Assembly: GCF_004923295.1 (NCBI RefSeq)
Contig: NZ_CP039638.1
Coordinates: 496,001 to 560,000 of the forward strand
Direction: 5' to 3'
Length of the DNA stretch: 64,000 nucleotides
From: Azospirillum sp. TSH100
Lineage (GTDB): Bacteria; Pseudomonadota; Alphaproteobacteria; Azospirillales; Azospirillaceae
Under the pieces are notes generated by a model that saw only the letters and a list, made by a program, of their open reading frames with translations, ran no database searches and was not told the origin of the DNA. Each line of letters starts with the position of its first letter. Position 1 is the stretch's first letter. A program made the position numbers and the translations under genes. Positions 1 to 64,000 of the stretch are shown in pieces.

Positions 1-341
1 GGCGTGGTCTTCGGAAGGAAGGCTTCGGCGCCGCAGCGCAGAACCTCCAGGGCGGTGAGCGCATCCTCCGCCCCCGTCACGACGGCGACCGGCCCCAGGA
101 CACCGGCCTGGCGAAGAACGCTGATCGGATTGCCGCCCTCCGCGCCGGGCATCCGCCAGTCGAGCACGATCAGGTCATAGCGGAAGACGGCGCCGTCCAT
201 GCCGTCCACCGACGCCGGGACGGACGGCAATTCAAGCAGCGAGCCGATGCAGCCGATCTCGGCATCCGGCCAGGCTTGGCGGATCGACAGCTCCAACGCG
301 TCCCGGAACAGGGGATGGTCGTCCGCCACCAAGATCTTCAT
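1..341 (-). CDS. Response regulator, NarL/LuxR type, N-terminal part (cut by window edge)
   Basis: Reading leftwards from an ATG at 341 gives a receiver domain that starts MKILVADDHPLFRDALELSI. The acidic pocket is near residues 7-8, the likely phospho-acceptor is Asp61 in the LIVLDWRMP strand, and the conserved Lys lies in AFLPKTT just before the window edge. The 'ADDHPLFRDAL' opening is typical of NarL/FixJ-family regulators, so a LuxR-type helix-turn-helix is expected beyond the edge, but it is not visible here. The gene is transcribed divergently from the CheY-like gene at 632. Its partner kinase is not in view. The family assignment is firm; the target genes are unknown. Confidence 0.85.
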   Translation of the reverse strand, partial: MKILVADDHPLFRDALELSIRQAWPDAEIGCIGSLLELPSVPASVDGMDGAVFRYDLIVLDWRMPGAEGGNPISVLRQAGVLGPVAVVTGAEDALTALEVLRCGAEAFLPKTT

Positions 342-631
342 CAACCAGCCTCCGCCACCCTCGGCAACCGCTCATCCCATAGTATCAACATTCCCTATTG
401 TGTCGGACGAAATCTTAAGTTTTCGTGGCCTCGCCATATTTCACGTCAGTCATATTTGCCTGACGAATCATATTTCCCCGGCCGCGGGATAATATCCCCG
501 CTATCCCATTTCCCGCCCCTGCTATCCCAGACGCCGCGGGTACACACGGCGATGGCCGGATATGCTGAACCATTGCGATTTCTTTCCGGCGCGACCCGCC
601 GGTCGGGCGGCGGACCACGGAAGCGGCACCC
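342..631. promoter_or_regulatory. Divergent intergenic region between two response-regulator genes
   Basis: This 290-bp stretch is much more AT-rich than its surroundings and holds no credible gene. It carries three copies of the short motif CATATTT (435, 451 and 469). The middle copy sits in the spacer of a perfect dyad, CGTCAG (444-449) and CTGACG (460-465). Two copies of GCTATCCCA follow at about 500-530. This looks like a shared control region for the divergent genes at 341 and 632. No protein can be named as the binder. Confidence 0.45.
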
Positions 632-1186
632 ATGGAAATGACCCTCTACGAGATGCGGGCCCGGCCCGCCTCCTCTCCCACGACCGAAGCCGCGCCGTCC
701 GTCCTGCTGGTCGACGACGATCCCGACTTCCGCGGGATGGTGCGCATCGCCTTCCAACGCGCCGGCTACACCGTCCACGAGGCGGAGAACGGCAATGCGG
801 CCTTGGACATCCTGACCGCCCATCAGGTGGATTTGGTGGTGACCGACATCATCATGCCGGAGGCCGACGGCTACGAGATCATCCTGCGGCTGAAGGCACA
901 ACAGTCGCGCCCGCCGTTGATCGCGGTGACCGGCGGCAGCCTGCGCCTGCGGCTGGAGCTGCCGGGTATGGCCCGCCTGCTGGGAGCGGAGGCGGCGTTC
1001 GAGAAGCCGGTCGACCTGAAGGCCCTGCTGGCGGAAGCCGACCGGCTGGTCGCCATGCGCCGGGACGCCGGACGGCAGGCGGCGGAAGGCAGGGGGGCGG
1101 CGGACGAGGGGACGGAAGCCAAAGGGGCCGATGCCAAGGGGGCCGATGCCAAGGGGGCCGATGCCAAGGGGAATGTCGCGGGATGA
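632..1186 (+). CDS. CheY-like response regulator with repetitive C-terminal tail
   Basis: A single receiver domain spans about residues 22-140. Asp28-30 form the acidic pocket, Asp72 in DLVVTDIIMP is the probable phosphorylation site, and the conserved Lys is in AAFEKPVDL. No output domain follows. The remaining ~45 residues are a low-complexity, charged tail ending in three KGADA repeats. The stop overlaps the start of the downstream HD-GYP gene (ATGA), so the two are almost certainly co-translated. The protein probably relays phosphate to, or modulates, the phosphodiesterase. This is inferred from context. Confidence 0.88.
   Translation: MEMTLYEMRARPASSPTTEAAPSVLLVDDDPDFRGMVRIAFQRAGYTVHEAENGNAALDILTAHQVDLVVTDIIMPEADGYEIILRLKAQQSRPPLIAVTGGSLRLRLELPGMARLLGAEAAFEKPVDLKALLAEADRLVAMRRDAGRQAAEGRGAADEGTEAKGADAKGADAKGADAKGNVAG
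1121..1165 (+). repeat. Three tandem 15-bp units coding KGADA
   Basis: Three head-to-tail copies of a 15-bp unit (AAGGGGGCCGATGCC, first copy AAA instead of AAG) encode KGADA-KGADA-KGADA near the end of the CheY-like protein. The period is a multiple of three, so copy-number changes would keep the frame. Confidence 0.9.
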
Positions 1187-2244
1187 ACATCCTGATCGTT
1201 GACGACGACCGCACGAACCTGTTCATCATGGCCGCCATCGTCCGCCGCCTGGACGATGCGGAGCCGGTGACCATGGAAAACCCGCTGGACGCCGTCGAAT
1301 GGCTGCGCGGGAACGAGCCGGACCTGATCCTTCTCGACCAGATGATGCCGGAGATGGACGGCATCGATCTGCTGCGTCACATCCGCGACGATACGCATCT
1401 GGACAGCGTGCCGGTGGTGATGATCACCGCCAACACGGCGGTCGACATCCGCGTGCGGGCGCTGGACGAGGGCTGCAGCGATTTCCTGACCAAGCCGATC
1501 ATCGTGCCGGAGGTGCAGGCCCGCCTGCGCAACCTGCTGGCCCTGCGCCAGAGCCGCGCCCTGCTGCGCGACCGCGCCGCCCTGCTGGCCGCCGAGGTGG
1601 AGCGGGTGACCGCCGCCCTCCAGCGCCAGGGGGAGGAGCTGGTCAGCCGCCTGTCGCGCGCCGCCGAGTACCGCGATCCCGAAACCGGCGCCCATATCGA
1701 GCGGATGGCGCTCTATTCGAGGCTGATCGCCGAAGCGGCCGGCTGCGGTGCCGCCTTCGCGCAGGAGCTGATGAAGGCGGCGCCGATGCACGACATCGGC
1801 AAGATCGGCATCCCCGACATGATCCTGCTGAAGGCGGGCCGGCTGACGCCGGAAGAGACGACGGTGATGCGCCAGCACGCCACCATCGGCCACCGCATCC
1901 TGGCGGACAGCGCCATCCCGCTTCTGCGGCTGGCGTCGGAGATCGCGCTCAGCCACCATGAGAAATTTGATGGCAATGGCTATCCCAACCGCCTGTCCGG
2001 GAGCGCCATCCCGCTGTCCGGCCGCATCGTCGCCATCGCCGACGTGTTCGACGCCCTGACCTCCACCCGCCCCTACAAGCGGTCCTGGACGCTGGAGGAG
2101 GCGCGCGCCTACATGGTCGAAAACCGTGGGCGCCACTTCGATCCGGCGCTGCTGGACGCCTTCCTGTCGCGCTGGGACGAGGTGTGCAGAATCCACCATG
2201 AGAATGCCGACGAACTGCCGGACCTGATCCCGGGGGAAGCCTGA
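1183..2244 (+). CDS. Response regulator with HD-GYP phosphodiesterase domain (RpfG type)
   Basis: This is a 353-residue protein. An N-terminal receiver (about 1-125) has Asp8-9 and phospho-acceptor Asp52 in LILLDQMMP. A coiled-coil linker (about 130-160) leads to an HD-GYP domain with His203-Asp204 in MHDIGKIGIPD and His258-His259-Glu260 followed by Gly266-Tyr267-Pro268. Known HD-GYP proteins hydrolyse cyclic di-GMP, lowering its level and favouring motility over biofilm. All metal-binding residues I can check are present, so it is probably active. The ATG at 1183 overlaps the upstream stop codon and is preferred over the longer frame, which lacks homology. Confidence 0.93.
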   Translation: MNILIVDDDRTNLFIMAAIVRRLDDAEPVTMENPLDAVEWLRGNEPDLILLDQMMPEMDGIDLLRHIRDDTHLDSVPVVMITANTAVDIRVRALDEGCSDFLTKPIIVPEVQARLRNLLALRQSRALLRDRAALLAAEVERVTAALQRQGEELVSRLSRAAEYRDPETGAHIERMALYSRLIAEAAGCGAAFAQELMKAAPMHDIGKIGIPDMILLKAGRLTPEETTVMRQHATIGHRILADSAIPLLRLASEIALSHHEKFDGNGYPNRLSGSAIPLSGRIVAIADVFDALTSTRPYKRSWTLEEARAYMVENRGRHFDPALLDAFLSRWDEVCRIHHENADELPDLIPGEA

Positions 2245-2275
2245 GGGCCGAAGAGCCCTCACCACCGAGGCAAAC

Positions 2276-2701
2276 TCAGTTGACGATGCGCCACGTCCCG
2301 TCGGACTGGAGGCAGGCGGTTCCGTAGACCGGCTGCGAGCGGCCGCCGACCATGGCGCGGCTCTGGTATTCGCGGCATTGCTGACCGCTGCGCGAATAAT
2401 AGACCGGTCCGGCCGGGTCGACGCCGGCCGCAGCGGGCGGCGCGTAATATTGGACCGCCGGCGGAGGCGGCGCATAGATGACCGGCGGGGGCGCGTAATA
2501 CTGCACCACCGGCGGAGGCGGCGCGTAATAGTAGCGGTAGGGGTGGTAATAGCCATAGGCCGGGAAAACCGGTCCGACGCCGATGCCGACCGACACCGAG
2601 GCGCGCGCCTGCGCCGCACCCGGAACCGACATCACGGCACCTGCGGCCGCAACCGCCAGCATCGCAGCACCCAGGGCGATCGCCCTCCGCACCGTCTTCA
2701 T
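2276..2701 (-). CDS. Secreted proline/tyrosine-rich protein
   Basis: The 141-residue product begins MKTVRRAIALGAAMLAVAAA, a clear Sec signal peptide with an ...AAQARA cleavage region. The mature part has a Tyr/Pro-rich segment with repeated YYAPPP and YAPPPP units, then a C-terminal module with two Cys (QQCREYQSR, GTACLQSDGTW) like that found at the end of several small alphaproteobacterial surface proteins. The start at 2701 puts the signal peptide at the N-terminus; the longer frame does not. It is probably exported to the periplasm or cell surface. Function unknown. Confidence 0.75.
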   Translation of the reverse strand: MKTVRRAIALGAAMLAVAAAGAVMSVPGAAQARASVSVGIGVGPVFPAYGYYHPYRYYYAPPPPVVQYYAPPPVIYAPPPPAVQYYAPPAAAGVDPAGPVYYSRSGQQCREYQSRAMVGGRSQPVYGTACLQSDGTWRIVN

Positions 2702-2837
2702 CCTCTGTCTCCCCATCGCGGCGACGGAACCGTCCCATCGAACGCTTGGCCCGCCGGCCGCCTGGCCGATGCCGGCATCATACACCGGCTCCGCGGCGCA
2801 TCACAGAGGCTGCGCGCGGGAGCCGTATGCGGGACCG

Positions 2838-3233
2838 TCAGATGTCGAGCGGCAGATTGTCGGGGTCGAAGCCCAGCTGCTCGACGATGGCGCGGGCGAG
2901 CGGGATGCTGGTCTCGAAGCGCCACTCGGCCATGCCGGGGCGGTATTCCGACACGTTGGGGCGGCCATTGGCGAAGCGGCGTGGATGCAGCTCGTACCAA
3001 TAGATGTCGCTCAGCGACACGCCCTGTTCCTTCGCATAGGCCTCGGCGATGCGGGGCCAGTCATTCACGGCCGGCTGGGGCGACCCGGCCGCTTTGGCGA
3101 TGTCGGTCTGTTCCAGGAAAGCGACGATGCGCTTCCCCTCGCGCTCGAAATCGGCGACCCGGATGGTGACGGGCTGCTTTCCTTCACGCTGATAGGTCCA
3201 CTCGCGGTTCTTTTCGACCAAGGCCTTGTCCAC
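2838..3233 (-). CDS. Hypothetical protein, 131 aa
   Basis: I do not recognise this protein. It is soluble and charged, with no signal peptide or membrane segment, and contains DWPRIAEAYAKEQGVSLSDIYWYELHPRR and a C-terminal PLARAIVEQLGFDPDNLPLDI. Translation probably starts at a GTG (3233-3231), preceded at 8 bases by GGAG. Amino-acid composition and codon use look like real coding sequence. It is a single transcription unit between the secreted protein gene and ggt. Confidence 0.65.
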   Translation of the reverse strand: MDKALVEKNREWTYQREGKQPVTIRVADFEREGKRIVAFLEQTDIAKAAGSPQPAVNDWPRIAEAYAKEQGVSLSDIYWYELHPRRFANGRPNVSEYRPGMAEWRFETSIPLARAIVEQLGFDPDNLPLDI

Positions 3234-3402
3234 GGCAAATGCTCCGGTTCACTCCTGCAAAGGCTAACCGACAGGCCCGCCTTAATCCAACTGTTCCGTT
3301 GCCTTCCCGGAACGGGCACGAGCCCTTGGGCCCTGCGCCGCCCGGAACGGCGGATCAAAGGTTACCAAAGCACGCCGCTTTTTCTTTGTACACGGGAATT
3401 GT

Positions 3403-3426
3403 GACGCCCGGCCGTCGCCGGGCGTC
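3403..3426 (-). terminator. Hairpin downstream of ggt
   Basis: A perfect 10-bp stem (GACGCCCGGC / GCCGGGCGTC) with a 4-base loop lies about 45 bp past the ggt stop. On the minus strand it is followed only by ACAATT; on the plus strand by a pyrimidine-rich CTTCTTTCCTTTC. It is a plausible terminator for ggt. Confidence 0.6.
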
Positions 3427-3467
3427 CTTCTTTCCTTTCGGCCAGCTCCCTGCGGTCAATAATCCTT

Positions 3468-5252
3468 TCAATATCCCAGGGTCATGCCATCGGGGTTGCG
3501 CGGGTCGGAATAGCCGTACAGCCCGTCCTCGCGCAGCTGGATGGTCTGGGTGCGGCCCATCGTCGGCTTCACCGCCACCTTGTGGCCCATCCCCTCCAGC
3601 AGGCGGACGGTGTCGGGGCTCAGGCCCTTTTCCACCCGCAGCTCGTCGGGGGTCCACTGGTGATGGACGCGCGGCAGGGCGGCGGCTTCGGCCGGGTTCA
3701 TGCCGAAGTCGATGTGGTCGATCACCGTTTCCATGGTGGTGGTGATGATGCGGCTGCCGCCGGGGCTGCCGGTGACCAGCCAGGGCTTGCCGTCCTTCAG
3801 CACGATGGTCGGCGACATCGAGCTGAGTGGCCGCTTGAAGGGCTGGACGGCGTTGGCGTCGCCGCCGACCAGACCGAAGGCGTTGGGAACGCCCGGCTTG
3901 GCCGAGAAATCGTCCATCTCGTTGTTCAGCAGGATGCCGGTGCCCTCGGCGACGATGCCGCTGCCGAAATTGAGGTTCAGCGTATAGGTGGTGCTGACGA
4001 CGTTGCCCTGGTTGTCGGCCACCGAGAAATGGGTGGTCTGGTCGCTTTCATAGGGCGCCGGCTTGCCGGGCTTGATGCTGCCGGCCGGTGTCGCCTTCTC
4101 CGGATCGATCCTGGCCGCCAGCTCGTCGGCGTATTTGCGCGAGGTCAGCCCCTTCACCGGCACCTTGGTGAAGTCGGGATCGCCCAGATATTCGGAGCGG
4201 TCGGCGTAGGCCAGCTTCATCGCCTCCGCCATCAGGTGGATCGACTTGGCGCTGTCGGGGCCGTAATCCTTCAGCGGCCAGCGCTCCAGGATGTTCAGCA
4301 TCTGGATGATGTGGGTGCCGCCGGAGCTGGGCGGCGGCATCGACTTGACCGTATAGCCGCGGTAGCTGCCGCTGACCGGCTCGCGCTCAACCACCTTGTA
4401 GGCCTTGAGATCCTCCTTGGTGATGTAGCCGCCATGCTTGGCCATCTCCGCCGCGATCTTCTCGGCGATGGCGCCTTCATAGAAGGCCTTCGGTCCCTGC
4501 TGGGCGATCATCTCCAGCGAGTTGGCGAGGTCGGGGTTGGCCAGCGTCTCGCCGGCGGTCAGCGGCCGGCCGTCCTTGAAGAAGATGGATTTCGTGGCGT
4601 CCCACGCCGCCAGGTGGTCGCGTTCGACCTCCAGCAGCCCGGCCAGCTGCGGAGTGACAGCATAGCCCTCGCGCGCCAGCCTGATCGCCGGGGCCAGCAC
4701 GTCGGCCAGCGTCATCGTGCCGTATCCTTCCAGCGCATGGGCCAGCCCGGCGACGGTGCCGGGGATGCCGACAGCCAGATGGGTGTAGAGCGAGCGGTCG
4801 GGAACGACCTTGCCCTCCTGGTCCAGATACATGTCGCGGAAGGCCTTGGCCGGCGCCATCTCGCGGAAGTCGATGGCGACGTCCTTGCCGCTCCTGGCGT
4901 CATGGACGACCATGAAACCGCCGCCGCCGATGTTGCCGGCATTCGGAAGCACCACCGCCAGGGCGAAGCCGACGGCGACCGCCGCATCGACCGCGTTGCC
5001 GCCACGCTTCAGGATCTCGACGCCGATCTCGGTCGCCAGCCGGTGTTCGGAGGCGACCATCCCGTTCTGGCCGCGGACGGGATAGAAGACATTGTAGCCG
5101 ATGTCGTAGCGGACCGGAGCCGATGCCGGCGCCAGGGCCGGAGCAGCAGCCTTCTGGGCGAGCACCGGCACCGGCAGCACCAAGGCGGAGCCGACGCAGA
5201 GCGCCGCCATTGCCGCAATGGCGGAACGGGATCGGAAAGCGGCAAACCACAT
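3468..5252 (-). CDS. ggt: Gamma-glutamyltranspeptidase
   Basis: This 594-residue periplasmic enzyme cleaves the gamma-glutamyl bond of glutathione and related amides and transfers the glutamyl group to water or an acceptor. A signal peptide (MWFAAFRSRSAIAAMAALCVGSAL...) precedes the large subunit. The autoprocessing nucleophile is the second Thr of SDQTTHFSVADNQGN at about residue 405, where the proenzyme splits into large and small subunits. The substrate-pocket segments LLNNEMDDFSAKPG and SSMSPTIVLKDGKPWLVTGSPGG are intact. The ATG at 5252 has AGGAG 9 bases upstream and places the signal peptide first. The length matches the family. It is monocistronic, with a hairpin after its stop. Confidence 0.95.
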   Translation of the reverse strand: MWFAAFRSRSAIAAMAALCVGSALVLPVPVLAQKAAAPALAPASAPVRYDIGYNVFYPVRGQNGMVASEHRLATEIGVEILKRGGNAVDAAVAVGFALAVVLPNAGNIGGGGFMVVHDARSGKDVAIDFREMAPAKAFRDMYLDQEGKVVPDRSLYTHLAVGIPGTVAGLAHALEGYGTMTLADVLAPAIRLAREGYAVTPQLAGLLEVERDHLAAWDATKSIFFKDGRPLTAGETLANPDLANSLEMIAQQGPKAFYEGAIAEKIAAEMAKHGGYITKEDLKAYKVVEREPVSGSYRGYTVKSMPPPSSGGTHIIQMLNILERWPLKDYGPDSAKSIHLMAEAMKLAYADRSEYLGDPDFTKVPVKGLTSRKYADELAARIDPEKATPAGSIKPGKPAPYESDQTTHFSVADNQGNVVSTTYTLNLNFGSGIVAEGTGILLNNEMDDFSAKPGVPNAFGLVGGDANAVQPFKRPLSSMSPTIVLKDGKPWLVTGSPGGSRIITTTMETVIDHIDFGMNPAEAAALPRVHHQWTPDELRVEKGLSPDTVRLLEGMGHKVAVKPTMGRTQTIQLREDGLYGYSDPRNPDGMTLGY

Positions 5253-5440
5253 GCGGTGGATCTCCTGAGCGGGACGACAACCCGGAGGGCTGCGGGCCGG
5301 AGCCGGCAGACCGGGTTGCGCAGGATGGCACACCCGCATGGCCCGGTCTTCCCTTCGTGGCTGGTCCGCCCAACAATTCACCATCAGGGTTAACGGCGCG
5401 GCGGCGTTTCGTGAATGGATGGGAGCCGCCGCCCGGCGGA

Positions 5441-5752
5441 TCAGTGGGTCTCCGCCATCCGCGCATGGTCCATGTCACGCGACTCGCCATAGAAACCGCC
5501 ATGGCCCAGCCGGTCCTGCTGGCCACCGGACAGCCGTTCCTTGAGCGGGCAATGGCCGCTCATGCCGCGGGCGACCAGGGCGGCGCCGACCAGCCCCATG
5601 ATGGCGCCGGGAATGCTTGCGCCTTTGCGCAGCCCGCCCGCCGCGACAGCGAGGCCGAGACCGGTCGAGACGATGCGCTCGCCCATGCCCAGGTTGGTGT
5701 GGCCTTCAAACACGCTGTCATAGGCATTGCGGATGGTGGATTGGGCGTTCAT
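5441..5752 (-). CDS. DUF2892 (YgaP-like) small membrane protein
   Basis: A 103-residue protein whose middle part (TNLGMGERIVSTGLGLAVAAGGLRKG... PGAIMGLVGAALVARGMSGHCPL) matches the DUF2892 family of two-helix inner-membrane proteins. It has the usual N..ER start and the GHCPL ending seen when the family is linked to rhodanese domains, but no rhodanese is attached. The ATG at 5752 follows a purine-rich stretch and lies about 40 bp downstream of a consensus EcfG-type promoter (5793-5818), so it is probably induced by the general stress response. Exact function unknown. Confidence 0.8.
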   Translation of the reverse strand: MNAQSTIRNAYDSVFEGHTNLGMGERIVSTGLGLAVAAGGLRKGASIPGAIMGLVGAALVARGMSGHCPLKERLSGGQQDRLGHGGFYGESRDMDHARMAETH

Positions 5753-5792
5753 GGCTGCTCCGGAGGCTGAAGGGATTGAGGATGGCCCTTCC

Positions 5793-5818
5793 AACGCCGT
5801 GATGCCCGTCCGGGTTCC
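5793..5818 (-). promoter_or_regulatory. EcfG-type (general stress) promoter of the DUF2892 gene
   Basis: On the minus strand GGAAC (5818-5814) and CGTT (5796-5793) are separated by exactly 17 bases. This is a full match to the alphaproteobacterial EcfG consensus GGAAC-N16/17-CGTT, and it lies at the right distance from the ATG at 5752. Confidence 0.75.
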
Positions 5819-5842
5819 CTTGGTCAGCCCTCCGGAAGGTGG

Positions 5843-8203
5843 TCACCCCTCCACCGCCGCCATGTCGCGGATGAAGCGGACCAGCCGCGACGGTTCGACC
5901 GGCTTGGACAGCACGGTCAGCGCCACCTCCTGCGCCGCGGCGGTGGAGGTCAGATCCTCGGCATAGCCGGTGACCATCAGGATCGGCGTGCCGTCCCGAC
6001 GGGCGCGCAGGGTGCGGGCCATGTCCAGCCCGGTCATCCCCGGCATCATATGGTCGGTGACGATCACGTCCGGCCGGAAGCCGCCGTCGAGCAGCGACAG
6101 CGCCGCCGCCGCGTCGGCCGCCTCGCGAACCGCGAAGCCCGCCTCTGCCAGATAGCCGGCGGTGGCGCCGCGCACCAGCTCCTCGTCATCCACCAGCAGG
6201 ACGGCGCAGCCGGTTCCCATTGCGACCGCATTCGGCGAATTTCCCGTCCCCGGCGATGGGGCGGGCGGCGCGGCGGGCGCCTCCGCCGGCTGACGGGCAC
6301 GCGGCAGATAGAGCGTCACGGTGGTGCCCAGCCCCGGCCGGCTGTCCAGTTCCACCGCGCCGCCCGACTGGGTCGCCAGCCCATGCACCATGCTGAGGCC
6401 CAGCCCGGTGCCGCGTCCGACCTCCTTGGTGGTGAAGAAGGGCTCGAAGGCGCGGGCCGCCACATCGGCCGGCATGCCGGTGCCGGTGTCACGCACCCGC
6501 AGCACCACATAGTCGCCGGCGTCCAGCCCCTCCACCTGCACCGGCAGCCGACCGGTGCCGGCCGCCTGATTGCCTTCCATTTGATTGCGCGCCATCTGAT
6601 TGCCGACGGTGCGGTTGCTTGCCAGGATCCACAGCGTGCCGCCGCCGGGCATGGCGTCGCGGGCGTTCAGCGCCAGGTTCAGCACCGCCATTTCCAGCTG
6701 GGTGGGGTCGATCATCGCCGGCCACAGGCCGGGCGCCACCTCGGCCTCGATCCGTACCGACTGGCCAAGCGTGCGGCCGAGCAGCCGGCTGGTCCGTTCC
6801 ACCAGCGCCGCGACGTCGACCGGAACGGGACGAAGCTGCTGCCGGCGCGAGAAGGCCAGCAGATGCTGGGTCAGGGTGGCCCCACGCTCCACCGCCTGCA
6901 AGGCCAGCCGCGCCGGGCCGGAGATGCGTTCGTCGTCGGTGCGGCTGTCGATGACGTGCAGGTTGATGCCGATCGCCTGGAGCAGATTGTTGAAATCATG
7001 GGCGACACCGCCGGTCAGCTGGCCGATCGCCTCCATCTTCTGGCTCTGGCGCAGGGCCTGCTCGGCCTGCTCCCGCCCCTCCACCGCGCGGCGGGCGGCG
7101 TCCATCGCCCGGGTCGCCGCCTCGTAGGCGCTGAACTGGCGGGCCAGCGCCCACAGCGACAGCAGCAGCGCCGCGATGCCGATGGTGCTGGCGGCGCCGA
7201 TGGTCCAGGCCTGGATGCGCCATTCCTTCAGCACCGCGTCGAGCTTGCGGGTGACGTTGACGACCAGCGGATAGTCGGCCAGCGCCTGCGTCGCGACCAG
7301 ACGGGCGCCGTCGCTCAACCCGCCGGCGGAGAGATAGACGCCCGCCCTTGTGTGCTCCAGCACCTTCAGGAACTGGCGCCCGCCCAGCGGCCGGCCGATG
7401 TCCGGCAGCGCCGGATGGCGGGCCAGCAGGATGCCGTCGCGCCGCCAGAGGCTGATGCTGCCGTCGCCATCGGGCTGCAACGCCTTGTAAATCCGCTCGA
7501 AATAGCTGAGTTCGATGGCGCCCAGCACCAGCCCGACGAATCTGCCGTCCCGCCCGCTGACCCGGCGGGCGAGATAGACGGTCCAGCTGCCGTTGCCGCG
7601 GTTCTGCACCGGCTCGCTGATGTAGGGGTCGGTGGTGTCGTGGTCGCGCAGATAGGCGAAATAATCCCGGTCGGAGACGTTGACCGCCGGTATCGGGTAA
7701 TAGCGCGAGAAGTTGATCAGATGCCCGTCCGCCGCGATCATCGTCACCGCGTCCAGCTGCGGCAGGCCGGTGATGCGCGCCCGCAGCATCTGGTGGGTGT
7801 CGCGTCCGCCCAGCCGGCGGACATACTCCTCCGGCGTGTCGATGCCGTCCGACTTCAGCTGCTCGATGATGGTGGTCAGCACCAGATCGACGCTCTGCGT
7901 CGCGCTGGCGGTCTGTTCGGCGAGCGACAGGTTCAGGGTGGACAGCTCGCGCTCCGCCCCCTCCAGCTCGCGGTCGCGCATGCTGTCGATGTAATGGATC
8001 GTCGCCGCCAGCAGCACGCCGACCGACAGCCCGCCGATCAGAAGCAGGACGCGCAGAGGCCGGCTGGCGCGCAGATGGGCCAGCCAATGCCGGATCGGCG
8101 GAGTCGGCATCCCGCCGTCCGGCTGCGCGGTCCTGTCGGAAGAGAGCAAGGCCTGCCTATGGTTTAGTGACGCACTGATCGGCCGGAATGATCCGGACGG
8201 CAT
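5843..8203 (-). CDS. Hybrid sensor histidine kinase with periplasmic Cache-like domain
   Basis: A 786-residue membrane kinase. Transmembrane helix 1 is near residues 50-70 ([20 protein letters not shown]). A periplasmic dCache-like sensor with [26 protein letters not shown] follows, then a second helix near 330-350, a dimerisation/phosphoacceptor segment with His at about 403 ([14 protein letters not shown]), a HATPase domain with N box, DTGTGMP and [13 protein letters not shown], and a C-terminal receiver from about 665 ([25 protein letters not shown]). The HDFNNLL box belongs to the PAS/NtrB-like HisKA group. The ATG at 8203 has GAGG upstream; an in-frame ATG at 8110 is possible. The ligand and partner regulator are unknown. 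Confidence 0.88.
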
Positions 8204-8257
8204 AGCGCCTCGTCAAGCTCATCGAGGTCAATAGGACCTTGACCAATGCCGGTGCCG

Positions 8258-9139
8258 TCAGGCCCGCGCGCGGGCCGGAGCCGGCAGTTTCAGCACCGAC
8301 AGGGCCAGCCCGGCGAAGACCAGGAGCCCGCCGGCCAGCTTCGCCGCGGTGAAGGTCTCGCCCAGCAGCAACGCACTGGAACTCATCCCGAAGATGGGGA
8401 CGAGCAGCGAGAAGGGGGCGACGAGGCTCGCCGGATAATGCCGCATCAGGAAGCCCCAGGCGGCGAAGCCGAACAGCGTCGCCGCCGCCGCGATGTAGAC
8501 CAGCGAGCCGCCCCCGACGAAGGTCAGGGTGGTGAAGGCGTGGACGATGCGGTCCGGCCCTTCCAGCGCCAGCGACATCGCCAGCAGCGGCAAGGGCGGG
8601 ATCAGGCTGACCCAGACCATCAGGCTGAACAGGTCGGGCGCCTTGGCCTGCTTCATCACGATGTTCGACACGCCCCAGGCCGCCGCCGCCGCGAGCGTCA
8701 GGCCGAGGCCGAGCAGCGAATCGCCGGCCGGCATCTCCAGCGCGATCAGCCCGACGCCGGCGAAGGCCACCGCCATGCCGCCGACCTGCCGCGGCCCCGG
8801 CCGGTCGCCCAGCATGAAGGCGGCGAAGATGGCGGTGAAGAAGGCCTGCGCCTGCAACACCAGCGAAGCCAGCCCGGCCGGCATGCCGACATCGATGCCG
8901 AGGAACAGCAGCGGGAACTTGACCACGCCCAGCATCACGCCGATGCCGACCACATAGCGCCAGGGCACCGGCGGCCCCTTGCCCCAGCCCAGCACCACCA
9001 CCGGCAGCGCCGCCAGCGCGAAGCGCAGGCAGGAGAAGAGCAGCGGCGGGAAATCGCGCAATCCGACCTTGATCGCGACGAAGTTGAAGCCCCAGACCGC
9101 GGCGACCGCCACGGCGAGCAGAATGTGGGAAGCGCGCAT
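8258..9139 (-). CDS. EamA/DMT-family exporter
   Basis: A 293-residue integral membrane protein with about ten hydrophobic helices in two EamA repeats, opening MRASHILLAVAVAAVWGFNFVAIKVGL. It resembles the E. coli EamA (YdeD) group that exports O-acetylserine and cysteine. The family assignment is firm but the substrate is not. No ribosome-binding site stands out; the start is chosen because it begins just before helix 1. Confidence 0.85.
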   Translation of the reverse strand: MRASHILLAVAVAAVWGFNFVAIKVGLRDFPPLLFSCLRFALAALPVVVLGWGKGPPVPWRYVVGIGVMLGVVKFPLLFLGIDVGMPAGLASLVLQAQAFFTAIFAAFMLGDRPGPRQVGGMAVAFAGVGLIALEMPAGDSLLGLGLTLAAAAAWGVSNIVMKQAKAPDLFSLMVWVSLIPPLPLLAMSLALEGPDRIVHAFTTLTFVGGGSLVYIAAAATLFGFAAWGFLMRHYPASLVAPFSLLVPIFGMSSSALLLGETFTAAKLAGGLLVFAGLALSVLKLPAPARARA

Positions 9140-9227
9140 GATCGGAAGGCTAACGGCTGGCCGATGGAAGGGTCAATCCATCGACCCTGCGCCGGCCGCA
9201 GGGCAGCCGCGCGACGACCGGCACGGC

Positions 9228-9734
9228 CTATGGCAACAGGGCCGGATCCCAATGTTCGACCGCCTTGCCGTCCCGGATCCGCCACATGTCGAACCAGGTG
9301 GTGCTGTAGCCGCCGGCCGGATGCTTGGGATCCGTGACCTGACGGGGATAGGCGACGACGACCAGATCGCCCTCGGCCGTCACGCTGACGATCGGCGTCT
9401 TCAGCTTGGCGGGGATCGGCTGCGGCTTCACCTGACGCACCTTGGTGAAATACTCCACCACGGCGGCCCGGCCACTGGCGGCGTTGGGATTGTGCTGGAT
9501 GTAGTCCTCGCTGAGATAGCGGTCGGCCATCTCCCAATGCCCCGCCTCCAGCAGATCGCGGATGATGCCGTAAACCACCTGCTTGTTGGCGTTCAGGGCC
9601 GGGTCGGGGCTGGTGAACAGCGCCTCGGCATCGCCGACGGGCACGACCGCCTCCTGCGCCGCCGCCGGTCGGGCCGCCAGCGGCTGGGTCAGCACGGCGG
9701 CCAAAGCCACCGCAGCGACGAAAGCTCTCTTCAT
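9228..9734 (-). CDS. Exported SnoaL-like (NTF2-fold) protein
   Basis: A 168-residue protein with a clean signal peptide (MKRAFVAAVALAAVLTQPLAARPAAAQ) followed by a SnoaL-like polyketide-cyclase/NTF2 fold. Diagnostic are DRYLSEDYIQHNPNAASGRAAVVEYF and the C-terminal WFDMWRIRDGKAVEHWD. Many homologues of this type are periplasmic and of unknown substrate. The ATG at 9734 is preceded by GGGAGGAACAGGACG. It is followed at 9781 by a lipoprotein gene on the same strand, but spacing does not prove an operon. Confidence 0.82.
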   Translation of the reverse strand: MKRAFVAAVALAAVLTQPLAARPAAAQEAVVPVGDAEALFTSPDPALNANKQVVYGIIRDLLEAGHWEMADRYLSEDYIQHNPNAASGRAAVVEYFTKVRQVKPQPIPAKLKTPIVSVTAEGDLVVVAYPRQVTDPKHPAGGYSTTWFDMWRIRDGKAVEHWDPALLP

Positions 9735-9780
9735 CGTCCTGTTCCTCCCTTCGATAGACGCGTGGCCGCGCATCCGCCGG

Positions 9781-10422
9781 TCACGACTCCGCGTGCAGGA
9801 TCCGGCATTCGTCCGATGCGTTGATCGCCCAGGACGATCCCGACAGCAGCATCGTGCCGATCTCCCCCAGGCCGCTGCTGCGGAAGCTGACGCGGTGGGC
9901 GCGGGCCAGCGGCTCCATCTCCTCCAGATACCCCTTGGTCGGCACCGCGACATAGAGGCTGCCGTTGGGCAGCCCGCGGGCGCTCAGGGACAGGCGCGAG
10001 CCCAGGTCGGAGGTGACGGTCAGGTCATAGCGTTCGCCGGGCTTCACCGTCGCCCCGCTGTCCGACGGGGTGAAGCCGGACAGGATGAAACCGGATTCGG
10101 CGGCGGCGGTGCGGAAGGTCAGGCGCGGCGCGGCGTTCTGCCCGACCGCGATTCCGCGTTCGGCGACGCAGAAGCTCTTGTCGCCCGGGGGCGTGTGGAT
10201 GGTGACGGTCCAACCCTTGCCGGAGCTGAAGGGCCTGACCGGCCCATCCGGCAGAGCGGCCGCGGATGGGGCTGCGGCCGGCGGCGGCGGCACGGTCTCG
10301 CAGGCGGACAGCGCCAGCGCCAAGCATGCCAGAAGGGCCAAAGGCGTCGCCGCCCGGACGTCACGGCGGCCCCGCAGGGCCGGCCGCAGTCGGACGACGG
10401 GTGCAAGGTGCGGCCGATCCAT
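9781..10422 (-). CDS. Putative lipoprotein, 213 aa
   Basis: The start at 10422 gives an arginine-rich N-terminus, a hydrophobic stretch and a lipobox (LALSAC), so the protein is probably lipid-anchored. The mature part is rich in beta-strand-like sequence (GKGWTVTIHTPPGDKSFCVAERG, SRLSLSARGLPNGSLYVAVPTKG) and has further Cys near the C-terminus. I recognise no named domain. It is transcribed divergently from dnaE, whose start is only 136 bp away, so their promoters must share that gap. Confidence 0.7.
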   Translation of the reverse strand: MDRPHLAPVVRLRPALRGRRDVRAATPLALLACLALALSACETVPPPPAAAPSAAALPDGPVRPFSSGKGWTVTIHTPPGDKSFCVAERGIAVGQNAAPRLTFRTAAAESGFILSGFTPSDSGATVKPGERYDLTVTSDLGSRLSLSARGLPNGSLYVAVPTKGYLEEMEPLARAHRVSFRSSGLGEIGTMLLSGSSWAINASDECRILHAES

Positions 10423-10558
10423 CGCGGCGTCCTCCCCATCCCTGAACGTGATGCGGCGACTTCCATACCACGTTCGCATGCCCCCGCGCGACCGTCGCGG
10501 GAACCGTCCCGGCTGTGCTAGAACCAGGGGCCCTGTCGCAGCGAGACCCCCGGTTGCC

Positions 10559-13500
10559 ATGCCCCACGCCGACTTCATCCACCTGCGCGTCCATTCCGCC
10601 TATTCGCTGTCGGAAGGTGCGATCAAGGTGAAGGAGCTGGTCAAGCTCTGCCTGAAGCAGCAGATGCCGGCCGTCGCGGTCACCGACACCGGCAACCTGT
10701 TCGGCGCGCTGGAATTCGCGCTGGCGGCATCCGATGCCGGCGTGCAGCCGATCATCGGCACCGTGCTGGGCATCACCCGCGTCGGCCCGGCCCAGACGAA
10801 GCCGGGCCTGCCCGGCAAGGCGGCGGCCACTCCCGACCAGCTCGTCCTGCTCTGCCAGAACGAGGAGGGCTACCGCAACCTGACCGCGCTGGTGTCCAAG
10901 GCCTTCCTGGAATCGGACCCGCTGGCCGGCCCGCAGGTGACGCTCGACGCGCTGGAGGGGCGCTCCGCCGGGCTGATCGCGCTCACCGGCGGCCCCGCCG
11001 GCTCCCTCGGCCGGCTCCTGCACGAGGGGCAGAAGGATCTGGCGCTCGACGTTCTGGAGCGGCTGAAACGGCTGTTCCCCGGCCGCCTCTATGTCGAATT
11101 GCAGCGGCACGAGGGCGGGCGCGGCCATTTCGCCACGGTGGAGAACGCCGTCGAGCCGGCGCTGATCGACCTCGCCTACGCGCACGACCTGCCGCTGGTC
11201 GCCACCAACGACTGCTATTTCGCCACCGAGGACATGTACGAGGCGCACGACGCGCTGCTCTGCATCGCCGAGGGCGCCTATCTCAGCCAGGAGGACCGCC
11301 GCCGCCTGACCCCGGACCACCGCTTCAAGTCGGCGGAGGAGATGCGGCTGCTGTTCGCCGACCTGCCGGAGGCGCTGGACAACACCGTCGCCATCGCCCG
11401 GCGCTGCTCCTTCCTGCTGAAGCCGATCAAGCCGATCCTGCCGCCGTTCGCCTGCGAAGGCGGCCGGACCGAGGACGACGAGCTGCGCGCCCAGTCGCGC
11501 GCCGGCCTGGAAGAGCGGCTGGAGAAGGTCGTCTACACCCCGGAGATGACGCCGGAGCAGCGGGCGGAGACCCGCAAGACCTATTTCGAGCGGCTGGAGT
11601 TCGAGCTGGACGTCATCGTCAAGATGAAGTTCCCCGGCTACTTCCTGATCGTGTCGGACTTCATCAAATGGGCGAAGAACCACGATATCCCCGTCGGTCC
11701 GGGCCGCGGATCGGGCGCCGGCTCCGTCGTCGCCTGGGCGCTGACCATCACCGACCTCGACCCGCTGCGCTTCGGCCTGCTGTTCGAGCGCTTCCTGAAC
11801 CCCGAACGCGTGTCGATGCCCGACTTCGACATCGACTTCTGCCAGGATCGCCGCGAAGAGGTCATCCGCTACGTCCAGAACAAGTACGGCTACGACCGCG
11901 TCGCCCAGATCATCACCTTCGGTAAGCTCCAGGCGCGCGCCGTGCTGCGCGACGTCGGCCGCGTCCTGCAGATGCCCTACGGGCAGGTCGACAAGATCTG
12001 CAAGATGGTGCCGAACAACCCGGCCAATCCGGTGACCTTGCAGCAGGCGCTGGACAGCGAGGAGATGCTGCGGCAGGCGCGCGACGGCGACGAGACCGTG
12101 CGTCACCTGATCGACATCGCGCTGAAGCTGGAGGGCCTCTACCGCCACGCCTCGACCCATGCCGCCGGCGTGGTGATCGGCGACCGCCCCTTGCAGGAGC
12201 TGGTGCCGCTCTACCGCGACCCGCGCTCCGACATGCCGGTCACCCAGTTCAACATGAAATATGTCGAACAGGCCGGTCTGGTGAAGTTCGACTTCCTGGG
12301 ATTGAAGACGCTGACCGTGCTGAAGACGGCGGTCGACCTGATCCCCGAGAAGCCGGACCTGACCACCGTCCCGCTCGACGACGAGAAGAGCTACCAGCTG
12401 CTCAGCCGCGCCGAGGCGACCGGCGTGTTCCAGCTGGAAAGCTCGGGCATGCGCGACGTGCTGCGCCGGCTGAAGCCGAACCGGCTGGAGGACATCATCG
12501 CGCTGGTGTCGCTCTACCGTCCCGGCCCGATGGACAACATCCCGAAATACATCCGGGTGAAGAACGGCGAGGAAAAAGCCGACTACATGCATGACAGCCT
12601 GGAAGGCATCCTGAAGGAGACCTTCGGGATCATGATCTACCAGGAACAGGTCATGCAGATCGCCCAGGTGCTGTCCGGCTATTCGCTGGGCGGCGCCGAT
12701 CTTCTGCGCCGCGCCATGGGCAAGAAGATCAAGGAGGAGATGGACAACCAGCGCAAGATCTTCTGCGACGGCGCCGAGGCGCGCGGCGTCAAGGCCGATC
12801 TGGCCAGCATGATCTTCGATCAGGTCATGAAGTTCGCCGGCTACGGCTTCAACAAGAGCCACGCCGCCGCCTATGCCCTGGTCGCCTACCACACCGCCTA
12901 TCTGAAGGCGAACCACCCGGTGGAGTTCATGGCGGCGTCGATGACGCTCGACCTCGGCAACACCGACAAGCTGAACGTCTTCCGCCAGGAACTCGCCCGC
13001 CTGCGCATCAGGCTGCTGACGCCGGACATCAACAGGTCCGACTCCATCTTCGGGGTGGAGCAGCTGGCCGACGGGACCAAGGCGGTGCGCTACGCGCTGG
13101 CCGCCGTCAAGGGCGTCGGCCTGCCCGCCATGAAGGCGGTGGTCGAGGAGCGGCGGAAGAACGGCCCGTTCAAGAGCCTGTTCGACTTCGCCCGCCGCCT
13201 GGATCTGAAGACCATCAACAAGCGCCAGTTGGAGAATCTCGCCTGCGCCGGCGCCTTCGACGGGCTGAACCCCAACCGCGCCCAGGTCCATGCCGCGCTG
13301 GAGACCATCATCCGCTATGCCCAGGCGGAGGCGGCGGAGCGCGACAGCGGCATCGGCAACCTCTTTGGCGGCGGGGGCGGGGGACTGCCCGAACCCGAGA
13401 TGCCCAAGGTCAAGGACTGGGAACCGCTGGAGAAGCTGAAGCACGAGTTCGGCGCCATCGGCTTCTACCTGTCGGCCCACCCGCTCGACGCCTATTCCGG

Positions 13501-14050
13501 CCCGCTCGGCCGCATGAAGGTGGTGCGCTCGGCCGAACTCCAGACCGCCATCGCGAAGGGCGGTTCCACCCGCTACAAGATGGCCGGCATCGTGGTGTCG
13601 AAGAAGGAGAAGACCGCCAAGTCCGGCAACCGCTTCGCCTTCGTCGAGCTGTCGGACGCCACCGGCGGCTATGAGGTGACGCTGTTCTCCGAGGTGCTGG
13701 CCGCCAACCGCGACCTGCTGGAGCCCGGCCGCCCGGTGCTGATGACGGTGGACGCCCAGCTGAACGGCGAAGAGGTCCGCCTGACCTGCCAGGAGATCAG
13801 GCCGCTGGAGGAGGCCGTCGCCTCGGTCAGCGCAGGCCTGCGCGTCGTCCTGCGCGACCCCGGCCCGATCGAGCATCTGCGCGCCACGCTCGACCGGCTG
13901 TCGCGCGGCAAGAGCCGCATCAACGTGCTGGTGGAGGTCGATCCGCTGAAGGAGATCGAGATCGAGCTGCCCGGCAGCTACACCATCACCGCCCAGAGCC
14001 GCTCCGCCCTGAAGGCGGTGCCGGGTGTGGTGGAGGTGGCGGAGCTGTGA
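10559..14050 (+). CDS. dnaE: DNA polymerase III subunit alpha
   Basis: The 1163-residue replicative polymerase has the full DnaE layout: an N-terminal PHP domain starting HLRVHSAYSLSEGAI; palm/thumb/fingers with the catalytic Asp pair in MPDFDIDFCQDRR (about residues 420-428) and GPGRGSGAGSVVAW just before; the tandem HhH region; and an OB fold (MAGIVVSKKEKTAKSGNRFAFVELSDATGGYEV). The length is normal for DnaE1. The start at 10559 aligns with the family N-terminus. The TGA overlaps the GTG start of the next gene, giving translational coupling to a DUF429 protein. Confidence 0.97.
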   Translation: MPHADFIHLRVHSAYSLSEGAIKVKELVKLCLKQQMPAVAVTDTGNLFGALEFALAASDAGVQPIIGTVLGITRVGPAQTKPGLPGKAAATPDQLVLLCQNEEGYRNLTALVSKAFLESDPLAGPQVTLDALEGRSAGLIALTGGPAGSLGRLLHEGQKDLALDVLERLKRLFPGRLYVELQRHEGGRGHFATVENAVEPALIDLAYAHDLPLVATNDCYFATEDMYEAHDALLCIAEGAYLSQEDRRRLTPDHRFKSAEEMRLLFADLPEALDNTVAIARRCSFLLKPIKPILPPFACEGGRTEDDELRAQSRAGLEERLEKVVYTPEMTPEQRAETRKTYFERLEFELDVIVKMKFPGYFLIVSDFIKWAKNHDIPVGPGRGSGAGSVVAWALTITDLDPLRFGLLFERFLNPERVSMPDFDIDFCQDRREEVIRYVQNKYGYDRVAQIITFGKLQARAVLRDVGRVLQMPYGQVDKICKMVPNNPANPVTLQQALDSEEMLRQARDGDETVRHLIDIALKLEGLYRHASTHAAGVVIGDRPLQELVPLYRDPRSDMPVTQFNMKYVEQAGLVKFDFLGLKTLTVLKTAVDLIPEKPDLTTVPLDDEKSYQLLSRAEATGVFQLESSGMRDVLRRLKPNRLEDIIALVSLYRPGPMDNIPKYIRVKNGEEKADYMHDSLEGILKETFGIMIYQEQVMQIAQVLSGYSLGGADLLRRAMGKKIKEEMDNQRKIFCDGAEARGVKADLASMIFDQVMKFAGYGFNKSHAAAYALVAYHTAYLKANHPVEFMAASMTLDLGNTDKLNVFRQELARLRIRLLTPDINRSDSIFGVEQLADGTKAVRYALAAVKGVGLPAMKAVVEERRKNGPFKSLFDFARRLDLKTINKRQLENLACAGAFDGLNPNRAQVHAALETIIRYAQAEAAERDSGIGNLFGGGGGGLPEPEMPKVKDWEPLEKLKHEFGAIGFYLSAHPLDAYSGPLGRMKVVRSAELQTAIAKGGSTRYKMAGIVVSKKEKTAKSGNRFAFVELSDATGGYEVTLFSEVLAANRDLLEPGRPVLMTVDAQLNGEEVRLTCQEIRPLEEAVASVSAGLRVVLRDPGPIEHLRATLDRLSRGKSRINVLVEVDPLKEIEIELPGSYTITAQSRSALKAVPGVVEVAEL

Positions 14051-14949
14051 GCAAAGCGGCGGTGCCCGCCTTCGGGCGCTTCATCGCCATCGACTGGTCC
14101 GGGGCCCGCGGCAAGCGTTACGCCGGCATCGCGGTGGCGGAGTGCGGGACGGGCGATACCCCTCCCCGGCTGGTGGAGGGACCGGGCGGCTGGTGGTCAC
14201 GGACGGCGGTGTTCGACTGGCTGCGCGCGGAACTGGCGCGCGAACCGGCCCCGGTCGGACCAACATTGGTCGGCATCGACTGCGCCTTCTCCCTGCCTTT
14301 CGCGGTGGCGGCGCTCGGATTTGCCGGCCGGGAGGCGACCGTCTTCGACCTGTGGGACGCAGTGGAGGAGGTCTGCGCCGCGGAGCCCGACTTCGGCGGC
14401 GGCCCCTTCGCCAGCCATCCGCTCCACGGGGTTGGCTTCTGGCATGGCGGGCCGCAGCCGGACTGGTACGAGGATCCGCACCGCGCCACCGAATGGGCCT
14501 GCCGTGCCGACGGGCTGGGCCATCCGCAGAGCCCCTACAAGCTGATCGGGTCAAGACAGGTCGGGAAGGGGGCGCTGGCCGGCATGCGGGTGCTGCGCGC
14601 CCTGCGCGTCGCCCTGCCCGGCCGGCTGGCGGTCTGGCCGTTCGAGGAACCGGCGCCGGGCCGCAGCGTGATGGTGGAGATCTACCCCCGCCTGTTCCTG
14701 AAGCACACCGGCATCGGCCAGCGCAAGATCCGTGACGGCGCCGAGATGGACGAGGCGCTGCGCCGGCTGGGCTCGCAACCGTTGAAGGTGGCGGGGCCGG
14801 TCAGCGACCATGACAGCGACGCGCTGGTGTCGGCCGCCGGCCTGCGCTGGCTCGCCGGCACCCCGCGCATCTGGGCGCCGCCGGGGCTTGACGACACCGC
14901 AAGGCGGCAGGAGGGGTGGATTTTCGGGGTGGGGATGAGCGGATCATGA
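14047..14949 (+). CDS. DUF429 family protein
   Basis: This 300-residue protein starts at a GTG that overlaps the dnaE stop. Its opening FIAIDWSGARGKRYAGIAVAE and later TLVGIDCAFSLPF and SDHDSDALVSAAGLRWLA are hallmarks of DUF429, which has an RNase H-like fold and is often called a predicted nuclease. Acidic residues in IDWSGA, GIDCAFS and DHDSDAL could form a metal site. Overlap with dnaE and with the next gene suggests co-expression, but a replication role is only a guess. Confidence 0.85.
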   Translation: MSKAAVPAFGRFIAIDWSGARGKRYAGIAVAECGTGDTPPRLVEGPGGWWSRTAVFDWLRAELAREPAPVGPTLVGIDCAFSLPFAVAALGFAGREATVFDLWDAVEEVCAAEPDFGGGPFASHPLHGVGFWHGGPQPDWYEDPHRATEWACRADGLGHPQSPYKLIGSRQVGKGALAGMRVLRALRVALPGRLAVWPFEEPAPGRSVMVEIYPRLFLKHTGIGQRKIRDGAEMDEALRRLGSQPLKVAGPVSDHDSDALVSAAGLRWLAGTPRIWAPPGLDDTARRQEGWIFGVGMSGS

Positions 14950-15902
14950 GCGCAATCGGCATCACGCCGGAACAGGGCCTCGCGCGGACCTCACGACGCC
15001 CGGCGATCGACGTGGCGCGCGGGCTCGCTCTGCTGGCGATGGCGGCCTATCACGCCAGCTGGGACGCCACCTATTTCGGCCTTGCCGGCTTCGATCTGCT
15101 GGGCGACCCGCTGTGGCTGGCCGCCCGCACGGTGATCCTGTCGAGCTTCCTGCTGCTGGCCGGCATCGGGCTGGTGCTGGCGACCCGCGACGGCTTCCAT
15201 CCGGGGCGCTTCCTGCGCCGGCTGGGGCGGGTGGCGGCGGGGGCCGCGGCGGTGTCGGCGGCCTCCTATGCCCTGTTCCCCGACAGCCCGATCTTCTTCG
15301 GCGTGCTGCACCACATCGCGGTGGCGAGCGTCATCGGCCTCGCCTTCGTCCGCCTGCCCGCCCCGGTGACGCTGGCGGTGGCGGCCGCGGCGGTTCTGGT
15401 CGGGACGACGCAGGGCTTTGCGCCGTTCGACAGCCCATGGCTGCGCTGGATCGGGCTGACCAGTATGGAGCCGGACTCCAACGATTTCGTGCCGCTGCTG
15501 CCCTGGATCGGCGGTGTCCTGGCCGGAATCGGGGTGGGGCGGCTGTGGCCGGGACTGGGCGAGGGGGTGGCGGTGAGCGGCCCCGCCGGGCGGCTGCTGG
15601 CCTTGGCCGGGCGGCACAGCCTTGCCGTCTATCTGCTGCACCAGCCGCTGCTGTTCGGCATCGCCTGGACGGCGGCACAGCTGATGCCGGCGCAGACGCC
15701 CGCCATTCGCGACTTCCAGGCATCCTGCGTGGCGAGTTGCGAACGCGCCGGAGTGGCGAGGGCCACCTGCACCGCCAACTGCGGCTGCGTGCAGTCGGAA
15801 CTGGCGCGGAACGGTTTGTGGGAGGACTTCGCCGCCAACCGGGTCAGCGAGCGCGGTCAGCGCGGGCTGGAGGAGGCGGTCGCGATGTGCCGAAAGCCTT
15901 GA
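14946..15902 (+). CDS. DUF1624 / heparan-alpha-glucosaminide N-acetyltransferase-like membrane protein
   Basis: A 318-residue, multi-helix membrane protein. The N-terminal RRPAIDVARGLALLAMAAYHASWD matches the DUF1624/acyltransferase-3-like family, in which the His (YH) is proposed to take part in acyl transfer across the membrane. Unusually, a Cys-rich soluble tail follows the last helix (SCVASCERAGVARATCTANCGCVQSELARNG). It could bind metal or form disulfides in the periplasm. The ATG overlaps the preceding stop (ATGA). Confidence 0.82.
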   Translation: MSAIGITPEQGLARTSRRPAIDVARGLALLAMAAYHASWDATYFGLAGFDLLGDPLWLAARTVILSSFLLLAGIGLVLATRDGFHPGRFLRRLGRVAAGAAAVSAASYALFPDSPIFFGVLHHIAVASVIGLAFVRLPAPVTLAVAAAAVLVGTTQGFAPFDSPWLRWIGLTSMEPDSNDFVPLLPWIGGVLAGIGVGRLWPGLGEGVAVSGPAGRLLALAGRHSLAVYLLHQPLLFGIAWTAAQLMPAQTPAIRDFQASCVASCERAGVARATCTANCGCVQSELARNGLWEDFAANRVSERGQRGLEEAVAMCRKP

Positions 15903-15945
15903 CGGCGGCCGGACCGAATGAGGGCGGCCCGAACCAAGTCAGCCC

Positions 15946-15975
15946 GAACCGGTTCAGACCGAACCGGTTCAGACC
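15946..15975. repeat. Two tandem 15-bp units, each with a perfect 10-bp palindrome
   Basis: GAACCGGTTCAGACC occurs twice head to tail. Each unit contains the palindrome GAACCGGTTC. The second copy runs into the stop codon of the MarR gene, which lies between convergent genes. It may act as a terminator or be a small duplication. Confidence 0.8.
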
Positions 15976-16421
15976 GACTGCCGCTTTTCGAGCAGGCCGC
16001 GCAGCAGGCTGGTCAGCGTTTCCGCCAGCTTGTACTGGTCGTCGCCCGGCAGTTCGGCGATGACGCCGGCGAAATCGTTCAGCGGATCATGGCGCAGCAG
16101 TTCCAGCGCCTTCGGCGTCGGGTGCAGCTGGGTGACGCGGCGGTCCTCCGGAACCGGCACGCGGACCAGCAGCTCCTTGCCGACCAGCACCTCGACCATC
16201 TGCGAGGCGGCCCCGCGGGTGGTGGCATGGAAATCGGCGAAGGCCGACACGGTGCGCTGGCTGTTGTTGGCGCCGGCGAAATAGCGCAACGCCGTCCACT
16301 GCGACGGCTTCAGCCCATGGGTATAGCCCAGGCTGTCGGCGATGTGCGCGATCTGCAGCATCACGTCGGCAATCGCCTGCGGCGAGGCGGCACCCGCAAG
16401 ATGCGGTTCGGCGAAGTCCAT
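15969..16421 (-). CDS. MarR-family transcriptional regulator
   Basis: A winged-helix protein with MarR features: N-terminal dimerisation helix, SQWTALRYFAGANNSQRTVSAFADFHATTRGAASQMVEVLVGKELLVRVPVPEDRRVTQLHPTPKA (recognition helix and DRR wing) and a C-terminal helix. The start at 16421 gives 150 residues and has GGAG 6 bases upstream. An in-frame ATG at 16526 would add 35 residues, and both starts begin with the same MDFA-coding bases. No adjacent target operon is obvious; it probably binds its own upstream dyad. Confidence 0.8.
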   Translation of the reverse strand: MDFAEPHLAGAASPQAIADVMLQIAHIADSLGYTHGLKPSQWTALRYFAGANNSQRTVSAFADFHATTRGAASQMVEVLVGKELLVRVPVPEDRRVTQLHPTPKALELLRHDPLNDFAGVIAELPGDDQYKLAETLTSLLRGLLEKRQSV

Positions 16422-16846
16422 GGCGGCTCCGATGGATCCGGCTCCGATCGACGTCCGATCCAACGCCCCGTTGTTCCGGACCGACATCCGGCCCGCAGCA
16501 ACGCCGCGCACTTTTGCGAAGTCCATTTTTTTCCACTCTATAAAGTTTAGTGGCTATACGATGGGCGCATCAAAAGGCTGGCGGCTATCGCTGTAAGGCG
16601 GCAGCCACTTCGATCATGAGACCGTCACATACAATAGCGGGATCGAACAGAAAACGGAACCTCGAACACTTCATCCTTTTGTTGCAAATTGTCGCATTGG
16701 CTTGAGCTTGGCAAAGGGATGACAAAGGGAGAGCAAGATCTCGCAGGTCCGGCATCCCCAGGCGGAACCGGCATGGCGGCCATGCCGATTCACGTCGTCG
16801 CCATCTTTCACTGGCGTCATCCTCGATTCGGCGGTATACGCGCGCG
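16422..16846. promoter_or_regulatory. Divergent control region of the marR-like gene and rimO
   Basis: No credible gene is seen here. An AT-rich core at 16525-16560 contains CCACT (16533-16537) and AGTGG (16549-16553) as an inverted pair around TATAAAG. This is a reasonable operator/promoter candidate for the MarR regulator. The rimO-proximal part holds no motif I can name. Confidence 0.4.
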
Positions 16847-18217
16847 ATGACCACATCCCCCGTTCCGAAGTCCGCATCGCCGGCCGCCGCCCAGACCATG
16901 GGCGCCCCGAAGGTCGGCATCGTCAGCCTCGGCTGCCCGAAGGCGCTCGTCGATTCAGAGCGTATCCTGACCCGCCTGCGCGCGGAGGGGTACGAGATCT
17001 CCCCCAGCTACGACGGCGCGGACGTCGTGCTGGTCAACACCTGCGGCTTCCTCGACAGCGCCAAGAAGGAGTCGCTGGACGCCATCGGCGAGGCGATCAA
17101 GGAGAACGGGCGGGTCATCGTCACCGGCTGCATGGGCGTGGAATCGGACATGATCCGGCAGATCCACCCCGACGTGCTGGCCGTGACCGGTCCGCACCAG
17201 TATGAACAGGTGGTCAGCGCGGTGCATGACGCCGTGCCGCCGACACACAACCCCTTCACCGATCTGGTGCCGCCGGAAGGCCTGCGGCTGACCCCGCGCC
17301 ACTACGCGTATCTGAAGATTTCCGAAGGCTGCAACAACCGCTGCAGCTTCTGCATCATCCCGTCCCTGCGCGGCGATCTGGTCAGCCGGCCGATCCATTC
17401 GGTCCTGCGCGAGGCGGAAAAGCTGGCGGTCGCCGGCGTCAAGGAACTGCTGGTCATCTCCCAGGACACCAGCGCCTACGGCGTCGACGTCAAGTACAAG
17501 ACGGAGAAATGGTACGACCGCGAGGTCCGCACCCGCTTCTTCGACCTGTGCAACGAGCTGGCGAACTTCGACCTGTGGGTCCGCCTGCATTACGTCTACC
17601 CCTACCCGCATGTCGACGAGGTCATCCCGCTGATGGCGGAGGGCAGGATCCTGCCCTATCTCGACATCCCGTTCCAGCATGCCTCGCCCACCGTCTTGAA
17701 GGCGATGCGCCGCCCGGCCGCCCAGGAAAAGCAGCTGGACCGCATCCGCAAATGGCGCGACGAGTGCCCGCATCTGGTGCTGCGCTCCACCTTCATCACC
17801 GGCTTCCCCGGCGAAACGGAGGAGGACTTCCAGTTCATGCTGGACTGGCTGAAGGAAGCCCAGCTCGACCGCGTCGGCTGCTTCAAGTACGAGCCGGTGG
17901 AGGGTGCGACCGCCAACGACCTGCCCGGCGCCGTCCCGGAAGAGGTCAAGCAGGAGCGCTGGGAGCGCTTCATGGAGACGCAGAAGGCGATCAGCGCCGA
18001 ACGGCTCCAGCAGAAGGTCGGCTACACGCTGGGCGTGCTGATCGACGAGGTCGACGAGGACGGCGCCATCGGCCGCTCCTACGCCGACGCGCCGGAAATC
18101 GACGGCAACGTCTTCCTGAACGGCGAAACCGGCCTGAAGCCGGGCGACATGGTCGACGTCACAATCGAGCATGCCGACGAGTATGATTTGTGGGGCAGCG
18201 TCGAGCGCGACCTGTAA
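16847..18217 (+). CDS. rimO: Ribosomal protein S12 methylthiotransferase
   Basis: A 456-residue radical-SAM enzyme that adds a methylthio group to the conserved Asp of ribosomal protein S12 (Asp88 in E. coli). The N-terminal MTTase domain binds a first [4Fe-4S] cluster through Cys in [23 protein letters not shown] and TGCMG. The radical-SAM CxxxCxxC is CNNRCSFC at about residue 160. A TRAM domain ends the protein. The [10 protein letters not shown] and QDTSAYG signatures separate RimO from MiaB. It stands alone after a long upstream gap; the HNH gene follows 22 bp later. Confidence 0.97.
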
Positions 18218-18239
18218 CCCTGATTTCCCGGAGAGCGCC

Positions 18240-18587
18240 ATGCCCGTCACGCCGGACGACACCAGACTGATGGACGTCCAGCAGGGCGGGCGCTGCTTCT
18301 TCTGCGACGGGCCGGTGGGGGAGAAGGCCACCTTCGACCACCTGATCCCCCAGGCCTATGGCGGGATCGATGATCCGGCCAACGTCGTGCTGGCGCACCG
18401 CCGCTGCAACCAGCGCAAGGGAGACCGGCTGCCGACCCGCGAGGAACTCGACCGCTTCTTCGCGCTGCGCCGCTCCAGCCGGCTCGGCGTCTGGCCCCCC
18501 TTGCGCGCCCTGCGCGACGCGGACGGGGCGGCGGACGAGGACGGGCTGTGGATGGCGGTGGCCCAGGCCATCGCACGGCAACGGTAA
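18240..18587 (+). CDS. HNH endonuclease domain protein
   Basis: A 115-residue protein that is mostly one HNH motif: CFFCDGP (zinc Cys pair), FDHLIPQAYGGIDDPANVVLAHRRCNQRKGDRLP. This holds the catalytic His, the Asn and the final His/second Cys pair. The ATG at 18240 has GGAGAGCGCC upstream. It lies close behind rimO on the same strand. The biological target is unknown. Small chromosomal HNH proteins like this are common and not clearly mobile. Confidence 0.85.
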   Translation: MPVTPDDTRLMDVQQGGRCFFCDGPVGEKATFDHLIPQAYGGIDDPANVVLAHRRCNQRKGDRLPTREELDRFFALRRSSRLGVWPPLRALRDADGAADEDGLWMAVAQAIARQR

Positions 18588-18655
18588 GCGCGGGCGAAAC
18601 CAATCCCGGCCGATCCGGTTGACAGGGGACACCTTATATAACGGGAGAGTCCCCG

Positions 18656-18826
18656 ATGACCGGCCAGCGGAACAACAAGCAGCCCCACACCGAACAAACC
18701 ATCCGTCACACCGACGGCGAGCAGAACACCGGCAACCACAAGAAGCCGGACGCCCCCGACGCCAAGGGCGCCGACCGCTTCGGCGGCACCCGCGCCGGTG
18801 CGGAGAATGTCGAGCCCAAGAAATAG
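18656..18826 (+). CDS. Small hydrophilic protein, 56 aa
   Basis: A short frame starts at an ATG with GGGAGAG 7 bases upstream and encodes MTGQRNNKQPHTEQTIRHTD... ending ENVEPKK. It is strongly polar (Gln, Asn, Lys, Asp, Gly) with no hydrophobic core, so it is probably disordered, like many stress-related small proteins. A weak EcfG-like pair (GAAAC-N16-GGTT, 18596-18620) lies just upstream; it is two mismatches from consensus. An overlapping minus-strand frame is less convincing. I do not recognise a family. Confidence 0.55.
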   Translation: MTGQRNNKQPHTEQTIRHTDGEQNTGNHKKPDAPDAKGADRFGGTRAGAENVEPKK

Positions 18827-18944
18827 GCTGCTGGAATACGGCCTTTTCGGGCTGGCATCGCACCGCCGGCCTGTGCGAGATCCGGGGGACGGCGCCCACA
18901 GACCATAGACCCTGGGACCGCCCCCACTTCGCACCCGTGAGCTG

Positions 18945-19196
18945 ATGGCCCCCTCGATCTTCAAGCGCTACAAGCTGCACTTCACCCGCCCGCTGCCGGG
19001 GCTGCGTCCCGGCCGGCCGGAACGCGACGCGATGGTGGAACGGGTGCGGCGGCTGGCCAGCGAGAACGGCATGGCCGGCGACCTCCACGCCATCGCCCCC
19101 AACGCCGGCTTCGGCATCCTCGAGGTCCGCTGCACCGAACGGCTGGCCCGCCGCCTGTCCGACCTGTCGGAAATCGAAACCGTGCAGGAGGCGTGA
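18945..19196 (+). CDS. Hypothetical protein, 83 aa
   Basis: A small basic protein, MAPSIFKRYKLHFTRPLPGLRPGRPE... ending RRLSDLSEIETVQEA. The C-terminal half (NAGFGILEVRCTERLARRLSDLSEIETVQ) has a beta-alpha-beta feel like small inhibitor or ferredoxin-like folds, but I cannot assign a family. The ribosome-binding site is weak. It converges on the chemoreceptor gene. Confidence 0.5.
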   Translation: MAPSIFKRYKLHFTRPLPGLRPGRPERDAMVERVRRLASENGMAGDLHAIAPNAGFGILEVRCTERLARRLSDLSEIETVQEA

Positions 19197-19214
19197 GCCG
19201 CCACGCCGTCCCCT

Positions 19215-21215
19215 TCAGGCCGCCCGCACCGTGGCGATGAACCCCGTCAGGTCATCGCGCAGGCTGCGCGCCAGCAGGTCCAGATCGCGGGCGGCTTCCA
19301 GCACCTGACCGGCCATGGAACCGGTGTCGTCGGCCGCCGCGGCGACGCCGTCGACGATGACGGACACCGTTTCAGCGCCCGCTGCGACCTGCTGGATCGT
19401 GGTGGCGATGCGGTCGGTGGCCGCCTCCTGCTGGGCCAGCGCGGCGGCGACGCGGGCGGCGATGTCCCTCATGCTGCCGACGGTCCCGCGGATGGTGCCG
19501 ATCGTGCCCACCGCCGCCAGGGCGGCGTTCTGGATGCCGGTCACCTGACCGGCGATCTGTTCCGTCGCCCGCGCGGTCTGGCTGGCCAGCGTCTTCACCT
19601 CGCCCGCCACGACCGAAAAGCCCTTGCCGGCCTCACCCGCCCGCGCCGCCTCGATGGTGGCGTTCAACGCCAGCAGGTTGGTCTGGCCGGCGATGCCGGC
19701 GATCAGTTCCACCACCTTGCCGATCTGGTTGGCGGCGTCCTGAAGGCCGCCGATGATGGCGCCGGTGCTTTCCACCTCCGCCACCGCGGCACCGGTGATG
19801 CGCAGGCTTTCCTCGGTCTGGCGGTTGATGTCGCGGATGGCGGCGCTCAACTCCTCCGCCGCGGTGGCGACGGTCCGCACACCGTCCAGCGACTGGCGCG
19901 ACGCCCCCGCCATGCTCAGTGACCGCTGGCTGTTCTCGCCCGCCAGATCGGACATCCGGCTTGCACTGTCATGCATGCGGGCGGCCATCGCCGTCATGGT
20001 GGAGAGTGCCCCGTCGCTGCTGCTGCCGAAGCTGTGCAGGGCATCCTCCATGCTGCTCTGCCGCTCCTCGGCCAGCGCCCGCTCGCGCTGCTGCTGATCG
20101 GCGAGCGAGGCGGTGGCCGCCGGCCCGTCGCGAAAGCGCCGCGCGGCCTCCAGCACCCAGGCCGGCACGTTGGCCGGCCCGGTGACCGGCAAATCCAGCA
20201 GCCGGCCGGCCACCGGCGCCATGGCGCGGCCGACCCGTTCCGCCCGCCGCGCCTCCGTCAGCAGAGCGCGGCGCGTCCACCAGATCATCAGCCGCACCGG
20301 CACCGCCATGCCGTCGAAGGGGCGGACGAACTCCCGCCGCGCCTCCGCCAGCGCCGTCCCGCAGATCGCCTCCAGATCGGCGACCAGCGCGTCCTCCACG
20401 GCTTTCAACCCGTCGATCCGCCGGGTGGCGGCGGCGAACCAGGACGGCGCCTCAAACCCGGCGACGGTCCCTGCCAATCCATCCTTGCGGATCGCCATGC
20501 GCATCCGCTCGAACTCGGGCTGATCCGCCAGCAGGCCCCGCAGCGCGGCGGCACGGACCGGCGTCGCGGTCTGGAACACCGTCCCGAAGCAGCGCTCCTG
20601 CGCGGCGATCAGGGCGAGGAAGCGCCGGTGCTGCGCCGGCTCGAACCGGCCGACCGACAGCCCGCCGGCGCCGGTCGCCCGCTCCTGCCCGGCCTGCTCC
20701 TTGCCCTGCATCAGGTTGAAGGTGGCAATCAGCGCCTGCGAGACGACCGGGTCGGTCACCGCCTCGGCCGCCGCCGACACGATGGCGAGCAGTCGTCCGA
20801 CCAGCACGCACAGCGCGGCGAACATCTCCCGTGCCGACAATTCACCGCGGCCGGCGCGCTCCCGCAAGCTTGGCAGCGCGTCCACCTCCGCCAGGGCCTG
20901 CCGGATGGCGCCGAACAGGGACGGACCATGGGCGATGCGGTCGAGCCCGCCCATGGCGGCAAGCATCTCCTGCTGGCGCTGCCGGCACTGCACCATCTGG
21001 CCCTCGATCTGCGAATCGGCGCGCCCATCGCCGCCGGTCAGCCGCAGATTCCACAATCCCCGCTCCTTCTGGAGCTCATGGACGAAGCCGGACACGGCGG
21101 AAACGATGCCGCAGACGGCACGCAGCTGTTCCAGCTCCCGCATGCGCCGAAAGCGCGTCACCAGCACGAAACGCGCGGCTGCGTACTGATCGCGGTTCGA
21201 GACGGTCCCGGCCAT
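19215..21215 (-). CDS. Methyl-accepting chemotaxis protein with NIT (nitrate/nitrite-sensing) domain, no membrane helices
   Basis: A 666-residue receptor. The first ~330 residues carry the NIT signature ([18 protein letters not shown], later [20 protein letters not shown]), known from NasR and other nitrate sensors. The C-terminal part is a MCP signalling domain with the hairpin tip [49 protein letters not shown] find no hydrophobic segment long enough for a transmembrane helix, so it should be cytoplasmic, unlike typical MCPs. It presumably steers motility by intracellular nitrate or nitrite. No che genes are next to it. Confidence 0.9.
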
Positions 21216-21552
21216 TGCTGCCCTCCTGCACGGAAATCAGTCGGAAGGGCCGGTCCTTTGGAGTCAGCCCTCTCCCGAGGGACCGAGACGCAAAATGCGG
21301 GCCGACATCCGATCGGCTGAAATGACAGGATGAAAGGATGAGTTTCAGCACCCGCCTGTCCAAGCTCTGGGCCGGTTGGCGCATAGATAGGCAGGAGCAC
21401 CCCGGATGAGCGCCTCTCTTCCAGACAGCCCCCAAGCAGCCCCCCAAACGGCTATGCCGCTGGCGGCCAGCGGTCACGGCCCTAGGTCATCACCAACCCG
21501 GTCAGCCAAGGGCGGCCGGAGGGATACCGACCGGCAATGAGGAGACATCGGC
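21216..21552. other. Intergenic region between the chemoreceptor and osmC genes
   Basis: This 337-bp divergent gap holds the promoters of both flanking genes. I see no credible gene, no EcfG or sigma-54 element and no strong hairpin. A 23-codon frame at 21338-21409 lacks a spaced ribosome-binding site. Confidence 0.5.
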
Positions 21553-21978
21553 ATGGCGATGCGGCAATCGGACGCCGAATGGCGCGGCGACCTGAAATCG
21601 GGCAGCGGCAGGATGCGGCTGGGCAGTGGCGCCTTCGAGGGCAGCTATTCCTTCCCGTCGCGCTTCGAGAACGGCCAGGGCACCAACCCGGAGGAGCTGA
21701 TCGCGGCGGCCCATGCCGGCTGCTACTCGATGGCGCTGTCGGCCGGGCTCGCCCAGGCCGGCCACGCGCCGACCCGCGTCCACACCACCGCCAGGGTGCA
21801 TCTGGAGAAGGCCGGCGCCGGCTTCGCCATCACCCGGATCGAGCTGGAGTGCGAGGCCGAAATCCCCGGCATCGACGAGGCCACCTTCCAGGAGCAGGCG
21901 AATGGCGCCAAGGCCAACTGCCCGGTGTCGAAGGCGCTGGCCGGCACCCAGATCAGCCTGACCGCCAAGCTGCTCTGA
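21553..21978 (+). CDS. osmC: OsmC-family peroxide reductase
   Basis: A 141-residue thiol peroxidase of the OsmC type, which reduces organic hydroperoxides. The two redox Cys are present: Cys57 in AAHAGCYSMALS and Cys123 in KANCPVSKAL. The catalytic Arg/Glu region NPEELIAAAHAGC is also intact. A strong ribosome-binding site (GAGGAG) precedes the ATG. It is monocistronic and the cytoplasmic location is expected. Confidence 0.92.
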   Translation: MAMRQSDAEWRGDLKSGSGRMRLGSGAFEGSYSFPSRFENGQGTNPEELIAAAHAGCYSMALSAGLAQAGHAPTRVHTTARVHLEKAGAGFAITRIELECEAEIPGIDEATFQEQANGAKANCPVSKALAGTQISLTAKLL

Positions 21979-22231
21979 ACGAGATGCTCTGATTTTGTCC
22001 AGGCAGGAGACGCCGTCCGCCACCGGGCGGCGCCCCCCTGCGGCGGCAAGGGTGCCGGTGCAGATAACAACATGTCCCAACGGCCATTCCACTGCCGTCA
22101 TGGGCCATGTCCTCCGCGCGGTTTGCTCTGCCGAAGGGCAGATTGACCCCGCCGCTTCCACCCACCCATAGTGCCGCGTTGCGTGCGCGGGAGCCCCTCT
22201 TCCGTCCGCCGATCCCATCGAACGACGGTCA

Positions 22232-23446
22232 ATGCCACTCGCAGTCCTTCGCCTCCTCCGGCCGGTCCTTTTCCTGATTGCCGCAGCGCTTCCGCTTGCG
22301 GCGTCGCCGGCTGCCGCGCAAGCCGCCAGGGAGCCCGCCAAGGAGTTCGTCGTGCTGGCGCTGGACGGGGAATTCGGCCTGACCAACAGCACCTCGGCCG
22401 AAGCGATCGAGCGCGGCATCCTGACCGCCATCGACGACATCAACCGCCAGGGCGGCGTGCTGGGCGGCCGGCCGCTGGAGCTGATCACGCGCGAACACCG
22501 CTCGATCTCCGCCCGCGGCATCAAGAACATCCGGGAACTGGCGACCATCCCCGACCTGATCGCCGTGTTCGGCGGCCGCTTCAGTCCGGTGGTGATCGAG
22601 GAGCTGCCGGTGCTGGAACAGACCCGCACTCTGTTCCTGGCCCCGTGGTCGTCGGCCGACGCCATCGTCAACAACGGGATGGAGCCCAACTACATCTTCC
22701 GCCTGTCGCTGCGCGACGGTCTGGCGATGCCCTTCCTGCTGCAACGCGCCGCCGACCGCGGCCTGACCCGCGTCGGGCTCCTGCTGACCAACACCGCATG
22801 GGGCCGCTCCAACCTGGAGGCCGCCAACCGCTATCTCGCCGGCCGCAAGCTTCCGGAACTGGCCGGCACCGCCTGGTACAACTGGCGCGACCGCTCGCTG
22901 ATCGACAAGTATCAGGCGCTGGCCGAGGCTGGCGCCCAGGCGATCCTGCTGGTCGCCAACGACGATGAGGCCGCCGTGCTGGTGCGCGAGGTGGCGGCCC
23001 TGCCGCCGCAGCGCCGGCTGCCGATCCTCAGCCATTGGGGCGTCACCGGCGGCGATTTCGTCGGACAGGCCGGACCGGCCCTGCAGGAGGTCGATTTCAC
23101 CGTGATCCAGACGGTCAGCCCCTTCCGGATCCCGCCGGACCGGCTGGCCCCGGTGCTGGAGACCGCCGGGCGCCTGTTCGGCATCCGCCGGCCGGAGGAC
23201 ATCGTGTCGCCGGTCGGCTTCCTGCACGCCTACGACCTGACCCGCATCCTGGCGCTGGCCATCGACCGCGCCGGCACCACCGACCGCGCCGCCGTGCGCG
23301 ACGCGCTGGAACAGGTCGGCCCCTATCAGGGTGTGACCCGCGACTTCGACCACCCCTTCGCCCCCGGCCGGCACGAGGCGCTTGGCCCCGACGACCTGCT
23401 GATGGCCCGCTTCCGCCCCGACGGCGTGCTGGTCCCGGTGGATTGA
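22232..23446 (+). CDS. Periplasmic ligand-binding protein (PBP1, Leu/Ile/Val-type)
   Basis: A 404-residue exported protein with signal peptide (FLIAAALPLAASPAAAQA) and a type-1 periplasmic-binding fold: AIERGILTAIDDINRQGGVLGGRPLELI, VFGGRFSPVVIEELP, and VGLLLTNTAWGRSNLEAANRYL. It looks like a branched-chain amino-acid-type binding protein, but no ABC permease or ATPase is near. Instead a hybrid histidine kinase starts 7 bp downstream. This suggests a sensory role, presenting ligand to that kinase, rather than transport. This is an inference from context. Confidence 0.85.
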   Translation: MPLAVLRLLRPVLFLIAAALPLAASPAAAQAAREPAKEFVVLALDGEFGLTNSTSAEAIERGILTAIDDINRQGGVLGGRPLELITREHRSISARGIKNIRELATIPDLIAVFGGRFSPVVIEELPVLEQTRTLFLAPWSSADAIVNNGMEPNYIFRLSLRDGLAMPFLLQRAADRGLTRVGLLLTNTAWGRSNLEAANRYLAGRKLPELAGTAWYNWRDRSLIDKYQALAEAGAQAILLVANDDEAAVLVREVAALPPQRRLPILSHWGVTGGDFVGQAGPALQEVDFTVIQTVSPFRIPPDRLAPVLETAGRLFGIRRPEDIVSPVGFLHAYDLTRILALAIDRAGTTDRAAVRDALEQVGPYQGVTRDFDHPFAPGRHEALGPDDLLMARFRPDGVLVPVD

Positions 23447-23452
23447 GAACAG

Positions 23453-25750
23453 ATGACCGATCCCACCCGCATCGATCCGCCGGCCTACGGCGCCATCCCG
23501 CGCACCGCCCAGCGGATGCTGACCTCCGGCCGGCTGGCCCGCCGCTTCGCGCTGGTGTCGCTGATGCTGGGCGTGCTGATCGCCATCCTGATCGGCGCCA
23601 GCCTGTATGTCGTGTCCAGCCGCCATCTGGCCCGCCAGCACCATGCCAATGTGGAGGCGAACGCCAGCCTCGCCGCCCGCCAGACCGAGGGACTGCTGAA
23701 CACGCTGGTCACGACGGTGCGCGAACTGGCGAACAACAGCGTGCTTGCCACCGCCCTGGTCGATTCCGCCGGCAAGGAAACCTACCTGATCCCCTTCCTG
23801 GGCAGCTTCAACCACATCGCCAGCGTGCCGGTCGCCCTGGTCTTCACCGATTTTGAAGGGGAGCCGATCGCCGACAACGGCCGCCATGCCGCCCCGCTCG
23901 CCATCGCGCCCGCCGACATGGCCTGGCTGCGCGCCGCCATCGCCGCCGGCAAGCCGGCGGCCCGCGTGGTGCGACAGGGCGACACGCAGTTCCTGCTGGC
24001 GGCGGAAATGCTGGCCTACTCCCGCACCCCCTCGCCGGAGGGGGCGCTGCTCTACAAGGTGCCGCTCGACTCCCTGGTCCTGCATCCGGAGGCGGAGCTT
24101 CTCTACGCCAGCGAGCCGCCCCAGCCGGTGCCGCCCGACATGATGGCGGTGACGGTGCCGCTGACCGTGCCGGAACGGCTGGCGCGGCTGGGATTGACCC
24201 TGCGGCTGGAGGCGCCGGGAACGCCGACCACGGCGCTGCTGTCCTGGATGCTGCCCGCCTATGGCATGGTGGGGCTCGCCGCCCTGCTGGCGATCTATGT
24301 CGGCAGCCGCGCCGTCGGCAACCACATGACGCGTTCCCTGCGCGAGCTGGAGCGGCTGGCCGGCGCCATCGCCACCGACGGCTTCACCGGCCAGCGCGCC
24401 AAGGTGCGCGGCAACGACGAGGTCTCGGCGCTTGCCCGCGGCTTCAACGCCATGCTGGACCACATCGCCGCCATCCAGCGCGAGCGCGAGATGCGCGCGG
24501 CGGAGGAGATCACCATCCAGCGCACGCTGGCCGAACGCGCCGAACAGGCCCGCGCCGAGGCGGAAAGCGCCCGCAACGAGGCGGAACGCTCGCGCCAGGA
24601 GGCGGTGATGGCGCTGATGGTGGCGGAGCGCGCCAACGCCGCCAAGACGCATTTCCTGGCCGCGGCCAGCCATGACCTGCGCCAGCCGGTGCAGTCGCTG
24701 GTCCTGCTGACCTCGGCACTGGCGATCCGGCTGGGCGACCACCCCGCGGCAGCGCTGGTCGGCAGCATCGAGGCGTCGATGGACGCGCTCTGCCGCCTGC
24801 TCGACGCCATCCTCGACATCTCGAAGCTGGATGCCGGCACGGTGTCGCCCAACGTCCAGGCCGTATCGCTCGGCACCATCTTCGCGCGGCTGGAGGGCGA
24901 ATACCGCCTGCGCGCGGCGGAAAAGGGGGTGGCCTTCCGCAGCGTTCCCACCGGCATGACCCTGAACGCCGACGCGGCATTGCTGGAGCGGATCATCCGC
25001 AATCTGGTGGAGAACGCGCTGCGCTACACCGACCATGGCCGCATCCTGCTGGGCTGCCGCCATGCCCGCGGGGTCCTGCGCATCCAGGTCTACGACACCG
25101 GCATCGGCATCCCGCCCGAACATCTGGAGCGGATCTTCCACGAATTCTATCAGGTCTCCAACCCCACCCGCGACCGCGGCAAGGGGCTGGGGCTGGGGCT
25201 GGCCATCGTCGACCGGCTGGCGCGGCTGCTGGGATACCGCGTGCATGTCGCCTCCCGGCCGAACAAGGGGTCCTGCTTCACGCTGGAAATCCCCACTCCG
25301 GCGCTGACGGCCATCGAGGCGCCGGCGGCATCCATGCCGGCGGAACAGGCGCCGGAACCGGGGCGCGGCACCGCTCTGGTCATCGATGACGACCCGCTGG
25401 TCCGCGAAGGGCTGACCCTGCTGATCGAGGATTTCGGCTGGCGGGCGACGCCGGCCGACAGCGCCGGCCATGCGCTGCGCCTGCTGCGCGACCAGGACCG
25501 TCCGCCCGATCTGGTGATCGCCGATTACCGGCTGGAGGCCGGGGCCACCGGCCTGGAAGCCATCCATGCGGTCGAGGCCGCCCTGCGCGACCGCGGCTTC
25601 GCGGTTCCGACCAGCGTGGTGCTGACCGGCGACACCGCGCCGGAACGCATCGCCGATGCCGAGGCCAGCGGCTATCGCATCCTGCACAAGCCGATCGCCG
25701 CCAAGGAGGTGGCGCAGCTGTTGAGCGAAGCCCTGCTGGAACGGACCTGA
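23453..25750 (+). CDS. Hybrid sensor histidine kinase coupled to the binding protein
   Basis: A 765-residue kinase. Helix 1 is at about 32-55; the periplasmic domain runs to about 262; helix 2 at about 265-288 is followed by HAMP (MTRSLRELERLAGAIATDG... GNDEVSALARGFNAMLDHI) and a long coiled coil (340-395). The phospho-accepting His is near residue 406 in AAASHDLRQPVQSL. Then come the HATPase (IIRNLVENALRYT, DTGIGIPPEHLERIF, GKGLGLGLAIV) and a C-terminal receiver from about 640 (ALVIDDDPLVREG, LVIADYRLE). The gene follows the PBP1 gene by 7 bp, so they are an operon. The output regulator is not encoded nearby. Confidence 0.9.
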   Translation: MTDPTRIDPPAYGAIPRTAQRMLTSGRLARRFALVSLMLGVLIAILIGASLYVVSSRHLARQHHANVEANASLAARQTEGLLNTLVTTVRELANNSVLATALVDSAGKETYLIPFLGSFNHIASVPVALVFTDFEGEPIADNGRHAAPLAIAPADMAWLRAAIAAGKPAARVVRQGDTQFLLAAEMLAYSRTPSPEGALLYKVPLDSLVLHPEAELLYASEPPQPVPPDMMAVTVPLTVPERLARLGLTLRLEAPGTPTTALLSWMLPAYGMVGLAALLAIYVGSRAVGNHMTRSLRELERLAGAIATDGFTGQRAKVRGNDEVSALARGFNAMLDHIAAIQREREMRAAEEITIQRTLAERAEQARAEAESARNEAERSRQEAVMALMVAERANAAKTHFLAAASHDLRQPVQSLVLLTSALAIRLGDHPAAALVGSIEASMDALCRLLDAILDISKLDAGTVSPNVQAVSLGTIFARLEGEYRLRAAEKGVAFRSVPTGMTLNADAALLERIIRNLVENALRYTDHGRILLGCRHARGVLRIQVYDTGIGIPPEHLERIFHEFYQVSNPTRDRGKGLGLGLAIVDRLARLLGYRVHVASRPNKGSCFTLEIPTPALTAIEAPAASMPAEQAPEPGRGTALVIDDDPLVREGLTLLIEDFGWRATPADSAGHALRLLRDQDRPPDLVIADYRLEAGATGLEAIHAVEAALRDRGFAVPTSVVLTGDTAPERIADAEASGYRILHKPIAAKEVAQLLSEALLERT

Positions 25751-25795
25751 CGCGAAAGCGACAGCGAGCCGGCGCAATCCGGCCCGCCGTTCAGG

Positions 25796-26044
25796 TTACC
25801 CGCGGCTGACTTGTCCGGCGGCATCCACCTGCAGGACCAGCCGTTCGATGGCGCGCACCGCCAGCTCCTGACGCCCGTTCACCAATCCCGGCGTTTCCTG
25901 ACGCAGATGGGCAGCCGCCGCATCCTCCAGCACGCCCCGCGCCTCCTCCGCCGTGAGGAGGCCCTTTTCGACCATGGCGATCACCAGCGACTCACAAATC
26001 GAAAGAGCGGCCATACCCGCCGCCCCATCCTCCGCCGTCATCAT
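25796..26044 (-). CDS. Hypothetical protein, 82 aa
   Basis: A small, mostly helical protein (AALSICESLVIAMVEKGLLTAEEARGVLEDAAAAHLRQE... AVRAIERLVLQVDAAG). The pattern resembles short alphaproteobacterial helical proteins of unknown function. The start at 26044 has a G-rich upstream stretch; ATG at 26041 is an alternative. It converges on the hybrid kinase gene. Confidence 0.6.
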   Translation of the reverse strand: MMTAEDGAAGMAALSICESLVIAMVEKGLLTAEEARGVLEDAAAAHLRQETPGLVNGRQELAVRAIERLVLQVDAAGQVSRG

Positions 26045-26245
26045 GCCCCCCGCTTACTGGATGTCCGTTACGCCCGGCAACTGCTGGCCCGGCTCCTGCC
26101 GGAGCCGTCTTGCCGATAAGCCCAATTGCATAGGGAACAACACGAAGCTCGGCCGCGCGTCACAGGCCGTTCGAGAAAAAAGTTTAGTCAATTAACCTAT
26201 GTTGTGGCCGCCTTCGCCGAAAACCCTAAACGTTCGAGACCATGC

Positions 26246-26271
26246 GGAACCGGTTCAACGGCGCGCGCGTT
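26246..26271 (+). promoter_or_regulatory. EcfG-type promoter of the Crp/Fnr regulator gene
   Basis: GGAAC (26246-26250) and CGTT (26268-26271) with exactly 17 bases between match the EcfG general stress consensus. The predicted start site lies about 37 bp before the ATG at 26316. An imperfect AT-rich dyad (GTTTAGTCAATTAAC) lies further upstream near 26184. Confidence 0.7.
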
Positions 26272-26315
26272 TATCGAAACGCCAATATTAGGACAAAGAA
26301 GGCAAAGAGACGACC

Positions 26316-27140
26316 ATGACTCGCGCCCCGGCGAGCCGCGCCCTCGACCCCACTCCATTGTGGCTCAAATTGAGCAGCTACCTCGTCCTGTCGGATGAGG
26401 AAAAGATGTACCTTGCCGATCTGGAAAGGACGATCGCTCGCGAGCCACCGCGCACCGATCTTCTCCAACAGGGTGAAAGATATCGGGACGTGCGGATCAT
26501 GCGGGAAGGCTGGGCGATCCGTCACAAGGCCTTGCCCGACGGCCGGCGTCAGGTCGTGAACTTCGTCCTGCCCGGCGACATCATCGGCATGTATTGCACA
26601 TTGTTCGAATCCGCCGACCACAGCGTCACCACCCTGACCCCGGTCGAGGTGGCGAGCTTTCCGCCCGAACGGATCGGCGAACTGTTCCGCTCCTTCCCCC
26701 GCCTTGCCGCGGCACTGGCCTGGTCCGGCGCGCGGGAGGAGGCGATCGTCGCCGAACGGCTGCTCAGCCTGGGCCGCCGCACCGCGCTGGAGCGCACCGC
26801 CCATCTGCTGGTCGAACTTCTGCGCCGCCTCAGCATCGTCAACATGGTGACCGACGGCCATTTCGTGCTGCCGGTGACGCAGGAGATCCTTGCCGACGCG
26901 CTGGGGCTCAGCATCGTCCACATCAACCGCACCCTGCGGCGCCTGCGTGACAGCGGGCTGATCGAGCTGAACGGCCAGCGCATCACCGTCAACGACGTGC
27001 GCCAGCTCGCCTCCGTCGGCCAGTTCGACGAGCTGTACCTGCATCTGATCCGTGCGCCCCGCCGCCTGGAACGCGCCTTCTCGGTCGCCCACCACCAGAA
27101 CGGCACCAGCCGCGACGGCGAAGGCCGCGCGAAGGCGTAG
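26316..27140 (+). CDS. Crp/Fnr-family transcriptional regulator
   Basis: A 274-residue protein with an N-terminal cyclic-nucleotide-binding-like beta barrel (MREGWAIRHKALPDGRRQVVNFVLPGDIIGMYCTLF), a long dimer helix, and a C-terminal Crp-type helix-turn-helix (LPVTQEILADALGLSIVHINRTLRRLRDSGLIEL). It lacks the N-terminal Cys cluster of FNR, so it should not bind an oxygen-sensing Fe-S cluster. The recognition helix IVHINRTLRRLR differs from FNR's ExxSR. It sits directly upstream of, and in the same direction as, the paa operon, whose promoter carries an FNR-like box. Control of paa by this protein is plausible, not proven. Confidence 0.9.
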   Translation: MTRAPASRALDPTPLWLKLSSYLVLSDEEKMYLADLERTIAREPPRTDLLQQGERYRDVRIMREGWAIRHKALPDGRRQVVNFVLPGDIIGMYCTLFESADHSVTTLTPVEVASFPPERIGELFRSFPRLAAALAWSGAREEAIVAERLLSLGRRTALERTAHLLVELLRRLSIVNMVTDGHFVLPVTQEILADALGLSIVHINRTLRRLRDSGLIELNGQRITVNDVRQLASVGQFDELYLHLIRAPRRLERAFSVAHHQNGTSRDGEGRAKA

Positions 27141-27479
27141 GACCCCTTTCCCCAGAGGGTGAGAGGATTCTCTGACCGCTCCTGTCAGTCATCCCTGCGG
27201 CAGCGCCTCTCCCCCGTCTCTCCACCATTTCCGCGTTGCACAAATTCCGCAAAACCGCGCCGCCCGTGTATCGGCGAAAGCCTTGGCATGTCCGTTTCCA
27301 GGGGACACCCACGCGGACATTGGCACGGGCCTGTCAGCACAATCCATTGTTTTAATTAAACATTCACGAGATCCGCCGCTTCATCCGGAAAGCGACACAT
27401 AATTCTGCTTTACAGTCTTTGATCTGTATCATATTTTTCCCTCAGCAAATGTTCGCTGGACGCGCAATCCATCTCGGGG
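27141..27479 (+). promoter_or_regulatory. paaA: Promoter region of the paa operon
   Basis: This 339-bp gap holds no gene. It becomes AT-rich from 27340, including the perfect palindrome TTTAATTAAA near 27351, then the FNR-like box at 27419-27432. The TTGGCACG at 27320 is not followed by a proper -12 element, so I do not call a sigma-54 promoter here. Confidence 0.6.
27419..27432 (+). promoter_or_regulatory. FNR/FixK-like box upstream of paaA
   Basis: TTGATCTGTATCAT matches TTGAT-N4-ATCAA at nine of ten fixed positions. It ends 47 bp before the paaA ATG, a position from which a Crp/Fnr dimer could activate or block transcription. Confidence 0.65.
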
Positions 27480-28499
27480 ATGCCGATGTACACGCAGGGT
27501 TTGGATGCCAAGACCGAGCAGGGCGCTCAACCGTCTCCCCGGCTGGTGACGGAGCAGGAAGCCGCTCTCCAGGGCCGCTTCCAGGAGCGCGTCGACGCCG
27601 AGGAGAAGATCGAGCCGCGCGACTGGATGCCGGAGGGCTACCGCCGCACGCTGGTCCGCCAGATCTCGCAGCACGCCCATTCGGAAATCGTCGGCATGCT
27701 GCCGGAAGGGAACTGGATCACCCGCGCGCCGACGCTGCGCCGCAAGGTGGCCCTGCTGGCGAAGGTGCAGGACGAGGGCGGGCACGGCCTCTATCTCTAC
27801 AGCGCCGCCGAGACATTGGGCGTGTCGCGCGACGAGCTGATCGGCCAGCTGCTGTCGGGCAAGGCCAAATATTCCAGCATCTTCAACTATCCGACCCCGA
27901 CCTGGGCAGACATCGGCGCCATCGGCTGGCTGGTCGACGGCGCGGCGATCATGAATCAGGTGCCGCTCTGCCGCTGCTCCTACGGGCCCTACGCCCGCGC
28001 CATGGTCCGCATCTGCCGTGAGGAGAGCTTCCACCAGCGCCAGGGCTACGAGCTGATGCTCGCGCTGGCACAGGGCACCGCGGAGCAGAAGCGGATGGCG
28101 CAGGACGCGCTGAACCGCTGGTGGTGGCCGTCGCTGATGATGTTCGGCCCGTCGGACGAGCAGTCGGCCCACTCCGCACAAAACATGGCCTGGAAGATCA
28201 AGCGCTTCTCCAATGACGAGCTGCGCCAGCGCTTCGTCGACGCCACGGTCCCGCAGGCCGAGTTCCTCGGCCTGACCATCCCGGACCCCGAACTGCGCTT
28301 CAACGCCGGGACCGGCCATTACGAATTCGGCGCCATCGACTGGACCGAGTTCAACGAGATCCTGAAGGGCAACGGCCCCTGCAACCGCGAGCGCATCGAG
28401 GCCCGCCGCAAGGCGTGGGACGACGGCGCCTGGGTGCGCGAGGCCGCCGTCGCCCATGCCGCCAAACGCAAGCAGCGCGCCCTGAAGAAGGCCGGCTGA
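27480..28499 (+). CDS. paaA: 1,2-phenylacetyl-CoA epoxidase, catalytic subunit A
   Basis: A 339-residue di-iron oxygenase subunit that, with PaaC, inserts one oxygen atom of O2 into the ring of phenylacetyl-CoA. The Glu/His di-iron ligands lie in [15 protein letters not shown] and [18 protein letters not shown], both EXXH type. Length and the [11 protein letters not shown] segment match PaaA. It is the first gene of an eleven-gene operon with short gaps or overlaps. An in-frame ATG two codons later is also possible as the start. Confidence 0.96.
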
Positions 28500-28537
28500 C
28501 CAAAGAATCCGAGGGAAGAGACGTGAAGGATCCGACT

Positions 28538-28825
28538 ATGGACCGCAAGGACTGGCCGCTGTTCGAGATCTTCATCCGGCCGAAGAACGGGTTGTCGCAC
28601 AAGCATGTCGGCAGCCTGCACGCCGCCGATGCCCGCATGGCGCTGGACAATGCCCGCGACGTCTACACCCGTCGCGGCGAGGGCGTCAGCATCTGGGCGG
28701 TCCCAGCATCCAGCATCGCCGCGTCCGACCCGGCGGAAAAGGCCAGCCTGTTCGACCCGGCCGACGACAAAATCTACCGCCATCCAACCTTCTACGACAT
28801 CCCCGCAGACGTCAAAAATATCTAG
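28538..28825 (+). CDS. paaB: 1,2-phenylacetyl-CoA epoxidase subunit B
   Basis: A 95-residue protein with the PaaB pattern WPLFEIFIRPKNGLSHKHVGSLHAADARMALDNARDVYTRR...YRHPTFYDIP. It bridges PaaA-PaaC units in the epoxidase complex. The ATG at 28538 has AAGGA eight bases upstream and gives the same length as E. coli PaaB. An in-frame GTG at 28523 would add five residues. Confidence 0.95.
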   Translation: MDRKDWPLFEIFIRPKNGLSHKHVGSLHAADARMALDNARDVYTRRGEGVSIWAVPASSIAASDPAEKASLFDPADDKIYRHPTFYDIPADVKNI

Positions 28826-28840
28826 CCGGAAGAACATCTG

Positions 28841-29605
28841 ATGAGCACGGATCTCAAGGAGGCCCTGTTCGGCTACGCGCTGCGGCTGGGCGACACCTCG
28901 CTGGTGCTGGGGCACCGGCTGTCGGAATGGTGCGGCCATGCGCCGGAGCTGGAAGAGGACATCGCGCTGACCAACGTCGCGCTCGACCTCGTCGGCCATG
29001 CCCGTATGCTGCTGACCTATGCCGGCGAGCTGGAGGGCAAGGGCCGTGACGAGGACCGCCTCGCCTACCGGCGCGACGTCTTCGACTACCGCAACCACCT
29101 GCTGGTCGAGCAGCCCAACCGCGACTTCGGTCACACCATCGTCCGCCAGTTCCTGCACGACGCCTGTGCGGTGGAGCTGTATGAGCGGCTCTGCGCCTCC
29201 AAGGACGAGACGCTGGCCGGCATCGCCGCCAAGGCGGTGAAGGAGGTGCGCTACCATTTCCGCCACAGCGGCGACTGGCTGGTGCGGCTGGGCGACGGCA
29301 CCGACGTCAGCCACGCCAAGGTCGCAGACGCGCTGGGCCGGCTCTGGCCCTACACTGGCGAAATGTTCGAGCGTGACGAGGCCGAACAGGCGCTGGTCGC
29401 CGCCGGCATCGTCCCCGACCCGGCCGAACTGAAGGCGGCCTGGACCGCCCGCGTCGAGGCGGTGCTGAATGACGCCACGCTCGACCGTCCGGCCGACGGC
29501 TGGATGCAGAAGGGCGGCCGCCGGGGCGAGCACAGCGAGCATCTGGGCTATCTGCTGGCCGAGATGCAGTTCCTGCCGCGCGCCTATCCCGACGCGACCT
29601 GGTGA
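28841..29605 (+). CDS. paaC: 1,2-phenylacetyl-CoA epoxidase, structural subunit C
   Basis: A 254-residue ferritin-like helical protein (YALRLGDTSLVLGHRLSEWCGHAPELEEDIALTNVALDLVGHARMLLTYAGELEG). It pairs with PaaA but does not carry the catalytic di-iron site. It starts 15 bp after paaB and is followed by paaD at 8 bp. Confidence 0.95.
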   Translation: MSTDLKEALFGYALRLGDTSLVLGHRLSEWCGHAPELEEDIALTNVALDLVGHARMLLTYAGELEGKGRDEDRLAYRRDVFDYRNHLLVEQPNRDFGHTIVRQFLHDACAVELYERLCASKDETLAGIAAKAVKEVRYHFRHSGDWLVRLGDGTDVSHAKVADALGRLWPYTGEMFERDEAEQALVAAGIVPDPAELKAAWTARVEAVLNDATLDRPADGWMQKGGRRGEHSEHLGYLLAEMQFLPRAYPDATW

Positions 29606-29612
29606 GGATGCC

Positions 29613-30134
29613 ATGCCGGATGCAGCGGGCTGCTGGGGACCGGAACCGGGCGCCGATGCGGTCGTGAAGGCCGCCTGGGATGCGCTGGCCGGGGTGATGG
29701 ATCCGGAGATCCCGGTGCTGAGCATCGTCGATCTCGGCATCGTCCGCGCCGTCTCGGCGGACGCGGAAGGCCGGCTGTCGGTGGCGCTGACCCCGACCTA
29801 TTCCGGCTGCCCCGCCACCAACGTCATCGTGCTGGAGGCGGAAACCGCGCTGGCCCGCGCGCGCCTCGACGCCCGGGTGTCGGTGGTGATCGCCCCGCCC
29901 TGGACAACCGACTGGATCAGCGACGCCGGCCGGGAAAAGCTGGCCGAGGTCGGCATCGTCCCGCCGCCGGCGTCCGGCAAGCGCGCCCTGACCGCACCGG
30001 ACGAGGTGATCGCCTGCCCGCGCTGCGGATCGCAGGACACCCGCCAGATCAGCCGCTTCGGCTCCACCGCCTGCAAGGCGCTGCACGCCTGCAACGCCTG
30101 CCTCGAACCGTTCGACGTGTTCAAATGCCATTGA
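29613..30134 (+). CDS. paaD: 1,2-phenylacetyl-CoA epoxidase accessory protein D
   Basis: A 173-residue MIP18/DUF59-family protein: AWDALAGVMDPEIPVLSIVDLGIVR and TYSGCPATNVIV are the family core. The C-terminal CPRCGSQDTRQISRFGSTACKALHACNAC adds a four-Cys metal site typical of PaaD. It is thought to help assemble or insert the iron or Fe-S centres of the epoxidase. The ATG at 29613 removes a non-homologous N-terminal extension. Confidence 0.94.
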   Translation: MPDAAGCWGPEPGADAVVKAAWDALAGVMDPEIPVLSIVDLGIVRAVSADAEGRLSVALTPTYSGCPATNVIVLEAETALARARLDARVSVVIAPPWTTDWISDAGREKLAEVGIVPPPASGKRALTAPDEVIACPRCGSQDTRQISRFGSTACKALHACNACLEPFDVFKCH

Positions 30135-30178
30135 GCGGCTTCGGCGGAGCACCCCTCCGCGCCGCAAGGACGGACCCC

Positions 30179-31258
30179 ATGACCAGCCCCAGCTTCCACC
30201 CGCTGACCATCCGCGAGTGCCGGCGGGAGACCGCGGACACCGTGTCGATCGCCTTCGACGTGCCGGCCGATCTCGCCGACCGCTTCCGCTTCGTCCAGGG
30301 CCAGTATCTCACCCTCAAGACCCGCATCGGCGACGAGGAGGTGCGGCGCTCCTACTCCATCTGCTCCGGCGTTGGGGACGGCGAGCTGCGCGTGGCGGTG
30401 AAGAAGGTCGATGGCGGCCTGTTCTCCACCCACGCCAACCAGTCGTTGGCGCCGGGCGCGGTGCTGGAGGTGATGACGCCGATGGGGCGCTTCCACACCC
30501 CCATCGACCCGGCGGCCACCCGCACCTACGTCGCCTTCGCCGCCGGCAGCGGCATCACCCCGGTGATGTCGATCCTGAAGACCGTGCTGGCGCAGGAACC
30601 GAAGAGCCGCTTCGTGCTGGTCTACGGCAACCGCACCGTCTCCTCCATCATCTTCCGGGAAGAGCTGGAGGATTTGAAGAACCGCTATATCGGCCGGCTG
30701 GTCATCCACCATGTGCTGAGCCGCGAGCCGGAAGAGGCCGGGCTGCTGGGCGGGCGCATCGGCGCCGCCCTGGTGCGCGAGCTGTGCGCCGGTCCCCTGA
30801 AAGCCGAGGACATCGACGCCGCCTTCCTCTGCGGCCCCCAGCCGATGGTGGAGGAGGTGCGCGACGCGCTGGCCGCCTGCGGCACGCCGGCCGCCAACAT
30901 CCATGTCGAGCTGTTCGGCACCACGACCGCCGCGCGCCCGGCCGTCAGGAAGGTGGCGACCGACACCCCCACCGATGCCGCCACCATCGCCATCCTCCAG
31001 GACGGCAAGCGCAAGGAATTCACCCTGCCTTACGACGGCGAGAGCATCCTCGACGCCGCCCACCGGCATGGGGCCGACCTGCCCTATTCCTGCAAGTCCG
31101 GCGTCTGCTGCACCTGCCGCGCCAAGGTGCGCGAAGGCAAGGTCGAGATGGCCGAGAACTACTCGCTGGAGCCGTGGGAGGTCGAGGCCGGCTATGTCCT
31201 GACCTGCCAGTCGCGCCCGCTGACCGAGCGGGTCGTCATCGACTTCGACGCCGCCTGA
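30179..31258 (+). CDS. paaE: 1,2-phenylacetyl-CoA epoxidase reductase subunit E
   Basis: A 359-residue flavin/iron-sulfur reductase passing electrons from NADPH to PaaA. It has an N-terminal FAD-binding domain (RRSYSICSG), an NAD(P) domain (FAAGSGITPVMSILK, YGNRT), and a C-terminal plant-type [2Fe-2S] domain with Cys305, Cys310, Cys313 (SCKSGVCCTCRAK) and a fourth Cys in VLTCQSRP. The ATG at 30179 with AAGGA upstream gives nearly the E. coli length. Confidence 0.96.
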   Translation: MTSPSFHPLTIRECRRETADTVSIAFDVPADLADRFRFVQGQYLTLKTRIGDEEVRRSYSICSGVGDGELRVAVKKVDGGLFSTHANQSLAPGAVLEVMTPMGRFHTPIDPAATRTYVAFAAGSGITPVMSILKTVLAQEPKSRFVLVYGNRTVSSIIFREELEDLKNRYIGRLVIHHVLSREPEEAGLLGGRIGAALVRELCAGPLKAEDIDAAFLCGPQPMVEEVRDALAACGTPAANIHVELFGTTTAARPAVRKVATDTPTDAATIAILQDGKRKEFTLPYDGESILDAAHRHGADLPYSCKSGVCCTCRAKVREGKVEMAENYSLEPWEVEAGYVLTCQSRPLTERVVIDFDAA

Positions 31259-31298
31259 GCAAAGACAGCCAACAACGACAACGAGGGAACGCCCCGCC

Positions 31299-32978
31299 AT
31301 GACCAGCACCCCGCAGAGCCTGTTCGAGACGCACGAGGCGACGCTGCAGAAGGCCGTCGAGGCCTGCCGCAGCCGCGTCTATTGGTCGGCCTTCCCCGAA
31401 ATGCCGAGCCCGCGCGCCTATGGCGAGACGGCGGCGGCGGATGGCGAGGCGGCCTTCGCGGCCTGCCGCGACAAGCCCTTCGAGCTGGACCAGCCGGGCG
31501 TGACCGGCACGGCGGGGGGCGAGCGCTCGCCCTTCGGCTTCGACCTCGGCATCACCTATCCGGTGTCGGACGTCGAAGCGCTGGTGCATGCTGCCAAGGC
31601 GGCGATGCCGGGCTGGCGCAAGGCCGGGCCGAACGGCCGCGCCGGCGTCTGCCTGGAAATCCTGAAGCGGCTCAACGCGCGCAGCTTCGAGATCGCCAAC
31701 GCGGTGATGCACACCACCGGTCAGGCCTTCATGATGGCTTTCCAGGCCGGCGCCCCGCACGCCCAGGACCGCGGGCTGGAGGCTGTCGCCTATGGCTGGA
31801 AGGCGATGACCGACCAGTCCCCGGCGGCGCGCTGGGAGAAGCCGCAGGGCAAGAACCCGCCGCTGGTGATGGACAAGCGCTTCGAGGTGGTCGGCCGCGG
31901 CGTCGGGCTGGTCATCGGCTGCGCCACCTTCCCGACCTGGAACGGCTATCCCGGCCTGTTCGCCAGCCTCGTCACCGGCAATGCGGTGATCGTGAAGCCC
32001 GGCCCGACCGCCATCCTGCCGCTCGCCATCACCGTGAAGATCGCGCGCGAGGTGCTGGCGGAGTGCGGGCTCGACCCCAACCTCGTCACGCTCGCCATCG
32101 GCGACACCGTCGCCAAGGATCTGGCGCTGCGGCCCGAGGTGGCGGTGATCGACTACACCGGCTCGACCGGCTTCGGCGACTGGCTGGAGCAGAACGCCCG
32201 GCAGGCCCAGGTCTACACCGAGAAGGCCGGCGTCAACACGGTGGTCATCGATAGCACCGACGATCCCAAGGGCATGGTGCGCAACCTCGCCTTCACGCTC
32301 AGCCTCTATTCCGGCCAGATGTGCACGACGACGCAGGTCATCTTCGTGCCGAAGGACGGCATCCAGGCCGGCCCGGAGCGCATGAGCTTCGATCAGGTGG
32401 TCTCGGCGCTGGCCGGCGGCGTCGACAAGTTCCTCTCCGACCCGGAGCGTGCGGTGGAGGTGCTGGGCGCCATCCAGTCCGACGCGACGCTCGCCCGCAT
32501 CGACGAAGCCGCCAAGCTCGGCACCGTCGTGCTGCCCTCGCGCGCCATCACCCATCCGAAATTCCCCGACGCCCGCATCCGCACCCCGCTGATCCTGACC
32601 ATGGACGCGGCCGACGAGGACAAGTACGGCCATGAGCTGTTCGGCCCGATCTCCATCATCGTGAAGACCGACAGCACCGCCGACAGCCTGGAGCGCGCCG
32701 CCCGCCTGACCCGCACCAAGGGCGCCCTGACCACCGGCCTCTACAGCACCGACCCGCAGCTGATCGAGCAGGCGACCGACCTGTTCGTCGAGGCCGGCGT
32801 CGCCCTGTCGGTGAACCTCACCGGCGGCGTCTTCGTCAACCAGTCGGCAGCCTTCAGCGACTTCCACGGCACCGGCGCCAACCCGGCGGCCAACGCGGCG
32901 CTGTGCGACCTCGCCTTCGTCGCCAACCGCTTCCGCGTGGTGCAGAGCCGCGTTCCGGTTCTGGAGGCCGCCCAATGA
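31299..32978 (+). CDS. paaN: Phenylacetic acid degradation aldehyde dehydrogenase PaaN
   Basis: A 559-residue aldehyde-dehydrogenase-fold protein. The catalytic Cys is at about residue 342 in SGQMCTTTQVIF. It resembles the TIGR-type PaaN rather than full PaaZ: no MaoC-like hydratase domain follows. It probably oxidises the semialdehyde formed after ring opening. The ring-opening hydrolase must be encoded elsewhere. The stop overlaps the paaG start. Confidence 0.9.
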   Translation: MTSTPQSLFETHEATLQKAVEACRSRVYWSAFPEMPSPRAYGETAAADGEAAFAACRDKPFELDQPGVTGTAGGERSPFGFDLGITYPVSDVEALVHAAKAAMPGWRKAGPNGRAGVCLEILKRLNARSFEIANAVMHTTGQAFMMAFQAGAPHAQDRGLEAVAYGWKAMTDQSPAARWEKPQGKNPPLVMDKRFEVVGRGVGLVIGCATFPTWNGYPGLFASLVTGNAVIVKPGPTAILPLAITVKIAREVLAECGLDPNLVTLAIGDTVAKDLALRPEVAVIDYTGSTGFGDWLEQNARQAQVYTEKAGVNTVVIDSTDDPKGMVRNLAFTLSLYSGQMCTTTQVIFVPKDGIQAGPERMSFDQVVSALAGGVDKFLSDPERAVEVLGAIQSDATLARIDEAAKLGTVVLPSRAITHPKFPDARIRTPLILTMDAADEDKYGHELFGPISIIVKTDSTADSLERAARLTRTKGALTTGLYSTDPQLIEQATDLFVEAGVALSVNLTGGVFVNQSAAFSDFHGTGANPAANAALCDLAFVANRFRVVQSRVPVLEAAQ

Positions 32979-33766
32979 GCGACAAAACGATCCTCCTGGA
33001 GATCGCCGACGGCGTCGCCACCGTCACGCTGAACCGGCCGGACCGGCTGAACAGCTTCACCGCGGCGATGCATGAAGAGCTGCGCGGCGCCCTGGCCGCC
33101 GTGCGCGAGGACAAGTCCGTCCGCTGCCTGCTGCTGACCGGCGCCGGCCGCGGCTTCTGCGCCGGGCAGGACTTGTCCGACCGCGCGGTGGCGCCGGGGC
33201 AGGAGGCGCCGGACCTCGGCGCGTCCATCGAGACCAACTACAACCCGCTCGTCCGCACGCTCCGCGAGCTGCCGATGCCGGTGATCTGCGCGGTGAACGG
33301 CGTCGCCGCCGGGGCCGGGGCCAACATCGCGCTGGCCTGCGACATCGTGCTGGCGGCGCGGTCGGCCAGCTTCATCCAGGCCTTCTGCAAGATCGGGCTG
33401 ATCCCCGACAGCGGCGGCACCTGGACCCTGCCGCGTCTGGTGGGCCATGCCCGCGCCATGGGCCTCGCCATGCTGGGCGACAAGCTTTCGGCCGAGCAGG
33501 CGGAAGCCTGGGGCATGATCTGGAAGGCGGTCGATGACGACAAGCTGGCGGCGGAGGCCGGGGCGCTGGCCCGCCAGCTCGCCACCCAGCCGACGCACGG
33601 CCTTGCCCTTATCAAGCGGGCGCTGAACGTCTCGCTGGACAACGACCTCGACACCCAGCTCGACCTGGAACGCGACCTCCAGCGCGAAGCCGGCCGCACG
33701 CAGGACTATCGCGAGGGCGTCGCCGCCTTCGTCGGCAAGCGCGCACCGAAGTTCGAGGGGCGGTGA
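32975..33766 (+). CDS. paaG: Ring 1,2-epoxyphenylacetyl-CoA isomerase
   Basis: A 263-residue crotonase. It converts the ring epoxide to the oxepin-CoA. Oxyanion-hole segments are present (GAGRGFCAGQDLSD and NGVAAGAGANIALACDIVLAA), and the conserved acidic residue is in IGLIPDSGGTW. The FCAGQDLSDR motif and length match PaaG rather than the other crotonase, PaaF, which is missing from this operon. The ATG overlaps the paaN stop (ATGA); the stop overlaps the paaH start. Confidence 0.93.
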   Translation: MSDKTILLEIADGVATVTLNRPDRLNSFTAAMHEELRGALAAVREDKSVRCLLLTGAGRGFCAGQDLSDRAVAPGQEAPDLGASIETNYNPLVRTLRELPMPVICAVNGVAAGAGANIALACDIVLAARSASFIQAFCKIGLIPDSGGTWTLPRLVGHARAMGLAMLGDKLSAEQAEAWGMIWKAVDDDKLAAEAGALARQLATQPTHGLALIKRALNVSLDNDLDTQLDLERDLQREAGRTQDYREGVAAFVGKRAPKFEGR

Positions 33767-35430
33767 TGGCGGCGCTCGATCCTTCCGTCACCGTCGCGGT
33801 GGTAGGGGCCGGCGCCATGGGCCAGGGCATCGCCCAGGTCGCGGCGCAGGCCGGCCACCCGGTCCTGCTGGTCGACACCCGTCCCGGTGCCGCGCAGGCC
33901 GCCGTCGAGTCCATCGCCCGGGCGCTGACCGCGCTGGTCGAGAAGGGCAAGCGCACGGCGGCGGAACGCGACGCCACCGTCGACCGGCTGCGCGCGGTGA
34001 ACGGCCTGTCCGACCTCGCCCCCGCCGGTCTGGTGGTGGAGGCCATCGTCGAGGATCTCGACGTCAAGCGCCGCCTGTTCGCCGAGCTGGAAGGCATCGT
34101 CGACGAGGACGCCATCCTCGCCACCAACACCTCGTCGCTGTCGGTCACCGCCATCGGCGCCGGGGTGCGGCGGCCGGAGCGGCTGGCCGGGCTGCATTTC
34201 TTCAATCCGGCGCCGCTGATGGCGCTGGTGGAGATCGTCAGCGGCCTCGCCACCGATGCGGCGGTGCTCGATACGCTGTTCGACACGGCCAAGGCGTGGG
34301 GCAAGAGTCCGGTGCGCTGCCGCTCCACCCCCGGCTTCATCGTCAACCGGGTCGCCCGCCCCTTCTACGCCGAAGGGCTGCGTCTGGTGCAGGAGCAGGC
34401 CGCCGATCCCGCCACCATCGACGCCGTCGCCCGCGAGGCCGGCGGCTTCCGCATGGGGCCGTTCGAGCTGATGGACCTGATCGGCCATGACGTGAACTTC
34501 GCCGTCACCCGCTTGGTCCACGCCGCCTATTTCGGCGACCCGCGCTTCCAGCCCTCGCTGATCCAGCAGGAGCTGGTCGAGGCCGGCCGTCTCGGCCGCA
34601 AGACCGGCCGCGGCTTCTACGACCATAGCCCCGGCGCCGCCAAGCCGATGCCGCGCAACGCCGAACCGGCAGCCAAACCTGATCGCGTGCTGGTGCAAGG
34701 CGACCTCGGCCCTGCCGCGGCGCTGATCGGGCTGCTGCGCGAGGCCGGCATCGCGGTGGAGGAGACCGCCGGCAGCGGCGTGCTGCTGGTGGACGGCGTC
34801 ACGCTCGCCCTGACCGACGGCCGTACCGCCACCGCCCGCGCGGCGGAGGACGGCATCGCGCCCTTGGTGCTGTTCGACCTCGCGCTGGATTACGCCAAGG
34901 CGACCCGCATGGCGTTGGCCCCCGCCGACGGCACGCCTGCGGACGCGGTCGCGGTTGCCGCCGGGCTGTTCCAGGCGCTTGGCAAGACGGTGTCGGTGAT
35001 CGACGACGCCCCTGGTCTGGTGGTGATGCGCACCGTCGCCATGCTCGCCAGCGAGGCGGCGGACGCGGCGATGCAGGGGGTCGCCAGCGCCGCCGACATC
35101 GACATCGCGATGACCAAGGGCGTGAACTACCCGCTGGGGCCGCTGGCCTGGGCCGACCGCATCGGCCTGCCCCATGTGCTGGCCGTGCTCGACGCGCTGG
35201 CCCGCACCTATGGTGAGGACCGTTACCGCGCGTCGGCGCTTTTGCGTCGCCGCATCGCCGCATCCCGTATCCCCTCTCCCCCCCGGGGAGAGGGTCAGGG
35301 TGAGGGGGTCCCACCGCGTGGCTTCCCAAGCAGCGGAAACCCCGGCGCCACCACCGACTCCACGCCGCGCATCCCCCTCACCCCAACCCTCTCCCCGGGG
35401 GGGAGAGGGGGTAAGGAGCTTTCCGCATGA
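33766..35430 (+). CDS. paaH: 3-hydroxyacyl-CoA dehydrogenase with repeat-derived C-terminal tail
   Basis: A 554-residue, NAD-dependent dehydrogenase acting on 3-hydroxyadipyl-CoA. The Rossmann motif is VAVVGAGAMGQGIAQVAAQAGH. Two 3HCDH C-terminal domains follow (CRSTPGFIVNRVARPFYAEGLRL; NYPLGPLAWADRIGLPHVLAVLDAL). The expected end is near RYRASALLRRRIA (about 35265). Here the frame continues ~55 residues through a GC-rich palindromic repeat (35271-35411), giving a Pro/Gly/Arg tail, and stops at the paaI start. The tail is not family sequence and is probably dispensable. Confidence 0.93.
   Translation: MAALDPSVTVAVVGAGAMGQGIAQVAAQAGHPVLLVDTRPGAAQAAVESIARALTALVEKGKRTAAERDATVDRLRAVNGLSDLAPAGLVVEAIVEDLDVKRRLFAELEGIVDEDAILATNTSSLSVTAIGAGVRRPERLAGLHFFNPAPLMALVEIVSGLATDAAVLDTLFDTAKAWGKSPVRCRSTPGFIVNRVARPFYAEGLRLVQEQAADPATIDAVAREAGGFRMGPFELMDLIGHDVNFAVTRLVHAAYFGDPRFQPSLIQQELVEAGRLGRKTGRGFYDHSPGAAKPMPRNAEPAAKPDRVLVQGDLGPAAALIGLLREAGIAVEETAGSGVLLVDGVTLALTDGRTATARAAEDGIAPLVLFDLALDYAKATRMALAPADGTPADAVAVAAGLFQALGKTVSVIDDAPGLVVMRTVAMLASEAADAAMQGVASAADIDIAMTKGVNYPLGPLAWADRIGLPHVLAVLDALARTYGEDRYRASALLRRRIAASRIPSPPRGEGQGEGVPPRGFPSSGNPGATTDSTPRIPLTPTLSPGGRGGKELSA
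35271..35411. repeat. Large inverted repeat at the 3' end of paaH
   Basis: Two arms of about 38 bp (35271-35308 and 35372-35411) are nearly perfect reverse complements, separated by about 63 bp. Each arm contains its own hairpin of the CCCTCTCCCC / GGGGAGAGGG type. A related element is at 59573-59742. The paaH frame reads through it without a stop. Confidence 0.88.
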
Positions 35431-35885
35431 CCACCGCTCCCGACACCCCCCAATCCCTCGCCGAAGCGGTCGGCCGCGGCATGTACGAGCGCGACCATTG
35501 CGCCCAGGCCCACGGCATCGAGCTGCTGGAGATCGCCCCCGGCTATGCCCGCATGGCGATGACCGTGCGCAAGGACATGGTCAACGGCCACGACATCGGC
35601 CATGGCGGCATGACCTTCACCCTGGCCGACACCGCCTTCGCCTATGCCTGCAACGCGGCCAACGAGGTGACGGTGGCGGCCGGCTGCTCCATCACCTTCC
35701 CGGCTCCGGCCAGGCTGGGCGATCTGCTGACCGCCGAATGCCGCGAGGTGCACAAGCGCGGCCGCTCCGGCGTCTACGACGTCACCGTCACCAACCAGGA
35801 CGGCACGGTGGTCGGCCTGTTCCGCGGCCAGTCGGCGCGCCTCGCCGGCAGCGTCATCCCCGTTCCCGGAGCCTCCCATGCGTGA
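35427..35885 (+). CDS. paaI: Hydroxyphenylacetyl-CoA thioesterase
   Basis: A 152-residue hotdog-fold thioesterase: HGIELLEIAPGYARMAMTVRKDMVNGHDIGHGGMTFTLADTAFAYACNA. The NGHDIGHGG motif with its catalytic Asp is specific for PaaI. It is thought to release free CoA from dead-end CoA esters. Start overlaps the paaH stop by ATGA; its end overlaps paaJ by 8 bp. Confidence 0.95.
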   Translation: MTTAPDTPQSLAEAVGRGMYERDHCAQAHGIELLEIAPGYARMAMTVRKDMVNGHDIGHGGMTFTLADTAFAYACNAANEVTVAAGCSITFPAPARLGDLLTAECREVHKRGRSGVYDVTVTNQDGTVVGLFRGQSARLAGSVIPVPGASHA

Positions 35886-37086
35886 AGCCTACATCTGCGA
35901 CGCCGTCCGCACCCCCTTCGGCCGCTACGGCGGCGGGCTGGCCCCGGTGCGCCCGGACGACCTCGCCGCCGTGCCGCTCCGCGCCTTGATGGAGCGCAAC
36001 CCCGGCGTCGAATGGTCCGCCGTCGACGACGTGATCCTCGGCTGCGCCAACCAGGCTGGCGAGGACAACCGCAACGTCGCCCGCATGGCGGCCCTGCTGG
36101 CGGGCCTGCCCGAGACGGTGCCCGGCACCACGGTCAACCGCCTGTGCGGCTCCGGCATGGACAGCATCGGCATGGCCGCCCGCGCCATCAAGGCGGGCGA
36201 GGCCGACCTGATCGTCGCCGGCGGCGTCGAGAGCATGACCCGCGCCCCCTTCGTCATGGGCAAGTCCGACAGCGCCTTCTCCCGTCAGGCCGAGATCTTC
36301 GACACCACCATCGGCTGGCGCTTCGTCAATCCGCTGATGAAGGCGAGGTTCGGCATCGACAGCATGCCGGAGACGGCGGAGAACGTCGCCGCCGACTACG
36401 GCATCTCCCGCGCCGACCAGGACGCCTTCGCCGTCCGCAGCCAGCAGCGCGCCGGCCGTGCCCAGGAGTCCGGCCGCCTCGCCCGCGAGATCGTCCCGGT
36501 CGCCATCCCGCTCCGCAAGGGCGAGCCGACGGTGATCGCCGCCGATGAGCATCTGCGCCCCGACACCACGCTGGAGGCGCTGGCCAAGCTCTCCACCCCC
36601 TTCCGCAAGGAGGGCGGCAGCGTCACCGCCGGCAATGCCTCGGGCGTCAATGACGGCGCCGCCGCGGTGATCGTGGCATCGGCCGAGGCCGTGAAGCGCT
36701 ACGGCCTGACCCCGCGCGCGCGCGTCGTCGGCACCGCGGTGGCCGGCGTGGCGCCGCGCGTGATGGGCATCGGCCCGGCCCCGGCGACGCAGAAGCTGCT
36801 GGCCCGCCTCGGCCTGTCCATCGGCGACGTCGACGTGATCGAGCTGAACGAGGCCTTCGCCGCCCAGGGTCTCGCCGTGCTGCGCATGCTGGGCCTGCCC
36901 GACGATGCCGAGCATGTGAACCCCAACGGCGGCGCCATCGCGCTCGGCCATCCGCTGGGCGCCAGCGGCACCCGTCTGGTCGCCAGCGCGGTGATGGAGC
37001 TGGAGGACCGCAAGGCGACCCGCGCGCTCTGCACCATGTGCATCGGCGTCGGCCAGGGCATCGCCATGATGGTGGAGCGGGTCTGA
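35878..37086 (+). CDS. paaJ: 3-oxoadipyl-CoA thiolase
   Basis: A 402-residue thiolase ending the pathway with acetyl-CoA and succinyl-CoA, also acting on the 5,6-dehydro intermediate. The acyl-carrying Cys is in [21 protein letters not shown], and the second Cys and catalytic His are in [20 protein letters not shown] and [27 protein letters not shown] at the start is typical of PaaJ/PcaF. Confidence 0.95.
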
Positions 37087-37160
37087 ACGGATAGGGCCAA
37101 CAAACAAAGGCAACACTGGCCGCCAAGCGCCGGGCATCAGTACGAAGGGAGAAGCGCACC

Positions 37161-38486
37161 ATGTCCATCATGACCGATACCGGCGTTAACCAGGGCGCGA
37201 AAGCCGGCATGGACCGCTACGAGTTCGCCAGCCGCGACGAGATCACGGCGATGCAGACGGAGCGGCTGGCATGGTCGCTCCGCCATTCCTACGCCAACGT
37301 CGCCTCTTTCCGCGCCAAGTGCGAGGCGAAGGGCGTCCATCCCGACGACTTCAAGGAATTGAAGGACTTGGCGCTGTTCCCCTTCACCGTGAAGGACGAT
37401 CTGCGCCGCGCCTACCCCTACGGCATGTTCGCCGTGCCGATGGAGGACATCGTCCGCGTCCATGCCTCCAGCGGCACCACCGGGCGGCCGACGGTGGTCG
37501 GCTACACCAAGGGCGACATCGACGTGTGGTCGGAGGTCGTCGCCCGCTCCATCCGGGCTGCGGGCGGAACCCGCAGCGACATCGTGCACATCGCCTATGG
37601 CTACGGCCTGTTCACCGGCGGCCTCGGCGCCCATTACGGGGCGGAGCGGCTGGGCTGCGCCGTGGTGCCGATGTCGGGCGGCCAGACCGAGAAGCAGGTC
37701 CAGCTGATCCAGGATTTCAAGCCGACCATCATCATGGTCACGCCGTCCTACATGCTGAACATCGCCGACGAGATGCGCCGCCAGGGCATCGACCCGCGCA
37801 GCACCAGCCTGCGCGTCGGCATCTTCGGCGCCGAGCCCTGGACCGGCGCGCTGCGCGAGGAGATCGAGCGCACCTTCAACATCCACGCGGTCGACATCTA
37901 CGGCCTGTCGGAGGTGATGGGGCCGGGCGTGGCGTCGGAATGCGTCGAGACCAAGGACGGCCCGGTGATCTGGGAGGACCATTTCTATCCCGAGATCATC
38001 GACCCTGACACCGGCGAGGTGCTGCCCGACGGCTCATACGGCGAGCTGGTTTTCACCACGCTGACCAAGCAGGGCATGCCGGTCATCCGCTACCGCACCC
38101 GCGACCTGACCCGGCTGCTGCCGCCGACGGCGCGCGGCATGCGGCGGATGGACAAGATCACCGGCCGCTCCGACGACATGCTCATCATCCGCGGCGTGAA
38201 CGTCTTCCCGACCCAGGTCGAGGAGCTGATCTGCAAGATCCCGGCGCTCGCTCCCCATTATGAGCTGGTGGTGAGCCGCGACGGCCACATGGACAACCTC
38301 GCCGTCCGGGTCGAGATGCACGAGGACATCCACCCGTCGGAGTGGGACGGCCACGCCAAGCATCTGCAACACTCGATCAAGTCGCTGATCGGCATCAGCA
38401 CCCGCGTCGAGGTGGTCGAGCCCGGCGGCATCGCGCGGTCGATCGGCAAGGCCAAGCGCGTGCAGGACCTGCGTCCGAAGGGCTGA
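37161..38486 (+). CDS. paaK: Phenylacetate-CoA ligase
   Basis: A 441-residue AMP-forming ligase that activates phenylacetate to phenylacetyl-CoA, the first step of the pathway. The P-loop-like ATP motif is VHASSGTTGRPTVVGYTKGD. Other adenylation motifs are DIYGLSEVMGPGV and RTRDLTRLLP. It is the last gene of the paa operon after a 74-bp gap, followed by an array of hairpins. Confidence 0.96.
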   Translation: MSIMTDTGVNQGAKAGMDRYEFASRDEITAMQTERLAWSLRHSYANVASFRAKCEAKGVHPDDFKELKDLALFPFTVKDDLRRAYPYGMFAVPMEDIVRVHASSGTTGRPTVVGYTKGDIDVWSEVVARSIRAAGGTRSDIVHIAYGYGLFTGGLGAHYGAERLGCAVVPMSGGQTEKQVQLIQDFKPTIIMVTPSYMLNIADEMRRQGIDPRSTSLRVGIFGAEPWTGALREEIERTFNIHAVDIYGLSEVMGPGVASECVETKDGPVIWEDHFYPEIIDPDTGEVLPDGSYGELVFTTLTKQGMPVIRYRTRDLTRLLPPTARGMRRMDKITGRSDDMLIIRGVNVFPTQVEELICKIPALAPHYELVVSRDGHMDNLAVRVEMHEDIHPSEWDGHAKHLQHSIKSLIGISTRVEVVEPGGIARSIGKAKRVQDLRPKG

Positions 38487-38487
38487 T

Positions 38488-38625
38488 ACCGCCGAGCCGT
38501 ACGCTCGGCGGTAAGGGCCGCGACTGCGGCCCCGCAGGCCCATGCCTGCGAAGGCAAGCGGCCGGACGGCCGCGCCCGCCGTTTGAGGGCGAGCGTAAAG
38601 CCTGACATGTCAGGCTTTACGCTCG
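38488..38625. repeat. Array of five to six hairpins between paaK and marC
   Basis: Consecutive inverted repeats fill the gap: 38488-38512 (10-bp stem), 38515-38532 (7-bp), 38533-38550 (7-bp), 38558-38573 (6-7 bp), a weak 5-bp one at 38573-38591, and a perfect 36-bp palindrome at 38590-38625 with half-site CGAGCGTAAAGCCTGACA. It separates convergent genes and may end both transcripts. Confidence 0.92.
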
Positions 38626-38635
38626 ATAAGAAGGC

Positions 38636-39292
38636 TCAGCCCTTCTGCGACAGCAGCGGGAAGGCGTCCAGAACACCGGTCAGCAGGATCTGGACGCCGA
38701 CGCAGAACAGCAGGAAGGCGAACAGCCGCGTCAGCACCCGCACCCGCGTCGGCCCCAGGAAGGCGACGATGCGGTCGGCGGAGCGGTAGGACAGCCAGAT
38801 CAGCGCGGCGATCGCCAGCGCCGCCCCCGACATTCCCAAAAAGAACTCCATCAGCCCGCCAGCGCCATGCGTCGGGCGGGTGGAGCCGAGCGCGATGGCA
38901 ACCGAGATGGTGCCCGGCCCGGTGGTGAAGGGGATCGTCATCGGGAAGAAGGCCGATTCGGCCAGCCGGTCGCCGTCGCCGGCGGCCTGTTCCTGCTTGC
39001 GCGCCTCGTGCCGTTCCGGCGCCGTCAGCAGCGCCCAGGCGCGCTCCGCCACCACGAAGCCGCCGGCGATCCGCAGCGCCGCCATCGACACGCCGAAGAA
39101 GTTCAGCACATAGGCACCCGCCCACAGCGCGGTCAGCATGACGATGGCCGAATAGACGCTGACCAGCCCGGCCAGCCGCGCCCGGTCACGCGGACTGCTG
39201 TCCGCCGTCACCTGGCTGAAGATCAGCGCCATCGCCAGCGGATTGACGATGGAAAACAGGGCGGTGAAGGCGAGCAGGAAACTGTCGAACAT
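38636..39292 (-). CDS. marC: MarC-family integral membrane protein
   Basis: A 218-residue, six-helix inner-membrane protein of the MarC/UPF0056 family. It begins MFDSFLLAFTALFSIVNPLAMALIFSQVT and carries the internal repeat FFPMTIPFTTGPGTISVAIALG, both diagnostic. The physiological function of MarC is not established. The start at 39292 removes a non-homologous N-terminal extension. It converges on paaK and is divergent from the ABC importer. Confidence 0.88.
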   Translation of the reverse strand: MFDSFLLAFTALFSIVNPLAMALIFSQVTADSSPRDRARLAGLVSVYSAIVMLTALWAGAYVLNFFGVSMAALRIAGGFVVAERAWALLTAPERHEARKQEQAAGDGDRLAESAFFPMTIPFTTGPGTISVAIALGSTRPTHGAGGLMEFFLGMSGAALAIAALIWLSYRSADRIVAFLGPTRVRVLTRLFAFLLFCVGVQILLTGVLDAFPLLSQKG

Positions 39293-39496
39293 GGCATCCG
39301 CGCGTTTGTCGGCCGTCCAAACAGTTAGCGGGGACTGGGCAGGACTGGCAAGGGCGCCGTTGTTTCCCTCTCCCGCCGCCCAATCCCCTTTCCCCCCGGA
39401 AGAAGGGGAATTCCGGCTCCCTGCCCGAAATTTCACCACCCACACAGCCTCAGCCCGAAAATTGTGCGCACCCTATAAGGCGCATGCGCCCGAACG

Positions 39497-39538
39497 CTGT
39501 CCATTCCGTCAGTTCCTGTCCTTACGGACAAGTTTTCC
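39497..39538 (+). promoter_or_regulatory. Conserved upstream element with two RutR-like dyads
   Basis: Dyad 1 is CTGTCCATTCCGTCAG (39497-39512); dyad 2 is CTGTCCTTACGGACAA (39516-39531), 19 bp centre to centre. Each matches 9 of 14 fixed positions of the E. coli RutR consensus TTGACCA-N2-TGGTCAA. The block aligns without gaps to 55524-55565 at 33 of 42 positions. It lies about 60-95 bp upstream of the -24 element. Confidence 0.72.
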
Positions 39539-39587
39539 ATTCGCAATAACAACGCACTACTCGACAGACTCCACGACCGCACAGCCT

Positions 39588-39604
39588 CTGGCTCGCTTCT
39601 TGCT
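39588..39604 (+). promoter_or_regulatory. Sigma-54 promoter of the ABC importer operon
   Basis: CTGGCTCG-CTTC-TTGCT matches YTGGCACG-N4-TTGCW with one change (A to T). GG of the -24 and GC of the -12 element are exactly 10 bases apart, as required. Confidence 0.72.
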
Positions 39605-39646
39605 CTCATTCCCGCCGACAGACGCCAACGCGAAGGGACGAACGCC

Positions 39647-40489
39647 GTGCCAGCCGCCCAGCCCGCACCGCTCACTCTGGTTCCGCCGGCCGCAGACCCC
39701 GTGCCGCGCACCATCGTCGATGTCCGCAACCTGACCCTGACCTATCAGACCGCCGACCATCCGGTCTATGCGCTGAGCGACGTCAGCCTGTCGATCGCCA
39801 AGGGCGATTTCATCTCGCTGATCGGCCCCAGCGGCTGCGGCAAGACCACGCTGATGCGGGTCGTCGCCGACCTCGAACAGCCGACCTCCGGCGAGGTGAC
39901 GGTCAACGGCATGACGCCGGAACAGGCACGGCTGAAACGCGCCTACGGCTATGTCTTCCAGGCCCCGGCGCTCTACCCGTGGCGGACGGTCGAACGCAAC
40001 GTCATGCTGCCGCTGGAGATCATGGGGCTGCCCAAGGCCGAGCGGCAGCAGCGCGCCCGCGAGCAGCTCGACCTCGTCGGCCTGTCCGGCTTCGAGCGCA
40101 AGTTCCCTTGGCAGCTGTCGGGCGGCATGCAGCAGCGCGTGTCGATCGCCCGCGCTCTGGCCTTCAACCCCGACCTGCTTTTGATGGACGAACCGTTCGG
40201 CGCGCTCGACGAGATCACCCGCGACCATCTGAATTTGCAGCTAACCCGCCTGTGGCTCGGCACCCGCAAGACCTGCATCTTCGTCACCCACTCCATTGCC
40301 GAGGCGGTTTTCCTCTCCACCCGCATCGTGGTGATGAGCCCGCGCCCCGGCCGCATCCTCGACGTCATCGACTGCGACCGCGAGCTGCCGCGCGAGCGCA
40401 CGCTGGACATCCGCGAAAGCCCCGAATTCCAGCGCATCGCCCACCGCGTCCGCGAAGGGCTGATGGAGGGCCACAGCTATGACGACTAG
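39647..40489 (+). CDS. ABC transporter ATP-binding protein (ThiZ/SsuB-like; candidate pyrimidine importer)
   Basis: A 280-residue ATPase with Walker A GPSGCGKTT (60-68), Q-loop VFQAPALYPW, signature LSGGMQQR (157-164), Walker B LLLMDEPFGALD (from 177) and H-loop VTHSIAEAVF. It belongs to the nitrate/sulfonate/thiamine-precursor importer class. It starts at GTG with AAGGGA upstream. The next gene overlaps its end by 11 bp. It is the first gene of a four-gene importer operon behind a sigma-54 promoter like that of the pyrimidine operon. Confidence 0.93.
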   Translation: MPAAQPAPLTLVPPAADPVPRTIVDVRNLTLTYQTADHPVYALSDVSLSIAKGDFISLIGPSGCGKTTLMRVVADLEQPTSGEVTVNGMTPEQARLKRAYGYVFQAPALYPWRTVERNVMLPLEIMGLPKAERQQRAREQLDLVGLSGFERKFPWQLSGGMQQRVSIARALAFNPDLLLMDEPFGALDEITRDHLNLQLTRLWLGTRKTCIFVTHSIAEAVFLSTRIVVMSPRPGRILDVIDCDRELPRERTLDIRESPEFQRIAHRVREGLMEGHSYDD

Positions 40490-41351
40490 GAACACGCTGC
40501 CCGTCGCCGTGATGGCGCTGGCGGTGCTGGTGCTGTGGTATTTGGGCGCGGTCTGGCTGAACGCGCCGACGGCGACCGATGCGCTGAACCGCGCCGGTCC
40601 CGGCTGGACCACCGCCGACCTGATCCGCGCCACGCTGGCGATGAAGCGCCCGATCCTGCCGACGCCGGATCAGGTGGCGCTCGACCTCTACACCTCCCTG
40701 ACCGGCTATCCGGTGACCAGCATCCGCAACCTGCTCTACCACACCGGCGTCACCGCCGGGGCGGCGCTGGCCGGCTTCGGCATGGGCGTGGTTCTTGGTG
40801 TGGCGCTGGCGGCGGGGATCGTCCAGGCGCGCACGCTGGAATCGAGCCTGCTGCCCTGGGTCATCGCCTCGCAGACCGTGCCGATCCTGGCGATCGCGCC
40901 GATGATCGTGGTGATCCTCGGCAACATAGGCTTCACCGGCCTGCTGCCCAAGGCGATCATCGCCATGTATCTGTGCTTCTTCCCGATCACCATCGGCATG
41001 GTGAAGGGGCTGCGCTCCGCCGATCCGCTGACGCTCGACCTGATGCGCACCTACAGCGCCGGCACCGCCCAGACCTTCCGCCTGCTGCGCCTGCCGGCCT
41101 CCCTGCCCTATTTGTTCACCAGCCTGAAGATCGCGGTCGCCGCCAGCGTCGTCGGCGCCATCGTCGCCGAGCTGCCGACCGGCGGGCAGGCGGGGCTGGG
41201 AGCCCGGCTGCTGTCCGGCTCCTACTATGGCCAGACCGTGCAGATCTGGAGCGCGCTGGTGATGGCGGCATTGCTGAGCGTCACGCTGGTCGCCGCCGTC
41301 GGTCTCGCCGAACGGGCGCTGGTGCCGGGCGGCCGGGGAGGTGCGCGATGA
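40479..41351 (+). CDS. ABC transporter permease 1 of the importer
   Basis: A 290-residue permease of the SsuC/ThiX type with a hydrophobic N-terminal helix, about five further helices, and an EAA-loop region near the end (MRTYSAGTAQTFRLLRLPASLPYLFTSLKIAVAASVVGAIVAEL). The segment PILAIAPMIVVILGNIGF is characteristic. It overlaps both neighbours (11 bp with the ATPase, 4 bp ATGA with permease 2). Confidence 0.92.
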   Translation: MTTRNTLPVAVMALAVLVLWYLGAVWLNAPTATDALNRAGPGWTTADLIRATLAMKRPILPTPDQVALDLYTSLTGYPVTSIRNLLYHTGVTAGAALAGFGMGVVLGVALAAGIVQARTLESSLLPWVIASQTVPILAIAPMIVVILGNIGFTGLLPKAIIAMYLCFFPITIGMVKGLRSADPLTLDLMRTYSAGTAQTFRLLRLPASLPYLFTSLKIAVAASVVGAIVAELPTGGQAGLGARLLSGSYYGQTVQIWSALVMAALLSVTLVAAVGLAERALVPGGRGGAR

Positions 41352-42463
41352 GCCGGTCCAATATGGCACGCCCCAACATGGCGCCCTGGCCGCTGGTGAT
41401 GCTGGCCGCCCCGCTGCTGCCCTTCGCCACGCCCGACGGCACCGCCCTGTATCTGCCGCAGCTTCCCGTTGCCCTGGCCCTTTACGCCCTGACCGTCGCG
41501 ACGATCCTCGCCCACCGGCTGCCCGGCTCCGCCCTGGGCGAGGCCCTGCTCCTGCTCGCAGGAGTCGCCGCCGCCTATGCCGCCCCGCTGGTCCTGCTGA
41601 ACCAGGGCCACCCTCTCGCCCAGGCCGGCGGGCTTTGGCTGTATGTGGCCGGCGCCACCCTGCTGCTGTGGCGGGTGCTGGCCCTGCTGGCGGGGGTCAG
41701 CGGTCCGGTGCGGCTGGCCGGCCCCGCATTGTTCGGGCTGGCGCTGGTGCTGCTGTGGGAGGTCCTGACCCGCGGCTTCCAGGTCCCGACCATCCTGCTG
41801 CCGCCGCCGAGTCTCGTGCTGACCGCCTTCGCCGCCAATGCCGCCGACCTATGGGACGATTTCCGCCAGACGGTGCTGATCTCCGTGCTGCGCGGCTATC
41901 TGATCGGCTGCGGCGCCGGCTTCCTCGTCGCGATCCTGGCCGACCGGGTGCCCTTCCTGGCGCGCGGACTGCTGCCGCTCGGCAACCTCGCCAGCGCCGT
42001 GCCGGTGGTGGGCATCGCGCCGATCATGGTGATGTGGTTCGGCTTCGACTGGCAATCGAAGGCGGCCGTCATCGTGGTGATGACCTTCTTCCCCATGCTG
42101 ATCAACACGCTGGCCGGACTACAGAGCGCGGAGCGCATCCAACTCGACCTGATGCGATCCTACGGCGCCGGCTATTGGCGCACGCTGGCGATGCTGCGGC
42201 TTCCCTGCGCCTTGCCCTTTTTGTTCAACGGACTGAAGATCAACTCCACCCTGGCCCTGATCGGGGCCATCGTCGCCGAGTTCTTCGGGACGCCGGTGGT
42301 GGGGATGGGCTTCCGCATCTCCACCCAGGTCGCCCGGATGAATCTGGACGTGGTCTGGGCGACGATCGCCGTCGCCGCCCTGACCGGGTCGCTGCTCTAC
42401 GGTGCGCTGGCACTGGCGGAGCGGCATGTCACCGCCTGGCACCCGTCCTTCCGCAAACGCTGA
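41348..42463 (+). CDS. ABC transporter permease 2 of the importer
   Basis: A 371-residue permease, larger than its partner because of three to four extra N-terminal helices (residues ~12-135). The C-terminal two thirds is a normal SsuC/ThiX-type domain: SAVPVVGIAPIMVMWFGFDWQSKAAVIVVMTFFPMLINT and the EAA loop MRSYGAGYWRTLAMLRLPCALPFLFNGLK. Two different permeases imply a heterodimeric channel. Overlaps permease 1 by ATGA. Confidence 0.92.
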   Translation: MSRSNMARPNMAPWPLVMLAAPLLPFATPDGTALYLPQLPVALALYALTVATILAHRLPGSALGEALLLLAGVAAAYAAPLVLLNQGHPLAQAGGLWLYVAGATLLLWRVLALLAGVSGPVRLAGPALFGLALVLLWEVLTRGFQVPTILLPPPSLVLTAFAANAADLWDDFRQTVLISVLRGYLIGCGAGFLVAILADRVPFLARGLLPLGNLASAVPVVGIAPIMVMWFGFDWQSKAAVIVVMTFFPMLINTLAGLQSAERIQLDLMRSYGAGYWRTLAMLRLPCALPFLFNGLKINSTLALIGAIVAEFFGTPVVGMGFRISTQVARMNLDVVWATIAVAALTGSLLYGALALAERHVTAWHPSFRKR

Positions 42464-42535
42464 CCGACTTTCCGTCCTTCAAGCTCAAATGCCCTTCAAG
42501 CCAAACCAAGCCCAGCCAGAAGAGGATCGAACGCG

Positions 42536-43552
42536 ATGAAGACCCTTGCCTCCGCCGTCCTGCTCGCCGCCACCGCGCTCACCGGCCTCGCCGGCTGGGG
42601 CGCGCCGGCCGCCGCCGCCGATCCACTGACGCTCCAGCTGAAATGGGTCACCCAGGCCCAGTTCGCCGGCTATTACGTCGCGGCGGCCAAGGGCTTCTAC
42701 AAGGATGCCGGGCTGGACGTCACCATCAAGGCCGGCGGCCCCGACATCAACCCGACCCAGGTCATCGCCGCCGGCGGCGCCGACGTGATCGTCGACTGGA
42801 TGCCGTCGGCGCTGGCCAGCCGGGAAAAGGGCGTGCCGCTGGTCAACATCGCCCAGATGTTCCAGAAGTCGGGCATGATGCTGACCTGCCGCAAGGACGC
42901 CAACATCAAGGATCCAAAGGACTTCAAGGGCAACACGCTGGGCGTCTGGTTCTCCGGCAACGAATATCCGTTCCTGTCCTGGATGAGCAAGCTGGGCTAT
43001 TCCACCTCCGGCTCCAGCCCGGACGTGAAGGTGCTGAAGCAGGGCTTCAACGTCGACCCGCTTTTGCAGAAGCAGGCGGCCTGCATCTCCACCATGACCT
43101 ACAACGAATATTGGCAGCTGATCGAGGCCGGCATGAAGGCCGACGAGCTGACCGTCTTCAAGTATCAGGACCAGGGCGTCGCCACGCTGGAGGACGGCCT
43201 CTACGCAACCGAGAAGTCGCTGTCCGATCCGAAGATCGTCGAGAAGCTGGCGAAGTTCGTCAAGGCCTCGGCCAAGGGCTGGGAATATGCCGCGAAGAAT
43301 CAGGCCGAGGCGGTGAAGATCGTGCTGGAGAACGACACCACCGGCGCCCAGACCGAGGAGCACCAGACCACCATGATGCAGGAGGTCGCCAAGCTGATCG
43401 AGGGCGGCGCCAAGGGCACCGGCTATCTCGACCCGGCCGATTTCGACCGCACCGTCGGCATCCTGATGTCCGGCGCCTCGGCCCCGGTGATCTCCAAGAA
43501 GCCGGAAGGCGCCTACAGCCACGCGGTGTTCGACGCGGCGGCCAAGCTGTAA
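42536..43552 (+). CDS. ABC transporter substrate-binding protein, NMT1/THI5-like
   Basis: A 338-residue exported binding protein. Signal peptide: MKTLASAVLLAATALTGLAG... ending ...APAAAADP. The mature part starts LTLQLKWVTQAQFAGYYVAAAKGFYKDAGLDVTIKAGGPDINP, the classic opening of NMT1/THI5-like proteins that bind pyrimidine precursors such as formylaminopyrimidine or hydroxymethylpyrimidine. Fold and shared regulation with preT suggest a pyrimidine or related ring compound as ligand. Inference only. Confidence 0.92.
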   Translation: MKTLASAVLLAATALTGLAGWGAPAAAADPLTLQLKWVTQAQFAGYYVAAAKGFYKDAGLDVTIKAGGPDINPTQVIAAGGADVIVDWMPSALASREKGVPLVNIAQMFQKSGMMLTCRKDANIKDPKDFKGNTLGVWFSGNEYPFLSWMSKLGYSTSGSSPDVKVLKQGFNVDPLLQKQAACISTMTYNEYWQLIEAGMKADELTVFKYQDQGVATLEDGLYATEKSLSDPKIVEKLAKFVKASAKGWEYAAKNQAEAVKIVLENDTTGAQTEEHQTTMMQEVAKLIEGGAKGTGYLDPADFDRTVGILMSGASAPVISKKPEGAYSHAVFDAAAKL

Positions 43553-43642
43553 GGGCGTTGGCACTGGGGAGCGGGCGCTGCGCTTTGCCCGCTCCCCACC
43601 CATGAATTTCTCTCGGCAAAAGACTTTCCGCCCGCGGACACG

Positions 43643-43658
43643 CAGCGATATATTAGTA
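43643..43658 (+). promoter_or_regulatory. Hexuronate-type operator upstream of the first gntR gene
   Basis: CAGCGATATATTAGTA matches the local consensus TACTAATATATTAGTA at 12 of 16 positions, ending 47 bp before the GntR start at 43706, consistent with autoregulation. Confidence 0.62.
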
Positions 43659-43705
43659 AGCGCGGCCTCTTGGCATTGGCCGCCGCTGAATTGAATGGGA
43701 CGAGC

Positions 43706-44464
43706 ATGGACTCCAACGCGGGCGATACGAACATGGTGGCCGTGGCCGCACCGGCCCGCCGCCGCCGCCGCCGGCCCGCCAGCGCCACCGCAAGGCCCGC
43801 CCACCGTGGCGCCACCGTGTCGGGCACCATCTACCGCGACCTGCGCGACGACATCGTGTCCCTGCGGCGCAAGCCGGGCGAGCCGGTGATCGAGAAGGAG
43901 GTGGCGGACACCTATGGCGTCAGCCGCACCCCCGTGCGCGAGGCGATGCTGAAGCTCGCCGACGAGGGGCTGGTGGAGGTGTTCCCGCAGTCCGGCACCT
44001 TCGTCGCCCGCATCCCGATCGGCGCCCTGCCGGAGGCCATCGCCATCCGCCGCGCGCTGGAGGAGGCCACCGTGCGCTACGCCGCCGAACAGGCGAGCGG
44101 CAGCCAGGTGGCCCGGCTGCGCGCCAACCTGGAACTCCAGCGCGAGATGAAGGAGGCCGGCGATTTCGACGGCTTCCACGAGGCCGACGAGGCCTTCCAT
44201 GCCCTGCTGGCGGAAATCTCCGGCTATCCCGGCTTCTGGGCGGTGACCCAGCAGGTGAAGCGGCAGGTCGACCGCTACCGCCACCTGACCCTGCCGGCGA
44301 CCGGCCGGATGGACAAGGCGCTGACCGAACATGGCGCCGTCGTCGAGGCGATCGCCGCCCGCGATCCCGACCGCGCCGTCGCCGAGCTGCGCCACCACCT
44401 GACCGACCTGCAACTGGGCATCGCCGACGTCCGGCGCAGCTATCCGCAATATTTCACGGAGTGA
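43706..44464 (+). CDS. GntR-family (FCD) regulator, copy 1 of the hexuronate cluster
   Basis: A 252-residue regulator with an Arg-rich N-terminus, a GntR winged helix (IYRDLRDDIVSLRRKPGEPVIEKEVADTYGVSRTPVREAMLKLADEGLVEVFPQSGTFVARI) and a helical FCD ligand domain with metal-binding His/Asp residues (FHEADEAFHALL; EHGAVVEAI; LRHHLTDL). This is the UxuR/ExuR/KdgR-like subfamily that senses hexuronates or their products. A closely related copy lies at 47294-48088. The ATG at 43706 is preferred over a TTG at 43670. Confidence 0.88.
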   Translation: MDSNAGDTNMVAVAAPARRRRRRPASATARPAHRGATVSGTIYRDLRDDIVSLRRKPGEPVIEKEVADTYGVSRTPVREAMLKLADEGLVEVFPQSGTFVARIPIGALPEAIAIRRALEEATVRYAAEQASGSQVARLRANLELQREMKEAGDFDGFHEADEAFHALLAEISGYPGFWAVTQQVKRQVDRYRHLTLPATGRMDKALTEHGAVVEAIAARDPDRAVAELRHHLTDLQLGIADVRRSYPQYFTE

Positions 44465-44485
44465 GCCGGCCCGGAGTGAGCCGGC
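44457..44485. repeat. 14-bp direct repeat at the end of gntR copy 1
   Basis: CGGAGTGAGCCGGC occurs at 44457-44470 (spanning the stop codon) and 44472-44485. The second copy can pair with CCGGCGCTCAC just downstream, giving an imperfect hairpin between the convergent gntR and mgsA genes. Confidence 0.7.
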
Positions 44486-44495
44486 AGGCCGGCGC

Positions 44496-44951
44496 TCACA
44501 CCTTGCGCGTCTCGTAGGCGGTGAAGCTGGCGGCGCGCGGGGCGTAGCCGCTGGCGAAATGGGCGGAGGAGACGATCATGTCGGCCGTCGCCTCGTTGCA
44601 GGCCATCGGGATGTTGTAGAGCGTCGCAAGCCGGGTCAGCGCCTTCACGTCGACATCGTGCGGCTGGGCGGTCATCGGATCGACGAAGAAGACCAGCAGA
44701 TCGATCCGCCCCTCCGCGATCATCGCGCCGATCTGCTGGTCGCCGCCCAGCGGACCGCTCTTCAGCGGGGTCACGTCCAGGCGGGGATGGGCGTCGCGCA
44801 CCTTCTGGCCGGTCGTGCCGGTCGCCCAGAAGGCATGGCCGTCCAATGCCGCGATGTTGGCGCCGATCCAGGCGATCAGGTCCGCCTTGCGGGCGTCGTG
44901 GGCGACGAGGGCGATGCGCTTGCGGGGCTGGGCGGACTGTTGGGCGGTCAT
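44496..44951 (-). CDS. mgsA: Methylglyoxal synthase
   Basis: A 151-residue enzyme converting dihydroxyacetone phosphate to methylglyoxal and phosphate. The family pattern is complete: [98 protein letters not shown], including the catalytic Asp in GGDQQ and the phosphate-binding TGTTG. The start at 44951 gives the normal length. Its promoter carries the hexuronate operator (44979-44994), so it appears to be part of that regulon. Confidence 0.95.
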
Positions 44952-44978
44952 GGCTGGGCACTCCTGACGAAGACCGAT

Positions 44979-44994
44979 CACTAATATATTACCT
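44979..44994 (-). promoter_or_regulatory. Hexuronate-type operator upstream of mgsA
   Basis: The plus-strand text CACTAATATATTACCT matches TACTAATATATTAGTA at 12 of 16 positions; the core ACTAATATATTA is exact. It lies 28 bp upstream of the mgsA start. Confidence 0.65.
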
Positions 44995-45124
44995 TTGAAG
45001 CCGACGCAACGCGGCCCCAACCCCTGCCGCTTGCGCTGCCGCAATTCCCCTTTGTCCTTGCGACTTTGTCGCACCCTCCGCCGTCTGAAATGTCCGGCAC
45101 TCCATCATTAGAGCTTGCCCGGCT

Positions 45125-45140
45125 TACTAGTATATTAGTA
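45125..45140 (+). promoter_or_regulatory. Hexuronate-type operator upstream of kduI
   Basis: TACTAGTATATTAGTA is the best copy in the cluster: 15 of 16 to the consensus and 14 of 16 palindromic. It ends 56 bp before the kduI ATG. Confidence 0.75.
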
Positions 45141-45196
45141 TGATGGCGCCAGACCCGCCGGGACGCCGGCTGCACAGATTTAAAAGGAACCACCCC

Positions 45197-46033
45197 ATGA
45201 AAATCTCCGTCCGGCACGCCTCCCACCCCGACGCGGTCCGCGGCTTCGACACCGAGACGCTGCGCGATCATTTCCTGGTCCCGACCCTGTTCGAGGCGGA
45301 CGAGACCGTCTTCACCTACAGCCACATCGACCGTTTCGTCGTCGGCGGCGCCATGCCGGTGGCCGGCCCGCTGAAGCTGGAGTCCTCCAAGGAGATCGGC
45401 TCGCCCAACTTCCTCGACCGGCGCGAACTGGGTGTTGTCAATGTCGGCGGCGCCGGCCGGGTGACCGTCGACGGCGCCGTCTACGAACTGGCGCCGCGCG
45501 ACGCGCTCTATGTCGCGATGGGCAGCAAGGACGTCGTCTTCGAGAGCCTGGACCGCCGCGAGCCGGCCAAGTTCTACCTGAACAGCACCCCCGCCCATGC
45601 CCGCTTCGAGACGATGAAGATCTCGATCGGCCAGGCCAAGGCCGTGCATCTCGGCGACCCGGCCCAGTCGAACGAGCGCACCATCTACCAGATGATCCAC
45701 CCGGACGTCGTCCGCACCGCGCAGCTGGTTCTGGGCATGACGGTGCTGAAGCCGAACAACATGTGGAACACGATGCCGTGCCACACCCATGACCGGCGCT
45801 GCGAGGTCTATTTCTACTTCGACCTGCCGGAAGAGGCGCGCGTCATCCACCTGATGGGCGAGCCGGAGCAGACCCGCCACATCGTGGTCGCCAACGAGCA
45901 GGCGGTGATCTCGCCGCCCTGGTCGATCCATTCCGGCGTCGGCACCCGCAACTACACCTTCATCTGGGCGATGGGCGGCGACAACCAGGACTTCACGGAC
46001 ATGGACTTCGTCGCCATGGACCGCCTGCGCTGA
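45197..46033 (+). CDS. kduI: 5-keto-4-deoxyuronate isomerase (4-deoxy-L-threo-5-hexosulose-uronate ketol-isomerase)
   Basis: A 278-residue cupin enzyme, the same length as the E. coli enzyme. It turns 5-keto-4-deoxyuronate from pectin or glycan breakdown into 2,5-diketo-3-deoxygluconate. The zinc ligands fall at the textbook positions: His196, His198, Glu203 (CHTHDRRCEVYFYF) and His245 (WSIHSGVG). The ATG at 45197 has AAGGA upstream. The operon continues with kduD and kdgF. Confidence 0.96.
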   Translation: MKISVRHASHPDAVRGFDTETLRDHFLVPTLFEADETVFTYSHIDRFVVGGAMPVAGPLKLESSKEIGSPNFLDRRELGVVNVGGAGRVTVDGAVYELAPRDALYVAMGSKDVVFESLDRREPAKFYLNSTPAHARFETMKISIGQAKAVHLGDPAQSNERTIYQMIHPDVVRTAQLVLGMTVLKPNNMWNTMPCHTHDRRCEVYFYFDLPEEARVIHLMGEPEQTRHIVVANEQAVISPPWSIHSGVGTRNYTFIWAMGGDNQDFTDMDFVAMDRLR

Positions 46034-46078
46034 CGCTCCCCCAGATTTGAAGCCAACTTATAAGAACGGAAACCGACC

Positions 46079-46837
46079 ATGAGCATTTCGTTCGACCTGA
46101 CCGGCAAGGTGGCGCTCGTCACCGGGGCCAACACCGGCATCGGCCAGGGCATCGCCGTGGCGCTGGCCCAGGCCGGCGCCGACATCGCCGCCGTCGACGT
46201 GGTGTCGCTGGACGAGACCAAGGGTCTGGTCGAGGCGGCCGGCCGCAAGTTCCACGGCATCCATGCCGACCTGACCTCCATCGCCCCGGTCCAGGGGCTG
46301 GTGGAGGAGACGGTCGGCAAATTCGGCAAGCTGGACATCCTGGTCAACAACGCCGGGCTGATCCGCCGCGCCGACGCCGTCGATTTCACCGAGGCCGACT
46401 GGGACCTCGTGATGAACATCAACATCAAGACGGTGTTCTTCCTCTGCCAGGCCTTCGGCCGCTACGCCATCAACGAAGGCCGCAAGGGCAAGATCATCAA
46501 CATCGCCTCGATGCTGTCCTTCCAGGGCGGCATCCGCGTGCCGTCCTACACCGCCTCCAAGAGCGGCGTCGCCGGCATCACCAAGCTGTTGGCCTGCGAG
46601 TGGGCCGGCAAGGGCATCAACGTGAATGCCATCGCGCCGGGCTATGTCGCCACCAACAACACCGCGGCTCTGCGCGCCGACGAGAACCGCAGCGCCGAGA
46701 TCCTCGGCCGCATCCCGGCCGGCCGCTGGAGCGTGCCGTCCGACATCGGCGGCCCGGCGGTGTTCCTGGCGTCGGACGCGGCCGACTACATCCACGGCAC
46801 CATCCTGCCGGTCGACGGCGGCTGGCTGGCGCGCTGA
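46079..46837 (+). CDS. kduD: 2-deoxy-D-gluconate 3-dehydrogenase (2-keto-3-deoxygluconate-forming)
   Basis: A 252-residue short-chain dehydrogenase. NAD-binding TGANTGIGQG and NNAG; catalytic Ser in IASMLSFQG and Tyr/Lys in VPSYTASKSGVAG. KduD-like markers are EEFN-type positions replaced by DEFNWVMNININ-like DWDLVMNINIKTVFFLCQAFGR and the C-terminal AADYIHGTILPVDGGWLAR. It reduces the KduI product to 2-keto-3-deoxygluconate, which KdgK then phosphorylates. It starts 45 bp after kduI. Confidence 0.94.
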   Translation: MSISFDLTGKVALVTGANTGIGQGIAVALAQAGADIAAVDVVSLDETKGLVEAAGRKFHGIHADLTSIAPVQGLVEETVGKFGKLDILVNNAGLIRRADAVDFTEADWDLVMNINIKTVFFLCQAFGRYAINEGRKGKIINIASMLSFQGGIRVPSYTASKSGVAGITKLLACEWAGKGINVNAIAPGYVATNNTAALRADENRSAEILGRIPAGRWSVPSDIGGPAVFLASDAADYIHGTILPVDGGWLAR

Positions 46838-46846
46838 CGGAAAACG

Positions 46847-46882
46847 GCCCTCCCCGCCCCTGACGGGCGGTGGAGGGCTTTC
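46847..46882 (+). terminator. Terminator-like hairpin between kduD and kdgF
   Basis: GCCCTCC-CCGCCC pairs with GGGCGG-T-GGAGGGC (13 pairs, one bulged T, 5-base loop) followed by TTTCTCTTT. It lies inside what looks like one operon and just before the kdgF ribosome-binding site. Confidence 0.7.
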
Positions 46883-46906
46883 TCTTTGGGGGGAGGAAAC
46901 CGGACA

Positions 46907-47290
46907 ATGACCACCGCAACGGCGACCGACGTGTTCGTGACCGCAGGCGACATCCCTTGGCAGGATCTGGGCGACGGCGTGCGCCGCAAGATCCTGGGCT
47001 ACAACGACACGATGATGATGGTGCGGGTGGAGTTCGAGGCCGGCGCCATCGGCGCGCAGCATCGCCATCCCCATGTCCAGTGCGCCGTGGTGGAGAAGGG
47101 ATCCTTCGATGTCACCATCGACGGCCGCACCAGGCGGCTGAACGCGGGCGACGGCTATATGGTGCCGTCCAACGTCCTGCATGGCGTGGTGGCGCTGGAG
47201 CCGGGCGTGCTGCTCGACATCTTCACGCCGATCCGCGAGGACTTCCTGGGCGAGCCGGTGGCCTATGCCGCCGCGGACGACGCGAAGTAA
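46907..47290 (+). CDS. kdgF: KdgF-like cupin, unsaturated uronate linearisation
   Basis: A 127-residue single-domain cupin: WQDLGDGVRRKILGYNDTMMMVRVEFEAGAIGAQHRHPHVQCAVVEKGSFDVTIDGRTRRLNAGDGYMVPSNVLHGVVALEPGVLLDIFTPIREDFLG. The GVRRKILGY start, HRHPH and the final HG...DIFTPIREDFLG are typical of KdgF, which converts 4,5-unsaturated uronates into linear ketonized sugars, the substrates of KduI. The ATG at 46907 follows GGAGGA. It ends only 3 bp from the convergent gntR copy 2. Confidence 0.9.
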   Translation: MTTATATDVFVTAGDIPWQDLGDGVRRKILGYNDTMMMVRVEFEAGAIGAQHRHPHVQCAVVEKGSFDVTIDGRTRRLNAGDGYMVPSNVLHGVVALEPGVLLDIFTPIREDFLGEPVAYAAADDAK

Positions 47291-47293
47291 GGT

Positions 47294-48088
47294 CTAGACC
47301 GGGTCGCCCGGCGCGGTGAAATAGCGCGGATAGTCGCGGCGGATGTCGGCGACCGAAATCTGCAGATCGTCCAGATGGTCGTCCAGCGCCTTGATGGCGG
47401 CCGCGGGATCGTTGGCCGCCACCGCATCGAGGATGGCGGCATGCTCCGCGATCACCTCGGTGATGCGGCCGCGCACCGGCAGGGTCAGCAGGCGGTAACG
47501 GTCGATCTGCACCTTGGTCTGCTGGATCAGCGTCCAGAATCCGGGATAGCCGGCGATCTCCGCGATCAGCGCGTGGAACGACTCGTCGGCCTGGTGGAAG
47601 CCTTCGTAATTGGCGGCTTCCTGCATCTCGCGCTGCAATTCCAGATTGGCGCGGAGTGCCGCGATCTGGCTGCGGCTGGCCCGCGCCGCGGCATAGCGCA
47701 CCGTCGCCTCCTCCAGCGCCTTGCGGATGGCGAAGGCTTCCGGCAGGGCGTCCAGGGGGATGCGCGACACGAAGGTGCCGGATTGCGGGAAAATCTCGAT
47801 CAGCCCCTCGTCGGCCAGCTTCAGCACCGCCTCGCGCACCGGGGTGCGGCTGACGCCGTAGGTCTCGGCGATCTGCTTTTCGGCGATGGCGTCGCCGGGC
47901 TTGCGCTTCAGCGAGACGATCTCCGCCCGCAGGTCGCGGTAGATGCGCGACGCCACGGTCGCGGCGCGGCGCGGCGGGCGGACCGCCGCCACCGGGGCCG
48001 CCGCGCGGCGCACGGTTGCGGAAGCCAGGCCGCCCTCATCCTCTGTCGTCGCGACCTTCTTCACCAATGGCTCCATTCCGGCAGGCAT
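47294..48088 (-). CDS. GntR-family (FCD) regulator, copy 2 of the hexuronate cluster
   Basis: A 264-residue paralogue of the regulator at 43706. Long stretches are the same or conservatively changed: IYRDLRAEIVSLKRKPGDAIAEKQIAETYGVSRTPVREAVLKLADEGLIEIFPQSGTFVSRI and EEATVRYAA, YPGFWTLIQQTK, ADIRRDYPRYF. The FCD metal residues are conserved. It is divergent from uxaC and shares with it the operator at 48272-48287. The duplicate probably senses a related but different uronate product. ATG at 48088 or 48076. Confidence 0.88.
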   Translation of the reverse strand: MPAGMEPLVKKVATTEDEGGLASATVRRAAAPVAAVRPPRRAATVASRIYRDLRAEIVSLKRKPGDAIAEKQIAETYGVSRTPVREAVLKLADEGLIEIFPQSGTFVSRIPLDALPEAFAIRKALEEATVRYAAARASRSQIAALRANLELQREMQEAANYEGFHQADESFHALIAEIAGYPGFWTLIQQTKVQIDRYRLLTLPVRGRITEVIAEHAAILDAVAANDPAAAIKALDDHLDDLQISVADIRRDYPRYFTAPGDPV

Positions 48089-48271
48089 GCAGATGTCGTG
48101 GGGCGGCGGTCCGCCATACGCGAGATGTTCCTCATCCCCAGCAATCTACCCATCCCTCTTCGTCAACGTCAAATCCATCGCCAGCTTCTCTTGTGGATCG
48201 GGTGCGGCGACTGGGCGCAGCCTTCACAGCCGCCGATGCCCGATCTGCGGAACGATTGGGCTTGCAATCAG

Positions 48272-48287
48272 ATCTGATATATTAATA
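48272..48287. promoter_or_regulatory. Hexuronate-type operator between gntR copy 2 and uxaC
   Basis: ATCTGATATATTAATA matches TACTAATATATTAGTA at 12 of 16 positions, in the 292-bp divergent gap. Nothing else in that gap stands out. Confidence 0.6.
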
Positions 48288-48380
48288 TTATACAGCCAGC
48301 CGGTAGGGACGGTCCCCCGCACGGACCCCGCCTTTTCCCCACCCTGCTTTTGCCCTTCTCTTGCAGCGTAGAGGCTTCCG

Positions 48381-49781
48381 ATGCTTCACCCCGACCGTCT
48401 TTTCCCGAGCGACCCGACGCAACGTGCCATCGCGCGCCGCCTGTACGGCGAAGTCGCCGCCCTGCCGATCGTCAGCCCGCACGGCCACACCGATCCGTCC
48501 TGGTTCGCCCAGAACGAGGCGTTCCCCGATCCGGCCAGCCTGTTCGTCAAGCCCGACCATTATGCATTCCGCATGCTCTACAGCCAGGGAATTCCGCTGG
48601 AGCAGCTGGGCGTTCCGCGCAGGGACGGCGGGGAGACCTCGACCGACTCGCGCGCCATCTGGCGCCTGCTGGCCAGCAACTGGCACCTGTTCCGCGGCAC
48701 GCCGACCTCGATGTGGCTGACCCACGCCTTCGAGACGGTGTTCGGCGTCACCGAGCGCCTGAGCGCCGCCAGCGCCGACCGCATCTACGACCAGATCGAA
48801 GACTGCCTGCGCAAGCCGGAATTCCGCCCGCGCGCCCTGTTCGAGCGCTTCAACCTCGAAGTGCTGGCGACCACCGAATCGCCGCTCGACCCGCTGGTGC
48901 ACCACAAGGCGATCCGCGAGAGCGGCTGGAAGGGCCGGGTCATCACCGCCTTCCGTCCCGACCCGGTCGTCGATCCGGAGTTCGAGGGCTTCCGCGACAA
49001 TCTCGCCGAGCTGGCCCGCATCACCGGCCAGGACACCGCGACCTGGGACGGCTATCTCGCGGCACTCGCCGACCGCCGCCTCTATTTCAAGAGCTATGGC
49101 GCCACCTCGACCGACCACGGCCACCCGACGGCGGCGACCGCCGATCTGCCGCGCGCCGAGGCCGAGAAGCTGTTCGACATCGTGCGCCGCGGCGGTGCGA
49201 CGGCCGAGGAGGCCGAGCTGTTCCGTGCCCAGATGCTGACCGAAATGGCGCGGATGAGCCTGGAGGACGGTCTGGTCATGCAGATCCACCCCGGTTCCTT
49301 CCGCAACCACAACACCCTCGTGTTCGAGCGTTTCGGCCGCGACAAGGGTGCGGACATCCCGAGCGGCACCGAGTATGTGCGGGCGCTGAAGCCGCTGCTC
49401 GACCGCTTCGGCAACGAGCGCGACCTGACCATCATCCTGTTCACGCTGGATGAGGACAGCTATTCCCGCGAGCTGGCGCCGCTGGCCGGCCATTACCCGG
49501 CGCTGCGCGTCGGCCCGGCCTGGTGGTTCCACGACAGCCCCGAGGGCATGCGCCGCTACCGCGAGATGATCACGGAGACCGCCGGCTTCTACAACACGGT
49601 CGGCTTCAACGACGACACCCGCGCCTTCTGCTCGATCCCGGCCCGCCACGACGTGTCGCGCCGCGTCGATTGCAGCTTCCTCGCCCGTCTGGTCGCCGAG
49701 CACCGGATGGAAGAGGACGAGGCCGCGGACCTGGCCGTCGACCTCGCTTACCGCCTCGCCAAGAACGCCTACAAGCTGTGA
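48381..49781 (+). CDS. uxaC: Glucuronate/galacturonate isomerase
   Basis: A 466-residue enzyme of the amidohydrolase-like uronate isomerase family, converting D-glucuronate to fructuronate and D-galacturonate to tagaturonate. Diagnostic are VSPHGHTDPSWFAQNEAF (metal His pair), the ATTESPLDPLVHHKAIRESGW and VITAFRPDPVVDPEF segments, GATSTDHGHPT, MQIHPGSFRNHN and ARHDVSRR. The length matches E. coli UxaC. It begins the rightward uxaC-uxaA-eamA-kdgK gene set. Confidence 0.96.
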   Translation: MLHPDRLFPSDPTQRAIARRLYGEVAALPIVSPHGHTDPSWFAQNEAFPDPASLFVKPDHYAFRMLYSQGIPLEQLGVPRRDGGETSTDSRAIWRLLASNWHLFRGTPTSMWLTHAFETVFGVTERLSAASADRIYDQIEDCLRKPEFRPRALFERFNLEVLATTESPLDPLVHHKAIRESGWKGRVITAFRPDPVVDPEFEGFRDNLAELARITGQDTATWDGYLAALADRRLYFKSYGATSTDHGHPTAATADLPRAEAEKLFDIVRRGGATAEEAELFRAQMLTEMARMSLEDGLVMQIHPGSFRNHNTLVFERFGRDKGADIPSGTEYVRALKPLLDRFGNERDLTIILFTLDEDSYSRELAPLAGHYPALRVGPAWWFHDSPEGMRRYREMITETAGFYNTVGFNDDTRAFCSIPARHDVSRRVDCSFLARLVAEHRMEEDEAADLAVDLAYRLAKNAYKL

Positions 49782-49844
49782 TTGCCCGGCCGCGCCGGAC
49801 CCCGTTCCGGCGCGGCCCAGCTTACTCCTCAAGGACATCTTCCC

Positions 49845-51368
49845 ATGGCATCGCTGACCATCCGCCTGCACCCCGCCGACAACGTCGTCGTCGCCGGCGC
49901 CGACCTGGAGCCCGGCACCACCCTGCCCGGCACTGAAGTGGCGACCACCGGGCCGGTGCCGGCCGGGCACAAGGTCGCGGTGCGCGCCATCGCGCCGGGC
50001 GAGCCGGTGCGCAAGTACAATCAGGTCATCGGCTTCGCCACCACGGCGATCCAGCCGGGCGACCATGTCCACGTCCACAACATGGGCATGGGCAGCGATT
50101 TCGAGCGCGATTACGCCTTCGGCGCCGACGTCCATCCGGTCGAACCGATCCCGGAGGCCGAGCGCGCCACCTTCCAGGGCATCCTTCGCCCGGACGGCCG
50201 CGTCGCCACCCGCAACTATATCGGCGTGCTGACCTCGGTGAACTGCTCCGCCACCGCGGCGCGGATGATCGCCGACCATTTCCGCGGTCCCGCGCTCGCC
50301 GCCTATCCCAACATCGACGGCGTCGTCGCCCTGACCCACGGCTACGGCTGCGGCATGGCCGGCAGCGGCGAGGTGATGGACACGCTGCGCCGGACCATCG
50401 CCGGCTACGCCCGCCACCCGAACTTCGCCGCCGTCATCCTGCTGGGTCTCGGCTGCGAGGTGAACCAGATCGACAAGCTGATGGAGGCCACCGGCCTTGA
50501 GGAGGGCGCCCGCGTCATCCCCATCGGCATCCAGGACATGGGCGGCACCGCCGCGGCGGCCCGCGAGGGCATCCGCCGGATCGAGGCGCTGCTGCCGGAG
50601 ATCAACGACGTCACCCGCCAGACCCTGCCGGCCAGCCACCTGACGCTGGCGCTGCAATGCGGCGGCTCCGACGGCTATTCGGGCATCACCGCCAACCCGG
50701 CGCTGGGCTATGCCGTCGACCTGCTGGTGCGCAACGGCGGCACCGCCGTGCTGAGCGAGACGCCGGAGGTCTATGGCGCCGAGCATCTGCTGACCCGCCG
50801 CGCCGTCCGCCGCGAGGTGGGCGAGGCGCTGGTCGAGCGCATCGGCTGGTGGGAGGAGTACACCAGCCGCACCGGCGGCGAGATGAACAACAACCCGTCG
50901 CCCGGCAACAAGAAGGGTGGCCTGACCACCATCCTGGAGAAGTCGCTGGGCGCGGTCGCCAAGGGCGGCACCACCCCGATGACCGCCGTCTACCGCTATG
51001 CCGAGCCGATCACCGACAAGGGCTTCGTCTTCATGGACACCCCCGGCTACGATCCGGTGTCGGCGACGGGGCAGGTGGCGGGCGGCGCCAACGTTCTGTG
51101 CTTCACCACCGGCCGCGGCTCCGTCTTCGGCTGCAAGCCGACGCCCAGCCTGAAGCTGGCGACCAACAGCGCGCTGTTCCGCCGGATGCCGGACGACATG
51201 GACATCGATTGCGGCGCCATCGCCACCGGCGACGCCTCGATCGAGGAGGTCGGCCGCGCGATCTTCCAGCTGGTGCTCGACACCGCGTCGGGCCGCAAGA
51301 CCAAGAGCGAGGAGCTCGGCGTCGGCGCCGACGAATTCGCCCCTTGGCAGATGGGAGCGGTCATGTAA
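49845..51368 (+). CDS. uxaA: Altronate dehydratase family protein
   Basis: A 507-residue dehydratase with an N-terminal SAF domain (VRAIAPGEPVRKYNQVIGFATTAIQPGDHVHVHNM) and a large C-terminal catalytic domain. Conserved Cys segments (TSVNCSATAARMIADHF, THGYGCGMAGSGEVMDTLRRT, LGCEVNQID, LQCGGSDGYSGITANPALGYAVDLL) are consistent with an Fe-dependent UxaA/GarD enzyme. The context (uxaC, kdgK) favours altronate over galactarate as substrate, giving 2-keto-3-deoxygluconate. The ATG at 49845 has AAGGA upstream. Confidence 0.92.
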   Translation: MASLTIRLHPADNVVVAGADLEPGTTLPGTEVATTGPVPAGHKVAVRAIAPGEPVRKYNQVIGFATTAIQPGDHVHVHNMGMGSDFERDYAFGADVHPVEPIPEAERATFQGILRPDGRVATRNYIGVLTSVNCSATAARMIADHFRGPALAAYPNIDGVVALTHGYGCGMAGSGEVMDTLRRTIAGYARHPNFAAVILLGLGCEVNQIDKLMEATGLEEGARVIPIGIQDMGGTAAAAREGIRRIEALLPEINDVTRQTLPASHLTLALQCGGSDGYSGITANPALGYAVDLLVRNGGTAVLSETPEVYGAEHLLTRRAVRREVGEALVERIGWWEEYTSRTGGEMNNNPSPGNKKGGLTTILEKSLGAVAKGGTTPMTAVYRYAEPITDKGFVFMDTPGYDPVSATGQVAGGANVLCFTTGRGSVFGCKPTPSLKLATNSALFRRMPDDMDIDCGAIATGDASIEEVGRAIFQLVLDTASGRKTKSEELGVGADEFAPWQMGAVM

Positions 51369-51410
51369 GGGGTCCTGCCCCTTATCGGAAACCGTAGACG
51401 AGCCGGCGCC

Positions 51411-52394
51411 ATGCCCGACAGTTCCCCCCCTCTCCCTGGCTCCCGCACCGACGCCGGTCCCGAACCGGTGAACGCGCCGCAGACCCCGATCCAGCCAACT
51501 GGACCGGGGGTCAAGGGCACGGAGCCGATGCGGGCGATCCTGCTGGTGGTGCTGGCGGTGGCCTGCCTGTCCTGCTCCGACGCCACGGCGAAATATCTCG
51601 GCCGCACCCTGCCGCCGGCCGAGATCGCCTGGATGCGCTATGTCGTCTTCACCGCGCTGGTGATGCCGCTGGCCCTGCGCGGCGGCTCGCTCAGCGTGCT
51701 GAAGACGACGCGGCCGGGGCTTCAGGTGGTGCGCGGCCTGGGCATGCTCGGCTCGGCCCTGTTCTTCATCATGGCGATGCAGCATCTGCCGCTGGCCGAA
51801 GCCGCGGCGATCAGCTTCGTCTCCCCCGTCTTCGTCACCGTGCTGTCGATCCTGCTGTTGGCCGAGAAGGTCGGCATCCGCCGCTGGGCGGCGCTGCTGG
51901 TCGGGCTGGCCGGCGTGCTGATCGTCATCCGGCCGGGAGAGGACGGTTTCCAGCCCGCCTCGCTGCTGCCGATCCTGACCGCCTTCAGCTGGGCGCTCGG
52001 TCTGGTGGTGACGCGCAGGATGACGGTGCAGGAAAACCCGCTGACCACCATGGTGTGGAGCGCGCTCACCGGCCTGATCGTGCTGACCGCCCTGCTTCCC
52101 CTGCATGCGGCATGGCCGACGCCGTGGGAGATGCTGCTGGGGGCCTTCATCGGGCTGGTCTACACCGCATCGCAATGGCTGCTGATCCTGGCCTACCGCC
52201 AGGGCGAGGCATCGGTGCTGGCGCCCTTCACCTATGTGCAGCTGATCTGGTCGACGGCGCTGGGATACCTCGTCTTCGGCGCGGTGCCCGACCAGTGGAC
52301 CTTCGTCGGCACCGGCGTGATCATCGCCAGCGGCCTCTACACCGCCCACCGCGAACGGATGCGGGCACAGCTGCGCCGCTCCGCAGCGTCATGA
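51411..52394 (+). CDS. EamA/DMT-family transporter
   Basis: A 327-residue membrane protein with about ten helices in two EamA repeats, preceded by a ~38-residue soluble, proline-rich N-terminus. Markers include LLVVLAVACLSCSDATAKYLGRTLPPAEIAWMRY and VLAPFTYVQLIWSTALGYLVFG. It lies 42 bp after uxaA and 43 bp before kdgK, so it is probably in the same operon and might move uronates or their products. The substrate is unproven. No other uronate transporter is present here. Confidence 0.85.
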   Translation: MPDSSPPLPGSRTDAGPEPVNAPQTPIQPTGPGVKGTEPMRAILLVVLAVACLSCSDATAKYLGRTLPPAEIAWMRYVVFTALVMPLALRGGSLSVLKTTRPGLQVVRGLGMLGSALFFIMAMQHLPLAEAAAISFVSPVFVTVLSILLLAEKVGIRRWAALLVGLAGVLIVIRPGEDGFQPASLLPILTAFSWALGLVVTRRMTVQENPLTTMVWSALTGLIVLTALLPLHAAWPTPWEMLLGAFIGLVYTASQWLLILAYRQGEASVLAPFTYVQLIWSTALGYLVFGAVPDQWTFVGTGVIIASGLYTAHRERMRAQLRRSAAS

Positions 52395-52437
52395 ACAGGA
52401 AGTCGCCGGGGCGATCCCCGGCTTGTGGAGAAGAAGC

Positions 52438-53358
52438 ATGACCGACACGCCCAACCGCGTCGCCGCGCTCGGCGAATGCATGATCGAGATGTTCCGGCGG
52501 CCGGACGGGTCGCTGACCATGGGCTTCGGCGGCGACACGCTGAACACCGCGGTCTATCTGGCGCGTCTGGGCACGCCGGTCGACTATGTCACCGCTCTCG
52601 GCGACGACAGCATCAGCGACGACATGGTGAAGGCCTGGGCGGCCGAAGGGGTGGGCACCGGCCACGTCCTGCGCGTGCCGAACCGCCTGCCCGGCCTCTA
52701 CATGATCGAGACCGATCCCAGCGGCGAGCGCCGCTTTCTCTACTGGCGCGACCGGGCGCCGGCCCGCGAACTGTTCGCCCTGCCCCAGACGCCGGAGCTG
52801 TCCAGGGCACTGGAGGGCTACGGCATCGTCTATCTGTCCGGCATCAGCATCGCCATCCTGGGCGAGCAGGGCCGCGAGCGCCTGTTCGAGCTGCTGGAGC
52901 GGGTCCGTGCGCAGGGCGGCAAGGTCGCCTTCGACACCAACTGGCGCCCGCGCCTGTGGCCGGACATCGAGACCGCCCGCGCCGCCTTCGACCGCATGCT
53001 TGCGCTGACCGACATCGCGCTGCCCGGCGTCACCGACCTGCGCGACCTCTATGGGGATGCCGATGCCGACGCCGTTCTGGCCCGCGTCCGCAAGGCCGGT
53101 GTGGCCGAGATCGTCCTGAAGCTGGAACAGCCCGGCTGCATCGTGATCGAGAATGGCGAAGCGATCGAGGTGCCCGCCCTGAAGGTCGCCACCGTGGTCG
53201 ACACCACGGCGGCCGGCGACAGCTTCAGCGCCGGCTATCTGGCATCCCGCCTGCGCGGCGAGGGTCCGGCCGACGCCGCCCGCGCCGCCCACAAGCTGGC
53301 CGCCGCCGTCATCCAGCACCGCGGCGCCATCATCCCGCGCGACGCCATGCCGGCCTGA
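52438..53358 (+). CDS. kdgK: 2-keto-3-deoxygluconate kinase
   Basis: A 306-residue PfkB/ribokinase-family sugar kinase that phosphorylates 2-keto-3-deoxygluconate to KDPG for the Entner-Doudoroff aldolase. Substrate-binding GECMIEMFRR and GGDTLNTAVYLARLG; ATP site and catalytic Asp in VVDTTAAGDSFSAGYLASRL. It receives the products of both the KduI-KduD and UxaC-UxaA branches. The aldolase itself is not in the window. Confidence 0.94.
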   Translation: MTDTPNRVAALGECMIEMFRRPDGSLTMGFGGDTLNTAVYLARLGTPVDYVTALGDDSISDDMVKAWAAEGVGTGHVLRVPNRLPGLYMIETDPSGERRFLYWRDRAPARELFALPQTPELSRALEGYGIVYLSGISIAILGEQGRERLFELLERVRAQGGKVAFDTNWRPRLWPDIETARAAFDRMLALTDIALPGVTDLRDLYGDADADAVLARVRKAGVAEIVLKLEQPGCIVIENGEAIEVPALKVATVVDTTAAGDSFSAGYLASRLRGEGPADAARAAHKLAAAVIQHRGAIIPRDAMPA

Positions 53359-53380
53359 GCGCCGGTTTCAAGCCGACATA

Positions 53381-53983
53381 TCAGCCTTCCGCCGCCAGTT
53401 CGCGGCGGAAGGCACGGCCCGCCATCTGCGCGACGGCGGTGAGCGCCGCCTCGTCCGCGCCGTCACGCGCCGCCGCCGACATTCCCCGCATCGTCATCGT
53501 CACGAAATCCGCCAGCGTGTCGGCCCGCTCCGGCGCCTCCCCGGCGATGAAGTCGCGGATCGCCGACACGCCGGCCTTGCGCATCGCCCCGGCCAGCGCA
53601 CAGGCCTCCGCATCGGCGCTGTTGCGCGCGCCGTCGAGCACGAGGCAGCCGGCCACGCCGTTGCGCTCCGGATAGAGGCGCGCCGCCAGCAGCAGCGTGC
53701 GTTCGATCACCTCAGCCACGCCGCCGCCCTCCGCCCGCGCCCGGGCGAAGATGTTGGCCTCCCCCGCCGCATAGCGCTGAAGCGCCCGCTCGAACAGCCC
53801 GGCCTTGCTGCCGAAGGCCGCATAGAAGCTCGGCGGCTTGATCCCCAGTTCGGTGCCCAGTTCGGCGACGCCCACGGCGTCGTAGCCGCGCGCGTGGAAC
53901 AGCCTCATCGCGGTCTCGACCGCCTCGTCCACGTCGAAGGACCGCCGCCGTCCCCGCGATCCGGAGGATTCTGTAGCGACCAC
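53381..53983 (-). CDS. bdcR: TetR-family regulator, BdcR-like
   Basis: A 200-residue TetR regulator with helix-turn-helix DEAVETAMRLFHARGYDAVGVAELGTELGIKPPSFYAAFGSKAGLFERALQRYA. It is divergent from a bdcA homologue, as in E. coli, where BdcR represses bdcA. The best start is a GTG at 53983 with AAGGAG 8 bases upstream; the longer frame would run across bdcA. One of two direct-repeat operators overlaps this start codon. Confidence 0.85.
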   Translation of the reverse strand: MVATESSGSRGRRRSFDVDEAVETAMRLFHARGYDAVGVAELGTELGIKPPSFYAAFGSKAGLFERALQRYAAGEANIFARARAEGGGVAEVIERTLLLAARLYPERNGVAGCLVLDGARNSADAEACALAGAMRKAGVSAIRDFIAGEAPERADTLADFVTMTMRGMSAAARDGADEAALTAVAQMAGRAFRRELAAEG

Positions 53984-54044
53984 TATATTTTCTCCTTGCG
54001 CAAATCCCTCGCCCGCATTTATATAGCGCTCACTACATTTTCTC
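53974..54044. promoter_or_regulatory. Twin BdcR operators in the bdcR-bdcA gap
   Basis: A 21-bp sequence occurs twice in the same orientation with three differences: 53974-53994 and 54024-54044. Each begins with an imperfect dyad, TAGCG-N2-CACTA, and continues TATATTTTCTC or TACATTTTCTC. The two dyads are 50 bp apart, one over each gene's start region. Confidence 0.72.
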
Positions 54045-54056
54045 AAGGAGCACATC

Positions 54057-54770
54057 ATGGGTGAGTTCACCGGCCGCAAGATCCTGGTCCTCGGCGGCAG
54101 CCGCGGCATCGGCAAGGCCATCGTCCGCCGCTTCGCCAAGGCCGGCGGTGCGGTCGCCTTCACCTATGCCGGGTCGAAGGACGCCGCCGAGGCGCTGGCC
54201 GCCGAAACCGGCGCGGAGGCCATCCAAACCGACAGCGCCGACCGCGACGCCCTGATCGCCACGGTGGCCGACCGCGGCGCGCTGGACGTGCTGGTCGTCA
54301 ATGCCGGCACGGCGATCCTCGGCGATCCGCTGACCTTCGATCCCGACGCCGTCGACCGGATGATCGACATCAACGTCCGCGCGCCCTACCACGCGGCGGT
54401 CGAAGCGGCCCGGCGCATGAATGACGGCGGGCGCATCATCGTCATCGGCTCGGTCAACGGCGACCGCATGCCGTTTGCCGGCGGGGCCGCCTATGCCCTG
54501 ACCAAATCGGCGGTCCAGGGCATGGTGCGCGGCCTCGCCCGCGATTTCGGCGACCGCGGCATCACCGTGAACGCGATCCAGCCGGGTCCGACCCACAGCG
54601 ACATGAACCCGGCCGACGGCCCGATGGCGCCCGCCATGCACGGCTTCATGGCGATCAAGCGCCACATCGACGCCGACGAGGTCGCCGAACTGACCGCCTA
54701 TGTCGCCGGCCCGCATGCCGCGATGATCACCGGCTCGTTCCAGACCATCGACGGCGGCTTCGGCGCCTGA
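54057..54770 (+). CDS. bdcA: SDR oxidoreductase, BdcA-like c-di-GMP-binding protein
   Basis: A 237-residue short-chain dehydrogenase-fold protein that closely follows E. coli BdcA along its length: GEFTGRKILVLGGSRGIGKAIVRRF, FTYAGSKDAAEALAAETGA, DSADRDA, LDVLVVNAG, INVRAPYHAAVEAARRM, IIVIGSVNGDRMPFAG, FQTIDGGFGA. E. coli BdcA is reported to bind c-di-GMP and promote biofilm dispersal. The catalytic Tyr/Lys (AAYALTKSAV) are intact, so an enzymatic role is also possible. AAGGAG precedes the ATG. Confidence 0.9.
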   Translation: MGEFTGRKILVLGGSRGIGKAIVRRFAKAGGAVAFTYAGSKDAAEALAAETGAEAIQTDSADRDALIATVADRGALDVLVVNAGTAILGDPLTFDPDAVDRMIDINVRAPYHAAVEAARRMNDGGRIIVIGSVNGDRMPFAGGAAYALTKSAVQGMVRGLARDFGDRGITVNAIQPGPTHSDMNPADGPMAPAMHGFMAIKRHIDADEVAELTAYVAGPHAAMITGSFQTIDGGFGA

Positions 54771-54777
54771 CGGCGAA

Positions 54778-55323
54778 TCAATGGAAGAGGCCGAAGGGGC
54801 GGTCCGGTCGGAACGCCCCTTCATGGGCCAGCAGCCAGCGCTTGCGCTCCATCCCGCCGCCATAGCCGGTCAGCGTTCCATCCGATCCGATCACCCGGTG
54901 ACAGGGCACGACGATGCCGACCGGGTTGGCGCCATTGGCATGCCCCGCCGCCCGCACCGCCGCCGGCCGCCCGGCCAGCACGGCAAGCTCGCGATAGCTG
55001 ACGGTGCCGCCACAGGGGATCCCGCGCAGCGCCGCCCACACCGCCCGTTGGAACGGCGTCCCGCCGGTGCGCACCGGCAGCCGGTCGATCACCGCAAGCT
55101 CGCCCGCGAAATAGGCATCCATCGCCCGAGTGAACCCGCCCGGATCACGGGACAGGCGCAGTTCGTAGCCGCCGGGATGGTGCAGGCGCAGCAGCCGGTG
55201 CAGCCGGTCCTCATGGTCGGTCCAGTCGATGGCGCGCAGGGCGCCGTCTTCATCCGCCACCACGATCAACTCGCCGATGGGCGTCGCGGTGCGGTCGATC
55301 AGCAGTCTGGAGACGGCGGACAT
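54778..55323 (-). CDS. ogt: Methylated-DNA-protein-cysteine methyltransferase
   Basis: A 181-residue suicide DNA-repair protein that removes O6-alkyl groups from guanine. The acceptor is Cys141 in NPVGIVVPCHRVIGSDG, with the helix-turn-helix and Arg finger in YRELAVLAGRPAAVRAAGHAN. It has an N-terminal alpha/beta domain like Ogt. The start at 55323 is chosen because the extended frame upstream has no homology. It is convergent with bdcA (7-bp gap) and divergent from preT. Confidence 0.93.
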   Translation of the reverse strand: MSAVSRLLIDRTATPIGELIVVADEDGALRAIDWTDHEDRLHRLLRLHHPGGYELRLSRDPGGFTRAMDAYFAGELAVIDRLPVRTGGTPFQRAVWAALRGIPCGGTVSYRELAVLAGRPAAVRAAGHANGANPVGIVVPCHRVIGSDGTLTGYGGGMERKRWLLAHEGAFRPDRPFGLFH

Positions 55324-55523
55324 CACGGCACCCCCTATCCCGGTCGCATAGGTGCGCTGCCAAATTTGAAGGCAGCGCACCTCCAACGCAACCCTTTGAT
55401 ACAACGCAATTTCCTGTTTCCGCGCTTGCGAATTCCCATGCGTTTCTTGCGTATCGCCGCGAAAAGAGGCGCCAAAAGGCTGAGTTGCGTGCAATCAGCA
55501 TGGCTGGCATGATGTGCCCATGC

Positions 55524-55565
55524 CTGTCCATACCGTCAGTTCTTGACCGAACAGTCAGCTTTTCC
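55524..55565 (+). promoter_or_regulatory. Upstream element with two RutR-like dyads, copy at preT
   Basis: Dyad 1 is CTGTCCATACCGTCAG (55524-55539); dyad 2 is TTGACCGAACAGTCAG (55543-55558), matching the E. coli RutR consensus at 10 of 14 fixed positions. Centres are 19 bp apart, as in the copy at 39497-39538. The block ends 36 bp before the -24 element. Confidence 0.75.
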
Positions 55566-55601
55566 GCCGCCCAACGCCGTTGGCAGTGCTGGTTGGTTCT
55601 C

Positions 55602-55618
55602 TTGGCACGCGGGTTGCT
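55602..55618 (+). promoter_or_regulatory. Sigma-54 promoter of the pyrimidine operon
   Basis: TTGGCACG-CGGG-TTGCT is a full match to YTGGCACG-N4-TTGCW, with GG and GC 10 bases apart. It lies 50 bp before the preT start. Confidence 0.85.
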
Positions 55619-55667
55619 GATGCTTCGGTAGACACGCCGCTCTGCGACCGAAGGGAAGCCATCCGCC

Positions 55668-56978
55668 ATGACCCTGATCGCTACGCTTGCCACCGCCGAA
55701 GATGACCGCGCCTCGCCCTACACCGACCTGACCCCGGCGATGACGCCGGTGCAGGCGCTGGCCGAGTCGAACCGCTGCCTGTTCTGCTACGACGCTCCCT
55801 GCATCAAGGCCTGTCCGACCGGCATCGACATTCCGGCCTTCATCCGCTCGATCGCCACCGGCAACCTGAAGGGGGCCGCGACGACGATCCTGTCGGAGAA
55901 CATCATGGGCGGCACCTGCGGCCGCGTCTGCCCGACCGAGACGCTGTGCGAACAGTCCTGCGTCCGCAACCGGGCGGAGGACCGCCCCGTCGCCATCGGC
56001 CGGCTGCAACGCCACGCCACCGACCGTCTCATTGACGGCGAACCGGCCCACCCCTTCGCCCGCGCCGCCGCCACCGGCAAGCGCGTCGCCGTGGTCGGCG
56101 CCGGTCCGGCGGGCCTGTCCTGCGCCCACCGCCTCGCCACCCTCGGCCATGAGGTGACGGTGTTCGAGGCGAAGGCGAAGTCCGGCGGCCTCAACGAATA
56201 CGGCCTCGCCCCCTACAAGATGGCCGACGATTTCGCCCAGCGCGAAGTCGCCTTCATCCTCGGCGTCGGCGGCATCAGCGTGGAGCATGGCCGCAGGCTG
56301 GGCGCCGACCTGTCGCTCCACAGCCTGCGCGCCGACTTCGATGCCGTCTTCCTCGGCGTCGGCCTGGGGTCCAACAACCGCCTCGGCATCCCCGGCGAGG
56401 AGCGCGCGGGCGTCGAGGACGCGACCGCCTTCATCGAGCGCGTCCGTCAGGCCCTCCCCGGCCAGCCGCCGGCGGTGGGGCGCAGCGTCGTGGTGATCGG
56501 CGGCGGAAACACCGCGGTGGACGCCGCCATCCAGGCCAAGCGCCTGGGTGCCGAGGACGTTACCCTGGTCTACCGCCGCGGCCGCGCCCAGATGGGCGCC
56601 ACCGGCTGGGAGCAGGAGCTGGCCCAGACCGAGGGCGTCGTCCTCAAGACCTTCGCCGCGCCGAAAGAGATCGGCGACACCACCATCACCTTCGAGCGCA
56701 CCCGCCTGACCGACGGCAAGCTGTCCGGCACCGGCGAGACCTTCACCCTCCAGGCCGACATGGTGCTGAAGGCGGTGGGGCAAAAGCTGTCGGCCGATGC
56801 CCTGTCCGGGCTGGAAATCACCGGCGGCAAGATCGCCATCGACAGCGCCTACCGCACGACGCTTGCCAAGGTCTGGGCCGGCGGCGATTGCGTCGCGACG
56901 GGCGAGGATCTGACGGTCCAGTCCGTGCAGGACGGCAAGCTCGCCGCCCTCGCCATCCACAGCCACCTGACCGCCTGA
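55668..56978 (+). CDS. preT: NAD(P)-dependent dihydropyrimidine dehydrogenase subunit PreT
   Basis: A 436-residue flavoprotein of the glutamate synthase small-subunit type. Cys-rich N-terminus for two [4Fe-4S] clusters (CLFCYDAPCIKACPTGIDIP and GGTCGRVCPTETLCEQSC), FAD motif VAVVGAGPAGLSCAHRLATLG, and NAD(P) motif VVVIGGGNTAVDAAIQAKRLG. With PreA it reduces uracil and thymine to 5,6-dihydro forms. It is the first gene of preT-preA-pydC-rutR-hydA and follows a sigma-54 promoter. Confidence 0.95.
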   Translation: MTLIATLATAEDDRASPYTDLTPAMTPVQALAESNRCLFCYDAPCIKACPTGIDIPAFIRSIATGNLKGAATTILSENIMGGTCGRVCPTETLCEQSCVRNRAEDRPVAIGRLQRHATDRLIDGEPAHPFARAAATGKRVAVVGAGPAGLSCAHRLATLGHEVTVFEAKAKSGGLNEYGLAPYKMADDFAQREVAFILGVGGISVEHGRRLGADLSLHSLRADFDAVFLGVGLGSNNRLGIPGEERAGVEDATAFIERVRQALPGQPPAVGRSVVVIGGGNTAVDAAIQAKRLGAEDVTLVYRRGRAQMGATGWEQELAQTEGVVLKTFAAPKEIGDTTITFERTRLTDGKLSGTGETFTLQADMVLKAVGQKLSADALSGLEITGGKIAIDSAYRTTLAKVWAGGDCVATGEDLTVQSVQDGKLAALAIHSHLTA

Positions 56979-56995
56979 GGAAAGGGAGCCACATC

Positions 56996-58282
56996 ATGGC
57001 CGATCTTCGCAGCACCATCGCCGGCATCCGCTCCCCCAACCCCTTCTGGCTGGCCTCCGCCCCGCCGACCGACAAGGCCTACAACGTCGTCCGCGCCTTC
57101 AAGGCGGGCTGGGGCGGCGTGGTGTGGAAGACGCTGGGCGAGGACCCGCCGGTGGTCAACGTCTCCAGCCGCTATGGCGCGCATCTCGACACCGACCGCC
57201 GGATGATCGGCTTCAACAACATCGAGCTGATCTCCGACCGGCCGCTCGCCGTGAATTTGCAGGAGATCATCGAGGTCAAGCGCGACTGGCCCGACCGCGC
57301 CATGGTCGTCTCGCTGATGGCCACCATGACGGAATCGGCCTGGGCCGGTCTCGCCCGCCGCATCGCCGAGACCGGGGCGGCCGACGGGCTGGAACTCAAC
57401 CTCGGCTGCCCGCACGGCATGTGCGAGCGCGGCATGGGCTCCGCCATCGGTCAGGTGCCGGAGATGGTGGAGCAGGTCACCCGCTGGGTGAAGAACGCCG
57501 TCAATCTGCCGGTGATCGTCAAGCTGACCCCGAACATCACCAACATCCTGTGGTCGGCGGAAGCGGCCAGGCGCGGCGGCGCCGACGCCATCTCGCTGAT
57601 CAACACGGTGAACTCCATCGTCGCGGTGGACCTCGACGCCATGGCCCCGACTCCGGTGGTCGACGGCAAGGGCAGCCACGGCGGCTATTGCGGCCCGGCG
57701 GTAAAGCCCATCGCGCTGAACATGGTGGCGGAGATCGCCCGCAACCCCGACACGCATGGCATGCCGGTCAGCGGCATCGGCGGCATCACCACATGGCGCG
57801 ACGCGGCGGAGTTCCTGGCGCTGGGCGCCACCAACGTGCAGGTCTGCACCGCCGCCATGACCTACGGCTTCAAGATCGTCGAGGACATGATCGGCGGCCT
57901 GTCCAACTGGATGGACGGGAAGGGATACCGGACGCTGGACGAGTTGAGCGGGCGGGCGGTGCGCAACGTCGTCAACTGGAACGACCTGAACATGAACTTC
58001 TCGACCAAGGCGGTGATCGACCCCGCCTTGTGCATCGATTGCGGCCGCTGCCACATCGTCTGCGAGGACACCTCGCACCAGGCGATCCGCATCGACCAGG
58101 GAGAGGGCCGCCGCGTCTTCACCGTGGTCAACGAGGAGTGCGTCGGCTGCAACCTGTGCAGCCATGTCTGCCCGGTGCCGGACTGCATCACCATGGTGCC
58201 GGAGCAGACCGACCTGCCCTACGTCACCTGGCCCAACGACGCCCGCAACCCGATGCGCGTCCCAGAAGCCGCCGCCGAATAA
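56996..58282 (+). CDS. preA: NAD-dependent dihydropyrimidine dehydrogenase subunit PreA
   Basis: A 428-residue FMN subunit. The TIM-barrel part (FWLASAPPTDKAYNVVRAFKAGWGGVVWKTLG; GLELNLGCPHGMCERGMGSAIG with the catalytic Cys; VSGIGGITTWRDAAEFLALGA) is followed by two [4Fe-4S] motifs (CIDCGRCHIVCEDT and CVGCNLCSHVCPVPDC). The ATG at 56996 has AAAGGGAG upstream and is 17 bp after preT. Confidence 0.96.
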   Translation: MADLRSTIAGIRSPNPFWLASAPPTDKAYNVVRAFKAGWGGVVWKTLGEDPPVVNVSSRYGAHLDTDRRMIGFNNIELISDRPLAVNLQEIIEVKRDWPDRAMVVSLMATMTESAWAGLARRIAETGAADGLELNLGCPHGMCERGMGSAIGQVPEMVEQVTRWVKNAVNLPVIVKLTPNITNILWSAEAARRGGADAISLINTVNSIVAVDLDAMAPTPVVDGKGSHGGYCGPAVKPIALNMVAEIARNPDTHGMPVSGIGGITTWRDAAEFLALGATNVQVCTAAMTYGFKIVEDMIGGLSNWMDGKGYRTLDELSGRAVRNVVNWNDLNMNFSTKAVIDPALCIDCGRCHIVCEDTSHQAIRIDQGEGRRVFTVVNEECVGCNLCSHVCPVPDCITMVPEQTDLPYVTWPNDARNPMRVPEAAAE

Positions 58283-58319
58283 GAACGCTGCACGACAACG
58301 ACGTTCAGGAGAGAGCAAC

Positions 58320-59603
58320 ATGTCCACCCCGCAGAATGTCGCCGTGAACGGCTCGCGCCTGTGGCAGAGCCTGATGGACATGGCGCAGATCGGCGCCACG
58401 CCCAAGGGCGGCGTGTGCCGGCTGGCGCTGACCGACCTCGACAAACAGGGCCGCGACCTGTTCGTGCGCTGGTGCGAGGAGGCCGGCTGCACGGTCTCCG
58501 TCGACAGGATGGGCAACATCTTCGCCCGCCGCCCCGGCCGCGACGACAGCCTGCCCCCGGTCATCATGGGCAGCCATCTCGACAGCCAGCCGACCGGCGG
58601 CAAGTATGACGGCGTCTATGGCGTGCTGGCCGGGCTGGAGGTGGTGCGCAGCCTGAACGACATGAACTACGTCACCGAGGCCCCGGTGGAGGTCGCGGTC
58701 TGGACCAACGAGGAGGGCTCGCGCTTCGCCCCGGCCATGGTGTCGTCCGGCGTCTTCGCCGGGGTGTTCGACCTGGAGTACGGCCTGTCGCGCGCCGACC
58801 TCGACGGCAAGACGATGGGCGAGGAATTGGCCCGCATCGGCTATGCCGGCGACCGGGAGGTGGGGGGCCGCAAGGTCGGCGCCTATTTCGAGGCCCACAT
58901 CGAGCAGGGGCCGATCCTGGAGGCCGAGGGCAAGACCATCGGCGTCGTCACCGACTGTCAGGGCCAGCGCTGGTACGAGATCACCTTCACCGGCCAGGAG
59001 GCCCATGCCGGCCCGACCCCGATGGTCCGCCGCAAGGACGCCCTGCTGGGCGCCGCCCGCGTGGTGGATGCGGTCAACCGCATCGGCATGAAATACGGCC
59101 CGCTCGCCTGCGCCACGGTGGGTCTGATGCAGATCCACCCCAACAGCCGCAACGTCATCCCCGGCCGCGTCTTCTTCACCGTCGATTTCCGCCACCCGGA
59201 CGATGCCATCCTCGCCGCCATGGATGGCGAGCTGCGCGTCGAGGTGGAGCGCATCGCCGGCGAGATCGGGCTGGAGAGCGACTTCAAGCAGATCTGGTAC
59301 TACGCCCCGATCAGGTTCGACGAGAACTGCGTCGCCGCCGTCCGCAAGGGGGTGGAGCGCACCGGCCACAGCTTCCGCGACATCGTGTCGGGCGCCGGCC
59401 ACGACGCCTGTTACCTGTCCAAGGTCGCGCCGACAGGCATGGTCTTCATCCCCTGCATCGACGGCATCAGCCACAACGAGGTCGAGGAGACGACCCCTGA
59501 ATGGTCGACCGCCGGCTGCGAGGTGCTGCTGCACGCCGTGCTCGACCGCGCGAATGCGATGGCCGAAGCTAGCCCTCTCCCCCCCGGGGAGAGGGTTGGG
59601 TGA
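58320..59603 (+). CDS. pydC: Zn-dependent N-carbamoyl-beta-alanine amidohydrolase (M20 family)
   Basis: A 427-residue amidase of the hydantoinase/carbamoylase class. Metal ligands: GSHLDSQPTGGKYDGVYGVLAGLEV (His, Asp), WTNEEGSRFAP (Glu), EAHIEQGPIL (His) and GISHNEVEET (His). In this operon it should hydrolyse N-carbamoyl-beta-alanine to beta-alanine, CO2 and ammonia, the last step. The C-terminal LPPGERVG is encoded by the left arm of a palindromic repeat, so the native end is probably near AMAEA. ATG at 58320 follows AGGAGAG. Confidence 0.9.
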   Translation: MSTPQNVAVNGSRLWQSLMDMAQIGATPKGGVCRLALTDLDKQGRDLFVRWCEEAGCTVSVDRMGNIFARRPGRDDSLPPVIMGSHLDSQPTGGKYDGVYGVLAGLEVVRSLNDMNYVTEAPVEVAVWTNEEGSRFAPAMVSSGVFAGVFDLEYGLSRADLDGKTMGEELARIGYAGDREVGGRKVGAYFEAHIEQGPILEAEGKTIGVVTDCQGQRWYEITFTGQEAHAGPTPMVRRKDALLGAARVVDAVNRIGMKYGPLACATVGLMQIHPNSRNVIPGRVFFTVDFRHPDDAILAAMDGELRVEVERIAGEIGLESDFKQIWYYAPIRFDENCVAAVRKGVERTGHSFRDIVSGAGHDACYLSKVAPTGMVFIPCIDGISHNEVEETTPEWSTAGCEVLLHAVLDRANAMAEASPLPPGERVG

Positions 59604-59742
59604 GGGGGAGGCGCGGCAGGGTTTCCACAAAGATCCCGCAACGCATCCCCCTCACCCTGACCCTCTCCCCGCTATCGGCGGACCTATGGTCCGCCTGTCG
59701 CGTCAGCGCAAACGAAGTTTGCGCGTGAGCGGGGGGAGAGGG
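59573..59742. repeat. Palindromic repeat with nested hairpins at the 3' end of pydC
   Basis: Related to 35271-35411: a left arm (59573-59609) and a right arm (59645-59670, resuming 59730-59742). The right arm is split by a 59-bp insert holding two perfect 8-bp-stem hairpins: GGCGGACC-TAT-GGTCCGCC (59677-59695) and GCGCAAAC-GAA-GTTTGCGC (59706-59724). Confidence 0.85.
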
Positions 59743-59779
59743 GACCAGTCCCGGCAATGAACGAGTGGTTACGAAAGCG

Positions 59780-61947
<2,168 letters not shown>

Positions 61948-61952
61948 GCAGA

Positions 61953-61987
61953 AAAGCTCCCTCTCCCGTCCCGGGAGAGGGAGCTTT
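61953..61987. terminator. Strong bidirectional terminator between hydA and the RTX gene
   Basis: A perfect 16-bp stem (AAAGCTCCCTCTCCCG / CGGGAGAGGGAGCTTT) with a 3-base loop (TCC). A-tracts on one side and T-tracts on the other suit both convergent transcripts. Confidence 0.88.
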
Positions 61988-61995
61988 CCCTCCAA

Positions 61996-64000
61996 TCACC
62001 CCACCGAGCTGGCGAACAGGAAGTTCTCCGACGTCAGGCTGCTGCGGTCGACGCCCATCAGCTTGATCGAGTTGAAGGCGCCGAGGTCGATCGACAGGTC
62101 GGCGCCGTCCTGGGTCGAGTGGGTCAGCACGTCGTTCAGGCTGGTGAAGCCGCTGATGCTGCGGATGTCGATCACGTCGCCGCCGCTGCCGGCCTGGAAG
62201 TCGCCGATGCAGTCCCAGCCGTCGCTGGCATGCTGGACGAAGGTGTCGCGCCCGGCGCCGCCGATCATGTAGTCGTTGCCGGCATTGCCGGTGATCGTGT
62301 CGTTGCCGCTGCCGCCGGCCAGATACTCGCCGGCCGAGGTGCCGGTGATGGTCTGGCCCGGCGTGCCGCCGGTCGAGCCGCCAGTGGAGCCGCCGGTGCC
62401 CCCGCCCGTGCTGCCGGTGGTCGCGGTGAAGGAGAAATTGGCGGCGGTCAGGCTGCTGCGGTTGACGTTGGCCAGGATGGCGCTGTTGTTGTTGTCGAAA
62501 TTCACGACGGTGTTGGCGCCGTCCTGCACGGTGACGGCCATCACCGAGGCGAAGTCCTTGAACCCGCTCCAGCCCGCGACGTTCAGCACGTCACCGCCGC
62601 TGCCGGCCTGGAAGTCGCCGATATAGTCCCAGCCGTCGCCCGGCTTGAAGACGAAGCTGTCGCTGCCGCCGCCGCCAGTCATGTAATCGTTGCCGGCGTT
62701 GCTGATGATGGTGTCGTTGCCGCTGCCGCCGGCCAGATAGTCGCGGCCGTCGGTGCCGGTCAGCGTCTGGCCGCCGGTGCTGCCCGTCCCGCCTCCGGTG
62801 CCGCCGCCGGTATCGCCGCCGCCGGTCGAACCGCCACCCTGGCCCAGCGTGATGGTGTTGCCGGACAGGCTGATGCTGGACGCGGCAAAGCTGCCGGCAA
62901 TGCGCAGCGTCAGGTCCGACCCGGCGGTGGCGTCGAGCCCGACATGGACCAGCGTGACGCCGTTCACCGTCTCCGCCTGGACATGGCCGGCGGTCAGCGT
63001 GCTGCCGTTGCCGCTGCCGACCGGTCCGGACAGTGACGCGCCGACAATGGCGAAGGCGTCGCCGGTGGTGGCGCCGGTGATGCTGCCGAAGCCGTTGCCC
63101 TGGGCCGCCGTCATCGTGACGGTGTGGCGCTGGCTGCCGGTCAGGGCCAGCGTCTCGACGCTGGTCAGCGTCATGCCGCTGATGTCGATCTTCGGCGAGG
63201 CGACGTCGGTGTAATATTCCAGATTGTAGCCGTTGTAGCTGGTCAGATTGTCCGACCGCAGCTCCAGCGTGTCGGTGCCGGCGCCGCCGTCGAAGCTGAC
63301 GGTGCCGGCATCGTACTGGCTGACCACGATGTAGCGGTCGTTGCCGGCATCGCCATAGATCAGATCGTTCTGCGTCTGGGCATAACTGCCCGAGCTGACG
63401 ATGCCGGCGAGGATGGTGTCGTCGCCGTCGCCGCCATAGACGGTGTCGCGCTCCCAATCACCCTTCAGCAGGTCGTTGCCGGCATCGCCATAGATCAGAT
63501 CGGCCCCGCCGCCGCCGGCCACCGTGTCGTTGCCGAGTTCGCCGTGAAGCTGGTCGTTGTCGGCGCGGCCGTACATCAGGTCGTTGCCGCCGCCGCCGAA
63601 GACGGTGTCGTTGCCGTCGCCGGCCTCCAGCGTGTCGTTGCCGGCCCCGCCATGCTCCAGGTCGTTGCCGCCATGGCCCCAGAACCAGACGGCGGTGTCG
63701 CCGGCGGTCAGGCTGTCGGCATGCTCCGACCCGACCCAGCGCTGGATATCGACGAAGGTATCGCCGGCCGCCTCGCCGGTGTTGTTGGCGCCGTTGGTCA
63801 GATCCAGCGTGATGCCGGTGGTGGCGTTCTCGTAGGTGACGATGTTGAAGCCGCTGCCGCCGACATAATGGTCGGCGCCCAGACCGCCATTCATGGTGTC
63901 GCCGGCCGCCTGACCGCTGTTGCCGCCGCCGACCAGCGTGTCGTCGCCCAGCCCGCCGATCAGGCTGTCGTTGCCGGTGCCGCCGACGATGCTGTCGTTG
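61996..64000 (-). CDS. Large RTX-type calcium-binding protein, C-terminal part (cut by window edge)
   Basis: At least 668 residues are visible and the frame is still open at 64000, so the N-terminus is missing. From the edge inwards come many nonapeptide repeats of the GGxGNDxL type (GGTGNDSLIGGLGDDTLVGG, GGNDLEHGGAGNDTLEAGDGNDTVFGG), which bind Ca2+ as a beta-roll. A non-repeat region (about 62870-63300) follows, then two tandem ~115-residue modules, each TGT..YLAGGSGNDTI...AGNDYM.GG..D.F...DGWD.IGDFQAGSGGDV...SSLT..NF. Gly/Thr/Ser linkers separate them. Secretion by a type I system through the C-terminus is expected for the family. Confidence 0.9.
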   Translation of the reverse strand, partial: NDSIVGGTGNDSLIGGLGDDTLVGGGNSGQAAGDTMNGGLGADHYVGGSGFNIVTYENATTGITLDLTNGANNTGEAAGDTFVDIQRWVGSEHADSLTAGDTAVWFWGHGGNDLEHGGAGNDTLEAGDGNDTVFGGGGNDLMYGRADNDQLHGELGNDTVAGGGGADLIYGDAGNDLLKGDWERDTVYGGDGDDTILAGIVSSGSYAQTQNDLIYGDAGNDRYIVVSQYDAGTVSFDGGAGTDTLELRSDNLTSYNGYNLEYYTDVASPKIDISGMTLTSVETLALTGSQRHTVTMTAAQGNGFGSITGATTGDAFAIVGASLSGPVGSGNGSTLTAGHVQAETVNGVTLVHVGLDATAGSDLTLRIAGSFAASSISLSGNTITLGQGGGSTGGGDTGGGTGGGTGSTGGQTLTGTDGRDYLAGGSGNDTIISNAGNDYMTGGGGSDSFVFKPGDGWDYIGDFQAGSGGDVLNVAGWSGFKDFASVMAVTVQDGANTVVNFDNNNSAILANVNRSSLTAANFSFTATTGSTGGGTGGSTGGSTGGTPGQTITGTSAGEYLAGGSGNDTITGNAGNDYMIGGAGRDTFVQHASDGWDCIGDFQAGSGGDVIDIRSISGFTSLNDVLTHSTQDGADLSIDLGAFNSIKLMGVDRSSLTSENFLFASSVG

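Follow-up and report, generated by a model that had tools for sequence, protein, structure and literature searches.

Two operons that lie 16 kb apart in Azospirillum sp. TSH100, one encoding an ABC importer and the other enzymes of pyrimidine breakdown, are each preceded by a control region of the same build, which raises the question of whether the two are controlled as one unit, and by which proteins. An earlier note on this DNA, a stretch of 64,000 nucleotides referred to here as the window, had described in each region a correctly spaced -24/-12 sigma-54 element preceded by a 42-bp block with two RutR-like dyads. It had called the importer anonymous, had placed the gene for RutR in the second operon, had viewed the RutR-like sites as positioned like an enhancer, in an arrangement not known before, and had asked that block and elements be compared in related genomes.

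Two control regions of one build

The architecture described in the earlier note was borne out in both regions (Table 1). The two blocks align without gaps and are identical at 33 of 42 positions, whereas 1000 pairs of dinucleotide-shuffled blocks reached a top score of 26 (mean 22.0). Each block consists of two RutR-type 16-mers placed 19 bp apart, and every one of these matches all 10 key positions of YTGWC-N6-GWCAR; when other spacings from 14 to 30 bp were tried within the window, no tandem dyads of at least 18/20 were found. The TGTC/GACA half-sites of the block dyads are unusual, and the dyads differ from the E. coli-type box TTGACCANNTGGTCAA at 4-5 of 14 positions, as compared to 3 for E. 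coli's own box. Both -24/-12 elements have the spacing GG-N10-GC, with 11/12 matches at the importer and 12/12 at preT. Of the two elements, that of preT alone satisfies the exact pattern TGGCACGNNNNTTGCW, which was found 9 times in the genome and twice with the reversed control, so the element by itself is not unique. When up to 3 mismatches were allowed, a 39-base pattern taken from the block occurred at 2 places in the 7.2-Mb genome and at none in the controls. In these searches the pairing of element and block is unique, unlike the element alone. The possibility that the RutR box serves as the -35 of a sigma-70 promoter was considered and rejected, because a sigma-70 scan of both control regions found no site.

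Table 1. Features of the two control regions and of the operons that follow them
Feature	Position	Strand	Remarks
Candidate enhancer dyad 2, importer, TGCCCGAAATTTCACCA	39422..39438	.	TGC-N11-GCA type; offset -75, at least 4/6 key bases in 12/17 loci
Candidate enhancer dyad 1, importer, AGCCCGAAAATTGTGCG	39452..39468	.	offset -45 in 11/17 loci; 30 bp from dyad 2
42-bp block, importer copy	39497..39538	+	23/42 columns invariant in 14 importer loci
Putative RutR-type operator A, importer	39497..39512	.	
Putative RutR-type operator B, importer	39516..39531	.	
-24/-12 element, importer, TGGCTCGCTTCTTGCT	39589..39604	+	inferred TSS ~39615
ABC importer ATPase	39647..40489	+	PF00005; GTG start
ABC importer permease 1	40479..41351	+	PF00528
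ABC importer permease 2	41348..42463	+	PF00528
NMT1/THI5-like substrate-binding protein	42536..43552	+	PF09084, 3.7e-45; relatives within pyrimidine clusters
Candidate enhancer dyad, preT, CGCCGCGAAAAGAGGCG	55455..55471	.	offset -69 in 16/22 loci, -58 in 6/22; ~4/6 key bases
Conserved element, preT, GTTGCGTGCAA	55484..55494	.	11/11 columns invariant in 14 genomes
42-bp block, preT copy	55524..55565	+	32/42 columns invariant in 14 genomes
Putative RutR-type operator A, preT	55524..55539	.	centre ~-98
Putative RutR-type operator B, preT	55543..55558	.	centre ~-79
-24/-12 element, preT, TGGCACGCGGGTTGCT	55603..55618	+	inferred TSS ~55629
preT, NAD(P)-dependent subunit of dihydropyrimidine dehydrogenase	55668..56978	+	PF14691 (Fer4_20), PF07992; named from its place before preA
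preA, dihydropyrimidine dehydrogenase subunit	56996..58282	+	NF006183, 686.7 bits (cut-off 335)
Zn amidohydrolase (hydantoinase/carbamoylase family)	58320..59603	+	TIGR01879, 427 bits (cut-off 204)
RutR-like TetR-family regulator	59765..60490	+	PF08362, PF00440
hydA, dihydropyrimidinase	60505..61947	+	TIGR02033, 584 bits (cut-off 393)

The products of both operons tie the two regions to pyrimidines, as had been proposed. PreA and the dihydropyrimidinase both exceed curated cut-offs, which marks the second operon as one for reductive pyrimidine catabolism. Its amidohydrolase also scores 695 bits against NF006769 ('allantoate amidohydrolase'; cut-off 452), and is a probable beta-ureidopropionase, judging its substrate from context. 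A RutR-like gene is indeed present in this operon. Its product contains TetR_N and YcdC-like C-terminal (TetR_C_3) domains, both above cut-off and with nothing else found, and its closest relatives among solved structures are those of E. coli RutR (3loc, 3.3e-47), but it scores only 202.4 bits against the RutR equivalog TIGR03613, below the cut-off of 368. For the importer, no NCBIfam model was above cut-off among the matches listed, and records name proteins of this family as ABC importers or as sulfonate, nitrate or 'myristoyl transferase' components. It is not anonymous: relatives are encoded inside pyrimidine clusters in Thalassospira, Sinorhizobium, a Klebsiella plasmid and Deinococcus, and also in five further genomes (G045, G057, G051, G052 and G077). 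This genomic link to the pathway points to a pyrimidine importer.

The genome encodes one RpoN, 21 strong sigma-54 activator domains and NtrC (745.6 bits, cut-off 558.6). No activator gene adjoins the operons in the window. This replicon carries a single strong activator domain, which lies ~142 kb before the window, is not NtrC and was set aside. Five ORFs between the two promoters were also scanned; kduI and glucuronate isomerase scored above cut-offs, and a galactarate/altronate-dehydratase-type protein and two GntR-type regulators scored below them. These intervening genes look like hexuronate catabolism, unrelated to pyrimidines.

Conservation and spacing in related genomes

Block and -24/-12 element proved to be conserved, being present together at 22 of the 23 preT loci and at 17 of the 25 ATPase loci that were compared; the remaining eight ATPase loci belong to a diverged importer. 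These counts leave aside L032-L038 (oxidoreductases 33-37% identical) and L064-L068 (ATPases 46-47% identical). At the importer, both features were found in 21 of 22 genomes of the genus (substrate-binding protein at least 86% identical), and the layout extends to Insolitispirillum, whose TTGAT end was also accepted by the -24/-12 pattern used in the spacing measurements. The block was absent at one locus with a preT 63% identical (L031) and from 10 kb upstream of the importer of another genome (G002), and the -24/-12 element is weak at some importers, such as 9/12 at L055. In 82 genomes of the order, tandem dyads followed by a -24/-12 element after a gap of 26-56 turned up at 22 places, spread over 21 genomes, and at none in controls; this gap range misses almost every importer copy. 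When 385 genomes of the class were searched with a gap of 31-61, two, both from Azospirillum, contained 4 such places between them, and controls again gave none. A dyad form starting with TGAC was found in none of the 82 genomes of the order or the 385 of the class.

At preT the flanks, too, are conserved (14 genomes; 40 of 49 columns from the -12 to the start), and conservation alone is therefore less telling there. At the importer, the spacer is fixed in length and nearly free in sequence, a comparison of 14 genomes leaving one of its 49 columns invariant. The block-to-element distance at 22 importer loci was 92 bp in 18, 91 bp in two and 93 bp in two. At preT it was 79 bp in 14 loci, 90 bp in two and 68 bp in seven, that is, in steps of 11 bp, and the conserved sequence 5' of the block was likewise displaced by 11 bp. 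Similarly, GTTGCGTGCAA lay 40 bp from the block in 16 of 22 loci and 29 bp in five, and was not found in one. The promoter-to-start distance varied freely, from 57 to 325. Because the 90-bp pair may represent one insertion event and the 68-bp group is largely a single clade, few of the 11-bp steps are independent; in our judgement there were about three.

Candidate activator sites upstream of the blocks were of the TGC-N11-GCA form, which PMC10746234 gives as the NtrC motif of S. meliloti. With distant species added, the importer pair keeps no invariant column out of 17, and each dyad is weak alone. At preT, an alternative candidate, AGGCTGAGTTGCGTGCA, lay at offset -47 in 15 loci and -36 in five, and candidates recurred at several offsets (-69, -47, -76 and -66) because the whole region is conserved. 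NtrC-type dyads reached only ~4-5 of 6 key bases. This alphaproteobacterial form recurs in position, yet is weak and ambiguous. Sites fitting the E. coli-type NtrC consensus had at best 5-6 mismatches in 14 in both regions and were put down, informally, to chance.

Relation to known RutR and sigma-54 systems

The arrangement held by the earlier note to be undescribed is not new in kind. Two papers place at E. coli rutA a sigma-54 site (PMC4591121) and NtrC sites with a RutR box (PMC10891134), and in the rutA sequence the operator begins 80 bp before the -24/-12 element, at ~-98, with NtrC-like sites just upstream. Thus, the kind of promoter was already known. The E. coli rutR-rutA region shares with the present one a RutR-type box at ~-98 above the element and pyrimidine catabolic genes; it has NtrC-type sites further upstream, for which Azospirillum has weak and ambiguous candidates. 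However, a single operator was found at rutA and two, 19 bp apart, in Azospirillum; the E. coli genes specify the oxidative Rut pathway (rutABCDEFG) and those of Azospirillum the reductive PreTA-HydA pathway; the regulator gene is divergent in E. coli and inside the operon in Azospirillum, which also adds a second operon for the ABC importer. Lower expression of reductive-pathway genes in a B. cenocepacia ntrC mutant is reported in PMC5491218. As we read it, the novelty lies in the reductive pathway, the two operators in tandem, the importer that shares the arrangement, and the distances locked to helical turns. Among open-licence PMC papers we recognised no earlier report of RutR together with sigma-54 on the reductive pathway; the RutR regulons of RegPrecise, named in PMC5343134, may already list these operators.

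Reductive operons of other alphaproteobacteria have the same enzymes, the same type of 16-mer (10/10 in 16 of 79 loci) and frequently, at 30 of 80 loci, the same importer close by, but, unlike those of Azospirillum, mostly lack a -24/-12 element before preT. Examples of this 16-mer family before preT in genera with no such element are TTGACCAACTGGTCAA in Skermanella and TTGACCAAATGGTCAA in G057, and in Thalassospira the TetR gene is preceded by the RutR-type 16-mer CTGACCAAACGGTCAA. The preT regions of Burkholderia and Caballeronia had neither dyad nor element within 500 bp. As in Azospirillum, a Klebsiella plasmid (p2_21223) and a Polaromonas MAG (L184) have a -24/-12-like element (11/12) and a RutR-type dyad before preT, but there the operator begins 31-34 bp after the start of the element and covers the inferred TSS, an ordinary position for a repressor. 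At the Klebsiella importer, the operator lies 29 bp downstream of the element start.

A predicted looping regulon and its alternatives

TetR-family proteins lack the AAA+ domain of sigma-54 activators. RutR as the sigma-54 activator was rejected on this ground, only TetR_N and TetR_C_3 having been found, and the block is best read as a repressor operator within the enhancer-promoter interval, not as the enhancer of the earlier note. What stands of sigma-54 control of reductive pyrimidine catabolism is the pair of shared, conserved sigma-54-type promoters, as seen by sequence; an enhancer role of the RutR-like sites is not supported. We consider it likely that import and breakdown form one sigma-54 regulon in which an activator loops and the RutR-like repressor blocks within the loop. 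In this scheme, in which RutR binding, its ligand, repression as the direction, NtrC as activator, the NtrC sites and interference with looping are all inferred, a sigma-54 activator, most likely NtrC, would bind ~35-75 bp upstream of the block and, at low nitrogen, contact the promoter by looping. The repressor made from the catabolic operon would occupy the tandem operators between activator and promoter and stop a productive loop (quenching), until uracil, thymine or an intermediate released it. The output would be that of an AND gate, with expression when ammonium is absent and pyrimidine present.

Three other explanations were weighed. According to one, the -24/-12 elements occur by chance and the operons are driven by a sigma-70-type promoter that carries the RutR box, as is probably the case in most alphaproteobacteria. 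This would agree with the 73 of 79 named preT loci (full 400-bp upstream) that lack an element of at least 10/12. We regard it as very improbable, given the empty sigma-70 scan, the 15 of 16 invariant columns of the preT element in 14 genomes, and the single background window in 1600 (400 bp each) with an element of at least 11/12. The tandem dyads might instead be the activator's own enhancer sites, with RutR acting elsewhere or inactive. Enhancer sites are typically found, as these dyads are, at ~-80 to -110, in tandem and in a helical register fixed to the promoter, and the 21 activator candidates and the ambiguous candidate sites upstream leave room for this. Yet alphaproteobacteria with no -24/-12 element ahead of preT or rutR have the same type of 16-mer at that place, a 10/10 dyad precedes the diverged second importer of this genome, again with no element (it recurs in just 2 of 8 relatives), and conservation also extends upstream of the block; we find this explanation unlikely.

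A role for RutR as a plain competitor for overlapping or abutting activator sites, with no effect on looping, is suggested by E. coli rutA, where an NtrC-like site (599-615) ends 6 bp before the operator (622), and activator sites could partly fall in or beside the block here too. However, the conserved preT dyad is 41 or 52 bp away from the block, and competition leaves unexplained why the block-promoter length is fixed at the importer and its sequence free. This makes plain competition quite unlikely.

Within the looping regulon, a narrower possibility, which we hold only tentatively, is that of a natural quenching enhancer, in which two RutR-like dimers would sit in the loop of each of the two sigma-54 promoters and switch them by geometry. 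On this reading, preT distances would change only by whole turns (11 bp) and importer distances stay within 1 bp, while much of the intervening sequence would be left free. According to PMC4740811, synthetic NtrC/sigma-54 enhancers tolerate 10-11 bp indels, and TetR sites introduced into the interval from the NtrC sites to the promoter either quench or raise output, depending on helical phase. Those enhancers were engineered, and Azospirillum would be a natural case, known from sequence only.

These findings suggest a pyrimidine function for an importer family that records name otherwise, and in a plant-associated genus the reductive pathway would come under the logic known from E. coli rutA. 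They also provide a natural set of promoters with operator-promoter distances one or two helical turns apart, which would suit tests of repressor action inside a sigma-54 loop.

Two control regions of the same build

The earlier note had claimed that two control regions share a 42-bp block, and the importer and preT copies are indeed alike at 33 of 42 positions, against a top score of 26/42 among 1000 shuffled block pairs. Both blocks are paired 16-mers of the form YTGWC-N6-GWCAR, the two dyads 19 bp apart as described there, and all four 16-mers match the key positions 10/10. The two -24/-12 sigma-54 elements likewise stand as first given. In the 7.17-Mb genome (8 contigs, the one holding the window being 583 kb long), a 39-base block pattern with at most 3 mismatches was found only at the two known places, and nowhere in the reversed control. 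The exact -24/-12 pattern by itself occurs at 9 genomic places versus 2 in the control.

Features of the two operons and of the loci compared with them
Feature	Stretch	Position	Content
G+C-rich CCCTCTCCC...GGGAGAGG stretch	window	39360-39420	upstream of importer region
Importer block	window	39497-39538	tandem dyads
Importer element	window	39589-39604	-24/-12
Operon 1	window	39647-43552	ABC ATPase, two permeases, NMT1/THI5-like binding protein (domain matches)
preT block	window	55524-55565	tandem dyads
preT element	window	55603-55618	-24/-12
Operon 2	window	55668-61947	PreT, PreA, Zn amidohydrolase (hydantoinase/carbamoylase family), RutR-like TetR regulator, dihydropyrimidinase (domain and family models)
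ORF rich in GGxGxDxLxGG-type repeats	window, minus strand	61996-63894	end faces dihydropyrimidinase, 48 bp past it
Diverged importer copy	L241 (contig C1)	2099-5041	ATPase copy (83% identical), two permeases
Stretch directly behind it	L241	5049-8305	12/12 -24/-12-like element TGGCACGGTCATTGCT; also ORFs of a putative other ABC importer (ATPase 5625, permease 6391, binding protein 7238)
Importer ATPase and permease genes	L239 (genome G018)	6718-8741	piecewise matches, as if frame-shifted; block and promoter intact
Reductive pyrimidine cluster	L073 (Klebsiella quasipneumoniae plasmid p2_21223)	2680-12977	own importer and TetR gene
RutR-type box TTGACCGTTTAGTCCA	E. coli rutR-rutA region	622-637
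-24/-12 element	E. coli rutR-rutA region	702-717
NtrC-like dyads	E. coli rutR-rutA region	578 and 599	mismatches to the consensus at 4 and 5 of 14 positions

The solved structure nearest to the TetR regulator of operon 2 is E. coli RutR (3e-47), and the regulator scores 202 bits, under the RutR equivalog cut-off of 368. Relatives of the operon 1 binding protein lie inside pyrimidine clusters of Thalassospira marina, Sinorhizobium meliloti Ak57, Deinococcus actinosclerus and a K. quasipneumoniae plasmid, as well as of other genera of the family. Among the best 80 of 576 preT relatives, the named loci surveyed, 30 have the importer (ATPase >250 bits or binding protein >150 bits) inside the stretch fetched around preT; of the 80 stretches, 23 were shorter than 21 kb. 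This gene context points to operon 1 as a putative pyrimidine importer.

Conservation and spacing within the genus

The two-operon promoter design is real and conserved. From 45 genomes of the genus, 30 preT and 30 ABC-ATPase loci were fetched; 23 preT loci (at least 63% identity; seven at 33-37% left out) and 25 ATPase loci (five at 46-47% left out) were used. Block and element are kept at 22 of the 23 preT loci, the one lacking them (L031) being 63% identical, and at 17 of the 25 ATPase loci, the other eight (L056-L063) belonging to a more diverged importer. Four further genomes (G013, G034, G044, G018) have the importer block and element; in the first three, the binding-protein gene follows 300-420 bp later with no intervening ATPase or permease gene. 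Of the 22 genomes in the genus whose binding protein is at least 86% identical, 21 carry them at the importer, and in G002 the block was absent over the 10 kb searched. Importer elements are weak in L055 (9/12) and in L043, L045 and L217 (10/12).

Insolitispirillum peregrinum, of another genus, has the same layout at both operons, its preT copy having a poor first dyad (tandem score 17/20) and an element ending in TTGAT. Across 82 genomes of the order, a composite pattern (tandem dyads, gap of 26-56, element) turned up at 22 places, spread over 21 genomes, and never in the control; with a gap of 31-61, 385 genomes of the class gave four places, only in the two Azospirillum genomes sampled. A TGAC-starting version was found in neither the 82 nor the 385 genomes.

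Among block-carrying loci, Insolitispirillum included, the distance from block start to element start at preT (n=23) is 79 bp in 14, 90 in 2 and 68 in 7, and at the importer (n=22) 92 bp in 18, 91 in 2 and 93 in 2; from element to start codon, it spreads over 57 to 325 bp in the same loci. Farther upstream of the preT block, a GTTGCGTGCAA element lies 40 bp off in 16 loci and 29 bp in 5 (not found in 1), and a 17-bp dyad at -69 in 16 of 22 and at -58 in 6 of 22. Every one of these preT distance changes is 11 bp, approximately one helical turn. By our judgement, there were about three independent steps, because a single insertion may account for both 90-bp loci and most of the 68-bp group belongs to one clade.

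Across 14 genomes, the importer spacer has 1 of 49 columns invariant, compared to 23/42 in the block and 9/16 in the element; its length is fixed and its sequence nearly free. At preT the contrast is smaller (spacer 14/37, block 32/42, element 15/16), and 40 of 49 columns between -12 and the start are invariant. The G+C-rich stretch upstream of the importer region, with counterparts in L040-L050, is species-variable in the alignment and seems to be a short mobile repeat.

The block as predicted RutR-type operators

Among the best 80 of 576 relatives, 79 named preT loci had their 400 bp of upstream sequence complete. A 10/10 dyad is present in 16 of these and a dyad scoring 9/10 or better in 36; as background, 10/10 dyads occur in 36 of 1600 random windows from those loci. 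Such dyads precede preT in Skermanella (TTGACCAACTGGTCAA) and, at 10/10, in three more genera of the family. The main rival reading is that the block is a private enhancer of some other sigma-54 activator; however, no sigma-54 element was found at these Skermanella and other preT genes, which speaks against it and supports the prediction that the block 16-mers are RutR-type operators. The second, diverged importer of this genome, on contig C1, with no close binding-protein copy behind its ATPase and permeases, has a single 10/10 dyad that begins 66 bp upstream of the GTG start codon. This copy may be a third target of RutR, though such a dyad occurs in only 2 of 8 of its relatives.

Sigma-54 control possibly predates the tandem operators. 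In six genomes of three other family genera (G045, G057, G077, G078, G079, G081), an amidohydrolase-importer operon is preceded by a -24/-12-like element (10-11/12), with no RutR-type dyad nearby save a 9/10 one in G057. A fourth genus (G051, G052) has a 9/10 dyad before the ATPase and, farther up, only elements of 9-10/12. In L242, L243 and L246-L249, loci of other family genera with such an element before this operon, the only strong RutR-type box stands at preT/rutR, as far as the fetched sequence reaches it. Among the same 79 named preT loci, six have an element of at least 10/12: two Azospirillum, Insolitispirillum, Leisingera (no dyad), Aureimonas leprariae (9/10 dyad downstream) and a Polaromonas MAG. 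The Polaromonas MAG and the Klebsiella plasmid have their operator downstream of the element, unlike Azospirillum, where it lies upstream. The plasmid cluster is near transposase genes, and -24/-12-like elements (10 and 11/12) precede both of its operons.

Proposed gating by nitrogen and pyrimidine

E. coli rutA is reported to have a RutR box, NtrC sites, a sigma-factor start and NtrC-dependent expression (PMC10891134), and its sigma-54 site is tabulated in PMC4591121. Because of this combination, the Azospirillum arrangement is already known in kind, and the claim that it was undescribed was too strong. The E. coli box starts 80 bp before the element and is centered at about -98 from the inferred transcription start, as is operator A of Azospirillum preT. 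In Burkholderia cenocepacia H111, an ntrC mutant is reported to have lowered dihydropyrimidine dehydrogenase, dihydropyrimidinase and a putative pyrimidine permease (PMC5491218), and a Pseudomonas stutzeri ntrC mutant to be compromised on uracil and thymine (PMC8443478). Neither dyad nor element was found within 500 bp of preT in B. cenocepacia and Caballeronia.

The Azospirillum genome encodes one RpoN, an NtrC at 745.6 bits (cut-off 558.6) and 21 strong sigma-54 activator AAA+ domains. Dyads resembling the NtrC motif form TGC-N11-GCA (PMC10746234) recur upstream of the preT block at -69, -47, -76 and -66, the pairs -69/-58 and -47/-36 both tracking the 11-bp shift, and upstream of the importer block at -75 in 12 of 17 and -45 in 11 of 17 loci, mostly close species. 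We somewhat favor a model in which NtrC would act from upstream of the block, perhaps at some of these candidate sites, and consider it quite likely that the RutR-like protein represses from the tandem operators. Repression might well arise by interference with the activator-promoter loop instead of by simple competition, a reading to which we give about even odds. In synthetic NtrC/sigma-54 enhancers, as reported in PMC4740811, TetR bound between the NtrC sites and the promoter can either quench or increase output, depending on helical phase, and 10-11 bp indels are tolerated; the Azospirillum spacing rules fit this behavior. Because its gene sits in operon 2, the repressor should limit its own expression.

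The most probable reading of both promoters is a gate that responds to nitrogen and to pyrimidine, in a two-operon variation on the plan of E. coli rutA.
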